In this document: positions 1 to 64,000 of the stretch, piece after piece
Layout: each line of letters begins with the position of its first letter
How positions within the stretch are numbered: the stretch's first letter is position 1
NCBI GenBank assembly: GCA_023078555.1
Contig: CM041202.1
Span: 5,628,522 to 5,692,521, forward strand
Length of the DNA stretch: 64,000 nucleotides
From: Ulva prolifera
Lineage: Eukaryota; Chlorophyta; Ulvophyceae; Ulvales; Ulvaceae
Reading direction: 5' to 3'
Translations under genes and position numbers: made by a program
Notes under the pieces: generated by a model
Databases searched by the model: none
Told to the model about the DNA's origin: nothing
Seen by the model: only the letters and a program-made list of their open reading frames with translations

Positions 1-1436
1 AGTGCTCCTCAAGCAGTTCGAGGTGCGCTATCCGCCGCTCCAGCGGAATCTCAGATTTCTCTCATCTAGAAGGAGACTCTTCTGAAGTGAAGCGTGCGCT
101 CACAGGCGCGGTGTCTGCTAACGTGCTCTTGCGAATGCCAGCTTGTTTGCTGTTGTGGACTGCAACCCCACGTCAGCCACGTTTGTGGATGCATCCCGGT
201 GCCCCCTCAGCTAGCCACTCGACACCCCTCTGATTCACAAAGCATCGATTGTTGCTGAAGGTCCACGCTCGATCACCCCAAAGCTGTCGCTGAGCTGTCT
301 TGATTAATATGTACTTGTGGAACCTCCATGACATGTTCGCCACCTCAGGGCATCCTGCCATGCCGCGCAGTGTGAGGACTCAACTCGCCGCCTCGCACGC
401 ACTACCTAGTCTCGTGTCAGCCGGTCCAAGACTTTGTGGACAGCATCAACGGGGGCCCCCCCTATCAGCACATGTACATCTACCAGCGCTGTGCTCTCCC
501 GCGGCCTGTCCTCACAAGCACACCTCCCACAGCCCACCTCCGACACTCAAACACAACACTGTTTGTCACACAAACTGATAGGTGTGTCATAATCCTGTGG
601 ATTGACAATCTCTTGATCTTTAGACAGTATGCCATTTGTGTGGTTGGCGCCTTTTATGACTGCGGGCGCCTGCATGGCGAGCGCCCAGCCAGGCCCACCC
701 TGCACGATGCATGCAGGTCGAGAACGCCCACGTCCACTTCTACCGCCAACTGGCCCTGTCAGTGGAGCAGCGCGCCCAGATGGCCGAGTGGTGGCACTCC
801 TGGCTCGGACACAAGGGCGCCCTCGGGGCCTCCGCCGCTGCCGCTCGGCACGCACTGGACTCGCTACCGGACACCTTGCCCCTCCCCCAAAGCCACCTCA
901 GCCACATCTGCCGGGTGGCAGAAGGGGCTGCGCTAGCGCGCACGTGCGCCGCCTGCGCCCAGGCCACGCGCCGCGCTTCGCTGAAACCGTGCGCTTGCTC
1001 AATCACTATGCATGAGAGCCATGCATGTGGTGCCACACTTGGGTCGGGGGATGGGGCTGTGGGTATGCATTCCGGGGGGGTGGAGGCCGCCACCTGCTGC
1101 GCAGGCTGTGGCGATCACGTCGCCGACGGCACATGTGGGGCGCCGTTAGGGGCTGACGCGGGGGGGATGTGTAGCGCCGCGGAGGCTGTGCGGCTGCTGC
1201 GGGGCATGCAGGACGTGGACGGCGCGCTGTCGGTGTCGGCGGTGGCGATGCACCTGCAGCCTGGGGCGCTGCTGGGCGCGGGTCAGCTGGCGTGGATCGC
1301 ACGCAAGACCCTGCTGCACGGCTGCCCGATGATCGACCACCTCGTGCTGTGCCAGCTGGCGGCCACACAGCTACGGCGGCAGGAGATGTGGCGCTGGCCG
1401 GCCGTGCTGGGCGCGCCGCTGCCAGAGCGCATGTGA
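1..1436 (+). CDS. bZIP-array protein, copy 0 (3' end only)
   Basis: This is the 3' end of a member of the tandem bZIP-like family; the rest lies left of the window. Positions 1-22 are the last codons of the conserved 171-bp exon, ending KQFE before a GTGCGC donor. The last exon, 717-1436 (239 codons plus stop), follows an acceptor reading ATGCAG. It starts VENAHVHFYRQLALSVEQRA, continues with the WWHSWLGH block and a Cys/His patch (RTCAAC, MHESHAC, CAGC), and ends RWPAVLGAPLPERM, as in the complete copies at 4848, 10122, 16938 and 22997. No internal stop is seen. Its presence at the edge shows that the array extends further left. The function is inferred from the complete copies: a DNA-binding nuclear protein. 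Confidence 0.8.
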
Positions 1437-2116
1437 CGAGTTCTTGTTTGCTTCTCGCTGGTGTGTGTAATGCACTGCACTGCAGTTTATCAAGTCGAGT
1501 TGCCTTGCAACGTTGTGAACTCTCGTTGTGAACTCTCGACAGACCTGAACGTTTGGGTCCATCTTCTGGAGGGGTAAATCAGGCATACGCTGTAAGCGCC
1601 TCACACCTGTGCAGTCAAGGGTGTCTTTCTAGATAGCTATGGCTGTTTTGGTTCGCATACAAGCGCATAACGCGACCCGTGATCTCCTGAAGATAATACA
1701 CCCCAGCTGGCCAGTGAACCATGCAGCAGGACAGCCGGCATACCGGCACGATTCTACAGTAAACAGACACAGCGAACGGCTGCATGATGAAGTAGATCCT
1801 CTGAGACTCCTCAGAGGCGGTCCCGATTTCCTTGCTCTAGCACATCCGCTGTCGCATCTGCTGCTACCTATAGCTAGCTGTAGGCGCCCGCCGCAGGCGG
1901 GGGGGGGGCATCTCCGGGATGAAGCCGCATGCATGACCCTGACGTGAGCCGCCGCCACCCCCAGCCGTGGCGTGACTACAAGTTGCAGTCTGCAACAACA
2001 TTATATATTATAATATCCCCGGCGTCATGGATGACAACACTGCCGTGTTCCCAGTGAGGGCCCGGCTCCACGACAGACTGCTGCGAGGTGGCGGAGGCGA
2101 CCAAGACGAGGCGCAC

Positions 2117-2169
2117 GGCACGAGCCAGCTTGTTACGTAATTACGGTACGTAACAAGCTGGCTCGTGCC
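2117..2169. repeat. Perfect foldback (23-bp inverted repeat, 7-nt loop)
   Basis: Positions 2117-2139 and 2147-2169 are exact reverse complements separated by ATTACGG. Outside the arms, CCAAGAC at 2101 and GTCTTGG near 2180 also pair, so the structure may span about 85 bp. No flanking target-site duplication was identified. It could be a small foldback element or a cruciform-forming site. Confidence 0.8.
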
Positions 2170-4388
2170 GCGCGCCCGGTCTTGGTAGCCTCCAGTCTGT
2201 ACAGAGCATCTGGGGCAGTTTGCTAAATGCTTGCAGACCTTGGTGTGATCTGCTTCAGGCTCTGTCCATGGTCACACACGTCATATGGCACGTTGTAGCA
2301 GCATCATTCATGCCTGCACAAAGTACAATCTCGAGGCAGCTGCACCGTCAGCTTTGGGAGTCCACCATACAGACTGCTCCTGATACAGAGTGATTCTGGA
2401 CATGCAGCAGTGGCATGCGTCTTTGTTTCCGCATACGCCACAGCGCACTAGGATCTTCGCATTTGGAGGGTGAACCTTGATGTGTGCAGCGCTGGAGTGA
2501 CCAGCCGGCCTCAGGCTGCCTACGTAGGGTGCGAACACATTACAAGGTCTCCGGCATTTGCGTGGCAGGCAATCACGCATACTGCCACACACAGCTGCTC
2601 TGCAGTGTTGGGCTATGCGTTCACGTGTGGCCCACCGTGGGCGCACAATAGGTGGGTGCGGGGAGGGCGGGTCAGGGTGCGGGACTGGGTGTATATGCAA
2701 ACGGGGTCACCGGGGTGGTGTGGGGGTGGGGCCCTGCTGATGGATGGGATAGGGTTTGCTGGATATGGGGCAAGCTGGGGCCTCCCGGGGATATCGATTG
2801 GCAAACAGCAAACAACCCAAAGCATGCATGTCGGGAGAGCGACAGCCACCTCGAATCCAACTGAACTCAGGGCCAAGTCACAGCAAGCACCCGCACACAG
2901 CACCCGCCTCAGCCCGATAGGAACCCACAGAACAAGCACCCGCACATATCAGGAATGTAGTGTGGTCAGAGGAACTGGCCATGCATGTCTTCGACATACA
3001 GCGGATTAGCCCAACGACAGTGGCTGGTTTGCTGCCTTATATTGATCGACAATATCTCAGTAGCTACCCTTCGTCAATATGTCTGCTTGCTTTTACCTCG
3101 CATCTTAACAGCACATCCCCACACCACACCCATACACCCGTCCCCGCACAATCCCCCAAACACATGTGGTGCACGCACCCCCGCGCCTGCCCGCAATACG
3201 ACCCCGCCGCCCGCGCGGCTGCGACAGCCCAAGCTGGCAGCCCGGCCGGCCCCGGCCCAACGCGCCACTCGGAGCCGCCGGGGGCACCCCCTAGCCCCCG
3301 ACCCCGACCGAATCTCCCGACCAAGTGTGATTGTGGGTATGGGGACAGGTGTGTGGTCTGGCGGCGGTTAGGTCGGGTGCTGACGTGCGCGATTGCATGG
3401 GTGCACATGTGTTGGTCTGTATTCCATGTTGATGGGTGTTGATGGTTGCGTGGGTTACAAAGGAAAAAGCGGAGGGGCCGGTAGCACCGCCAGGACCAAA
3501 AGGGAGAGCACGAGAAAGGCAATGCGCACGTAGCAGGAGAGCAACAGCCAACGCCAAGGCACAACAAGCACCCACACACCCCCACACTCCTACACACCAC
3601 CACACGAACCAACCCCCACACGCACCTCCACACGCACCCACCCCCAAATTTGGGCGTTTAAACGCCCCGACACACTGACACCCGACCCACGCGCCCACGC
3701 ACCCGCACGCGGCCCAGACCCAACCCCCAACACACACACCCACGCGCCAATACGCTACACAATACGCTACACGACCCCGCGCGGGTGGCGGGGCAGCCCC
3801 ATGCAGCGGCCTGGCCGGCGCCTGCCCCACACGGAAGCCGCCGGAAGTTGCGCGGGTGTGTGGTGCCCATGTTGGTGGCCTGCGGTGCTACCTGCCTCTC
3901 TGGCTGTGTCCTTGTCACACACAGTGCACCAAAAAGCAGTGCTCACCAACAAGTCTGGCTCATGGTAGAACGCCCAAATGTGGCCAACGCAGAGAGGATG
4001 ACTGAAGGGATTTCTGGCCGCGGACACTCATGCATGGGGGGCGGTGCAGTGGCCATCTCAGTGGAGCTCCATATCTAGCCTACATATCTGAGACTGTTTA
4101 CAAAAGAGTGAACACAAGACCCCAAGCACCAAAACCGCTCCATATCTAGATGTCTCGGAGTCAGCACGCTTGACTAGTAGGACTACAGCTGCACAGCGTT
4201 ATGTTGGGGATCGATAAGGGCGACTTGCAGCGACGGCATGCGAAAGTCAACGTCGAGCATTGGAAATGTTGCAGCTGCGTTAGCTCTACTGCGTCAGGAA
4301 GTCGCATACAGGGATGGCGCAGTAGGCTGAGCTGCCAGAGACCGGCACTGCTCCGCCACCACATGCATTCAACAGTACCAGTGACCTG

Positions 4389-4435
4389 GGCCATGACATA
4401 TGTCATATGATCATCGCGATGATCATGTCATGGCC
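4389..4435. repeat. Imperfect palindrome GGCCATGACAT...ATGTCATGGCC
   Basis: The left arm GGCCATGACAT and the right arm ATGTCATGGCC pair, and ATGATCATCGCG pairs with CGCGATGATCAT. The left arm carries an extra ATGTCAT. The site lies about 410 bp upstream of the start codon of copy 1. Function is unknown. Confidence 0.7.
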
Positions 4436-4847
4436 TAAGTCCTTACAGATACGACTCAACAACCCCGTCTCGATTTATATTTGCTTTGCAAGATGTCAAA
4501 CTCATGGGAAACGCGGCAATGGCGACGAACAAGGTGCACAGCGCTGTCGTGTCTGCGTTGCTTACAAAAGAGTGAACGGGAGAAAACAAACACTGAAACC
4601 GAATCTCATCCGAATCAACTGCAACATACACTCACACACACACGAACACTACAACCGCACTCACAACTCAGTCCGGCAGGATCGCGTCCTCCAGGCCCTG
4701 CGTTGCTGCACTAGCTTCGAATTGCATTCGCACGGCACCTGTCACTGCCGGCCGGCCGCGGAGAGTTGAATTTTTCAACACACGTGACAAATTGGCCTTT
4801 TAAGCTGTGTCGGCTGCCACGAGAAGGCACAGCAGCGAGTGCAGAGC

Positions 4848-7800
4848 ATGTGGGAGCTCATGGACGACCAATGTGTGCACCAGCCTGGCTGTGTTGCCAA
4901 CGCACCTGGAGACACACACGGCGTTAGAAAGACTCATACGAAGCGGCTAGATCGCACAAGAGAGCGTAACAGGGATGCGCAGAGGCGATACAGGGACCGG
5001 CGAAAGGTATGTTGCCCGCTTCCAGCACGGACGCTGCCGCGGAGGCACTACGCATAGCACGCGTGCAACTTTAGCCCGGTGAATGCAACGCTTACCCTCA
5101 CGAAGCTGCATTCCTGCGCGTCTGCCTGCGTCTCCACTCCACGCGTGGTAGCTAGCAAATGACTACCGACAGCATTTGTCACATCACGCAACCATCACCC
5201 GCATCGTCGACATATGAAAATCTGACCGTGGATCTAGCGTTGGGTATGATGGCCATTGACATCGTGGGTACACAGGGCATCACCTGTGTGTGCAGATGGA
5301 ACAAGACAGCTTGGAGCACCAGATTCGACTCCTCCGCATGCGCAAGGCCGAGGCAACAGCCGCACGGGACTGTCTGCACCACCAACGGCAGACCCTGCAC
5401 GACCGTTTCCTGTGCGCACTTATGCATGCACCATCGCCTCACAGCTCTGCCACTCCAGTGGCCTTTCAGCAAGCCACACCATGCCCGGCCCCCACCCACC
5501 CAGCCACGGCACAGCAGCAGCTCCATACTCCTGCGCGCGGCCACGGCAAATGCGTCGGATCCGGAGCGTCGCAACCCGCATATCACAACTCCCTCGTCCG
5601 GCCCCGCCACACCAGCGCAGACATGTACACCCGCCGCCCCCTCCTACCACCTCCGATGTCATCCTTCCGCCACTGCGCCGCCATCTCCTACGACGACTTC
5701 CTCAAAGCGTCCGGCAGCTCCTCCCGCATCATCGACCTCTCGCGAATGGGGTACATGGACATTGTGCAGTCCGCCCAGACCATGATTGCACAACGGCTCG
5801 GTTGCAACCAGACCGACATCTGCTGGGTGGTGCAGACGCATTACGAGGTCGCCCCGGGCGTGCCGCTGTCTTACACGTCCAGCCTCAGCTCCCCAGAGTG
5901 TGTCGCGTCCCTCGTCCTGCACACTGTGATGGCGCAGGTGGAGGTTGCGGTACTGTCTGCAAACTGCGCGCTTGATGCCGCAGGGCAGTTGCCCGCGCTC
6001 ACACCAAATGCGGCCCTGTCAGCAGCCAACGCCGAAGAAACGGAATCGATTCGCAAGCGCACGGGGCATGCCGCACCGCACAAGGCCGCCAGATCAGCAG
6101 CGTCAGTGGACCCGCCTGATGAAAGCTGTATGCACGAGGAACATGCATGTCGGCTTCTTGACGGCCCATGCGCTGACTCAGTCGATCTACTGGCTTTTGC
6201 CCTTGACTGCGGGACGCTTGCAGACGCAGAGCTGTGCATGCATGCCTTTGATGTGAGGCCAGGGGACCACATGGGTGAAGACACCCCTGTGTGTGGCGGC
6301 AGCGCAAACGGCTTCAGTGGCGGTGGCGTTGGCGCAGGCGCTGATGCAGCTCTCGAGAAGTGCGAGGGAGATGATTCCACTGCAGGCGCCTCAGAGCCGC
6401 TGTTTGTCCGCTGCGGGCTGTCGGGGGTGTGTGATGTCCACGCGGCGGTCCGGGCGGTGGTGCTGCAGGTTGTGCGCAGCATAGCGCAGCACAACGCGGC
6501 AGGCTTGGAGTCAGTCGACGAGCTCATGCGAGCTTGCGGGGAAATTGTAGCAGAGCTTGTCAGGAAGTTCGAGGCGCAAAGCGCACCCGAGGCCGCGGCG
6601 GTGGAAGCGACATGGGGGATGTCGGGGGGAGGCCAGGCGGAAGCGGCTACAGGGGTCTGTGTGGCTGAGAGGCCAGAAGCAGATGCACCCATAGTAGATG
6701 AACAAAGCTGGGTTTATGGTGAAGGCATCGATCAGGGTGGACGTCAAGACTCCACAGAGCTGGCAGCATACCACAGAGTCGTGACGCGCACGCTGTGTGC
6801 TATGCTGCGTGATGCTAGCAACATGTGCCGCGAAGCCTGTGGGAGGTGGCATGAGCAGGTGCGCTCGCCTTGGTCCTGCAGGACCAGCTGTAGCCTGTCG
6901 TGCACCATCAAGGTGCCAAAACCAATTCATCAGGCTTGTGCCCCTGTTGCTCGCAACAGTTTGGCCTGTCGTGCACCATCAATGTGCCATATTACCCAAT
7001 TCACCAGGCTCGTGCCCCTGTTGCTCGCAACAGTTTGGCCATTCACAGCATCGATATCGCCTGACCTCAAGGAAATTTGGAATGTCAGAGAGGCCGTCAC
7101 ATGCACGCTGTGTGTGGTGAGAACCCCAGTGTCCAGGTCCTGTTGAACATGGCTTTGGGTGCGTTGATAAGAGCCCCGGCCGTCAGGTCGTTGCATCCTT
7201 TCTGCTGGCTTCTGTTGGGCAGCGCGGACCCGATTCACTGGCACTGGCGGCCAACCCCCCCCAACGTCCGACGGCTGGTTTGCAGGTGTCGGAGGTGCCT
7301 CTGCCGGCGGCTGTGGCTGAGGAGCTCCGGCAGGAGCAGGTCCAGGTCTCGCTGACGGAAGTGTGCACGGGCAGTGCGATGGCGATGCGGGACGCAGCAC
7401 GGGTCATGCGCAGCATGGCAGTGAACGAGATCTCGGTGCTGACAAAGCAGTTCGAGGTGCGGTTCTTGAGACCCCGGCAACTACTGAGTGTGACCAGCAT
7501 TCATGCTGTGTCACATCGCATGCATCTGCGCTCATGTACAGGCCAGTGCATCATTGTTGCTGTGACTGTGATTTTGAGGGTGTGGTCCCACGAGAACGGC
7601 GACGAGGCAGGTAGCACCTCGGAGGCTGCGGGGAGATCTATGCCTGTACAAATGGGAACCCCGCAGCGCTTCTGCGGTGTCGGTATGCGACCACGTACAT
7701 GTGGCTGGTGCTGCCGCCCGGGCAGGCTCACCCAGCTTAGTGCATGCAGATCGAAAACGCCCACGTCCAGCATTACCGGGAGCTGGCCCTGTCAGCAGAG

Positions 7801-8466
7801 CAGCGCGCCCGGATGGCCTCGTGGTGGAACTCGTGGCTCGGACACAAGGGCACCCTTGACGCCTCGGCCGCTGCTGCTCGGCGGGCTTTGGACTCGCTCC
7901 CAGACACACTGCCGCTTTCTCAAAGCCACCTAAGCCACGTCTGCCGGTTGGCAGAGGGGGCCGCGCCGCCGCGCACATGCGCCACCTGCGCCGAGACCCC
8001 GCGATATGGCTCGCAGGGACCATGCGGACGTGCAAACATCATGCATGAGTGCCATGCATTTGCTGCGACAGCTGGTTGTTGGGGTAAACCTGCAGGCATT
8101 CATGGCAGAGAGCACAAAACCGTCTGCGGCTGCGTATGCTGCGGTGGCCCGGTCGCTGATGAAGCGTGTGGCCATGGAGTGCCGCTGGGGGCTGACGCGG
8201 GGGGCATGTGTAGCGCCGCAGAGGCGGTGCGGCTGCTGCGGGGCATGCAGGACGCGGACGGCGCGCTGTCGGTGTCTGCGGTGGCGATGCCGGGGGCGCT
8301 GCTGGACGCGGGCCAGCTGGCACGGACATTCCGCCACAGCCTGCTTAACAGGTACCCGATGGCTGACATTCTCGTTCTCTGCCAGCTCGCGGCCACGCAG
8401 CTGCGGCGGCAGGAGCTCTACCGCTGGCCGGCCGTGCTGGGCGCGCCGTTGCCGGATCGCATGTGA
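4848..8466 (+). CDS. bZIP-like transcription factor, array copy 1
   Basis: The model has four phase-0 exons: 4848-5006, 5296-6858, 7286-7456 and 7750-8466, about 869 residues. Exon 1 ends in an AP-1/YAP-like basic region, RTRERNRDAQRRYRDRRK, that fits the bZIP rule N-x7-R. Exon 2 opens with EQDSLEHQIRLLRMRKAEA, a likely coiled coil, and then holds the unrecognised conserved module from RHTSADMYTRRP through SGSSSRIIDLSRM to PGVPLSYTSSLSSPECV, an acidic linker, the LFVRCGL...VVRSIAQHNAA block and YHRVVTRTLCAMLRDAS. Exon 3 is exactly 171 bp. Exon 4 has EQRARMASWWNSWLGH and a Cys-rich patch. The start is the ATG at 4848, which aligns with MWER in copy 3; a GTG start at 4839 is less likely. DNA binding in the nucleus as a dimer is inferred; targets are unknown. 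Intron 2 contains a 70-bp tandem duplication. Confidence 0.8.
6894..7038. repeat. Tandem duplication of about 71-74 bp in intron 2 of copy 1
   Basis: Positions 6894-6964 and 6965-7038 are near-identical. Both begin CCTGTCGTGCACCATCAA and end GTTGCTCGCAACAGTTTGG. The duplication lies wholly inside intron 2 (6859-7285). Confidence 0.85.
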
Positions 8467-10121
8467 CCATGCTGTGCGTGCTGCGTGCTGGCCTGTCACA
8501 CGACTCCTGTGTAATGTAAAGCGATGTATATTTGAACTGAGACGTGTCCTTGTGGGGTCTTGAGTCAGGCTCTTGGCAAGTCTCTTCTCAATCCTGGTTG
8601 TCTGGATCCACATGCTGCAGGGGTGAACCACCGCGGACACCGTCAGCATGTCACAGGGCATCCTCCTGTGCTGACAAGGGTTACGGCTGTTCTGATTCCT
8701 GAAGCGCAGAAAGAAAACCGCGATCTTCCAAAGCGCGATGCACACCACCTCGCTGACAAACAGCACAGCAGCGTTGCCCATGCATATCCATGACTTCTTT
8801 TTTTACTTCAACATAGACAGATCTGGACACAGCGGAAGGCTGCCCGATCAAGCACATCCTCCCGAAATAGGTCTCGCTGACTGTGTTGTCAACAACGTTG
8901 TCCGCTCGCTGTCGCACCTGCTGCCGACGGCGGCCTCACATGAGGGGGATCGCATCCCGTGCGCCTGTGCATGCATGACCCTAACGTCCACTGCAGCCAT
9001 CCCCCCGGCCTTGGCATCACCACGGCATCTCCTCGCGACGATTGCTATCCACAACTTGATTGAATGCTGGTGCCCCCACCTCTTGAGCAGGAAGAAAAGC
9101 TGCGCATGCTGTGCACATGATGTGAATGATTGTGTATGCCCGTTCCAGTTAACAGTTGACTCCGTTCCGAACAGAGCCACTCGGCTGTAACGCAATACCG
9201 GTGCCCCTGGTGCCGGCGCGGCTGAGCGGGTCCAGGGCAGATTGCAGATAGGTGGAGGAGGCGGCCGTGACCAGGCGCAAGCTTGAGGCACGCGAGCAGG
9301 GGCGTCATGATCATCCAGGTCTGGGTCATGTTTGCCACTGGCTTGCAGGCCGTGGCGTCGCCCGCTCCAGGTCCTGTTCAAACAATTGCAGTCACGCCAG
9401 GCACACGACACATTGCAGCAGCATTACGTGTACAGGGCATACACCAGTTCGAGGCACCTGCTCTCTGTACTGTCGCCTTGGAAGTCCACCATTCATGAAG
9501 ATTGCTCCTGTTTGGTGATGTATGTAGAGTCAGGAGCGCAGCAATGGCATGTGGCTCTGCACCTGTTGCGCGGTGCTCATAGCTCCGGGTTTGGAGAGTG
9601 TTTTGAGCGCGATGATGTTCTCAGCGCTGAGATGTACCAGTGCCATTACGAAGGCTGACTCCAGCGGTACGACTCAGTATCAACAATCCAGCAGTGACAG
9701 CAGTACACAGGCGACTAGGATGAACGGCCTGAGCTGAAGCGCTGAACGGTCTGCTTTTGCGTCTGCGGTGCTGCATACGAGTCTTGCAAAGCTTTTTTGC
9801 AATGCTCATGGCGCAGCACCGCACTGACCATGGTCAGGCGATATTCGACGTCGGGGTGATCACGTCGTGGCGTAAGCTCGTATGAATGTGGTGTGTACAA
9901 TTACTACGTATCATGCACATCGCATTTGAGGCTTGCCTTGCATGGTGCCAATTCATCGGCGATGCGACACCGGAGGTGTACATAGCTGCAGAGCTGGTGT
10001 GTTTCTGCACTATTTGTTGAGTTGCGTACGTACGGCCCCTTGTGCTGCCAGAGTGATAACGCCTTCCACGCATGCGGCTCGAGGGAATTCAAGCTGCGTG
10101 CGCTGCAGCGGGAAGACCGGC
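8467..10121. other. Intergenic DNA between copies 1 and 2
   Basis: No gene is supported. The part 8880-9020 matches 1830-1960. The part 9660-9720 (CAGCGGTACGACTCAGT...) resembles 16530-16570 and 22590-22640 upstream of copies 3 and 4, so it is part of the duplicated unit and may contain the promoter. Confidence 0.55.
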
Positions 10122-13100
10122 ATGTCGATGCGTGACATGCGGGACTCGGAGCGCATAGCTATAGACGACCATGGCCAATGCGTGCACAATCAGCAGGGCG
10201 CTGTTGACAACGCGCCAGAAGAGTCATATGGCCGTAGAAAGACAGCCAAGACTATCGACGAGCGGCTAGACCGTACCAGAGAGCGAAACAGGAACGCTCA
10301 GAGGCGATGCAGGGAACGGCTGAAGGTGCGCAGCGCTCTACCCGCCAGTCAACGTTCCGGCAGGGTGGCTGCAATCGGAATCTTCGCAGCTAATTCAACG
10401 CTAGGCCTCGCCAGGCCGTATGTGGCTTACGCGTGCGTCGACACTTCACGCATGACAGCTGGTAGCATTTGTCATCTGACCAATGTACCACCTGCACCGT
10501 CCTGACTGTGCATCTGTTGTTGGGCATGATGGCCATTGACAACCGCATTGACAACCGTGCGCAGACAAGATATCACCCGCCTGTGCAGAAAGAACAAGAC
10601 AGCTTGGAGCAGCAGATGCGCCACCTCGAAGCGCGCAAGGCTGCGGCATTCGTTGCACGGAACCGCCTGCAGAACGAACGCCACACCCTGCTCGGTCGTT
10701 TCCTGGCAACACGGACACCGGCACCTCGCGGGCCTGCATCACAAACGTGTTCACACGGCGTAACGCCCTCCCCGTCCCTCGGCCACTCTGCCGCGCCACC
10801 ACAGCATGTGCAGACCCGCCCTCCCCCCCACCCCCCCGACAGCGCAGCCGCAGCGCCGTCTCGCCCCATGCATCACGCCGCCCTCGTCCGGCCCCGCCAC
10901 ACCAGCGCAGACCTGTACACCCGCCGCCCGATTCTGCCTCCCGTAATGTCATCTTTTCGCCATTGCGCCGCCATCTCCTACGACGACTTGCTGGAGGCTT
11001 CCGGAAGCTCCTCCCGCATCATTGACCTCTCACGCATGGAGTACATGGACATTGTGGAGGCAGCACAGACTGCGATTGCGCAGAGGCTCGGCTGCAGCCA
11101 GGCGGACATCTGCTGGGTTTTCCAGACGCACTACGAGGTCGCCCCGGGCGTGCCGCTGTCCTACTCGTCCAGTCTCAGCTCCCCGGAGTGCGTCGCATCT
11201 CTGGTCCTGCACAGTGTCTTTGCGCCGCTGGAGATCGCAGTGGTGTCTGCAAGCAGCGAGTCGGATGCCTCAGGGCGCTTCCCCGCGCTCTGCCACGTGC
11301 CCTCACCGGAAGCTGCAGTGTCCGAAGACTTCACTGGAGAAGCGGAGGCGAGCCGCAAGCGCGCATGCAATGACATGACGCACAAGAACACCAACCCAGC
11401 AGCCTCGACGGGATCGCCTGAGGAAAGCAGCATGCATGAGGACCATGCATGTGGGCTTCTCGATGGCCCCTGTGCTGACTCGATCGACCTACTGGGGTTT
11501 GCTCTCGACTGCGGGACTCTTGAAGACGCGGAGCTGTGTATGCATGAGTTTGCCGTGAGGCCTGAGGACCACACGGGTGAAGACACCCCTGTGTGTGGCG
11601 ACAGTGCAAACGGCTTCAGTGGCGGCGATGGCGCAGGCGCGTGTGGTGCAGCTGTCGAGGGGGGTGAAGCGGATGCTGCCATTGCAGGTCCCCCAGAGCC
11701 GCTGTCTGTCCGTTGTGGGCTAACCGATGTATTTGATGGGCGCATGGCCGTCCGGGCGGTGATGCAGCAGGTTGTGCGCAGCATAGCGCAGCACAGCGCG
11801 GCGGACTGGGAGACAGTCGCCAAGCTCGTGCGCGCGAGCGGGGATGCTGCCGCAGAGATTGTCAGAGTGTTCGAAGCCACCATTGCACACAAGGCCACGG
11901 GGGGCTCGAAGGAAGGGACTGGGGGCATCTCAGGCAGCACTGAGGCTGCTGCGTGTGCTGCGCATGCTGCGGCCCAAAGCAGTGGCCCGTTTCGGCGTCA
12001 GCCGGGGTGCGAGCGTGCGGGCGACAGTGCTGCCACACGCCAACCGGAGCCCCTGGGTGTGAACCATGCAATTTGTACAGAGGCTAGCGGGGTCGATGCA
12101 GGGGAGTTTCAAAGGCAGTGTCATGTCAGCGGTGATGACAACAGGTGGTCGGGGGCCACAGCGGCGGCGGGGGCAGCAGCTGGTGAATTCAGCATGGGAG
12201 GGCACTCTGCGTTCGATGGCAAAGACGGAGGGAATGCCGATGGCAGTGGTGATGCAGAGGAGATAGAGTTGGCCGCGTACCACGATGACGTGACGAGGAC
12301 GCTGTGTGCCGTGCTGCGTGCTGCGTGCGACGTGTGCTACGAGGTTTGCGAGGGGTCACCGGTGCAGCTGCAGGTGCGGCCACCTCGCTGCTACAGTCTG
12401 TTGGGGGGTGGAGGTATCGGGCATGTAGACTTGGCGAGGTCCCCAGGATTTGCACATGCATCTCGTATCTTTGGAGATGTTTGTTTAGGGTGCCAACTTG
12501 TTGCTATCGCTTGGGTGGGGGCTCCGCACCGCTGACAAGGCCTCCAACATTATAATGCTGAGGACCTCCCGGCTTGCAGGCGGCGGAGGTGCCTCAGCCG
12601 GCGGCTGTGGCTGAGGGGCTCAGGCAGGAGAACATCCAGGTCTCGCTGACAGAGACGTGCACGGGCAGTGCGATGGCGATGCGGGACGCAGCGCGGCTCA
12701 TGCGCAGCATGGCGGTGAACCACCTCTCCATGACTACTCAACAGTTTGAGGTGCGTTAACGTTTGAGGTGTTAACGTTTGAGGTGCGTTAACGGAACGTT
12801 CCTTGCAGACCCAGCAAAAACGGTCAGCCATCAAGACTGCAACACTTTTCGAAGGGCAGGTTCATGGCTGAACATGAATTGCGTGTCATTCTGCGCACAG
12901 GTGAGTGTGCCTGAGAGCATGTGCGGGGTGGACCAAAGGCAGCGGCCAGGCTGCAGGTCGCACCGCAGAGACTCCGAGGACATGTGTGCCTGTGCATGTT
13001 TGGATGCCGCAAATGATATCTATGCGGTGCTGAGTTGCAGCAGGAAGTGCCCTGTCAGGCCCACCTGGCTCAACGCATTCAGGTGGAGAACATCCATATC

Positions 13101-13763
13101 CACTACTACCGGCAGCTGGCCCTGTCAGTGGAGCAGCGCGCCCAGATGGCCGCGTGGTGGCACTCCTGGCTCGGACACAGACGCGCCCTAAACGCCACGG
13201 CCGATGCCGCTCAGCGGACTCTGCACTCGCTGCCGGACACTTTGCCCCTCCCCGGGGGCCACCTTGGCCACATCCGCCGGGTGGCAGACGGGGCAGCGCC
13301 GCCGCGCATGTGTGCCACCTGCGCCGACTTCTCGCGCTTCACCTCGCCAGGATCTTGCGGACGCTCAGACGCCATGTATCAGCAGCATGCATGTGCCGGG
13401 ACGGCAGGACGGTGGAGTGGTGCGATATGCGGCTGCGCAGGCTGTTGCGGGCCGGTCGGGGATGATGCGGGCGGCTTGCCGCTGGGGGCGGACGCGGGGG
13501 GCATGTGTCGTGCCGCGGAGGCGGTGCGGCTGCTGCGGGGCTTGCAGGATGCGGACGGGGCGCTGTTGGTGTCTGCGATGGCGATGCCGGGGGCGCTACT
13601 GGACGCAGGCCAGCTGTCGTGGACCTGCCGCAAGAGCCTGTTGAATGGGAGCCCGACAGTTGACAACATCTTGCTGTGCCAGTTGGCGGCCACGCAGCTG
13701 CGGCGGCAGGAGTTGTACCGCTGGCCAGCCGTGCTGGGCGCGCCGCTGCCAGAGCGTATGTGA
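10122..13763 (+). CDS. bZIP-like transcription factor, array copy 2
   Basis: The model has four phase-0 exons: 10122-10325, 10589-12373, 12580-12750 and 13083-13763, about 946 residues, the longest copy. The basic region is RTRERNRNAQRRCRERLK; Cys replaces the Tyr of its sisters at a position that faces DNA in bZIPs. Exon 2 starts KEQDSLEQQMRHLEARKA, and the unrecognised domain follows (RHTSADLYTRRP, FRHCAAISYDDLLEASGSSS, SSLSSPECVASLVL). Then come an acidic low-complexity stretch, LSVRCGLTDVFDG and VVRSIAQHSAA, and the YHDDVTRTLCAVLRAACDVC block. Exon 3 is 171 bp. Exon 4 carries EQRAQMAAWWHSWLGH and ends RWPAVLGAPLPERM. The start is the first ATG of MSMRDMRDSER. The 5' splice site of exon 3 is present in triplicate. 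A short copy of the exon 4 tail follows the stop at about 13780-13822. Confidence 0.8.
12744..12792 (+). promoter_or_regulatory. Triplicated 5' splice site after exon 3 of copy 2
   Basis: The junction TTTGAG|GTG occurs three times in 40 bp, with donors at 12751, 12768 and 12783. The first keeps the frame used in the other copies. After it the sequence reads GTG CGT TAA, so use of either downstream donor would place a stop codon right after exon 3 and remove the exon 4 module. Confidence 0.7.
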
Positions 13764-14291
13764 CCATGCTGTGCGTGCTGCGTGCTGGCCAGCGCTGTGC
13801 TGGGCGCGCCGCTGCCGGAGCGCAGGTGGCTGCGTCATGCATGCTGCCTGGTGTTCCGTTTGTGCGTAGTTCAGGACATGCTTACCCATGCCCTTTACAA
13901 ATGCTATCATGTCCTTTGTAGATCATCATGCCAACAGCGTTCACACTTGTGACTTGTCTGTTACCTGGACCGTATGCCGCAACTAAAGTGAGTAAAGAAT
14001 ACCTGGACTGACTGAGCTCGTCAGCTGAGTCATATACTGGTGGGACGCTGCATCTGGCGTCTGCGGGGGATGGGACGACATGATGAATGGGCAAAGCACC
14101 TGAAACCTCCCTTCAGGCAGCCACATACATGTCGCAGAGCCTCCTCCGGTGCTGACCATGATGACGTGCACACTGACTTGCCTGAAACACTACAGCCGAA
14201 GGATCCTATTCGAATACTGTTCTTAGCATAAGCCTTGAACTTTTGAGCTTTCCTTTTGAGCAACAGGAAGACGTAGCAATGTCTGGTTACG

Positions 14292-14362
14292 CCAGTGATA
14301 GCTATAGCTTTCTCATACACCGCCCTCGAGGGCGGTGTATGTAAATTTAAAGCTATCACTGG
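14292..14362. repeat. Foldback with 28-bp perfect palindromic core
   Basis: The core 14314-14341 is a perfect palindrome centred on CTCGAG. Outer arms CCAGTGATAGCT (14292-14303) and AGCTATCACTGG (14351-14362) also pair; the roughly 10 bp between core and outer arms do not. It lies 16 bp before the point where similarity to the bZIP exon 2 begins. Confidence 0.8.
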
Positions 14363-14378
14363 GGCGGACGAGCTCGGA

Positions 14379-15571
14379 GTCCAGCCCCGCCACACCAGCG
14401 CATACCTGTACACCCGCCGCCCCCTCAGCGAAACTGAACTGCAAGCTGAACAGGTCCTCCAAGTCCAGCTTGTCAGGTGCAATGCCGGTGCACAGATGCA
14501 TGTGTGGCTGCGATCTTCTCCCGATCTGTGCTATGGCACATGCATTGCTTTGCATGCATGTGTTTCGTCCTGACCTACACGCTGGCTGTCATCTTCCCGC
14601 CCACACGCGCAGCTGCATCGGGCAGGCATGCATGTCGCAAGGCACATTACAGTCCTCGCTGCCCTGGGGTACCATGCATGTACATGCATCAGCGCAACGA
14701 CTCACCAGCGGCGCACCTCACCGAGTCGCGGGCACAGACGGGGCTGCGCGACACCCAGGGCCGGCGCAGAAGCTTTAGCATGCCACCTCCGAGTCGCGGC
14801 AATTCCGCGGACGAGGCGGCAGATCTAGAGCGGCCTGCATGCCGGGTTGTCCCCAGCTTGCAACGTGGGCAACGTGGTCCGCCGTCAGGGGGGAGGCTAA
14901 CGGGCACCTCGTGCAGACCAGCATGCGTGCAAGGAACGCAAAGCCGACATGTACAGGGCCCACAGCGGTGCAGGCTTGGCACTCGAGTAGCTATAGGAAT
15001 CATGTGGCTGGAGGTGCGAACGGCAAGGCACGCATCATAGCACATCACGGCCACGCATGCCAGCCAGCGGAGCAAGCACACCCTCATAGCCGCAGCAAAT
15101 CCCAGGACGCGTCCCGGCAGGGGAGACCGATTCATCAGAATATTCATCACCCAGTCTCGTCTTCGATCATCAGCTCAACGCGCGCTCGGGGAGCACCCGA
15201 TGCCGCTGCTCTCTCAAAGCACGTTGTGCGGGAGGCGGCCGTCGCATTGGAGTGGACACACGGCTAACCGCCATCTGTCTGCTGCGGTCTTGACAGTGTG
15301 GTTGAAGGGCGCACGGCGGCCTAGGCCGTGATGCAGCAGGTTGTGCACAGCATAGCGCAGCACAGCGCGGCGGACGGGGAGACGGTTGCTGCTCTCATGC
15401 GAGCTTGCAGGGATACTGTGGCCGAGATCGTCAGAAAGTTCGAGGCGGCAGCCGTTCCCTTCGCCGCGGCGGGCTCAGTGGAAGGGACGTGTGGGGTCTG
15501 CGGCATTGCCGAGGCTGGAGATGTGCCGGTGGCCGGTCGTGCTTGGCGCGCCGCTGCCGGAGCACATGTGA
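14379..15571 (+). pseudogene. Degraded, internally deleted bZIP-array copy
   Basis: Three fragments of the family lie in order. At about 14379-14430 there is a piece of the exon 2 module (RHTSAYLYTRRPL). At about 15276-15500 comes the VMQQVVHSIAQHSAADGE block, with a TAG in place of the Arg codon that precedes it in intact copies. At about 15515-15571 is the tail of exon 4, RWPVVLGAPLPEHM and stop. Exon 1, most of exon 2, exon 3 and the body of exon 4 are missing, and the third fragment abuts the second, so a deletion joined exon 2 to exon 4. About 850 bp of unrelated sequence separates the first two fragments. This is a relic of a sixth tandem copy rather than a working gene. Confidence 0.75.
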
Positions 15572-16937
15572 CCGTGCTGTGGGCTGCGGAGAATGACGTC
15601 AAGGACACGTGGATACATTGAGTCAGGTCCTGAGCGGACAGCGGCAAGTCCGGGTGCTTGCGGCCGCCTACTGGAGGGGGAAAGTACCTGAGGCTGTCGT
15701 GAACCTGCATGTATCACACATAACTGAACACATCGTCAGCCCGTAGGCTCCTGGAGGTCGTTGGAGCTGTTCAGTTTGCTGTCAGATAACCCTAAGGGCA
15801 TTGTAGTTACGATTACGTGTTGCCGGGACAGTGCGCATGCGATACGCGAATGATGCGCTGCTGGGCTGCAGTAGGTACACCACAGCTTCAGGTATACCAC
15901 AGCATGCGTGTTCACAGTGGCTCCTCCCAGGCTGACGACCGCCCGAATGGCGACGTACATGCATGTGGTGCAAGGCGTCGTGCTCATGCTGATGTGCCGA
16001 TCTAGTTCCAAGGGCGCCCCAAAGCCGAATCCACTCAACACCCACCCGCAGGGCGCACTCCCTCGCCGCTCCGCACCCAAAGCTTGGCCAAAACGTGCGA
16101 AGGCAATGCGCCGGTCGTAATTCATCAACACCAAGCCAGCCATGATCATGACGCCTAATGCTACCCACGTCGGACAGAGCGCGAGAGCAATATCAATCTA
16201 GTGTCCTGTCTCCATGACGCACAATGTTCCTAAAGCGCAGCCTCCTTTCCCGCTTTCGTCCTTGTGGTGTCCCCCCCCCCCCCCCTCCCGGGTTGAGCAA
16301 GCCTGAACAGTATGCATATGGCCATGTGTACATCGAGCCAGAGGCTGGCCTGTGGCTCGACATCGGAGCGCTGAAGGTACTGACGTGTCCGCGTTGCATG
16401 AACTGGTTTGAAGTGTATAGTGCGGCAGTGACAGCTGTGATGTTGCGTGTGCTGGCCACGCGCATGGACACTCGTGAGCTGCGCCCGAGCTATCGTCACG
16501 ATGCCTGGAATAAGCGCTCACTCTTAGCGAAACGATTCAGCGTCAACAGCCATACACGGGCGACTCGCATGACTGTCACACATTTAGCGTCAGATTATTC
16601 TACAAAGTGCTTTTGCATAGCTTGCTGACGTATCAGAGCTGCCACTTGCGAACCGTGCAAACGGTGATACGGCAACCCGGCATTTGTCAGCTGTGCGGTG
16701 ATCATGGCATGGCAGGAAAGTTCACAATATACCACTCGATCAGCAGATCGTATTCACAGTTTGCTGTTTCTTGCTTCAAACTCACCGGCGATGCGATACA
16801 GAACGCTGCCCCAGCTGTTGTGTTGCTGCATGCGCCCGGCCCCTTTCGCTGTCCGATAGAATACGCCACAAACAAGTCACGCCATAATAACAAGCTGCCT
16901 GGGCTGCTGTGGGGAGACGCAGGTGTTGACGCGTAAC

Positions 16938-19900
16938 ATGTGGGAGCGCATAGATAATCACTGCGCGCACGATCATCTGGGCGCTTTTGGTAGCGCAACA
17001 GAACAGGCACAGGACCGTAGGAAGACTACAAAGACACATGAAGAACGGCGAGATAGAACGAGAGAGCGCAATCGGAACTCTCAGAGGCGATACAGAGAAA
17101 GGCAAAAGGTGTGTAGCGCTCTTCCAGCATCGACGTCGCCGCGGATGCACTGGTTTGGCTTAATGGCTTTCGGAGGCAGTTACATCCATGTACACCTGTC
17201 TACCAATGACAGCTGCTCGGACGCCTTGCCTCACCAAGCCGCATCACAGGTCTTCGTCTGCGTCTCTACGCCACGCGTGATAGCTGAAAATGCACTCCGT
17301 TAGCACATGTCTTTCAATCCATCCATCACCGGCACTGCCGTCACAATATCTCTGGTGTCTATCATGGTAGCTCGTGCTAGCGTGGAAAGACGGGAGTCAC
17401 CTGCTCATGCAGAAAGAACAAGACAGAGTTGAGCAACAGCTCCACCACCTCGAACAGCGCAAGGCCAAGGCGATAGCCGCACGGGATCAGCTGCAGTGTG
17501 AAAGGCACACTCTGCTCGACCGGATCATGGCCACGCCGTCGGCTCACAGGCCTGCAGCTCAAGCAGGCCCACCCGAAGCCACACCATGTGCATCCCTCAC
17601 CCTCCCAGCTGCGGCATTGAAGCGGGACTGCAATGCACACGGCCACACCCCCAACGGCACACGCGCAGGAACATCCTGCCCCACACATCACACCTCCGTC
17701 ATCCAGACCCGCCACACCAGCGCAGACCTGTACACCCACCGCCCCATCCTGCCTCCCGCAATCTCATCCTTCCGCCACTGCGCCGCCATCTCCTACGACG
17801 ACTTTCTCGAAGCTTCCGGAAGCTCCTCCCGCATCATCGACCTCTCCAAAATGCCGTTCGTGGACGTCGTGCAGAACACACAGGCTGCGTTTGCGCAGAG
17901 GCTCGGTTGCAGCCAGGCTGACATCTGCTGGGTGGTGCAGACACACTACGAGGTCGCCCCGGGCGTGCCGCTGTCCTACACATCCAGCCTCAGCACCCCG
18001 GAGTGTGTTGCCTCCTTAGTCCTCCTCAGCGTGTTTGCGCAGCTGGAGACAGCAGTGATGACTGCCAGCAGCGAGCCAGATGCCCCCGCGCGATTCAACA
18101 CCCTGAGCCGCATGGTCACACCAGACGCCTTTACGTCAGCAGACTCCGCAGGAACATCAGAGGCAAGATGCAAGCGCGCATGCCGCCAGCCCCCGCACGC
18201 GCATCCCAGCTCAGCAGGGTCGGCAGGATCGGCTGATATGCTCTGCATGCATGAGGACCATGCATCCGGGCGGCTTGGCGGCCGTGATGGCAATGCCATT
18301 AGAGGCCCTGCAGAGCCGCTGTTTGTCCGCTGCGGGCTGGACGGGGTGGCTGATGGGCGCACGGCGGTCCGGGCTGTGATGCAGCAGGTCGTGCGCAGCA
18401 TAGCGCAGCACGCCGCGGCGGACGGGGCAACTGTGGCCAAGCTGATACGATGCTGCGGCGACATTGCAGCAGATGTTGTGAAGCAGTTTGATGCCACAAG
18501 CGAACCCGCTGCCGCAAGTGGCACAGTGGAAGATGGGGAGGGTGTCTCTGGCAGTGCTGCTGCACATGCTGCGCGTGATGTGGCCCCAGGCGACGGCAGT
18601 TTTCCAGCTCAGCACGAGAGTGAACTTGCGGGTGAGAGCCCTCACGAACCCCGGCTGTTGCCGCCGGACGGGGACCGGGGGGACGAGGCTGGCGGCGTCG
18701 ACGTCGGGGAGTTCCAGCGGCGGTGTCGCGTCAGCGGTCAGGATGACAGGGCTCCGGGGAACGGCGCCGCAAAGAGGCCAGCGGGTGACGAACACAGGGC
18801 AGCAGAGCCGAGTGAGGACGCTGGTGAAGCTGGGGGCAGTGCCGATAGCGGTGGCGAAGCAGAGGTGGCACAGGCAGACGCGTACCACATGGCCGTGACG
18901 CGGACGCTGTGTGCCGTGCTGCGTGCTTCGCGCGACGTGTGCTATGAAGTCAGTGCGGAGTGGCGGGCTGGAGCGGCTCAGGTGCGGCGGTCTTGTTAAT
19001 GTTGCCGCAACATTGCTGCATGCCGATGTGCTCCATCTCTGCCCTAGTGAAGCTAGCACAGTTGGCCATCATATTCAAAGCACCTTGCGGTGGGCTCGAC
19101 AGGCGCCGGGTGGCCTTCACACTCGCCGCAGGGCTTCTGCATGGGATTCGGGACTGTGGACTCGGACTGAAACCCGAGAAACTGGAAGCCTTTGTACTTG
19201 ATCGGGCAGTTCATTCGCGTGGATCGCTTGCTGTCTGCATCGGGTGTAAGGCTGCCCTGTCGCAGCGCCACCTCTCGTGCCCCGCGTGAGCAGTGCGCCA
19301 GGCTTGCAGGCGACGGAGGTGCCTCTGCCGGCGGCTGCGGCTGAGGAGCGCCGGCAGGAGCAGGTGCATCGCGCGCTGACGGAAGTCTGCATTGGCCTTG
19401 TCATGCCGAAGCGCGACGCTGGGCGGGTGATGTGCAGCTTGGCAGTGAACCAGATCTCAGTGCTGACCAAGCAGTTCGAGGTGCGCTCCTTGCCGCCCCA
19501 ACAAGTAAGCCCTGGCGCCATGCACTCGACGGGGGCACTTGTGGACTTGAATGCGCACATACAAGTCTGCCAGTTGCTGGTGTACTTGTGTAGCTTCTGT
19601 TGTGCTGGGTTGAATCTCGACTGTGTGGATGCATGGCGGTGCCAATCACACCGCACACCGCTTTGATGTGTACCAGATGCAGTCCTAGTTGCTGAGGGCC
19701 CCCGCTGCATCACCCCACAGCCGTTGCTGAGCTGGCGCACGTCAACACGCGTGTAATTCCTGTGATGTGATTTGATGTAGTCTATAACATTTGCCGTCCC
19801 ACAGACCCCTGACACGCCACGCCAGGCTAAATCCAGGGACCTGTGTCGCATTGGACGCACCACAGATAGCCGCAACAAGCGCTTCATCTCCCTGAAATGT

Positions 19901-20938
19901 CCCTCAAAATTGCTGCACTTGTCGGTTGCTCTCTCCCTCGCAATTTCGTTCCTTTGTTACGCAGTTCAAACTGACTGCGGACCCCACTCCCCTTCTTACA
20001 CCCCCTGATGTCCGCCGATCTGATCCTATGTGATCAACACCGTTCGTACGGCAAACCGAATTAGTACAAATCAGCCAGCGCTGCAGCCCTCCAGAGCTCT
20101 GGCGGCGTGCCGCTTGCCTGCACCGCCGCACCTTCCGCAGGCTCCAGTTCTGTGGTTCTTCGCCTGTCCAGCGGGCCGCAGCCACTTGCACACCAAGCGC
20201 CACGCCCACCCGGCGCAATGCATGCAGGTCGAAAACGCCCACGTCCAGTACTACCGGCAGCTGGCCCTGTCAGTGGAGCAGCGCGCCCAGATGGCCGCGT
20301 GGTGGCACTCCTGGCTCGGACACAGACGCGCCCTAAACGCCACGGCCGCTGCCGCTCGCCGCGCGCTAGAGTCGCTCCCAACCACCCTGCCCCTCCCCCG
20401 AAGCCACCTCAGCCACATCTGCCGGGTGGCAGAAGGGGCTGCGCAGCCGCGCACGTGTGCCGCCTGTGCCCGCCGGGCCGCCTCGCCGGGACCATGTGAG
20501 AGAGGAAACTGCATGCATGTGTGCCATGCATGTGGCGCCACAGACAGGTCAGGGTGTGGGGCTGCAGTTGTGCACGGTGGGCGCGTTCAGGGTGTTGGCG
20601 GCTGCGGAGGCTGTGGTGGGCCGGTCGACGAGGTGAGTGGCGTGCCGCTGGGGGCCGACGCGGCGAGCATGTGTCGTGCTGCAGAGGCCCTGCGGCTGCT
20701 GCTGAGCATGCAAGACGTGGACGGCGCGCTGTCGGTGTCCGCGGTGGCGATGCACCTGCAGCCGGGGGCGCTGCTGGACGCGGGCCAGCTGGCGTGGATT
20801 TGCCGCAAGACCCTGCTGCACGGCTGCCCGATGATCGACCACCTCGTGCTGTGCCAGCTGGCGGCCACGCAGCTGCGGCGGCAGGAGATGTGCCGCTGGC
20901 CGGCTGTGCTCGGCGCGCCACTGCCGGATCGCATGTGA
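16938..20938 (+). CDS. bZIP-like transcription factor, array copy 3
   Basis: The model has four phase-0 exons: 16938-17108, 17413-18981, 19310-19480 and 20228-20938, about 873 residues. Exon 1 encodes MWERIDNHC and the basic region RTRERNRNSQRRYRERQK; Ser replaces Ala in the NxAQ signature. Exon 2 begins KEQDRVEQQLHHLEQRKAKA, a heptad-like coiled coil, then has the unrecognised module (RHTSADLYTHRP, SGSSSRIIDLSKM, SSLSTPECVASLVL), a shorter linker than in copies 2 and 4, LFVRCGLDGVADGRTAVRAV, and YHMAVTRTLCAVLRASRDVC. Exon 3 is 171 bp. Exon 4 carries EQRAQMAAWWHSWLGHRRAL and the Cys/His patch (RTCAAC, MHVCHACGAT, CGGCGG). The reading frame is open throughout. A nuclear DNA-binding role is inferred from the basic region only. 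Confidence 0.8.
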
Positions 20939-22996
20939 CTGTGCTGCGCGTGCCGAGTGCTGTGCTGCGATTTGTTTTCGTGAGGTCCTTGCGGTCACTC
21001 ATCAGCCATGCATGGGGCCTTTGAAATACCTGTCTTCGTACGTACGTTTCAGTATGGCTCAGAATCGAGGGTGGCCACAGGCTGCACGCCAGGGGCACAT
21101 GTTGGCAGAATGGTACTTGTTGGTAGAATGGTACTTGTTGGCAGAATGGTACATCATTGTGTGAGTGCCATCGTGGAGGCGCGAGGGTTGCGGATCAGAG
21201 AGGCCGGCAGGCTGGCACTGTGTCACGCACGGGCTGGAGCTAGCGGAGTCGTAGACTAGCGGTCGATCTCTGGCCTGTAAGAAACATCAGCGACATGTCA
21301 GCCACATTCTGAAGTCGGGCGGTGGTGGTCTCTATGGGCCCGTGTGCCCACATGGGGCCTGCTGCACTGCACCATGGGCTGGGAACACGCACCTGTCAGG
21401 TGGGCCCAAAGCTGCGCAAAGCATCTATTCTCCAGTCCGAGCGACACATTGTAGATGTGAGTGTATGGGGCGTGCTTGCTGCGCATCCCGGCCGGCGGTG
21501 TGTGAGCCAGCCCGTCGGATTCACCAAGTTGAAAGGCCCCATAACTTGGGCCATAAGTTGTCATGTAACCGCTTGGACTTGCTGACGAAATATCCGTTGG
21601 GGAGCTCGACAACTGCAGATGCCGAAGACCGTAAGCTGAAGGGATTGCTTTAAGTTGAAGAGACATAGAACTCCGCATCAGCCAGTCGTACGTGCGTCTC
21701 GTGGGCTACTTTTTGTGGCAGGCAAGTTGGCACCTACGGCTGGTTCTAGCCAACGCAGTGCACGCAAAATGAAACCCGTGATCTTCAGTGAAAAGGGGGT
21801 GGCCTTCCTGTCGGTGGTACGAGGTCCGCCTGTGTGGCAGGACACCGCAGATGATGCGCTGCTGGGTTGTGTGTGGTGTGTGCACCACAGCCACCGAGTG
21901 TGGCTATACACCGTCGCCACGGCCAGGCTGGCGACAGCAGTTTTTGAACATAGTGCATACATATGGTGCAGTCCATTATGTTCACACTGCTGCGTGGATG
22001 TCCTTGTTTGCGGGTGCCCCATCGCCAAACCACCCCACATCCACCCCCATGGCCACGCTCGTGCTCGCCCCCGGCAGCCCGCCCGCCACGTGGGGTGAAG
22101 ACTGTGCCGAATTTTACACACTGCTGCCAGGCCTTGCAGCCGCCAAACACCACCCGCGCCGGACAAAGCGCAAGAGCAAGTTGATGTCCCGGTGATGCAC
22201 GCTGTTTCTGTGGTGCTCCCTTCTTGCTCGCCTTTGCCTTTGTAACAGCCATGTCGATTCATTACCACTACGGGCCGAGTACGCACAGAACTCGCCGGAG
22301 ATAAGATAGCAAACGCAATAGGACTTGTCATAGCTTGGTCTCAGAGACAGAGGGGGATGCATTACTTCGTCTGTGCATGTCATATCTCCTGCCTGCCTGA
22401 GATAGGGCCTGAACTCTTTGCGGGCACGGGCATTGCTGTGAAACGTGTCCGCGTCCAGTGAGCTTGGCTGCAGTGTTAAATGCACGTGTAACGGCTGCGG
22501 TGACTGGTGTTGTGGCTGCGCGCACAGGCGCGCGTGAGTGCTGGGCTGTAGCTGTCGGTACGCTGCCTGAAGTGAGCGCTCACTACAGCGGTACGATTCA
22601 GTGTCATCAGCAGTACATGGGCGACTCGCGATCGCATGAGCGGCGCCACATCCAGCATCGAACTTTTCTGCCAGCTACCTTTGCACAGATTGCTACTGTG
22701 TCAGCGCTGCTACATACGAACCTTGCAAATGTTCATGGCGCAACGGGGACTCGTCCAGCAATATTCAGCTATGCGTTGATCATGTCATCGCGATACATTG
22801 TTCAGGATAGTAATAAAGCGGCAGATGTCGATTGGGACTTGCTTTGCCTCGTGACAGTTTGACTGTCGACGTGACGCCGAAGCCTTGCAGAGCTGTCGTG
22901 TTGTTGAACTGCATGCGCACCTCCGACAGGAGACGCCTTCCGGGCACCAACAGTAAAGCCAGTTTAGGCTATTTGAGAAGCTTTAGGCAGACGTAA
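20939..22996. other. Intergenic DNA between copies 3 and 4
   Basis: No gene is supported. An 18-bp unit (GTTGGCAGAATGGTACTT) is repeated almost three times at 21101-21152. The segment 22590-22640 matches the upstream regions of copies 2 and 3, and 21830-22080 resembles 15840-16040. Confidence 0.55.
21101..21152. repeat. 18-bp tandem repeat, about 2.9 copies
   Basis: The unit GTTGGCAGAATGGTACTT recurs with one C/T change in the middle copy. Confidence 0.9.
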
Positions 22997-25900
22997 ATGT
23001 TGATGCGTAACATGTTGGAGCGCATAGACGATCACTGTGCTCACGGCAAGCTGGGCTTTGTTGGCAGCGCACCAGAACAGAAACACGACCGTCGAAAGAC
23101 TGCAAGAACAAGTGAAGAACGGCTAGATAGAACAAGGGAGCGCAACCGGAACGCTCAGAGGCGATATAGGGAAAGGCAAAAGGTACGCAGCCCTCTTGCA
23201 GCATCGCCGTTGTCGCGGATGTACTAATCGCTTTGCAAGTCAGCAGTGTACTTGATCACGAACGTCTAAAGATTCGTAGCTTGATGTAAGCTTGACGAAA
23301 CTGCGTCCCAGGCAGTTCGCCTACTTTTGATTCACGCCACCCATGATAGCGGCAAGTGTGACAAGGACAAACGCGACGAGGCAGGTAGATGGCAACAAGT
23401 GCACCCAAATCGCAGGCGTTGTACAGACCACCCACCATATGCATTGTCCTGACTGTGGCTTTGCACTTCTTCATGATAGCCAATGACGTCGTAGACACAC
23501 GAGACCTGCTGATGCAGAAAGAACAAGACAGCCTGGAGCAGCAAATTCACCACCTCAAACAGCGCAAGGCCAAAGCAGCAGCCGCTCGGGATCAGCTACA
23601 GAGGCAACGGCACACACTGCTCGGCCGTATGATGTCCCCATCGTTGCGTCACAGCCCTGCCTCTCCAGCATGTGCCCCCAAAGCCAAGCCTTGCCCACTC
23701 ACTCACCCACCTGCAGCAGCAACGATGTCTGCCCCAGCCCCCCACACCGCAAGTGCAGCAGCATCTCGCTCCACTCATCACACCGCCCTCGTCCGGTCCC
23801 GCCACACCAGCGCAGACCTGTACACCCGCCGCCCCCTCCTGCCTCCCGCAGTCTCCTCCTTCCGCCACTGCGCCGCCATCTCCTACGACGACTTCCTTGA
23901 AGCCTCCGGAAGCTCCTCCTGCATCATTGACCTTTCGTGCATGGGCTTCGTGGACGTCATGCAGTCCGCACAGACGGCGATCGCGCAAAAGCTCGACTGC
24001 AGCCAGGCGGACATCTGCTGGGTTGTACAAACGCATTTTGAAGTCGCCCCGGGCGTGCCGCTGTCTTACACTTCTTGCCTCAGCACCCCAGAGTGTGTCG
24101 CGTCCCTGGTCCTCAACAACGTCTTTGCCCAGCTGGAGGCGGCAGTGCTGTCTGCGAACAACGAGGCAGATGCCCTCGGGCGCTTCCCCAAGATTTGCCG
24201 CGTGCTCACACCAGACACGACCAAGTCCGCGAGCTCCACAGAGGAGCTGGAGACGAGTTGCAAGCGCACGTGCGTAGAGACGTTGCATGCGCGCAACAGC
24301 TCAGCTGCTTCTGCGGGAACAGCTGGTGGCAGCCACATGCATGAGGACCATGCAAGCGGCCTTGCTGATGGCCCACGCGCAAGTTCGTTTGACGGACTGG
24401 GTTTTGCCATTGAATCTGGGGGGCTTGAAGAGATGGCTCCATCATGCATGCTGGAGCTCGATGAGTGGCTTGAGGACACCGCGGCTGGTGACGCCGCCAC
24501 GTGTGGAGGCATCGCATGCAGCGGCGGCAGTGATGCATGTCCTGATGCGGCGGGTGGGCCGGGTGAGGGAGACGACAGAACGGTGTGCCCTGCGGAGCCG
24601 CTGTTTGTCCGCTGCGGGCTGGAAGGTGTGGCTGATGGGCGCACGGCGGTCCGGGCTGTGATGCAGCAGGTCGTGCGCAGCATAGCACAGCACAGCGCAG
24701 CGGACGCGGCAACGGTTGCTGAGATCGTGCGAGCTACCGGAGACACTGCCGCGGAGGTCGTGGAACAGTTCGAAGCGGCAATCGTGCCCGGCACCGCGGC
24801 GGGCACGGTGGAAGGGGCAGATGGGAGGTCAGGCAGTGCTGAGGCTGCTGCGTGTGCTGCGCATGCTGCGGCGCCGAGCAACGGCTGCAGTGCGGGCAAG
24901 CACGAGTGCGAGGTTGCGGGTGAGAGTGCTCACGCAGCTGCGCCGTCGGTATCGGATGGGGGCCGGGGGAGCGGGGTGGCTGGGTTTGATGTCGGGGAGT
25001 GTGAGCGGCAGTGTTGCGTAGACGGCAAGGAGGCCATGGCTGCGAGGAACAGCAGGGCTTCGTGGCAAGAGGGCAATGTAGCTTCAATGGCAGGAGGAGA
25101 CAGTCGGGGCGATGGTCAAGGGCGGGGGAGTTTCAGCGGCAGTGATGATGCAGAGGATGCTGTGTTAGCCGTGTACCACGAGACTTTGACGAGGACGCTG
25201 TGTGCCGTGCTGCGTGTCGTGAGCGGTGTGTGCTATGAGGCCAGCGAAGAGTGGCGGACTGGGAAGATGCCGGTGCGGCCGCCTTGCTGCCACAACCTGC
25301 CTTGCCTTCAATATACTCTGACATCGACAACAGAGTGGGGGGTTTGAGAGACGCCGGGTGGCCGTCATGACGCGTCACGCTCTGTCTGCGGGGACCTTGT
25401 ACGTGCATTGGGTCTGTGCGCCAGGAGCGACACCCAGAAAATATCAGCTGTTGCGCATGATCGGTGTTTCCATTGATGCCGATGACTCGCTACCTTCATG
25501 TGTCACACGGCGGCCCTCACCCAGCGCCACCTGCCGTTCCCCGCGTGAGCAGTGCTTCCGGCTTGCAGGCGGCGCAGGCGCCTCTGCCCGCGGCTGCGGC
25601 TGAGGGGCGCCGGCAGGAGCAGGTGCATCGCGCGCTGACGGAAGTCTGCGCCGCGCATACCCTGACGATGCGGGATGCGGGCCGGGTGCTACGCAGCATG
25701 GCGGTGAACCAGATCTCAGCCACCCGGAAGCACTTTGAGGTGTGCACCCTGGCATGATCTTGCCGCCACACCAAACATAGGACATCACCAGGTTGGAAGG
25801 GCAACGGGACGACATGATGCTCGACTGTGCGCACAGGCAAGTCAGCGTGGTGTGTCTGGGCATTTGCAGATGCGCAACTGGTGCATGCGATGTTGGGTGT

Positions 25901-26668
25901 TATATAATCATAGATCTACGTACACACATGACTGCTGTGAGCGCCAGGGCAGCGCAATGCGTGCAGGTGGAGAACGCCCACATCCAGTACTACCGGCAGC
26001 TGGCCCTGTCGGCGGAGCAGCGCGCCCAGATGGCCGCGTGGTGGCACTCCTGGCTCGGACACAAGGGCACCCTTGACGCCTCGGCCGCTGCCGCTCGCCG
26101 CGCGCTGGACTCGCTCCCGGACACCTTGCCCGTCCCAAAAGGCCACCTAAGCCACATATGCCTGGTCGCAGACGGGGCAGCGCCGCCACGCACGTGTGCC
26201 ACATGCGCCGAGGCCTCGCGGTGTGCGTCGCCTGCACCGTGCGGTTGCTCAAACAACATGCATGAACGGCATGCATGTAGCACCGCAAAGGGGATCTGTA
26301 GCGGGCCTGTCGATTTATTCATTGGAAGTGGCTGCGGAGGCTGTGGCGGGCCGGTCGACGAGGTGAGTGGCGTGCCACTGGGGGGTGATGCTGGAGGCAT
26401 GTGCCGTGCTGCGGAGGCGGTGCGGCTGCTGCTGGGCATGCAGGATGCGGACGGGGCGTTGTCGGTGTCCGCGCTGCCGATGCATGAGCAGCCGGGGGTG
26501 CTGCTGGATGCAGAGCAGCTGGCGTGGATGTGCCGTAAGAACCTCATGCATGGGTGCCCCGTGATTGACAACGCCGTGCTGTGCCAGCTGGCGGCGACGC
26601 AGCTGCGGCGGCAGGAGCTGTACCGCTGGCCGGCCGTGCTGAGCGTGCCACTGCCGCAGCGCATGTGA
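22997..26668 (+). CDS. bZIP-like transcription factor, array copy 4
   Basis: The model has four phase-0 exons: 22997-23182, 23518-25272, 25569-25739 and 25967-26668, about 937 residues. The basic region (about residues 44-62) is RTRERNRNAQRRYRERQK. A coiled coil follows at about 63-100 (EQDSLEQQIHHLKQRKAKA). The unrecognised module is at about 157-265 (RHTSADLYTRRP, HCAAISYDDFLEASGSSS, APGVPLSYTSCLSTPECV). The block LFVRCGLEGVADGRTAVRAV is at about 420-485 and YHETLTRTLCAVLRVVSGVC at about 614-635. The 171-bp exon encodes residues 648-704. The last exon has EQRAQMAAWWHSWLGHKGTL and the Cys/His patch RTCATC, MHERHAC, CGGCGG. The start could also be the ATG at 23012, which aligns better with copy 3. 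A 33-nt poly-G tract begins 24 bp after the stop codon. Confidence 0.8.
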
Positions 26669-26691
26669 CCGCACAGCGTGTGCTTCTTGCT

Positions 26692-26724
<33 letters not shown>
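26692..26724. repeat. Poly-G tract, 33 nt
   Basis: An unbroken run of 33 G follows the stop codon of array copy 4 on the coding strand. It could form a G-quadruplex in DNA or in the 3' untranslated RNA. Confidence 0.95.
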
Positions 26725-26725
<1 letters not shown>

Positions 26726-27572
26726 TTCGGGACCTCAGATGCTGAGCTGCTGGGCTGGGCTGACACCACAGCAGGCACAGCATGTATGCGCACAGTGCGC
26801 TCTGGCCAGGCTGTTTCTATCAATCAGGAGATAGCCATTGCAGGTGTCCACATGTGGCCTGCCCCATGTCGCCCACGATGGATCGCCGTTCCTTTTCAGA
26901 GCGCGCCCTGATCACTTTTCGCTTCAGCGTCACCGTGCTCTGGATTTTATACATTGTTTGTTGTGTACTATCTTGAAGAACTGTTGTTGCCACACCTATA
27001 CACTAGTCCGTGTTGCTGTCCAGAGCGGCTAGCTATATCGCTGGCGCACATGCATGTGGTGGAGTCTGGCGCCCGCGGCTCAGTGAAAAGTTATCGCTTC
27101 GAATAGCTGAGACAAATCCAGCACAGGAGATTTTTGTGAGGAATATCCAGCTCCCTGTGAGAGGAAATCACTGAGTATCAGGCAAGCTGCCCGAGCGCCG
27201 TGCCATCGACACGAGGCCCCGCATGTTGATAGGTGTGTGCGTACGTACATCAGTGCACACCTGTGGTATCTCGCGATGTTTTGTATGTGAAGCTCTCATT
27301 AGCCTGCAACAACTTTCTCTGGCAGACCTTGAGTTCGGTACTCAAGACTAACGGCTTCCTGGCGTGTTGTTTGCTGCGTCAATTATTATTCCTCCTCAAT
27401 TACACATTGCGCCTCGATGCGCTCAAAGCTGCAAATGCTGCAGTACATTCATCACTTGACGTAGCGTTATATACATCCAAGGTAGCTGTATCTTCTCCAG
27501 ATTGAGTGCCAATCTGAACTGCCCTTGTCGGGGAGGCGTTCGGCTCGGCCATACAATTTCGAACTGACCGGC
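26725..27572. other. Intergenic DNA before the diverged family member
   Basis: No gene is supported. The sequence is more AT-rich than the array spacers and shares no obvious segment with them. It presumably holds the promoter of the gene that starts at 27573. Confidence 0.5.
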
Positions 27573-30500
27573 ATGGAAGTGCCCCTCCCGCCAAGCCCAG
27601 AAGCGCTAATGGGCATGGGATTTGAATATGATGATCGCGACGAGCTGTCCCTGCTGATAGGCGACCTTGGAGTTTTCGACGAGGACGTGCTTCAGCATGC
27701 GATGGAGTGCGATGTTGCCAGTGGAGAATATACCACAGGCCGAATGGGCGGATCAAGAGTTGAGTCAACACACTGCAATCGAAAGCCTATCCCACAGAGT
27801 GTTGCGGAGAAACGCGTTGAGCGGACCAGGGAACGGAACAGGCGAGCGCAGGCGAGATATCGCCAGAAGATGAAGGTGGGTCGTCCTCGAGCAATTCTGT
27901 GATCACATGAGTCAAACATCTCACCACTGCTATTACTTTCTCCCTGACATGGCATGAGCGCCTTACCAGAGCTGAAACTGCTGGACTGATTTGGCACTGT
28001 ATGCGACCTGGTCGCTGAGGACGGTGCTGGGGAGGCATGCTGACAGCCCTTCCCATCCATAGTTTTCTTGGTAACGGTTATCAATTTTGTGTTATCAACA
28101 TGTCACGTCCGGGCGATGCGATGCAGGATCAGTGCGCCTCGCTAGAGCTCCAAGTGCAGGAGCTACAGGCTCGTGTCAATGCTTCACGCGACAAGCGAGC
28201 CAGCCTTCGGCATGCGCATTATGAACAATTCACTCGCCTCTCTGACGCAAAGGACACGCTTTCAGGCATTACCGTGCAGGAGCATGGTCCTCAGCTGGCT
28301 CACTCTGAAGGCTCGCCTGCATCTCCTCTAGCAACGTCCCGACCAAGCCTGCACAATGCAATCAGGCTACAAACTAAGCACGACAGCTCGTCAATGGTGC
28401 TGCACAACACCATGATCAGATCATCTGCTCGCAGAGGTCTATGCACCGACCCCGATACCCCACCAGCACCAATCCACACCTTCACCCACATGGCTGGCCT
28501 TTCATACGAACTTGTACGACGAGTTGCAAGCAACATCCTCGAAGATTCACTCACATGCCAGAGCTCTCGGAGTGTGATCGAGCAGTGCAAGCAAGAGGCA
28601 GCAGAAGGCTTGGGCTGTTCAGCATCCCACGTCTGCTGGTTTCTTATGACGTACCTCCAGGCAGCCCCCGGGGCACCTCTGTCCTTCAGCTCCTCACTGA
28701 GCTCTCCAGAGTGTGTATCATCTTTCGTGCTATCGTTCATGTGCAGCGGCCTCGAGTTTGGCATGGTCACCGCTGCGTTGGATGCACATGGTGCGTTACC
28801 TACCTCTGCGATGAGTACCCCAGTCCCAGAGATCTCAGCTATGTGATTACATATGGCCACTTTGCTATCCGCAAATGAGGGTTTGACCAGCAGAATGTTG
28901 CTGCATGCGATCGTCCTTCACATGCATGCGTGCAGGATTTCCTCCTCCAGTTTCTGCAGCAATGTTACTGAAGAGTGAGTGGATGCAGACAAGCACCGCA
29001 AACTATTCGCCGCTCACCTGCACAGTTGCGGCAGCGATGCAGCAGCACTCCACTCCGCAGAATTTATTCAATCATCTATCCGCACTGCTGAACAGGTTGC
29101 ATGTGCGGAGCTGCTGCTGAGAAGCTCAGCAGTGTGCATGTACGCAGATTCAGACTCAGTGTACGAGGCAGCGGCTGACGAGCACGACCCAAAACGCGTC
29201 CGCATCTGCTCCGCTTCCTCCGGTGCCTCCCCGTCCGGCTCCCCTTGCGCCCAAGACCTCCATCACCCCTCAGCCGCAACGGCCGACTCCATGCGTTGTG
29301 ACAGCCCAGCCACCCCCTCTCACCCCCCACCCACCTCCCCATCAGGCTGCTGCGCGCCGGCATGCGCGCCGTGCCATGGCAGCAATGAGGGTGGACACGC
29401 ATGGTCCGGATGCGTGCGCAGCGGCGTCAACGGCACCGCGTGCGCGCGCTCCGCGGCCGCGGCCGTGCTGCGTGCTGCGGTGGAACCATACGCTGGCGTG
29501 CTGCCACCTGGAGTGCTGCGACGGCTACTGCATGCGACAGCGCGGCAGTCGCGCGCGACTGTCGCCTCCCCCCCGGGCTCGGAAGACCCGGCGGCTGGGG
29601 GGTGGCTGGATAGCGGCTGCGGCGGACCCGCGGATGCGCGGGACGCAGGCGGGGGGCGGAGCGGGGATGCGGACGCAGAGCGCTACCACGCCGGAGTGAC
29701 GGACGCCATCCACGCGGTCATGAACATCATCGCAGATGCCGCGGAGGCCGTGCTGCTGCAGCTGCCCGCCCTGGTGCGCCACCACAGCACACGCCGGGAG
29801 GAGCATGTGCCATGCATGCGGCGGTACAGCAGGCGCAGTCGACGGCATCGGCAGCGTCTAGGCGGACAGGGCTGTGCATGCATGAGGCATGCCGGTGCCT
29901 GTGCACCCACAAGCACAGCACCTGCGGATACATCACCAACCGTCATCAGTGCCGGCCGGCCAAAACAGATTTGGCAGAGTAGGAGCATGCTTTCCTGCTC
30001 CGCAAAGGGCAGCTTCATCACGCAAAGGGCAGCTTCAACACTGCCCATTCCACTGAAAATGCATGCTTTCGGCCTTCCCACTGAAAATGTGTATATACAC
30101 GAGTAGAGCTTCATCGAGCTGAGGGCGGCGGGGGGTGCAGGAGGAGCGCGGCAGAGGGCGGGCGGCGCCGGCGCGGCAGTGGCTGCTTGACCGGAGCTGC
30201 ACCATCATGGCCTCCGTCGGCCTCGGCTACATGGAGACCTTCCGCGCGGCCCCCCGCATCATCCGCCGGCTCGCGTTCCAGGGCGTCGTGACGCTCATCT
30301 CGTTCTATGAGGTCCGCTCTGACCGCCTCGTAGGAGCAGGGGCGGCGGAGTGTTCCAGAAGGCCGCCGCGTCCCCTCACTGCGTAGTTCCGAGCTGCTGG
30401 AGATTACTTGCCCTGTTGTTCTGTTCGTGAATTCTAGTCATTACGATGTGGCTAAGTTAGCCCACGACTGCATAGTTTACGAGTAGCCCCAATTTACACA

Positions 30501-31267
30501 CCATATGTGGTCCCGTTAACTCAGAGTTGTCAATGTGCAATAGGATACGGCTCAGTAAATTTAGACTTACTTTACTTTACCATTGCTTACTACTGATGCA
30601 ACACTTCATTCTTGGGAATGCGTTGTACAGGAGTGGTGCGAAGTTTGCATTGACTAGATGGGAGGGGCACGTGGTTCGCGCCGGCGTGCCTCTGCTCCGC
30701 ATGATCAGATCCCCGGCATCGCTGCAGGTCGAGAACATGCACGCAATGCTGTACCGCAGCCTCCACATGACCTCCCGCCAGCGCGGCAGGATGGCCGCGT
30801 ACTGGAGCGTCTGGGAGCGGCGGAAGCGCGAGCTCGACGCCACCATGCATGCTGCCCGCGCCGCGCTGCGAGAGCTCTCCACAGGGGAGGTCCCACTCGG
30901 CCTCCTCGCATGCATCTCCACCGCCGCCACGGCGGGCTCCGGGGGGGCATACGCGGTGGCCGGGGGGGCGGCGGCCGCCGCCGGCGGGGTGCAGCTGCTG
31001 GGAAGCTGCGCGCCGGCGGCGGTGGCGGCGCGGGACGCGCTCGAGGCTCTGTGGGCGGCCCACGTGGCGGATGCGGACCTATATGCCGACACGATCGACC
31101 TGCAGATGCAGCCCGCGCTCATCCTCGGGCTCGACCAGGTGGCGCGGGTGTTCTCGGTGCACCTCATGCATGACGCCGCGCCGGTGGACTTCATGGCACT
31201 GTGCCAGATGGCGAAGGCGCAGGAGCACCGTGAGAAGATGTTCCAGCGGCGGCCGCGGGAGCAGTGA
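27573..31267 (+). CDS. Diverged bZIP-family member
   Basis: The model has five exons: 27573-27875, 28127-28790, 28989-29773, 30141-30311 and 30728-31267, about 820 residues, with intron phases 0, 1, 0, 0. The N-terminus is acidic. Its basic region is RTRERNRRAQARYRQKMK, and a coiled coil follows (CASLELQVQELQARVNAS). The family module is recognisable (LGCSASHVCWFLMTYLQ, PGAPLSFSSSLSSPECVSSF), as is VTDAIHAVMNIIADAAEA. The fourth exon is exactly 171 bp, like exon 3 of the array copies. The last exon starts VENMHAMLYRSLHMTSRQRG and keeps WSVWERRKREL, but lacks the Cys/His patch. It has an intron at 28791-28988, right after the module, where the array copies have continuous exon 2. The start is the ATG at 27573. 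It probably represents the older member from which, or beside which, the array arose. Confidence 0.75.
30509..30580 (+). repeat. Dispersed repeat R1, copy 1
   Basis: The sequence GGTCCCGTTAACTC...TAGGATACGGCTCAGTAA recurs at 43249-43330 and, inverted, at 38781-38850. This copy lies in the last intron of the diverged bZIP-family gene. No coding capacity or clear terminal repeats are seen. Confidence 0.8.
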
Positions 31268-32852
31268 GCGCTGAGGGGCTGCTTGAATGGGGCCTTGCAA
31301 TTGAGGATCGGGTATACGGAGCACTGGCGTCGCTGGTATTGACGCATGCTCTTGAGCACGGGTGTGTCTGGTGGGAGTGGCTGGACTGGCTGCAATGATT
31401 GACATTTCCGGAGCAGCGCCGCCGTGAGATTCGTGAGGGGCCCGCCAGCTCTCAGGAGTACATCTGCACAGCAGTGTTGGGTCGCGGTGCAGCATTTCCA
31501 GGGCTGCCATCCAGAAATTAGAGCTGAATATTCTGAATTGCTCCATATGAGCGGGCCCGACGACCCAACACTGCTGCACAGAAGTGCGATGGGGCCTTGC
31601 TGGGAGCAGCGGCCGTGAATGCCCGCCCGTACTCCTTGTCTCTGCGATTGCGGGATGTGCGCGCATGTGCGGTGCCCGCTCATGTGAATATGTGCGACAG
31701 TGTTGCCCCCCCTCCGAGTCGGATCGGAGGGGCAGCTGCGGCCGCTGCGGTCGGTGCGGATAACACCATGTGGACAATTTGCAATAAGCGATCCGCGGCA
31801 GACGGATGCTGGATAGAGACTGGCCTGCTGTTTGCCCATGGCGGCCTTTGTGGGATGGGCGGTGGCAGGCATGGGCTACAGGTGGTTCTGGAGGCATGTT
31901 GTGTGATTTGGTGTTGGGACATGCCGTGCTTTGCTGCCGTTGCAACGCGTTGGTTGAGGCAGCTGTCCCATTATACTTCCTATACGAGCGACTTCCGAAA
32001 AGAAGGCTGTGTCGAGCCTGTGTGCATATGGTTTGGTTTGCTGGCACTATTTTGTCCAGGTGCTCTTTGCGGTGGTTTCCGATTGTTTGCACTGCTAGGG
32101 AGACTGTACATCACACTTCGTAATAGCCATTCCGAGTCCGCCGGTGGCATTTCCATGAACCTTGTAATGGATCCCGGGATGACCGAGATGTGATGACTCC
32201 GGCTACAGTGTTGATCCAATCATTGAGAAAGGGCGTTTGCAGAGGCATGTCTGGTATGCAAGGCATGCACAAGCAAGCTCTCCGTATGCCAGTCACTGCC
32301 GCATTCGAGGAATTGTTGAAAGTCTTATAAAGGTGATGTGAGTACGCGCTGCTTGCAAGAATGTCAAGGAGAATGTCAAGGACAACACACCTGGCACAGT
32401 CTCGCAGGTGTTCACCACCGATGATTAAAAAGATCGACACTCCAATCGCGTCAGGCACAGCGCTGTGTAAGGCAACATCCGTTTCGCTACACACCAGGCG
32501 CCCGATGAAAGATCCATACCACTCGGTCTCACCAGCCCAGGTTCTTCAGGCGGAAGCATCTTGCGTGCATACGCTGCAATGAGCACCAACACCACGCCAG
32601 CCCGCGCCCAGGTGTCGGTTGCGCAGATGGCCCCTGCAAGACAGCAAAGCAGCCGTCCCTAACGTTTTTGTAGGTTGATTTGGCATAAGCGACAGCCGAG
32701 TGGGATATTCATCTGAAGAATTTCATACTGCACGTTGCTGCACACCCACGCCGTTGCGCAGGCGTTGGGACGATGTAAGGTGCACAGCGCGCGATTCTTC
32801 TCGTGGCTGCTAAATTGATGCTTTCAGTCTCATATGTATTTATTTTCTCGTG
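31268..32852. other. Intergenic DNA between the diverged bZIP gene and the channel gene
   Basis: No gene is supported on either strand; long minus-strand frames across 30577-32092 are mirror frames of the gene to the left and of spacer DNA. A MITE at 31472-31573 is listed separately. Confidence 0.5.
31472..31573. mobile_element. hAT-like MITE, 102 bp
   Basis: The terminal inverted repeats are CAGTGTTGGGTCG and CGACCCAACACTG. An 8-bp target-site duplication, CTGCACAG, flanks the element on both sides (31464-31471 and 31574-31581). The 8-bp duplication and CAGTG...CACTG ends are typical of hAT transposons. It is non-coding and too short to be autonomous. Related copies lie in both carbonic anhydrase genes. 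Confidence 0.85.
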
Positions 32853-35800
32853 ATGATGGCTTCTCAACCTCGTCTTTCTGTATTGGACAAACTTCTCAAC
32901 AGCACTGGCTTCGCAACAATAGGCAGAGCTGTGCGCGACAGCATCGTAGCTTTTGGGACTACAGAAGAGACTCTTCAGGACAAATTTACTGTGTTCGAAT
33001 ATCGACATGTCCATCGCGATGATTGGGCGAATTTCCGTGCTGATGCAGCCAGACGGTGCGCTCGCATGTCCTCACTCGAGATGATGATCGCATCACATGC
33101 TGGGACAGGTAGCGAATTTACAGGTTCACATGGCTGAAAAATAAGGTCTGGCCTGCTGCTCCTGCCGAGAGTGATGCGGCATCATCGTCCCTCGAGGACT
33201 TTCCACGGTCCTCTCGGAAAGAGCCAGAGCTCAGACTTCGTACATATCCATATATGTTCTTTCCGCTCGCCCCGTTCAAAGTACTGTGGGACTATGCAAT
33301 CATACTGCTAGTGGCTTACAACGCAGTCGAGCTACCCTTTGCAATTGCATTTGACTATGAACCATGTGATGTGCGCTTTTACTACATCGCCCGCACGCAA
33401 ATGTTCCTGCTTTTCATTTCTGAAATTGATAGAAGCCTTTTGCATACCGTTCTAACCTTGGTTTTCACGGGAGTCCATGCCACGAAAAGAGCAGCACACA
33501 GCAGTGCTCATGCCACCCATAACCCACCTCGAACATAGCTTGCACTGCATGTGTTCCTGTCTGACAGGATGATGGTTGGCTACATGTTGCACGCTTTCGA
33601 AGCGTCATCATAACCCATGGCCCCGAGCTGTTGCCTGGAAAAGTTGAGCAGTGTGCAAGAGCTCTGCGGTTATTCGATTCAGGCGAATCCAGCCGATGGC
33701 GAACGGCAGAAAATGTGCTCCAGCGGCGAATGGTCACCCACGATGATTTTCATTGATGTCATGTTTTGGCTTGACATCGCCCTGAGCTTCCGGACCGGGT
33801 TCATCGATTCCAGGCAAGTCATCCACATGCAGCCCAAGGTTGCTGCACTGCGCTATGCACGTTCCTGGCTTCTCATTGACATTGTCAGCAGCTTTCCATT
33901 CGAAGCGATTGTCCTTGGTACGGTCTGCGAGCTCGTCTGGCTGTTTCGCATGGGCCATGGCCGGCCTTGTTTGGTCTCAAGGGCAACCATGTCGCGGTGT
34001 ACACAAGTTCCACTCATTGTATTGCGGCGTCAGCTGTTGCGGTGGTGCAGTGATGAGGCTGTGAGCTGTGTGCAGCGCTGTCCACACAAGGAGCCTCAGC
34101 AACGTTCTCCATAGCTCGCCTGTTCAAGCTGCCGAGGCTGATGCGCACAGCCCGCATCATCAAGAACTTCCACAAGCTCTCAAAAACGACCGCCTTCCAG
34201 CTGGCATACCTCCTGTTCAGCACCTTCACTCTCGCCCACTGGGCCGCCTGTGGCTTTTTCTTTCTTGCCAGATGGGAGGTACGCCCTTGCCCGTGCCCAT
34301 GCTGCTATGCTGCCCAGGCCTGCTCAGTACGCAGGGCCCACAGACAGCGCGCCCCACCCTTGCCATTCTTGCCAGGTTGGACGTTCTCAGCACAATCATG
34401 GTGCCGCCTCATTGCGTCGAGGCGTGCAGAGCTAGCTTGTCGTCCATTTGCTGCAGCTCCAGGCCTACTCGTAGGGAGCGTCGGTGCGACCCGTACAGTG
34501 CTGCAGATTGATAACATTGGCGCGAACGAGTTCACCGGCGGCGTCACTTGGATCGAGGTCCCCGTGGGCTCGAACAACCCTCCCCGAGGCTACATCGATT
34601 CTGACGCGAGCACCAGGTGGGCCGCTGCAAGCGCCTCTTGCAGCCATGGCGTCGAGGGATCATCGCATGGCTGGACTTCGCAGTGAAAGGTTCTTGCGTT
34701 CCGTGTTGTAGCGATTCGTGGTGTTGCCAGGTGACACATGCAAGTCGTCATCCGCAGAAGAATGCTGTTGGATGCTGAGGTTATAACATGTGAATGCGCA
34801 GACCATTCGAGGCAACCGCAGTGCGTGGATGCTTTGGATCCCGTGTATCCCAGCATCCATGCGTTGTGAACCCCAGCCCTCGGCATGCGTCTCGTCCGCT
34901 ACTGCGGCCTCAGCGCACCGCCGTCGCGGACAGGTGGCGTGGATCGTGGCCTGGACAATGAAGCACTGTCCCCGTTGGATGCAACCGGGCACATGGCTGC
35001 TGCTGGGATCCCTGGGTTTGTGCGCTGGGTTTGCGCGTGGCGGCGGGGCAGTTCAGCAGCTGGGATCCCTGCATGCAGCCGGCTGGCGCTTCCATGCGCC
35101 GTGGCGGCTCCGCAGCCCCTCTGCTTGCCCAAAGTCTCTAGCGGAGACGCGGCCGCGTGTGTTGCAGGTATGCGGCGTCGCTGTACTGGGCGGTGACCAC
35201 GATGTCGACCACTGGCTATGGCGACATCCTGCCGATGACGAACCTGGAGCGCTCATACGCGCTCATCGTGATGCTCATCGGCGTCGTCGTCTCCGCGCTC
35301 GTCTTCGGGGTGCTTGGCCAGATTATCACAGACGCCTTTGACAGCCTCGCCACCGGCGCGCAGTCCCAGAACCAGGTGTGTGCTTCTCGGGAGGTGTGCC
35401 TGAGCTTCTCGGGAGGCCGGGTGGTGGAGGCCGCAACATGTGTGTAGTTTCAAGTGCGATGGTATCTGCAACAGGCGGATCGCGGTGTTTGCAGTAGTTC
35501 CTGCTTGCCGGCTGTGTTCTTGGGTGCTACTGTCTGACGGAGCGGTGGAGCGTTGGGTGTTTCATTGCAGTGTGAATGTGATGTTGGCCCAGGCATCACA
35601 TGATGCGGACTGCGCCTGCAAAGCCGTGCCCACGAGTATGAAGGAAGCAGTGCCCGTAAAGAAGTCTTGGGCAACACCATCGCAGCATCAATGCATCTGC
35701 ACACCGCCATCAAGTGGACGCATATACGTGACCTTCCTTCTCCCCCCGTCGTCTTCAGTGCCCACACCGTGTGGCTGTTTGGGGGCCTTGTCTGCTTGCG

Positions 35801-37854
35801 AACCGGGCTTGTCACTGTGAGCCTCGCTCGTGCAGATTCTGGCGTCGATGAAGGAGTTTTCGGCGGACATGGGCCTCGAGCCGGCGCTCGTGCGGCGCGC
35901 ACAGGAGACGCTGCGCCTGCAGCACCACCGCCACGGCGGCATCAACCTCGCGGCCCTCCTCAACACGCCTGAAGTCTCCCGCAGCATCCGGGAGGATGTC
36001 CTCATGCATGTGCATGGCTCTAGGCTGCAGGTGCGCACACAGACGAAAGCCCCCCCCCTGTGAGCACGTTTCCCCGCAATGTGCCCAAAACTCCCATTTT
36101 AGCTGTGGTCAGCGCGAGGTTGGGGGCTGCGCGAGGGGTGGAGGTCCAGGCTTGAGCAGCAGGCCGATTGTTCCGCGGGCTATTCGGTTGTGCTCGGCAC
36201 ATCGCAGCACGGCGTCGGTCCCGGTTCAGCCATCGGCCAGCGCACCATCTGGTCTACTCGAAGCAGCTGCAGACCCTGAGCTCCAGAGTGCATAATCACA
36301 AAGGTGGCGGTGCGTGTGTAGGACTGCGAGGCATTCCGGGACTGCAGCATAGCGTGGCTGCGGGCGCTGGTGCAGCTGCTGGAGCCGGTTGTGGTGCTCG
36401 AGGGGGACGCCATCTTCCTCGCCGGGGAGCTCTCGCAGCACCTCCACATCCTCATGGGTGGCACCGTCATCCTCCACAAAGGTGCATCCCCAGCCTCCGC
36501 CTGATTTGGCTTCCCCCCTGCACCGGAATCTTATCACAGTAACAAGGATGTCGGGGGGGGTCAGAGCCATGTTTGGGAAGTTCGCACTCGTGCTGCTTTT
36601 GTGATTCCCGTGCATAGTGTGCTCAGGGTGAGCTGCATGTTGATGTGGTGTCCCCGTCGCCGATACTACTACTGCTGCCCCTGTTCCCGCAGCCGTGTGT
36701 GTTCCTTATGTGTTACCTGCGGTGCGTAATAGGCGCCCTCGCCTGGCACTGTGCAGGGCGGCATGTGCCGATGGCGGAACATGGCAGCCAGCTGCTGGAC
36801 GGCCCGACAGCCCTCGACACCCACGCGACCGTGCAAGACCAGATACATCAGTACAGTGCCTCGGTGCGCACCTCTCCGAGTGAGGCTGTGTGCTATTGTG
36901 GCGTAAGTCACTGGCTGTGGCAGTGATTGGTGTCTGCGCGACCGCCAGCAGGAGTACTGGCAGCGCGGCCGCTGCTGAGCGACAGTGGCTGGCATGACCC
37001 ATGTGCTTCTTGTGCAAACGAGGCGAGTCACGGCGCGTGTTCAATGCAAGTTGCATGCACTGCCGTGCCTGATGCTGCATCATGCTTCTCAGCAACGCAA
37101 CATCACTTCTGCGCCGTAGACACAGAATCCTGCACCGACACGATGATGTTCCGCAGTCCCTGTCTACCTAGCTTCATGTGTGCCATGGTGTGTGGTAGTG
37201 CACCGGTGTGACCCACGTCCAGTGCATGTAGCGCTGTGAGCGGCTGAGGCTGCACTGCAGGCGCACACCAACTGCGAGCTGCTGACGGCACGGGCCAGCG
37301 ACCTGCACGGCCTCCTCCGCATCTTCAAGGCCGACGCCGCCGCCCTCTCCCGCTTCGCCCTGCAGAGCCACACCTCCCGCCTCGCCCTGCTCGGCATCGA
37401 TATACCCCGCCGCCCCAAAACAGCCGCCTTTGCCGGCATCCCGGAGAATAGCACCTCGTTGGACCCTCACCGCGCGACACGCGGCGGCCGGCACACCGCC
37501 CCGGGCGGCACCGGAGGCGTGGGGAGCCGTTCCCTTGGGGGGGATGTACGGCAGAGCGGCAGCACGCCACAGGCGATTGAGCCGCCGCTTGTTGCGGAGG
37601 CTGCGGGGGGACGGCGGCCGCCGCCGCCGCAGGCGTGGAGCCACCACGGCTCGGTGGCATCGATTGTAGGACCCGCACATGGGTCGGTGGTGACTTTACG
37701 TGGAATTGGTGGAGTGGAGCGCGGGTCACGGATGGGGGATGCTGCGGGGCTGGAGGAGGGCATGGCTGCGCTGATGGAGAGGATGGACGAGGTGGGGAGG
37801 GTGCAGGAGCAGCTGTGCCAGACGCTCGTGGCGCTGTCGTTGGAAGCGGCGTGA
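32853..37854 (+). CDS. Voltage-gated potassium channel with CNBD (EAG / plant Shaker-like)
   Basis: The ten-exon model is 32853-33055, 33124-33370, 33683-33917, 34115-34278, 34507-34616, 35168-35375, 35836-36030, 36322-36481, 36757-36863 and 37261-37854, about 740 residues with consistent phases. S1 is LWDYAIILLVAYNAVELPF; S2 and S3 follow (FIDVMFWLDIALSFRTGF, SWLLIDIVSSFPFEAIV). S4, RLFKLPRLMRTAR, has a basic residue at every third position. S5 is QLAYLLFSTFTLAHWAACGF. The pore carries TTGYGD (about residues 334-339), the K+ selectivity filter, followed by S6 and a C-linker. The CNBD (VVVLEGDAIFLAGELSQHLH) lacks a clear FGE...R.A phosphate-binding cassette, so nucleotide binding is doubtful. 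No ankyrin repeats are seen; the tail is low complexity with a final coiled-coil-like segment. It should pass K+ across the plasma membrane. The donor of exon 9 could also be 36903, adding 13 residues, and the S1-S2 junction is the least certain. Confidence 0.85.
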
Positions 37855-38989
37855 TTGCCATGCTCGCTGCAGCGGCGACCGGGCCTTTACAGCAGAAACA
37901 TACTGATGGTTCACGCGGTTCATGCGGCATGTGGACGTCCACGGCTGAGGTAGAGTCACTAGACCGCCATATGCATGGGCGGACTCGTGCTCAACCACAA
38001 CGCTGCGATGACAGATGTGAAGGTTGTGGTATGTGCATGCTTTGCTCATAAGCTCACCGCTCTGTAGTTCACAGGCTGCTGGATAGTACTGGGAGCTGGG
38101 AGCGTGAGGTATTGGCAGGTGAATTGGGATTGCCGTGATTGAAGCACGCCCGGGAACGAAGACACCGTACCCGGGCCAAATGCATTGGAACAGCGCAGCT
38201 TCAAGGCTGGGACTGTTCGACATGCATGCTGTCGTCTAGACCTGTCTCCCACCATAAAGAGGACAGTGCATCTCCGGCCATACACCATCAATGCAATCAG
38301 GTGTGCGAATGTGGCAAACTACCGTGCACTCAGTTGGAGGCTCCAACTGGACCCGGTGCGATGAAGATCGGCTGTGCGAATATTAATGTGCCGTGACCTG
38401 GTCAAGAATGCATACATGGAGGTAGGTGATGGGTGCATCTACAAAATCGAAGTCCAGTTTTGAAGATGAGCTGTTTCCCACATGCAGCTGTTCCCACAAT
38501 GCATGCAGCGTACTGAATCCAGCTGCGTTCTACACGTGCAACATGTACACGTGATTTCCAATTGTAAATATGAAAGCAGAACACTCGAGATAAGATCGAT
38601 ATCAGGCAGCTGCACTGGCTCATTCGATGAAATTCTTCCACTCGCAAGTCCTCTCACTCCGTTTCGCTGAGCCGCAAGGCACACCTTTGTTCATGAACAC
38701 AAGTGCGCCTTGTCCCTCAGCAAAAGGCGCAATACAGTTTTGCGCAGGCACACCTTTGGCATCGGCAGCGCTCATGCATCTGTAAAGTAAAATATACTTG
38801 ACTTCACTGAGCCGTATCCTATTAGACATTGATAACTCCGAGTTAATGCCAGTGGGTCAATATGTGCCGTGTCTGTGGCTGTGCGCATCGCGATGATACG
38901 ATATGGTACACCTACATAGGCCACGTCAAGGGTTCATGGCAAATGTGGCGGGAGAACCTTGTGACAGGGCGCATGAGACAAAGGGGTGG
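37855..38989. other. Intergenic DNA downstream of the channel gene
   Basis: No gene is supported. The only recognisable item is the inverted copy of dispersed repeat R1 at 38781-38850. Confidence 0.5.
38781..38850 (-). repeat. Dispersed repeat R1, copy 2 (inverted)
   Basis: The reverse complement reads AACTCGGAGTTATCAATG and TAGGATACGGCTCAGTGAAG, matching R1 at 30509 and 43249 with scattered differences. It lies just outside the left arm of the inverted duplication. Confidence 0.75.
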
Positions 38990-39402
38990 TAGGTGATCAG
39001 GTTACATATCTGGATGGTAGCAAGTCAGTACTTGCCGCCCTTGACAAAGGACAAACACTGCTATGCCACAGGCGCACACTCTCATGCAAATCAGTGATTA
39101 CAGCATGGTCACACTAGACACATGCCGGTCTATACCATGCTACCACGACCAGCACAGCTCACCTTCTCCTCGACCTGGCCAGCCATGCCATAGGCGCACA
39201 CCCTCATGCAAATGCATGCACGCGACTTATGCATGCACCAGACGCTATGGCAGAAATGGCAGTGACTGGCCTGGTGAGAATATTCTTCATTCTTCTTAGA
39301 TATTTACCCCTGAGGATCTGACAGAATCACAGATCTTTCTAAAAGGGCTACACACAAAACTCTTGGAACACAGTTGCCCGTCTGTGGCTGTATGCTGCTG
39401 AG

Positions 39403-39504
39403 CAGTGTTCGCCCGTCTCCCCGATCACTTGGGACTGTCACATCAAAATTAGTCCCAGAAGAAATCAACGGGTAAATGTGATCGGGATTGACGACGCAGC
39501 ACTG
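39403..39504. mobile_element. hAT-like MITE, second family, left copy
   Basis: The ends are CAGTGTTCGCCC and GACGCAGCACTG, with subterminal inverted CCCGATCA and TGATCGGG. The orthologous copy is at 46519-46618. The target-site duplication is no longer clear. It lies just downstream of the stop codon of the minus-strand carbonic anhydrase gene. Confidence 0.65.
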
Positions 39505-39569
39505 CTCTGTACAAATGGCAACATACAACCACCGCTGAACGATGTAGGGGTGCATGCATGGAGCAGCGC

Positions 39570-41672
39570 TTAGGTGGAGTAGAAGACGGTGCGGCCGAGG
39601 AGGGGCTGCACGGGGCGATTGTTGTGGCGGTAGTCGTTCTTCACAGAGGGGTTGGAGCGCTCGGACGTCTGCGCCACCATCTGCTCCAGCGCGATCTGGG
39701 CGTCGGCCGTGACGCTCATCGGCGTGTCAAACACGTGCCACAGCAGCGTCTCCGCGCAGGGAGGGGTCGTCTGCACACAGACACACGCTCAGTCAGTTGC
39801 AATGGAGTGACAGAAGATTGAATCGAATACAGGTGGTCGTGATCATGTCATCAGCAGCTACCACAAGACATACATACATACATTTTGCCCACATAATGCT
39901 GATTGTTGCAGTGCAACAACCACCTCCTCTTGCTGCGAAGAGGACATGATCAAGCAGCGGCAGTTGAGTGCTCCATGGATGATACTATGATGCTATAGTA
40001 CATGGCAGCCAGCAGCGTTGGGTCACCGGGCCCGATCACATAGAAAATTTCGAATATCCAGGTCCATGTTTTGGGTGACAGCCCTGATAATGCTGTACAG
40101 CAACTTGAACCCAACACTGGCAGCCAGTCACATGCAGCAGCAGCACGCAGCAGCAGCGGCACACCAGGGAGCCAGGGTAGGTGTAGTGGGACTTGACGGG
40201 CGGCAGCACGGCGGCCAGGTCCAGCACGCCCGGGTACGACGCCGTGTCGTCGACCTGCGAGAGGCTGCCGGCGTTGTACGCGTTGATGGTGTTCTGCAGG
40301 TATGCGGGCGTGGTGCCGCCGAGGTCGTACGTGACGCCAAAGACTGCGATGCAGTTCTCGAGGTTCGGCGGGCCGGTCGCCTCCCAGATTGCGTCACAGC
40401 CCCACTCGCTCGCCTGGTTCGGCGCTACGAATGTCACGATGTGCGCCTCCACGGCCGCCTGCATGCGCGTGCATCCATGTCAGCTCAAGGCACCGAGACC
40501 CTTCGGCCGACTTCGGCAGATGCATGGTGCTCATGCACTTGCAGCGGTAAGACCGGTTCAGTGTCTCATATGCATGGCAGCTTGTTCAGCTACTACTAGT
40601 AGCTGCTAGTAGGAAGGAGCATCACCAGAAAGTGGATCAAATTCAACCCGCGCCGCTGGCCATGGACTAGGGGCAACGTGTCTGCATGCGTGTTTTACTA
40701 GGAGCAGGTCCCTGTGCGGACGTATGCATATGCGGAGGGCGCACGTATTTGCCGTCGAGGCTGTGCTCCGACACGACGTGCCAGTGCATCTGCACGGGTA
40801 CCATGGTCAGGGTGCGCTCCACGGCGGCGGGGGCGGCCGGGTTGTATGTCTCCAGGCTGGAGGCCACCCCTGTGGCCCCTGCGGCCACCTGGACGACCGG
40901 GAAGGTAGGCTGCGTCAGGTCAAACTGCAGAGGGTCCCAGGAGATCTGCACACACGGGGGCGCGGTGCTTTTGACTGTCAGCGAAAAGGGGAACTTCAGA
41001 GGAGCCGAGCGTGAGGACATGCTTAAGCAGGGCGCGGGTGCCGGTGTTCCCAAGGCATCATATGCATGAGCATCATGCTTTACACGTGTGCACTTGCATG
41101 ATGACTTGGAGTCGTTGACAACGCAGCTCCGAACTTGCAAGCAGAACTTGCAGATAACTTCGATGTGTTGACAAGCGTTCGCATCGAACATTTGGGGTGA
41201 AACGTGGCGACCGCGAGCCTGAAACGCTTCCCGACCCGCTGCCCCAGCCAGCGGAGAGCGCTCGCGATCACTGCAGAATTCATGCGGGACTAGCGTTGTG
41301 CAGTCGCACGTGCATGTGCATTCGCACGTGAACAGTGCCCAGGGACAGCTGCGACGCGACGCGACGCGACGCGTGGTGCTAGCTCTCGAGCTGCAGGCGG
41401 CGCACCTCCATGCCCGTGCCCTTGTTTGTGATCTTGGCGCCCGAGACGACCGGCATGTTGAACGACGTCACTCGCTCCGCCCCCAGAGTAGAAGGGGCGG
41501 CGCCGGGGAGCTGAATGGGCGACTGCTTGTTGCCGCCGCACGTGCCCTGGCCGGCAAAGTTGTCGCGGTAGAACGCCGGATCGAACGAGGACGGGTCCAG
41601 CGCATCGGAGATGCCTTGGATGATCTGCGAACCCAGGTTCAGCGTCTGGAGAAGGGTGAAAGAGATAGCCAT
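39570..41672 (-). CDS. Alpha-carbonic anhydrase, copy A
   Basis: The minus-strand exons are 41406-41672, 40745-40945, 40165-40458 and 39570-39770, all phase 0, giving 320 residues. It should interconvert CO2 and bicarbonate. Family hallmarks are visible: GGNKQSPIQLP near residue 60; the zinc ligands H143 and H145 in QMHWHVVSEHSLDG, close to the QFHFHAVSEHT type of algal alpha-CAs; E160 and H162 in VEAHIVTF; TTPPCAE at 255; and NNRPVQPLLGR near the C-terminus. The three zinc ligands are split between exons 2 and 3. The N-terminus (MAISFTLLQTLNLGS) is mildly hydrophobic but not a clear signal peptide, so the location is uncertain. The protein differs from copy B only at about residue 292 (Arg here, Ala there). 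A MITE sits in intron 3. A TATA box lies about 190 bp upstream of the ATG. Confidence 0.95.
40013..40119. mobile_element. hAT-like MITE in intron 3 of CA copy A
   Basis: The ends are CAGCGTTGGGT and ACCCAACACTG. The 8-bp target-site duplication GCAGCCAG flanks it (40005-40012 and 40120-40127). It belongs to the same family as the element at 31472-31573 and is the counterpart of that at 45918-46018. Confidence 0.85.
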
Positions 41673-41857
41673 GGTGTTTGAAGGCGAATTTGAAAGGGAG
41701 CCGAAGAAGCGGATTGGGGCACAGGTGAATGAGCTCGAGACACCGACTTCGGGGCGAGACTGCGGGCTTGAGGGATGGCTGCGAAGTGCGGGAGGCGAAG
41801 GCAGCTGTGAGATGCGGGGTGTCGGTACTGGTAAGGTGCAGCGTTTGCGCTCGGCCT

Positions 41858-41865
41858 TATATGAC
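41858..41865 (-). promoter_or_regulatory. TATA box of CA copy A
   Basis: The minus strand reads TCATATAAGG about 190 bp upstream of the ATG at 41672. The homologous position in copy B is TATATAAG, so the element is conserved between the arms. Confidence 0.6.
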
Positions 41866-42140
41866 AAAAGCGCGCTATGCAGTGCTCGTTGGAGGGATTG
41901 GAGCAGGCAAACGCAATTCATGAGCGCTACGCATGCAGCTGACCAATCATGATCACCGTTCCGGAGACCACGCGGCAGCAACGGCGCGGCTCGTTTGTGG
42001 CATGCACGTTTCTACTACGCCATGTATTGATGACTGTCACCCTGTCGCGACACGTCACCGCGAGCCTATGGACGCGACAGCCCTGAGAGAACGAACAACG
42101 TAAGGTATGAGGCGCAACGCCTGTGCGCCAACCGTACTGC

Positions 42141-43884
42141 ACCTCCAATCCGCAGATATGATCGGTTTCGGATATCTGCATTACAACGCTTTATCGCTCA
42201 CCGGTAAGCACGCATTGCGCACTTGTATACTATATAGTATGTATGCATGAATGGTAACTACACAGCTGCAGATTGTGCGGCTGAAGTGCTATATGCCACA
42301 TATACACATCGAATGTGTGGCAGATATCTGCCGATGTGCTGCATGCCTTGATTGCAAGGGGGCCGTGCGCATATGCCTCTCCGCCCTCGAGTGCTGCGTA
42401 TGGTACCTGAATGCAAGCTCGGCAGGCGCAGCACTCGTGTCCGCCGTGCGTGCGCAGCGCGATTTTACAGGCCGCTCGGGCAGTCCCCCCCCCCCCCAAC
42501 GACAAAGCCGCAGTGGCCACCTGCACTGCTACTGGCAGTAGCACCGCCACCCTGAGGGCCACGAGCAAGCATACCAACGTTGACGGCCAGCCATGTGTGG
42601 CTGCGGCAGCTCTGGCGCCAGGCGCGTGAATGCATGCACAAACATGTGGTGCGGCCGCGTGGTGACCGTGATCTGCCGGCTCAACATCAATCAATCCATG
42701 GCCGGAGCGCTGCGGGGGGCCTACTGCTTGGAATCCACTGGCACCGATGGACGAGCGGACACAGCATGTGCGCATGACATGAGCTGGAGCATCACTGTGC
42801 TGTAGGCCTGGACACACCTGTCATTAATACCCATCCGACGTTTTGCGGTGGCTTCAGGGTCCGCAGTGCGCCTGGTGGGCCGGCTGGGGCCCTCTTCCCG
42901 GCACACCCTCCCGGGCGGCCAGTTGGCGATGCGCGACGGCATGTACGCCATGACGATGTGGCACTACAAACAGCTACCTGCTGGGTTCCGCGCCCCGACT
43001 TGCAAGCAAGTCATGCGGTGCCGCCCCACCCGCTACGACAACAGGGTCCAATGGGTTGAGGACGGATTACAAGCTACCCCCTCCGGGTCCGTTTCAGGAG
43101 GTCGTGGGTTCGATTCTGCGTGCGCTTTGGGGAATCGAAACGGCCGTACGTGACCACCTCGCTTAGCACAGGAGAAGGCCCTGTGAGTAGCATACGGTCG
43201 TCTGAGGGGGGTTTCCAGGTGGTTTACCCCTTCGGCATATATATATGAGGTCCCGTTAACTCGGAGTTGTCAATGTCCAATAGGATACGGCTCAGTAATT
43301 TAGATATACTTTACTTAAGTAAAGCTTTACAACCCCTCCCGGGGAGGCCCAGCCTCCCCTAGCAATCCCCACCCCACCCAGCACCCGCACACCACCCCGC
43401 GCACCCGTTCACTCTTGTGTACCGCGCGGCTCTGTGGGAGCCCTATACTCATGCATACATGTACAAGTGTGCATGCACAGATCACATTTCGATCATGCCT
43501 CGAGATTGCATGAAGAGTGTCTCGAGGTAGCATCAGTGGAGAATGCATTGGGTACTACGTAGTGACTCATTCTTTGCTAGAACTAGTCTGGCTCATCGGC
43601 TGGTGTGAGTTGGTGACTGTGGCAATGCGGTGATATCACTGGATTGCAGTATATTACTATAGTGATTGCTCCTCGAGTCGATGCCGCTTGTTGCTGCATG
43701 TGTGTCGTTTGACTGGAGCCGGTGCGCTGCCGTAGAATTGGCCCGAGATCTGGTACCTTGGTGGAGATGGGACACTCCTGTTCATTCGGGTGAGATGCTT
43801 TTGTGGTATTTGTGTTCTCCCATTCACTGATTGAAGATCTGTAAAAAGACCTCCTACGGGTGGAAGATCTGTAAAAGGTACTCC
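42141..43884. other. Unique spacer between the divergent carbonic anhydrase genes
   Basis: No gene is supported. It holds a 13-nt C run at 42485-42497, an R1 repeat ending in the palindrome CTTTACTTAAGTAAAG (43309-43324), and a 30-bp tandem repeat next to the right arm. A tRNA-like T-arm motif near 43105 was examined and rejected. Upstream control elements for both genes could lie here. Confidence 0.5.
43249..43330 (+). repeat. Dispersed repeat R1, copy 3
   Basis: It matches 30509-30580 closely (GGTCCCGTTAACTC, TAGGATACGGCTCAGTAA) and ends in a perfect 16-bp palindrome at 43309-43324. It lies in the spacer of the inverted duplication. Confidence 0.8.
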
Positions 43885-43890
43885 TACGGG
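43832..43890. repeat. Tandem repeat of about 30 bp, two copies
   Basis: Each unit contains GAAGATCTGTAAAA and ends CTCCTACGGG. It directly abuts the inner edge of the right arm of the inverted duplication. Confidence 0.85.
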
Positions 43891-44172
43891 TGGCGCACAG
43901 GCGTTGCGCCTCATACCTCTCATTGTTCGTTCTCTCAAGGCCCGTGCGTCCACAGGTTTGCGTCAGCACGTGTTGACCTGTCGGAACAGCGTGACAGCCC
44001 GTGATGTATCTGTAGAAATCGCGTCGCGAATCTACACCGGAACGTGCATGCCACAAAGATGCCGCGCCGCTGCTGACGCGAATTGTCCGGAGCGGTGATT
44101 GCACATATGCATGCTCAGCGCATTTGCCTTCTCCAGGCCCTCCACCGATCACTGTCTTCAGGCACGCTGTTG

Positions 44173-44179
44173 TATATAA
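44173..44179 (+). promoter_or_regulatory. TATA box of CA copy B
   Basis: TATATAA lies 187 bp upstream of the ATG at 44360, at the position homologous to that in copy A. The leader between them (CCTTCGCCTCCC) is alignable but diverged. Confidence 0.65.
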
Positions 44180-44359
44180 GCTCCACCTCGAAGGCTGATC
44201 ATCACCAGCAGCCGACGCCTTGCACCTGACAGTTGCCTTCGCCTCCCCGACCTCAAAGCCAGCCCTCACACCCCCAGTTTCGCGGCGAACCAGGTGTCTG
44301 TTCTGTGACCCAATTTCAACTCCAGGCTTAGGCTCAACTTGATCTCATAACCAGATATC

Positions 44360-46449
44360 ATGGCTATCTCTTTCACCCTTCTTCAGACGCTCAACCTCGG
44401 CTCGCAGATCATCCAAGGCATCTCCGATGCGCTGGACCCGTCCTCGTTCGATCCGGCGTTCTACCGCGACAACTTTGCCGGCCAGGGCACGTGCGGCGGC
44501 AACAAACAGTCTCCCATTCAGCTCCCCGGCGCCGCCCCTTCCACTCTGGGCGCGGAGCGAGTGACGTCGTTCAACATGCCAGTCGTCTCGGGTGCCAAGA
44601 TCACAAACAAGGGCACGGGCATGGAGGTGCGCCTCCTGCAGCTCGAGAGCTAGCACCACGCGTGGCATCGCGTTGCAGCTGTCCCCGGGCACTCTTCACG
44701 TGCGACTGCATATGCATGTGCAACACGCCAGTCCCGCATGAATTCTGCAGTGATCGCGAGCGCTCTCCGCTGGCTGGGGCAGCGGGTGTGGAAGCGTTTC
44801 AGGCTCGCGGTCGCCACGTTCAACCCCAAATGTTCGATGCGAACGCTTGTCAACACATCGAAGTTATCTGCAAGTTCTGCTTGCAAGTTCGGAGCTGCAT
44901 TGTCAGCGACTCCGAGTCATCATGCAAGTGCACACGTGTACAGCATTGACTCTCATGCATATGATGCCTTGGGAACGCCGGCACCCGCGCCCTGCTTAAG
45001 AATTCCCTCACGCTCGACTCCCCTGAAGTTCCCCCTTTCGCCGCACAGTCAAAAGCACCGCGCCCCCGTGTGTGCAGATCTCCTGGGACCCTCTGCAGTT
45101 TGACCTGACGCAGCCTACCTTCCCGGTCGTCCAGGTGGCTGCAGGGGCCACAGGGGTGGCCTCCAGCCTGGAGACATACAACCCGGCCGCCCCCGCCGCC
45201 GTGGAGCGCACTCTGACCATGGTACCCGTGCAGATGCACTGGCACGTCGTGTCGGAGCACAGCCTCGACGGCAAATACGTGCGCCCTCCTCACTGCTCAG
45301 GCAGCCGCTCCTCGCCACAGTGAACATGCAAGCACTTGAGGATGCACTCGCCCGAGCCCAGTCCATTGCCAGGGCCGCGTGCAGAACCGCATCTACATTC
45401 TGGTGATGATGCTTCCATGTAGCTGCACCAGCCGCCATATGCATGTGGCACAGAACTGCTTTCTCAACAACTGCATGAGCGCCTTGTATCCGCCAAGCTC
45501 GTCCGTCACTCCTCCGCACACAGGTCAACGAGTGTACGGCAGGGTCTTGAGCCAATGCGTATGCATGCAGGCGGCCGTGGAGGCGCACATCGTGACATTC
45601 GTCGCGCCGAACCAGGCGAGCGAGTGGGGCTGTGACGCAATCTGGGAGGCGACCGGCCCGCCGAACCTCGAGAACTGCATCGCAGTCTTTGGCGTCACGT
45701 ACGACCTCGGCGGCACCACGCCCGCATACCTGCAGAACACCATCAACGCCTACAACGCCGGCAGCCTCTCGCAGGTCGACGACACGGCGTCGTACCCGGG
45801 CGTGCTGGACCTGGCCGCCGTGCTGCCGCCCGTCAAGTCCCACTACACCTACCCCGGATCCCTGGTGCGCCGCCGCCGCTGCTGCTGCTGCTGCTGCTGC
45901 TGCATGTGACTGGCTGCCAGTGTTGGGTTGCTGTACAGCATTATCAGGGCTGTCACCCAAAAAATGGACCTGGATATTCGAAATTTTCTATGTGATTGGG
46001 CCCGATGACCCAACGCTGCTGGCTGCCATGTACTATAGCATCATAGTATCATCCATGGAGCACTCCACTGCCGCTGCTTGATCATGTCCTCTTTGCAGCA
46101 AGAGGAGGTGTTTGTTGCACTGCAACAATCAGCACTATGTTGGCAAAGTATCTTATGGTAGCTGCTGATGACATGATCACGACCATCTGTATTCGATTCA
46201 ATCTTCTGTCACTCCATTGTAACTGACTGAGCGTGTGTCTGTGTGCAGACGACCCCTCCCTGCGCGGAGACGCTGCTGTGGCACGTGTTTGACACGCCAA
46301 TGAGCGTCACGGCCGACGCTCAGATCGCGCTGGAGCAGATGGTGGCGCAGACGTCCGAGGCGTCCAACCCCTCTGTAAAGAATGACTACCGCCACAACAA
46401 CCGCCCCGTGCAGCCCCTCCTCGGCCGTACCGTCTTCTACTCCACCTAA
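44360..46449 (+). CDS. Alpha-carbonic anhydrase, copy B
   Basis: The exons are 44360-44626, 45078-45278, 45571-45864 and 46249-46449, all phase 0, giving 320 residues. It carries all catalytic features of copy A: zinc ligands H143, H145 and H162, the E160 gate, TTPPCAE and NNRPVQPLLGR. It differs only by Ala instead of Arg at about residue 292. It is transcribed rightward, divergently from copy A, and its 3' end faces the 3' end of the ESF1 gene. Intron 3 begins with a CTG/CGC-rich stretch containing eight CTG units at about 45879-45903 and then the MITE. Its promoter and leader are homologous to those of copy A but have diverged far more than the coding exons, so expression may differ. Intron 3 uses an acceptor reading GTGCAG before ACGACC. 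Confidence 0.95.
45879..45903 (+). repeat. CTG trinucleotide repeat in intron 3 of CA copy B
   Basis: About eight CTG units begin 15 bp after the splice donor. Copy A has a shorter, interrupted GCA series at the mirrored position. Confidence 0.85.
45918..46018. mobile_element. hAT-like MITE in intron 3 of CA copy B
   Basis: The ends are CAGTGTTGGGT and ACCCAACGCTG, flanked by the 8-bp duplication CTGGCTGC (45910-45917 and 46019-46026), the reverse complement of the one in copy A. The insertion therefore predates the inverted duplication. Confidence 0.85.
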
Positions 46450-46518
46450 GCGCGTCCACGCGTGTGCACCCCACGGCCGTGAAGCTAGCTGTGGCTGTCT
46501 GCTGCCGTGTACAAGGAG

Positions 46519-46618
46519 CAGTGTCACGTCGTCAATCCCGATCACATTGACCCCTTCATTTTTCCGGGATTAATTTTGATGTGACAGTCCCAACTGATCG
46601 GGAGAGGACTCGACACTG
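46519..46618. mobile_element. hAT-like MITE, second family, right copy
   Basis: The ends are CAGTGTCACGTC and GACTCGACACTG. It mirrors 39403-39504, just downstream of the carbonic anhydrase stop codon. Confidence 0.65.
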
Positions 46619-47040
46619 CTCCGCAGCATGCAGCCACGGGACAGGTACCTGCGTACAACAATTTTCTGTGTAGCCCTTCTGTGACTCTGTGAGATCCTCA
46701 GGGGTAGATATGTATAATGAAGAATGATCCCGACCAGGCCAGTCACTGCCATTTGTGTTACAAGGACAAAGGCGGGACAAAGGCGGGCAGCACCGCTGCC
46801 ATTTGTGACACACCTTCTGGTGCATGCATGTGCTTGCATGCATATGCCTGCATGAGAGTGTGCGCCTATGGCATGGCTGGCCAGGTTGGGGAGTGGGTGA
46901 GCTGTACTGGTCGTGGTAGCATGGTATCAAACGGCACGTGTCTAGTGTGGCCGTGCCACAGGCGGAGCAGTGTTTGTCCTCTGACAAGGGTGTCAAACAT
47001 GACATGCTACCACCCAGATGTGTAACCTGATCACCGACCT

Positions 47041-47697
47041 CACCAAGTATCATCTCAGGAAGGTGCCACTGCCACAGTTGCAACCCCTGACCTGTTCCTG
47101 TGTGACCTTGGAAAGACAGATGCGCGTGCGCCTGCGCCGCACAAGCCACAATGCCTGCACACTCTATTCTGCCAAGGCACCCTCCATATGTGCTGCCAAG
47201 ATGTTGGATGCTGACAAATCATAATGTATGATGGTAACTGCATCATGGTGATCGCGCCTCATGCTGCTGGCCTGTATTGCTGCGGGTGCGCTTGATTATG
47301 CCAACAAAGTTGCCACTAACGCGACACTGGATCAGGAGAGTGTAGCCACATGCAGCAAGCGAGCTTACCAGACACAAGGGTGTGTGTGGTCGAGCCACCG
47401 AGCCAACAGCATTGCACAAGCAGCTGTGACAAGCTGTGATACTTGTCCAAGCCCATGACACCCAGCTCACCATGCCGTCGATCTGGCTGTGACAGCTGGT
47501 AAGTGTGAACCGCGATGTGAAAAACAGCACATGCCCTGCAAAAAGTAGCCTACGAACCGAAAACTGCCTTTGGCCACCGCTCAAGGTTGCCATGTTACAC
47601 TACGCTCCACCATTCGGCCATTGCAGTGTTCCGGCCCTGCGCACGACATTACTTCGCATGCAGCCATTGCCTGGCACCACCTCAGCGCCAGAGGTAT
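47041..47697. other. Spacer between convergent CA copy B and ESF1
   Basis: No gene is seen. It contains the 3' flanks of both convergent genes; no polyadenylation signal could be assigned with confidence. Confidence 0.5.
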
Positions 47698-50600
47698 TCA
47701 CACTCGAGCTGCAACCTGACGCCGCTTGCCTTGCTTCTGTGTCATGGCCTGCCTCTGCCCCTGTGCTTTCGCCTTGCGCTTCAGGCTGCTCGCCAGCGCG
47801 GCCACGCCCGTGCCCTTCTGTGACGGCGCCCCAGCACTCGCGCAAGCTTCCGAGTCGACCGGGGCCGCCGTGCGCTTCTGCTGGTGCACAGCCTTCATCA
47901 CATCGTCCGCGTGCTTCAGCCGTGCAAAGCGGGGGTCCGTGGGGTCGATGGCAAAGTCTGGCTCAGCCATCGCCTGCATAGGCGCACACAGTCAGCCTGA
48001 CAACTCAGCCAGCCGCACCGGAACGCGCACTATGCAACAGGACAGCCTTGCTTCCTTCCAACGGAGGGATCAATGCATATCTTCAACAACTGTCAAGGTA
48101 GGTGAACCCGAGGTGATGGCACGTCCTGAGGGCTTACGGAGATGGGACGGCCGACCGCATGTTCTCCGTGGAGCACGAGTGTTGGGCTCGGGCGCGATAG
48201 TGGAAGGTAACCACACACACTTCACCTGACTTCAGCGTACACGCATGCACACACGCCATGCGCAACATGTACCAGGCCCGTAGCAACCCAGTGCCCCACA
48301 CAGGAGGAATGCACTGCAGAAGCGCACGCGCTCTGCGGGCCACAAATTGGTGCAGCAGGCAGTGGCTCAAGGCGATGCAGCCGTCAGCAGGCAGCAGAGT
48401 GAGTGCCGGAGAGAGCACGTGCTGTGTATCAGTCTGCGATTCTGTGATATCCCAACAAAAACACAGACCCGCAGCATATTGCGACGTGCCCATCAGCCGT
48501 GGCGCAGTGGACATCGCTCAGAACTGCCGCATGGCCATGACTCAGTGGACGTCCGATCTAAACAGTTCCACAGGGAGTGCTGTGCTGTGCTGTGGCTGAA
48601 GTGGAGGCGGCGCACCTCGAAGCGTGGGTCGCTGAGGTCTACCGCAAAGTCGCCGCCGGGGCCGTCCTCTTCGTCCGAGTCCGCGCGCGCCTTCGCGGCC
48701 CGCTTCTGCGCCTTCTTCAGGGCCACCCGCTCCTTCCGCGTCTTGCGCTTCGGAGCCCCCTCCCCTGCATACATGCTCCGAGGTCGACGGCAGTGGCATG
48801 GGCGTGTGGCGTCCCCTGGCCTTGTGGTGCGCGCAGCAGCCAAGGTGCTAGTCGCCTCTCAATGTTTGTCCCTGCCACGTACACTCGTAGCTTGCGTTCA
48901 CGATGGCTCCGGGCGGATTTTACACAGCACAGCAGGCGGATGCGGCCGGAAAGTGAAGCACAAGGACCCAACGATAACTACAGGTGATGGAGCCAAATCC
49001 GTGATGACACGTAAGCGATGTATGGATCTAGTGGCCCTGGAGAAGGTGTAGCGGGAGGCGCCAGTTAAACAACGCAGGACAGCGGACGCATGGTGTGGGC
49101 GCAGGCCAATGCACAGTAGGGCACCAAAGCACTTCCCACGGGCAGATTCCACAGGTCCAACAAAAGCCAGTACGGAACCCCTCGTGTGCGTTCGCAAGCC
49201 ATTCACAAGAAACATGCAGCTTGCACACACGCGGCCACGGAAGCAGTCGAGAAGAGGCAGGGTAGTGTGGGCACACCGTCAGCCTCGGCGGCCGGCGCCG
49301 GCTTCGGCGGCTGCGCCTCCAGCAGTGCAACGTCATCCATCGCCAGCAGCTCCAGGTCCGCCCGTGTTGTGGTCTCTGCCGCCTTGCTGCGCACAGCAGA
49401 CTTCGTTGCCTTCTTGCCGTTTGCGGCCTTGCCCGCCGGCGCCGCGCCGCCGCCGTCCGATTCTGCGCCACTGTCAAACTCGCCGCCACCCTGAATCACA
49501 CATGTGCTCATATGTTGCACAATGTGCAGCATCAGGGCAGAAGCAGGGCCACCTGATCAGGCACAATCAGCGCCGATCTGGAGTGGGATCTGGGGACCGA
49601 ACACAGGATGACTGAATATCGAAACAGCTCTCGAAACAGGCCTGCCACCGCTGTTCAAGCGACTGTAATCCATACTCACATCGCATCCTCGCACCCCCAA
49701 AATCTCTGGCATTCGTAGACTGCGCTCTTGCATGCAGCGGTAGATCTGGTCCCTTTGATGTGGCCCACATTCAACACAGCGCTGGAAGGCAGCATCACAC
49801 AACAGCGGAAACGCTCCCGTACCATGAGAATCTTTCCCCTGCCCGGGACAGGACCTGCTCCCGGAGATCTGTGAAACAAGCGCCGCATGCAAAGCTGGAC
49901 GAAGAGCACCTGAAAGAATGGGTCATCGAAGCCATCGTCCCCGCCGCCAGCGTCCCCGCCCACGCCGACGGCGTCATCGCCGCTGCCGCTGTCCGAGGGG
50001 GCGGCACCGCCGCGGCGCGGCCGCCACCGCGCCGCGCCGGCGCCGTCGCTGTCGCTGCCGCTGTCGACATGCGCGAAGCGGCCGAGCGCACGCTGCGCGT
50101 CGCGCCGGTCCTTCTTGCGCGCCATGTACTGCTCGAACAGCGTCGCGCCGCCGCGGTCGCCCGTCGCCTGCTTCTGCAGGATGCGGGCGCCGAGCTTGTC
50201 CAGGCCGTCCGCAAACGACACCTGTGCAGCATATCATATGTAATAACACATCATACGTTGCATACATGTCCCTCTAGGACTCCCTCTCCTGTTTCAAATT
50301 GAAAGGGTGTGGGCAATTGCATGCAAGACGGAGGTACCCCAGCTGGGATGACTCAATAGTCTGACTTGCGGGGACCTTCCTATTGATCTCCGGAGTTCGT
50401 CAGGAGCTCGAAGATCATCATTCAAGCGCGGTCAGCGAGGGGGGGGAGGCACCTGGAGGTCCACGTCGCCGTTGTGCTTGCCACCCCGGCCCCCGCGCAC
50501 AGCGGCGGAGCCATTGCTGCCCCCGTCGTGCGTCTTCTCGGCCCACGACTTGCCCCAGGTCTTGCCACCGCCCTGCGGCCCGGCGGCTAGGCGCGCGTAC

Positions 50601-51341
50601 CTGCACCACACTCCAGTCCACTTTACTGGTCATTCCATGGGCAGCCGCCCATGGTCATACAGGCCCATGGTCATACAGGCCCATGGTCATACAGGCCCAT
50701 GGTCATAAAGGTGCGCATGCATGCGATGCCAGACGCACACGAACCCGCCTCAAGCCAGAGCTCACCGGAGTGCTGGGCCGGAGCAAGAGAGACGATGCAC
50801 TCCCCCCGAGCCGGGGCAGACAGACTCGTCAGACTCCAGGAGGACTTGGGGGAGGGGGGAGGGGGACTTGGCGCAGCACTCAGCACAAATGCAGCATGCC
50901 TCACAGCGCATACACACAGCATAGAGAGAAACGGAACGCAGCATGCAGCACAGCACGCACAGCAGAGCGCACCGCGCGCGCACGGCCTCCATGCCGCCGT
51001 CTCCGGCCCCTACTCCGGCCCCGTCCGCGTCGCTGCCGTCGTCGCCGCTGCTGGAGCCGCCGCTGTCGGTCGCGAGGTAGGCGCGCAGGTTGTCCTCGTT
51101 GAGGTCCTCCGCGGTCGGCTTGCCCTTGCCCTTGCCGCGCCTGCCGGGCGCCGCGCCGGGCGCGGGCGCTGCGGCGGCGGCGGCGAGCGCCTTCGCGCGG
51201 TCCGGGTCGTCCGCGTCCCACGTCAGCTCCGGGCAGGTGTGCTGCAGGGCCTTGCTCTTGAACGCGACGGGCTCGTAGCCGGCGGGGACGTCGCTCGCGC
51301 TGTCGCGCACCTGCACGCCCGCGCATGCATGCATGTGTATG

Positions 51342-51390
<49 letters not shown>

Positions 51391-53560
51391 CTTATCCTTT
51401 TCGAGGCGGCGGTGGCGGTGAGGTGCTCTGCTGCATGAACCCTCGCGGAACGCAGACGCATGCAGTGGCACCATCTGTAAATTTTTTTTCGCGGAATGCA
51501 AACCATGCAGTGGCACCCCACACCGGCGCATCTGTACACGCACTCCATCTGCTTGCACCACCCCCTGGCCGCAGCTCACAACAGCCCAGACCCGCCATCG
51601 TCGACCCGCACAGCCCCTCCTTCCACACAAGCCACAGCACACAGCACGCAGCACGCAGCACACAGCACGCAGCGCGGACCTCGCGGTTGGCGAACGACTC
51701 GCCGTCGGGCACGAAGCGGAGGTCGAAGGTGATGGCGGACTCCTCGAACTCGTGGCCGTCGCACTCGGCGTACACGCGGCCCGCCGTTGCCGCGCTGTCG
51801 AAGCGCGCGATCGCAAAGTGCCACCGCAGCTTGGAGCGCTCATACATGCGCACGCGCTGCCGCCCCTCGTCGTCGAGCTTGCCCCCCTCGTCGCCGTCCT
51901 GCACCGGGTCGCGCCATCAAACATGCCGGCAGCTCTCTCCGTGAACGTGGTCGCGCCATTAAACATGCCGGCGGTTCACACCGTGAACGTGGTCGCCCGT
52001 GGCAGCGGCGCGCGCTGTGCTAGGAGCGGTGTACGGACGCCGGGCCCGCTGCCACACACTGGATACGGATGCTCAGGTCTGATGTCGGCATGGTAGCCCT
52101 ACACCTGCTGGCATGGTCGAGCGCGTCGACCACCGTGAGCATGCATGTGGCAGCGTTGGCACAGGTGCACACAGGTACACATGTGATGCATGCACGCTGT
52201 GTGGACATCGGTTTGAAGGAAACAGCGCACTACCGGCGTGTATGGGCCGGCTCCGACACCACGGCAGCATGAACAGCATAGTGACGGTGTGCAATGGGCA
52301 GCTGGGGCGTGACATGCGGTAGGGGGGGGGGGGGGGGGGGGGGTGGCCAGATGTGTCAGGGCTGGTCTGTGTGTGGGCTCGGGCAGCTTGCCTGGCCAGA
52401 CGTACAGCTGAATTGCACATCACGCCTAAACAGTCCAGCCGCCAGGCCCAGCGCCGCAAGGGCCGGGTGCAGGCAACAAGCAGCCAGCTACGTGGCAGCA
52501 GCGCAGTGCTGCATGGGGGGGGGGGGGGGGGGGGGGGGGGGGGTACACCTTGCTAGAGGCGAGGCCGCGGGGGCCATGCTCCTTCTCGTGTGTCATCTCT
52601 TGCTTGCCATAGTCCGATACATACACCGTCACGTCCTCCACCTGCCCCTGCTTCCCCACGAAGCTCTGCAGCACTGCAAAGATGTCGACCGCACGCATGC
52701 GAGACCAGTCCAGGTCCACAGCTGCGAGGCGGGCCGTCTCTTCGTCCATGGCGACGAGAGTCGTGTCGGCATCTGGGCGCCCCGCGGCAGCCCCGATGCC
52801 CCACTCCGACGGGTCCAGCTCAATATCGTCGGCTACATCTGGTCCAGCGCCTATCGTGATGACTGATTCGTTCAGGTCAGCGTCTGGCTCGGCCTCGCTG
52901 TCAGCGTCGTCAGAGGAGGAAGACTGGTCAGAAGCCATGCCTCTGCAAGGAAGGTACAGTTTACGGTGAGGGCTTCGACTGGGAGAGCGAGCATTACAGC
53001 AGGAGCATGCACAGAAGCGTGGCAGAGAGAGATTGGCGCACCGCATAGCCAGGTAGCGTCGTTGCAATTCGTCTTCATCGCCCCCATGGTCTGGTTTAGC
53101 CTGACCATCTGTCGAGCGCTCAGCAGGGTGCTCGGGCTCTCTATCCTTCGGCGTTTCTGTATGGCATCAAACTGTGTATGTCCGGCAAAAGGTAGAAACA
53201 CTGTGTGTTCCGACAGGCGGCCCAGAGCGTGAAGAGAGTGGCTGTCGCGCACACCTTCCAAGTGGTAAAACTGCCGCATCTCCTGATTGCCCTTGCCCTG
53301 CGACTTTGACTTTTTGGCACCTCGTTTGGTGACCGCAGTCGAAGAAACGGCGAAGTCCTCATCGTCGAGGATCGCTGCAGGCGGGCGCTCCTGTCAGTGC
53401 CGATGGGAGCCCGGAACACCCGTTCCAGAGCCTCAGTGCGGATCATACCTTTGAATCGATCATCGATTGCAACAGTCATCTTCTTGCGTGGAAACCGCGC
53501 GAACCGCGGGTCCTTGCGGACAGCCGCAAAACGGTCATCCTTCTCTTTTCCTCCTGCCAT
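47698..53560 (-). CDS. ESF1: ESF1 homologue, nucleolar pre-rRNA processing protein
   Basis: The ten minus-strand exons are 53449-53560, 53255-53374, 52549-52940, 51680-51898, 50973-51310, 50453-50600, 49910-50221, 49277-49490, 48616-48764 and 47698-47973, about 759 residues with all phases agreeing. ESF1 acts in the nucleolus in early 18S rRNA processing. Landmarks follow the family in order: DDRFAAVRKDPRFARFPRKK at the N-terminus; KRGAKKSKS and MRQFYHLEG; an acidic stretch; VDLDWSRMRAVDIFAVLQSF and VYVSDYGKQEM (about 160-200), the conserved N-terminal core; LRWHFAIARFDSAATAGRVY and DLRFVPDGESF; the TWDADD segment; LFEQYMARKKDRRDAQRA; and the C-terminal NUC153-type segment FAVDLSDPRFE...FAIDPTDPRFARLK (about 655-690) with a basic tail. 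The start is the first ATG of MAGGKEKDDRF. Exon 3 uses the acceptor TTGCAGAG, and a 29-nt poly-G lies right behind its donor. Confidence 0.92.
50649..50708. repeat. 16-bp tandem repeat, 3.75 copies, ESF1 intron
   Basis: The unit CCATGGTCATACAGGC is repeated perfectly within the intron between exons 5 and 6. Confidence 0.95.
51342..51391. repeat. (ACA)n microsatellite, about 50 bp, ESF1 intron
   Basis: An uninterrupted ACA run lies about 30 bp upstream of the acceptor of ESF1 exon 5 on the minus strand. In the transcript it is a U- and G-containing tract near the 3' splice site. Confidence 0.95.
51911..51994. repeat. 42-bp tandem duplication, ESF1 intron
   Basis: Two units begin GCGCCATYAAACATGCCGGC and end GTGAACGTGGTC, with a diverged centre. 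They lie in the intron between exons 3 and 4. Confidence 0.85.
52322..52343. repeat. Poly-G tract, 22 nt, ESF1 intron
   Basis: A run of 22 G on the plus strand, so C in the ESF1 transcript, inside the intron between exons 3 and 4. Confidence 0.95.
52515..52543. repeat. Poly-G tract, 29 nt, at the ESF1 exon 3 donor
   Basis: On the transcribed sense strand the donor GTGTAC at 52548 runs straight into about 29 C. The tract thus occupies the start of the intron, where donor recognition takes place. Confidence 0.95.
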
Positions 53561-54858
53561 ATCCTCTAGATACAGCGGTGCTTCAAGTGAGGCACTACAA
53601 CGTATGAGTTTTCCAAATGCACTCCCTGCCTAGGTGGTGTGTCTGCGCAGCGACAGCAGCAACCAACTCGAAGCAAGTCCGATGGCGCAAACGATGTTCA
53701 CCAAAAACTGGCCAGAATCGCACGCTCCAGCAATGCCTTGCACTTGACTCAATTTTCAATCATGCCAGCGTATGCTATTGCAGAGTGCGCATCTGCTTGC
53801 CCTGGGCTGGAGGATGCAACGGTGGTCCACCTGTAGCCATGCCCAATTTGGCTGCACGATCCGCGTCAGTTTGCTGTGCCGAGCGAAACTGGCCACACAT
53901 AACATACACCAACCTCTACATTGATACAATCAGGTAAAGTCTAGCTTTTGGAAGCCTCTTGCAATCCATATGATGCACCATGCTAGCTTGCACGCTCCTG
54001 CCAATCCTGCACCCCGCAGCTGCCAATGTCCCTGTGGACACGCACGTCGGTCGTGCCAGCATACATTGTTCCCGGCTCAACTGCCAAGGCTGCGGCGTGG
54101 TAACAGCAGATGCGAGTGCTCGCCTGTCTACTTGTTGAATTTTACTTTTCGCACAAGTGAGGATGATTGCTGTCATGAGCCACATGCTACACAAGGCGCA
54201 TGTGGTGAGCCAGGCCATTTGAATCTGTCTCTGCATCCCAGCCTTTCCTCACAGCCTCAGACAAGAACCTAAACCATGGACCACCGTGATCACCCGTGGC
54301 ACGGCGTAAGCGGCAGCTGCGTATTTCAGATCTCACCACTGCATGCACATCAGCACAAATCATGTTACGTGAAAGAGTGCTTGTAGCATTCAGATCTCAT
54401 GTCTCCACCACCCAGACATGCCAGTGCTGCCATCCTCCCGCAACCGCCACCGCCCCTAAACTCAGCATGAGATCCACTTCAAGCAGAAGGTAACTCGTCT
54501 CCACCACAGGACATGCGGTGGCCCCAACGCCACCTCCCCATGCACCCACGTCTGCTCACCATCCGACATGTGATGCATCATCGACCTACCACCACTGTAC
54601 CTACCGCGGTGCTGCCACAATCCACACCCACAGATGCACCGTCTGCATAATTCCTCTGCAACACGTGTAGCTCTATCACACATCAACACAACCCCCGCCC
54701 AGCCAGCATACCTGTGGACACCTATGGTGTGGAGGACGCACCCGTCACATCCTGACACCCCACCTGCCGAGCCCACTCCCTGTCTATCTGAGGCTGTGCG
54801 ACTCGAAATCAAACAGAATCAGACACACTCTGCTAGTGCTATGTCCCCCAGAAAGCAC

Positions 54859-54981
54859 TGCACGCAGAGGCACACAGTCTGCTGCACGCAAAAACACACG
54901 CGTCTGCTGCACGCAGAGGCACACAGTCTGCTGCACGCAAAAACACACGCGTCTGCTGCACGCAAAGGCACACGCGTCTGC
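54859..54981. repeat. 24/25-bp tandem repeat, five copies
   Basis: Units alternate between TGCACGCAGAGGCACACAGT-type and TGCACGCAAAAACACACGCG-type versions, each ending CTGC. The pattern suggests expansion of a two-unit (49-bp) block. Confidence 0.9.
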
Positions 54982-55398
54982 TGTGCCTGGCTGTTCCACT
55001 CCTGCCATGGCGCGACTCGCAGCACACGTAGCACGCACAGCACAAACCCTGGTCTAGACGGGTACGCCTGCAAACCTCAATTCCTGATGCACCTTGGCAT
55101 CTACTGAGTGGCACTCGGATATCTCATCAGTACTGGGATATTGGCGCAATCAACCCTATACTAATCCCTACTTGACGTCATCTTTCATCAGCATTGGTCG
55201 GACCTGCCTTCTGCATATCATCTATTTCCCCCCTGAGCCACCCTGGCCGCCATTGTTCCCTCTGCTGCGCCACGGCGCCGCCGTGAAGGGGGAGACCTGT
55301 GGACACTAAACACTGTGGTGCCAACATCCGGAGGGTGGCCGCCCGATTGATGGCGGCTACGGTGTGTGCCGCCCTCAACCGCCTGAGCAGAGTCTATG

Positions 55399-55418
55399 GG
55401 GGGGGGGGGGGGGGGGGG
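55399..55418. repeat. Poly-G tract, 20 nt
   Basis: A pure run of 20 G in the spacer between ESF1 and the small unknown gene. Confidence 0.95.
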
Positions 55419-55741
55419 AAGCCACCTTCACAGCTCCCCACAATCACGCACCAAACACCCCGGCCCTTGTGGCCAGAAGTGTAGCCTGTGGGCCCGCAGC
55501 ACGCATGAGCGTCGACCGGCGGTAGCTCAGAAGCCGTTCATGCCGCCCGCCGACGGGATGGCGCGTCTCTGCGCCGCGCGGCGGCCCATGGTGATGTCAT
55601 AACAAGCAGCCGCGCCACCTCTACATCTGCTGGTGAAGCTCCCAGCACACCGGCCCGTGGAGGCTCCGCATTCATTTTTTCAGACAGCCCATCGTCCGAC
55701 GCCCATTCGGCACGCATGCCTGACTTCACGCGCCGATGCGC

Positions 55742-56847
55742 CTACTCCTTGTGGGCACGAGGTGGGCCAAGGCCCATGCATGCGCAGCGGGCCCGCGCCG
55801 CGGCGGCGACTGCGGAGGACAACCGCGAAAATGCGCCGCCCTTGTGGGCTGGCTTGGCGTCTGTGCTGGCACGTGGAGGCGGCGCCTGCATGCATGAACG
55901 GCATATATACACAAGCGCGAGTCCCGTGCCTCCCTCCACCTGGTCAAACCCATGATGTGAAATGCGGTGTGCACGCCTTACCCGCCACTAACATATGCAT
56001 GTATATAGCCTACAAAGAAACAAAGAAAATGACTTGGAGGCAGGTAGCACCGCAACAGCCACGTGCAGGAGAAGTAAAGACACCAGACCACACACAGACC
56101 ACAGCCAGCATCCCTCGCAGAACAAGCAACTGCCCAACACCCCCACCATGCAAAGGCACCCCGTGCCCCGTATACGCAAAACCCATTGCTGTGTGCTGCG
56201 CGGAGCATGCTGTGTGCTGTGCGGCGCACCGTTGTGCTCTTGCGCAAGCGGCGCGCGCTACTGTTGTGGGCCGCGCTGTCACGGTTGCGGCTACCGGCCT
56301 GCTTGTCCGCGGAGTACACGGTTCCGCCGAGGCCGTGGCTACGGGGCAAAAGCGCGGTGCGGGCGGCGCCGATGCGCGTCGACGGCTCGGACGTCTCCAT
56401 GCTTCCGCCCCGGAACTCCACAAGCACCCCCTTCTTCAGCGCAACAGAGTTGTAGAGTTCGCCGGTGGAGCTCCGCGCCGGGTGGCCGAAGGGGCCGCTG
56501 TTATACGCGCCACTGCTGTGCAGCACGCTGCTGCTGAAGATGCCGCTGTTGAATGCGCCGCTGTTATACGCGCCGCCGGGGGGCTGCGCCGCGCCGCCGC
56601 GGAATGGCGAGCCTGGGAAGGTGCTCGAGGTGGCTAGCGCCGCTTCAGAGGGGATGTAGGTGTGGGAGGGGGGCTTGCAGATCCGCCGTGTGGGGGGCTG
56701 CGGTAAGAGGGCGGCGTCGGTGAGGGTTGCCATGGACGTGATGCATGAGGGGGTGGTCTCAGGGGCCTCCTGGGGCGACTGGTGGAAAGCCAAAGCGGGT
56801 CGGAACGGCGGGCCGACGCCGCTTTCGCCATATGTGTCTCGTCCCAT
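55742..56847 (-). CDS. Unrecognised low-complexity protein
   Basis: I do not recognise this gene. The model has two minus-strand exons, 56230-56847 and 55742-55885, about 253 residues, joined in phase 0. The donor is GTGCGC, and the acceptor reads CATGCATGCAG, both typical of neighbouring genes. The protein is rich in Ser, Gly, Ala and Pro. Its centre has irregular repeats such as GAYNSGAFNSG and SSGAYNSGPFG, followed by a basic part, ARRLRKSTT. No membrane segment or catalytic motif is seen. The ATG at 56847 follows TTGCAG directly, so this exon may instead continue from an upstream exon and the true N-terminus may be missing. It lies between ESF1 and the kinase on the same strand. It could be a non-enzymatic scaffold, a fragment of a larger gene, or not a gene at all. 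Confidence 0.4.
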
Positions 56848-58922
56848 CTGCAAGCGACTTTGTAGTCAGACACTTGGTAGTCCGAAAGGCCGTGACACAG
56901 GCTGCATCCTCCTGATCCTCCTCATCCTCCTGACGCAAAGTACAGAAGATTTGGATTAAGTAAGCCTTATCCTGATCGGACGTATCCGGAGCACCAGGAT
57001 GACATGCGCAACTCACAAGGCCTCCTCACGTGCTGATCTGGTCATGCATGATTGCTTCTATTCCCCGACATCCATGACCACCTCACGCCGTCCTCCATTG
57101 TACTTACCGATCATACATAATCACCTACGGATTGTACCTCCTCTCGTTGCAGTTCCAGTGAGAGGAGGCGCACATGGCCACAACTCCCTGTGCAGTAGAC
57201 ATGAGGACGCCAGACCCTCCACTCACCCAGCCACAACACAAGATGCTCCAGAGACAGGCACCTAGCACTCCAGACAACCCCAGACACTCCAGACATTGGC
57301 AGTGCAGAGCCATTCACCACCCGCCCAACTCTGAAACAACCTCTGAAGCACAGCAGCGCATGCGTCCGCTGCATTGGTCCCTGCATCTTTGCAATGACCC
57401 CTGTTTGCAGTCATGCTGCATCACAGATGCCTAGGCACGGTTCCTCATCACATGACAGCCGTTTACGTGCTTGGTGTTGCAGGTGTAGGTTTGTAGGTGT
57501 AGGTTGAATGGTGTAGGCGCCATAGGTTTGATGTTGTAGGACTACGTGAGAATGCGTGGCTTGGCACACCACAGTCAAACCAGAGTCAAATTGGCGTCTA
57601 CCCACTCACCAGGTCACAGCGGTAGACTGCAGAGGCAGAGCCCGCGGCACGCAACATAGTTCTGCACATGTGTCATACCTTGTGCTTACACAGGCCTCTG
57701 TAATACGGCTGTGTAGTAGTATGTGTACACCAGTACACAGCCTGAAGTCACGCACACTGCACTGCAAACTGCACTGCAAACTGCACACGCCACTAACGTC
57801 TTCAGATGTAAACTGCACACGCCACTAACGTCTTCAGATGTTGTTACAGTGTGCCGTGTGCGCGTGAGTATTCCTGAGTCACAAACGAGTGAACAGGAGA
57901 AAACAAAACGGGAGTATTCTTGAGTACACTGCCAAACCCGATGTAATCTGGGAACACTGTAGGCGACACTGCTGCAGGCAAACTGGGTGAGCGTGTCATC
58001 CAGGCCAACTGCCCCACCACTTCCCGCTCATGGTCAATCCACTGAAACAGTCACTGAAACACTGCGTGGGATGACCAGAACTCTGTACTGGATCTGCAGC
58101 CAGTGTGATCAGCGGACACGGCCCAGCTCGCCAATTGTGCTGCAGACTTAAAAGATGAACGAGGTGAGTGTGCCGTGCGGACAACAGTCGGCGCGGTTGG
58201 TGGGCCTGCACGGCGGTGCCGCGTCCTCGGACCAACGTGGCTTCAGGGCCACTAGGCACATTGGACCCTGAAAGCTGCGCGTACGCTCAGCTGCGAGCGC
58301 CTGAGCTCAGTGCCGCGACCGGAATGACATAATGCAGCTGAGCTCGTGAATGTACGACTGCCAGCCCGCGATCAATGACTGGAGCAATACGCAATCATAG
58401 CAGGGCCGCCTGACCGTATGAATCTTGACTCCGAGTCACACCCTACGGATGCAGCAGATGGCCTGGGGCTCATTGGTCTACGCCGATTATGTCAAGTTCA
58501 GGTGCCAGCTTCATGGAAACCGGGGCGCGGGTAAACTAGTCCCGGCGGCCGGCCGATATCGCATACGCCGCATATGCTATCGTGGTGGTCATGACGCGGA
58601 CTTCGTACATATACGTGGCCGTGGGCTCCGCGCCATGTGTATGTACAAAAAGCCGCTCCCCAGGTTGACAACCTATGTGACCCTCCGCACGACTCTGGGC
58701 ATTACGTGATGGCGCCGGTGCAACCGGCCTTCTTGGAGATGTGGCCACATGTGGTGCTGCCCGACACACCGCCAGCGCGCCAACACTTTATTACCAACTG
58801 ATTGTTCCCGGTGGAGCGCCGACCCAGAGGCCTCACCTAGCAATGCACAGCGTCACAAAAGGGTCAACAGGTGCAGACAGACAGAGCAGCCTTTGCTGAA
58901 CGAATCTCTTCCGAACCAGCAT
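56848..58922. other. Intergenic DNA between the unknown gene and the kinase
   Basis: No gene is supported on either strand. A 32-bp tandem duplication is at 57778-57841. Possible 5' exons of the unknown gene could lie in 56850-57020 but cannot be fixed. Confidence 0.45.
57778..57841. repeat. 32-bp tandem duplication
   Basis: Two exact units begin AAACTGCACACGCC and end CTTCAGATGT; shorter ACTGCAA repeats lie just to the left. Confidence 0.9.
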
Positions 58923-61422
58923 TCACACACGCAGCCACAATGCAGCAGTCACTCTAGATCTCCACATACACACACCCTCGTCTCGTCGGGCAGACGCTGC
59001 GAGATCCTCAGATCGAGTCCTTGAGAATTCTCGCGCGGCCGTTTCAATGAGAGCGTCTGGGAGCCGGGCGTGTGTGTGCAGTCGCCGCTGCTCCACGGCA
59101 TGCAGTGCAGCATGCCGCGCAGCAGCAGCGGCGACTGCCTCGACATGTCGCGACACACGACGATTGTGCACCGCGACGCCGGGCACTGGGCGCTCCAGCT
59201 CCCACACCTGCCATACGCAGGGTCGATATCGACGCGCACGATGGTCCAACCGCAAATTTTATCATACACAATCACGTTATGACGCCCAAGAAAGGGCAGC
59301 TGGAGCAACACACCTGTGGCACGCGAGCCACTAGAAAGCCAGACGCCGGGTCGTCGTGGCGAATGCGGGCAATTGCCTCCGTACCCCGACATCTCACCTC
59401 CCTGTACGAGCGGGGCGCGTCTGAGTCGGCGCAGCAGCGCATGCCCTCGACGGCGCCCCAGCCCGATCCATCCGCGCAGCCGCGTGCATCCAATGCATGC
59501 ATGTAGACGTCCGACAGCGCCGGTGTCGCGACCTCTTGGTCCGTCGAGCTGCGGTACAGCTCCGAGAGCGAGGCCGCGGACCGCGGCTCCGACGGCGCCG
59601 CCGCCACATGCGCGAAAACCCCCGCCTCCACCTCCTCCTCGGTGGCCGGGCGGAGGACTGGCGCGGACCCGGTGAACAAGAGGCCTGCGCTCGGCAGGGA
59701 GACATGTGCGCCGGGGCCGGCATACGCCGCTGCCGCGGCGGCAGCGTCTGCCGCCGCAACGCATCGTTGGCGCGCCCTCGCCCGGCCGGTGGAGTAGCTG
59801 CTGCTCCCCCGTGACGCCCGTGCCATCGTCTCAACGAACGCGACACTGTACATCCCGCCATGCATCGCCGCGTCCGCCGCCATCTCGCTAAATGCCGCCG
59901 CCACCGCGGCCATGTCCGGGCGCGATCGGGGGTTGTGCGTGGTGCACCACACATGCCCCGCCAGCATTGCGCGCCGGTGCGTGCTCGGCCGCATCGGCCC
60001 CACCGCCACCGGCCCCCGCCCGCCGCAGTTTTCCACGCTGTGGACCGCTACCACCTGCACGCCCCGCACTGCCGCCAGCGCGACGTCGTACTCCGACACC
60101 CCGATCCAAGGCGCAGTCCACAGCACCATCTCCGCAAGCACCACCCCCCACGAGTACACGTCCGCCGAGTCCGTGAGCGGAAACGGGAGCCGCAGCTGCT
60201 CCGGCGCGACATACCCTGGCGTGCCGAGCAGCCGCTCATCAAACATCTGTGCCCCGTCCGAAGGCCCCCCGTTGCACCCCCCCCGCAGCTCCACCGCCAT
60301 CCCCCAGTCCGCCAACGAAGTGACGAGAGCGCCGCGGCGGCCCCGGCGCAGCAGAATATTGTCAGGCTTCACGTCCTCATGCACGATGCCGCGCCGGTGC
60401 GCGTACGCGAGCGCGCTCGGCACGCACGTGATCAGCGACATCTCATCCGCCGCGCTCAGCACCATCGTGTTGCGGCACGCGTTTGCACCGCGGGGGGACT
60501 GCGGCTCCTCCAGCACCCCCCCTGCGACCGCGGCCGCGTCAAGGGCTTGTGCTAGTGAGCAGCTGTATCGCTCCATCAGAATCGCCGGCGGCTGTGGCGC
60601 TGAGGCGGCGAGAGATTCTGAGTGGCTCCCCCGGCTGTCGCCGACATCGCTGTGGCTGCCGAGCCGCAGAATGCATGCATTTGCAGAGCGGCTGGGTGGC
60701 AGCTGTGGGGGCTGCTGGAGGAGGCCAAAGAGGTGGATGATGCCGGCGTGGCGTAGGCGGCGCAGCGCAGTGATCTCCCGCCGCGCGTCCTGCTGTGTGC
60801 GGAAAGTCTTCTTGATTGCGGCAGTTGGTGGGCACGCTGTGCGTTTGCTGCGTATCGATGCTGTGAACACCTGTAGACACCGCACCCCCGCTGTCAACGT
60901 CACTGCGACGCTGATTGTGCCCGTTTTGGCTTGCAAGGCGTGGCACAACAGATGGCCACAACGGTCACAGCGAATGTGTAAAGGCATAGAAGTCCAAAGT
61001 CATTACAAGAAACGACATAACTGCAGCGGCCTCATGCAGCGAATCCCCTCCCTGAGCAGGCGGCAATGCATGTACGGTGTTCCGCGCAATTTGCATGCGT
61101 AAGGTCCACGCACTCATCCTGAGCTCACCTTTGACTGCCCCCCCAACGCGATGCAGTGGCCCTCCTTGACTCGGACGGGGTCGATGTATGACTGATGTGG
61201 CTCCGGCACGGCGGCCACGCAGCCACCGCTGCGCGCCGCACGCAGAATGTCCCGCGTGTGCGACGGCACGTAGTGGAAATGCGCCGCGACGCGCTCGCAG
61301 CGGCTTCCACCGCTCAACAGAGCCGCGTGCCGCGTCGGCCGCGGGGCCGGGCCGCGCGCCCGCATGTCAGGCCGCCACACCTCATCCCGCAGAACCGCCT
61401 GCACCGGGAGGGGCGAGGCCAT
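58923..61422 (-). CDS. Protein kinase with HED/DWG catalytic motifs
   Basis: The minus-strand exons are 61129-61422, 59314-60870 and 58923-59207, all phase 0, about 711 residues; more 5' exons are possible because an open frame runs upstream of the ATG at 61422. The glycine-loop-like ALGGQSKVFTA spans the first splice junction. Then come the presumed ATP-binding Lys in TAAIKKTF (K118), a Glu in ARREITALRRL (E130), an insertion of about 45 residues, HEDVKPDN (262-269), LADWGMAVEL (286 on), GTPGYVAPEQL and DVYSWGVVLAEMV. The HRD arginine is Glu and DFG is DWG, but the catalytic Asp, the DWG Asp and KPDN are intact, so activity is plausible. RPDM in NPRSRPDM is the late conserved Arg region. The layout suggests a TKL- or NEK-like Ser/Thr kinase. 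The 250-residue C-terminal tail is Ala-rich with no recognised domain; the last exon is the least certain. Confidence 0.8.
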
Positions 61423-64000
61423 TCGGCCTTGAAGATGGGAGTCGTGGCCGCCGTGGCAAACATGGGCTGCCCCTTCGTCTAGCTCGATGTGGGATGGCTT
61501 GGGGGCGCGTGGCTGTGGGGTGCGAGGGTGCGCGACCGCGGCGTGCGTGTCACCGGTTAGAGGCTCCGCCGCATCGGCAAGAGGGACCCAGAGCTGTCCG
61601 GGTTGCTTGCGGGTGCAGCCGCCACTGTGGCAGCCGCTGAAGTGGCTGTGTGCTTGGAGCAGGGAGACGCCTGCATGTGTCGACTGGGCTGGTGACCTTC
61701 CGTGCGATCGATACCCTGCTGAGCATAGAATGGCGTGGTTTGAACCTGGGCCGCTTGAAGTCGACAGGCCGGGGAACCGACATCACATGCAAGCAGGCGC
61801 TGACAACCAAAACAAAAATGATGTTGTTGGGAAGCAGGTGTGTGTATGTGGAGCTGCCCAAGACCACTGCCAGCATGTGTGCTCGATGCAAATTCACACA
61901 GCCACTGCCTCACCAGGCGGGTCGAGCTGCCCCTCGCGAGATTGACGGCCGACATTCAGTACGGCAGCTGCAGGGCAGCCATCGCGCGCAGAGCGCACGG
62001 GTTGTTTTAGGACTCGGTGCATTTAAACCCCCACGTGAGGCTGCCTGGAGACGCCTGCATGCTGAAGGGGGGGGGGGGGGGGGGGGGGCGACACAGCACA
62101 CCTATGACACATAGTAACTCTGCACGTGCACATTCCGCCGTGCTCATTACGCGCGCAGGGCCATGAGGCACGACCAAGCCTGCAGAACACACAGCGGCGC
62201 GAAAACAGATGACCAGGCTACTGAGACAGCGAGATTGCGGTGCTGATGGGATCCGCCTCTGGAGAGGACGGTGCTCGACTCAGGAGGTGTGACAGGTCGT
62301 GAGGAAGGGCCCGTCTGTAAAGCGCACCGGGCAGGTACGTAAGGGGTACGAACGCGCCTTAGCTGCGCTCGCACCGCCGCTTACACAACCTCGTTAGCAC
62401 AGCGGTACTGATGACAACATTTTGACTTCGCTAGTGAAAGAGTTGTGCGGTGCTGGTCGGCGCCGGTGAGTCACGGCCGTGGGTTGGCTGTGAGAGACGT
62501 CCGAACGTGCGTCGCAGAAGAGACCTCCTCGCTGGCGCAGGCACGCAGTGAGGCTGCACAGCTGTGATGTTCGAACTACGCCTGGTGGCTTGTCACTGTG
62601 CGCTTAGCGGTTGTGCACTTTGCGAGTTTGGCCGCTTGCAATGTAACCCCGGGCGCACATTGGCGCTCAGTCGATGAGGCCGGCTTGGGAAACTGGGAAC
62701 GGCGAGTGGCAAGCACACAGAGGACAGATGCACGAGAGCAGCGCTGCCATCTTCACAGCGCTCTACGTACACATAATACCGCTTTCTGCTCGTCGCTCCA
62801 GGCCAGCTGGCAATCAAGCACTTGCAATTGACCAGCGCAATCATCCACAGCCTGAAGCACGCCACTCGCGAAGCAGCTTTTATCCAAGGCAGGACGTTTG
62901 ATCAATGTAGCTGTTTTTGCTGCGAGCGTTGAGTGCTGTAGAGGAGGTCCCACCTTTGAATGCCTCCAGGCCGTCATGAGAAGACATCGGCAACTCGCTT
63001 GCGCAGCAACAGGACTGAACCTATCACACCAAACTCATTTCCAATGCTTCGGAAAGCTGCAAAGAACAGCGACAGAGAGCATCCCGTACTTCAAGAGCAG
63101 GCTCACAGCGGTACGACTCTTGTACTGCGTGGTTTGCTCGATGAAGCGCAGCGTTCCACGATTCCTATGCGGGTACTAAGCCGGTCAACGTGCCAGCCCA
63201 GAGCATGTCATGCATGCCGTGACGCCCACTGCAGTGACAGCCCTCAGGAATGAGCGTCATAATGTGTGAGTCTCCGCTCAGCGCGCGGCACCTGTTGCAT
63301 GTGATGACGACACCACCCGCAAGGTTGCACGCGGGAAGCCTAGTTTCGCGAAATTTCGTCGTGCGCGTCCGAGGAAAGGGACAAGCGGTCATGCATGGCC
63401 GTTTCGCTTCCGCACACTGCGCCCCACGTACCGATATGTATCCTGGAGTGCTGCTTTGCGGTGCAACGGCAGATCCACGGCGCATAGTTGCACTCATGGC
63501 AATAGCTGGAAGGGCAATATTATACTGTCGATCTCGTCTCGGTCAACACATCCTGTGCTTGCCGGCAACATCGGGCCCGATATCGATACTGCAGCTGGCG
63601 CGCCATGGCGTTACGCAATCGCGAACACTCGCACGCGCGCAGAGACGCATCGTGCAGATGCAACAATTGCAACAGAACACGCGGCAGGGGCTTCGATCGA
63701 TCGTCGCATCACCGCCGGACTGCCCATGCACGTGCAAATGAAGGTCCCGGGGTGCTGAAGGTGCTCACCACCGGCTCTAGAGATACACCGCAGAGATACA
63801 TGTGCCCGGAGGAGTCTTATACATGCGCAGCTGGTGCTCAGCTGGGAGTCCGGGGGGTTGGTTTGGCAGCACGCGCATGTTGCAGCTATACTGCGATTAC
63901 GTACTGCATACCGTGTCACACGTTTTCGCCAAGGGTCTGTCTGTAACTTACGGGCCGTCTGCGGCAGCGTTTGTACACCTGCATCGATTAACCCTGGCCG
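61423..64000. other. Terminal region upstream of the kinase
   Basis: No complete gene is supported. On the minus strand an open frame directly upstream of the kinase ATG (to about 61525) with the acceptor CCCACAG could be a further kinase exon. A poly-G run is at 62067-62088. Plus-strand frames at 63250-63758 show no recognisable motif. Confidence 0.45.
62067..62088. repeat. Poly-G tract, 22 nt
   Basis: A pure run of 22 G in the region upstream of the kinase gene. Confidence 0.95.

Follow-up and report, generated by a model that had tools for sequence, protein, structure and literature searches.

Results

The window analysed here is a stretch of 64,000 nucleotides of Ulva prolifera (contig CM041202.1, called C7; C7:5628522-5692521), and the genome searched amounts to 88.9 Mb in 44 contigs. 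A Rubisco small subunit, put together from exon pieces at guessed junctions, gave the small chains 1uw9 and 1gk8, two Chlamydomonas entries, as its best PDB hits (E about 1e-54), in keeping with a green alga. Window positions 1-31267 hold seven units, A to G, arranged head to tail (Table 1). Self-BLASTN of the first 33 kb placed all repeated units in one orientation. Annotation with HMMs, which were built from the window copies and then iterated over the genomic DNA examined, gave the same inventory, and the tandem array of seven units proposed in the earlier note is thus confirmed.

Exon models and splice sites of the array copies were placed by homology. Copies B, C, E and F each consist of four exons with phase-0 introns and open frames and encode 869-946 aa, in agreement with the identical exon architecture previously claimed for the array. 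Copy G departs from this claim: downstream of module 1 its frame is closed by a stop codon at 28844-28846, and consequently this copy needs at least one further intron in its middle part. The AP-1/YAP-like basic region described earlier was found by HMM in B, C, E, F and G, and none was detected by HMM in D.

We refer to X1, X2, A, B, C, E and F as the core copies (n=7), X1 and X2 being located upstream of the window. In all seven, exon 1 encodes the basic region, exon 2 the zipper, module 1 and module 1b, and exon 4 module 2; exon 3 measures 171 bp in 7/7 and every intron is in phase 0. Six of them retain complete frames encoding 869-958 aa. X2 has 808 aa and a frameshifted exon 4 (C7:5622078-5622605), which may be a real pseudogene or an assembly error.

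Table 1. Units of the array and their parts (window positions unless C7 is given; ex, exon).
Feature	Position	Strand	Parts	Protein	Placed by
Copy A, ex1 (upstream of window, copy cut by window edge)	C7:5625786-5625965	+			homology exon model
Copy A, 3' part	1-22	+	last 22 bp of ex3		self-BLASTN, HMM, homology exon model
Copy A, ex4	717-1436	+	stop included		self-BLASTN, HMM, homology exon model
Copy B	4848-8466	+	ex1 4848-5006 (basic region); ex2 5296-6858 (zipper, module 1, module 1b); ex3 7286-7456; ex4 7750-8466 (module 2)	869 aa	
Copy C	10122-13763	+	ex1 10122-10325; ex2 10589-12373; ex3 12580-12750; ex4 13083-13763	946 aa	
Copy D, remnant	14379-15581	+	module 1 start 14379-14426; module 1b 15325-15447; ex4 end 15507-15581		self-BLASTN, HMM
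Copy E	16938-20938	+	ex1 16938-17108; ex2 17413-18981; ex3 19310-19480; ex4 20228-20938	873 aa	
Copy F	23003-26668	+	ex1 23003-23182; ex2 23518-25272; ex3 25569-25739; ex4 25967-26668	935 aa	
Copy G, divergent	27789-31267	+	basic-region exon end 27875; zipper and module 1 from 28127 (module 1 28463-28768); open segment 28979-29779; ex3 match 30153-30311; ex4 30728-31267		HMM, homology, open frames

Elsewhere in the window, an ion-channel-like gene lies downstream of the array at 33614-34686 (PF00520, 24.2 bits against a cut-off of 25), and a protein kinase gene occupies 59275-60999 on the minus strand (PF00069, E 3.8e-24). A 3.3-kb inverted duplication, 81% identical, spans 38988-42136 and 43885-47039. 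Its frames contain stretches that, presumably, resemble alpha-type carbonic anhydrase motifs; Pfam gave no support for a carbonic anhydrase there, and a PDB search returned only a carbonic anhydrase at E 0.97. Pure trinucleotide repeats are present at 51342-51391 (ACA x16.7) and 45878-45903 (GCT x8.7).

According to the HMM annotation, the whole array extends over about 63 kb and 11 units, about 32 kb of it upstream of the window. From the upstream end at C7:5596302, the plus-strand units follow in the order P1, P2, X1, X2, A, B, C, D, E, F, G. This annotation took in the array except for C7:5600646-5607044, where a separate genome search for the basic region gave a match at C7:5606068, upstream of P2.

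The array is one cluster of a family dispersed over the genome. Module 1 of copy C matches at least 44 genome places at E<=0.1, itself counted, and the best of the other matches, at least 43, has an E of 6.3e-63; family matches to this module exceed chance. With a distant member as query, module 1 gives at least 39 places at E<=0.01, and with a consensus-like query at least 48 at the same threshold; some of the weakest of these 48 (E up to 0.002) may have arisen by chance. Module 2 of copy E gives at least 56 matches at E<=0.1, several genes contributing two. Further family clusters were found at C8:4.09-4.16 Mb, C1:1.39-1.42 Mb, C1:2.36-2.37 Mb, C1:12.48-12.51 Mb, C2:10.17-10.22 Mb and C2:11.82-11.87 Mb. 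The earlier description of an otherwise single-copy neighbourhood is therefore abandoned, both because of the upstream continuation and the genome-wide matches to module 1 and because of the inverted duplication in the window itself.

In the DNA examined, the HMMs recovered 30 members for module 1 and 23 for module 2. A basic region lies upstream in 17 of the 30 module-1 loci (one of these basic regions is truncated), module 2 lies downstream within 5 kb in 17, and both are present in 12. No basic region was found in 13/30 and no module 2 in 13/30, many of these loci having been examined over about 1.5 kb on either side. The genome search for the basic region yielded 20 matches at E<=1. Ten of these were previously known, and nine are new and precede further same-strand module-1 places by 0.47-3.9 kb; five of the nine have E values of 0.02-0.29 and were counted through position alone. 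At least 26 of the 48 module-1 places thus appear to be paired with a putative basic-region exon. A family-type match to the basic region was also observed at C1:4161347-4161415 (E 0.001), with no module-1 place within 21 kb. Exon 3 and module 1b are represented by fewer HMM matches than module 1 (15 and 14, respectively), and the end segment of exon 2 has HMM matches in the seven core copies only.

All 16 complete basic-region matches show the N-x7-R spacing, a seventeenth match being truncated. The contact motif of the core copies is NR(N/D)(A/S)QRR(Y/C)R, with N, Q and R kept in 7/7 and Phe in none. Distant members depart from it, two having His before the key Arg, and Ser or Gly being found at the Ala place. 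Zipper d positions read L/V, L, A, L, L in six of the seven core copies, and the zipper of X1 is out of heptad register as modelled. Counting the invariant Asn as 0, the phase-0 intron separates residues 12 and 13, with the first zipper Leu at residue 18.

Splice sites are conserved. Directly after the modelled basic region comes GT in 12 cases and GC in four (n=16), and AG precedes the start of module 2, in phase 0, in 23/23. The ends of the HMMs were fixed by the core copies, and the independent rows are the nine basic-region and 16 module-2 rows outside the core; the nine split into five GT and four GC. The GC sites are located at C1:1418343, C1:12483923, C1:12496929 and C8:4143457. Provided that these GC donors are real, one and the same ancestral hinge site would carry several GC-AG introns.

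Two of 13 spliced bZIP regions passed a Pfam bZIP cut-off (bZIP_2, 23.9 and 25.1 against 22.3) and 11 fell below the gathering cut-offs of bZIP_1 and bZIP_2; the scan comprised sets of three and ten regions (0/3 and 2/10 passing), X2 was left out, and the acceptors of distant members were hand-chosen. A PDB profile search with the basic region returned only ATF-2, at E 0.47. Six promoter patterns of the Yap, AP-1 and CREB types were not enriched in the 600 bp upstream of seven copies. PF00170 matches five other places in the genome, with no module 1 or 2 detected by HMM in about 3.1 kb around each. Three of these five (L001, L003 and L005) carry a basic region of the NRESARRSR type, in contrast to NRNAQRRYR in the array.

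Modules 1 and 2 have no credible match in Pfam or the PDB, and they remain as unrecognised as the earlier note had found them. Pfam finds nothing in exons 2 and 4 of copy C. Twenty module-1 rows gave nothing consistent, with six families hit by one row each (best E 0.073). Among 15 module-2 rows, two match LTXXQ (PF07813), one at 24.7 bits, just over the cut-off of 24.3, and one at 15.7, below it; these matches likely reflect a short helical motif, by chance or convergence. No PDB profile search with either module returned a hit below E 0.2. AlphaFold models built from five and six window sequences were weak (mean pLDDT 56.8 and 55.9) and yielded no Foldseek match at E<=0.001; with low confidence, module 2 (exons 3-4) is predicted to be mainly helical. 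Pattern-based scans found no relative of modules 1 and 2 in viral contigs, nor of module 1 in prokaryote genomes.

A relation of module 1 to the MIF/tautomerase fold, suggested by the top rows of Foldseek (best E 0.48, weak model), found no support. MIF is absent among the Pfam matches of the 20 module-1 rows, and hhalign scored 10.8 against a mean of 10.3 and a maximum of 17.4 for 60 shuffles, in a weak test with one MIF sequence from the same genome.

Twelve columns of module 1 are conserved at >=85% identity (n=30 members). Cys109 is the sole column conserved in 30/30, and Cys83, Trp84, Gly95, Leu98 and Ser99 are each conserved in 29/30. Cysteine makes up 4.3% of the module-1 sequences.

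Selection was estimated by pairwise NG86 over the seven core copies (21 pairs, or 15 where the broken exon 4 of X2 was excluded). Full-CDS dN/dS is 0.40-0.55 in 21/21 pairs, at dS 0.47-0.66; a value near 1 across all copies, which the earlier note named as contrary to its reading, is not seen. Values were then pooled over the seven copies, with a codon bootstrap, for 13 regions. The lowest dN/dS among them is that of the basic region (0.18, 0.08-0.30), followed in exon order by the zipper (0.38), module 1 (0.25, 0.18-0.34), module 1b (0.44), the end of exon 2 (0.56), exon 3 (0.49) and the three parts of module 2 (mod2n 0.32, middle 0.48, mod2c 0.31). The linkers reach 0.74 (0.55-0.99), 0.60 and 0.65, and the leader of exon 1 reaches 0.57 (0.30-0.98). 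No pooled value exceeds 1 in any of the 13 regions. This pattern (0.18-0.32 against 0.60-0.74) indicates that the modules and the basic region are maintained and the linkers relaxed, in line with the constant modules and drifting linkers seen before.

The conserved parts are under purifying selection. Single pairs exceed 1 in the exon 1 leader (up to 1.79), the first linker (1.22), the third linker (1.33) and the end of exon 2 (1.02). Nevertheless, purifying selection dominates, and thus neither the changing selection invoked in the earlier note nor positive selection is demonstrated.

A tree built from 30 module-1 sequences groups the seven core copies in one clade (100/100), which bears out the tandem expansion of a single bZIP type. 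G, P1 and P2 lie elsewhere in the tree, branching at places without resolution. The label "array" costs three changes on the tree, and distant members sit on long branches. The local core clade, flanked on either side by older, divergent copies, suggests that the cluster is old and that one of its lineages multiplied more recently.

Discussion

By their anatomy, the predicted array proteins are bZIP proteins, with a basic region of the NxxAQxxYR type, a leucine register and a phase-0 hinge intron. Excerpts of two studies on plants describe a phase-0 hinge intron at -5 in legume bZIP groups A and G, and in group D together with a second one at -25, and place the intron between Gln and Ala in grapevine groups A and D (PMC4676100, PMC4023599). 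By manual count, the hinge intron of the array family matches this -5 position and phase. As far as these excerpts go, the agreement with groups A, D and G speaks for the splice model and for descent from a green-lineage bZIP. The array family differs from these groups by its two unrecognised modules and by the 11 of 13 regions that stay below the Pfam cut-offs.

Anatomy, splice-site conservation, duplication, the pattern of selection and the lower bound of family size, as read from the sequence, point to a birth-and-death family of regulators of which this array is one cluster. Very probably these are dimeric, DNA-binding bZIP proteins whose additional modules receive a signal or a partner. 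The intact core proteins (869-958 aa) would dimerise via the short leucine zipper, and the NxxAQxxYR-type basic region would bind DNA. Modules 1 and 2, placed downstream of the zipper, may receive a signal or bind partner proteins. The fast-evolving linkers that separate the modules would, together with copy number, provide diversification.

A more far-reaching proposal sees at least 48 one-chain sensor-regulators that a green-algal lineage derived from one hinge-intron bZIP, each with two domains absent from protein-family libraries and a cysteine-pair switch, a repertoire that turns over by tandem birth and death and escapes most Pfam-based counts of transcription factors. In this complete form we consider it unlikely and offer it tentatively.

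A related hypothesis concerns module 1 itself. Its two near-invariant cysteines could form and break a disulfide or hold a metal, thereby controlling DNA binding or location, so that the proteins would act, by convergence, in the manner of the oxidant sensors Yap1/Pap1 of fungi. Cys109 and Cys83 are two of only 12 columns at >=85%, and the basic region is near the Yap1/Pap1 motif. The base-contact motif of Yap1 is given as NxxAQxxFR in an excerpt of PMC8450079; the array motif is close to it, but core copies carry Tyr or Cys at the Phe place, and the exact motif occurs in one of the 16 complete basic regions of the family. Nothing beyond the bZIP points to common descent with Yap1/Pap1, and modules 1 and 2 are without a match. 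The idea of a thiol switch is drawn solely from the cysteine pair. However, Trp84, Gly95, Leu98 and Ser99 are as conserved as Cys83, the cysteine content is 4.3%, the structure models are too weak for use, and the two cysteines may be ordinary core residues. We regard such a switch as decidedly unlikely.

The history of the array can be read in two ways. The remnant D, the damaged X2 and X1, whose modelled zipper is out of register, are consistent with birth and death. The same three units would also be expected if the array were largely a relic, with one or two working copies and the rest young pseudogenes that still look open. Against this, the reading frame is fully open (869-958 aa) in six of the seven core copies, and the full-CDS dN/dS stays at 0.40-0.55 in every pair at the divergence reported above. 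A relic array is improbable, and a family turning over by birth and death remains our preferred reading. Lineage-specific expansions of transcription factors likewise show tandem duplication, remnants, a conserved DNA-binding part and drifting linkers.

DNA binding might also have been lost, the basic region being kept as a nuclear signal in proteins that act as scaffolds through zipper and modules. The low Pfam bZIP scores and the way in which distant members deviate from the contact motif would be compatible with such a loss. However, no region of the 13 has a lower dN/dS than the basic region (0.18), and all seven core copies keep the contact-motif residues N, Q and R. We hold scaffolds to be highly improbable and DNA-binding regulators to be the better description.

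Legume bZIP group D is, we assume, the TGA group. That module 2 is a remote plant TGA/DOG1 C-terminal domain, and the proteins divergent TGA factors, is very hard to credit: its LxxxQ...AL spacing resembles, by eye, that of a TGA fragment, and legume group D has the -5 phase-0 intron too, besides that at -25 (PMC4676100, in excerpt), but PF14144 finds nothing in the genome, and an hhalign comparison between 15 module-2 rows and three TGA rows scored 12.3, within the range of 60 shuffles (mean 11.1, maximum 17.3), while two controls within the family reached 99.9% and 99.0%.

The preferred architecture, a bZIP with further modules in one chain, has a parallel in algae. Aureochromes of stramenopiles combine bZIP and LOV, as an excerpt of PMC4827209 describes, and likewise join a bZIP to a further conserved module in one chain. 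The array family differs from them in having no LOV or PAS among the Pfam matches of the exon 2, exon 4 and module rows scanned. The titles and abstract beginnings listed in searches of open-access literature contain no description of such a family, and neither do the portions available of PMC6652019, whose main text does not mention bZIP, and of PMC11712027, supplements aside.

In a table excerpt of PMC4827209, Chlamydomonas reinhardtii is credited with 20 bZIP proteins, against at least 48 module-1 places here, two counts obtained by different methods and not strictly comparable. If expressed, the family alone would outnumber the bZIP proteins of Chlamydomonas (PMC4827209, in excerpt). Since only two of the 13 bZIP regions pass Pfam, profile-based bZIP counts may miss many, and inventories of green-algal transcription factors could be too low. 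In addition, the family contributes two conserved protein modules without known relative, with 30 and 23 members for modules 1 and 2 in the DNA examined from one genome. The defined cysteine pair of module 1 makes the redox hypothesis directly testable.
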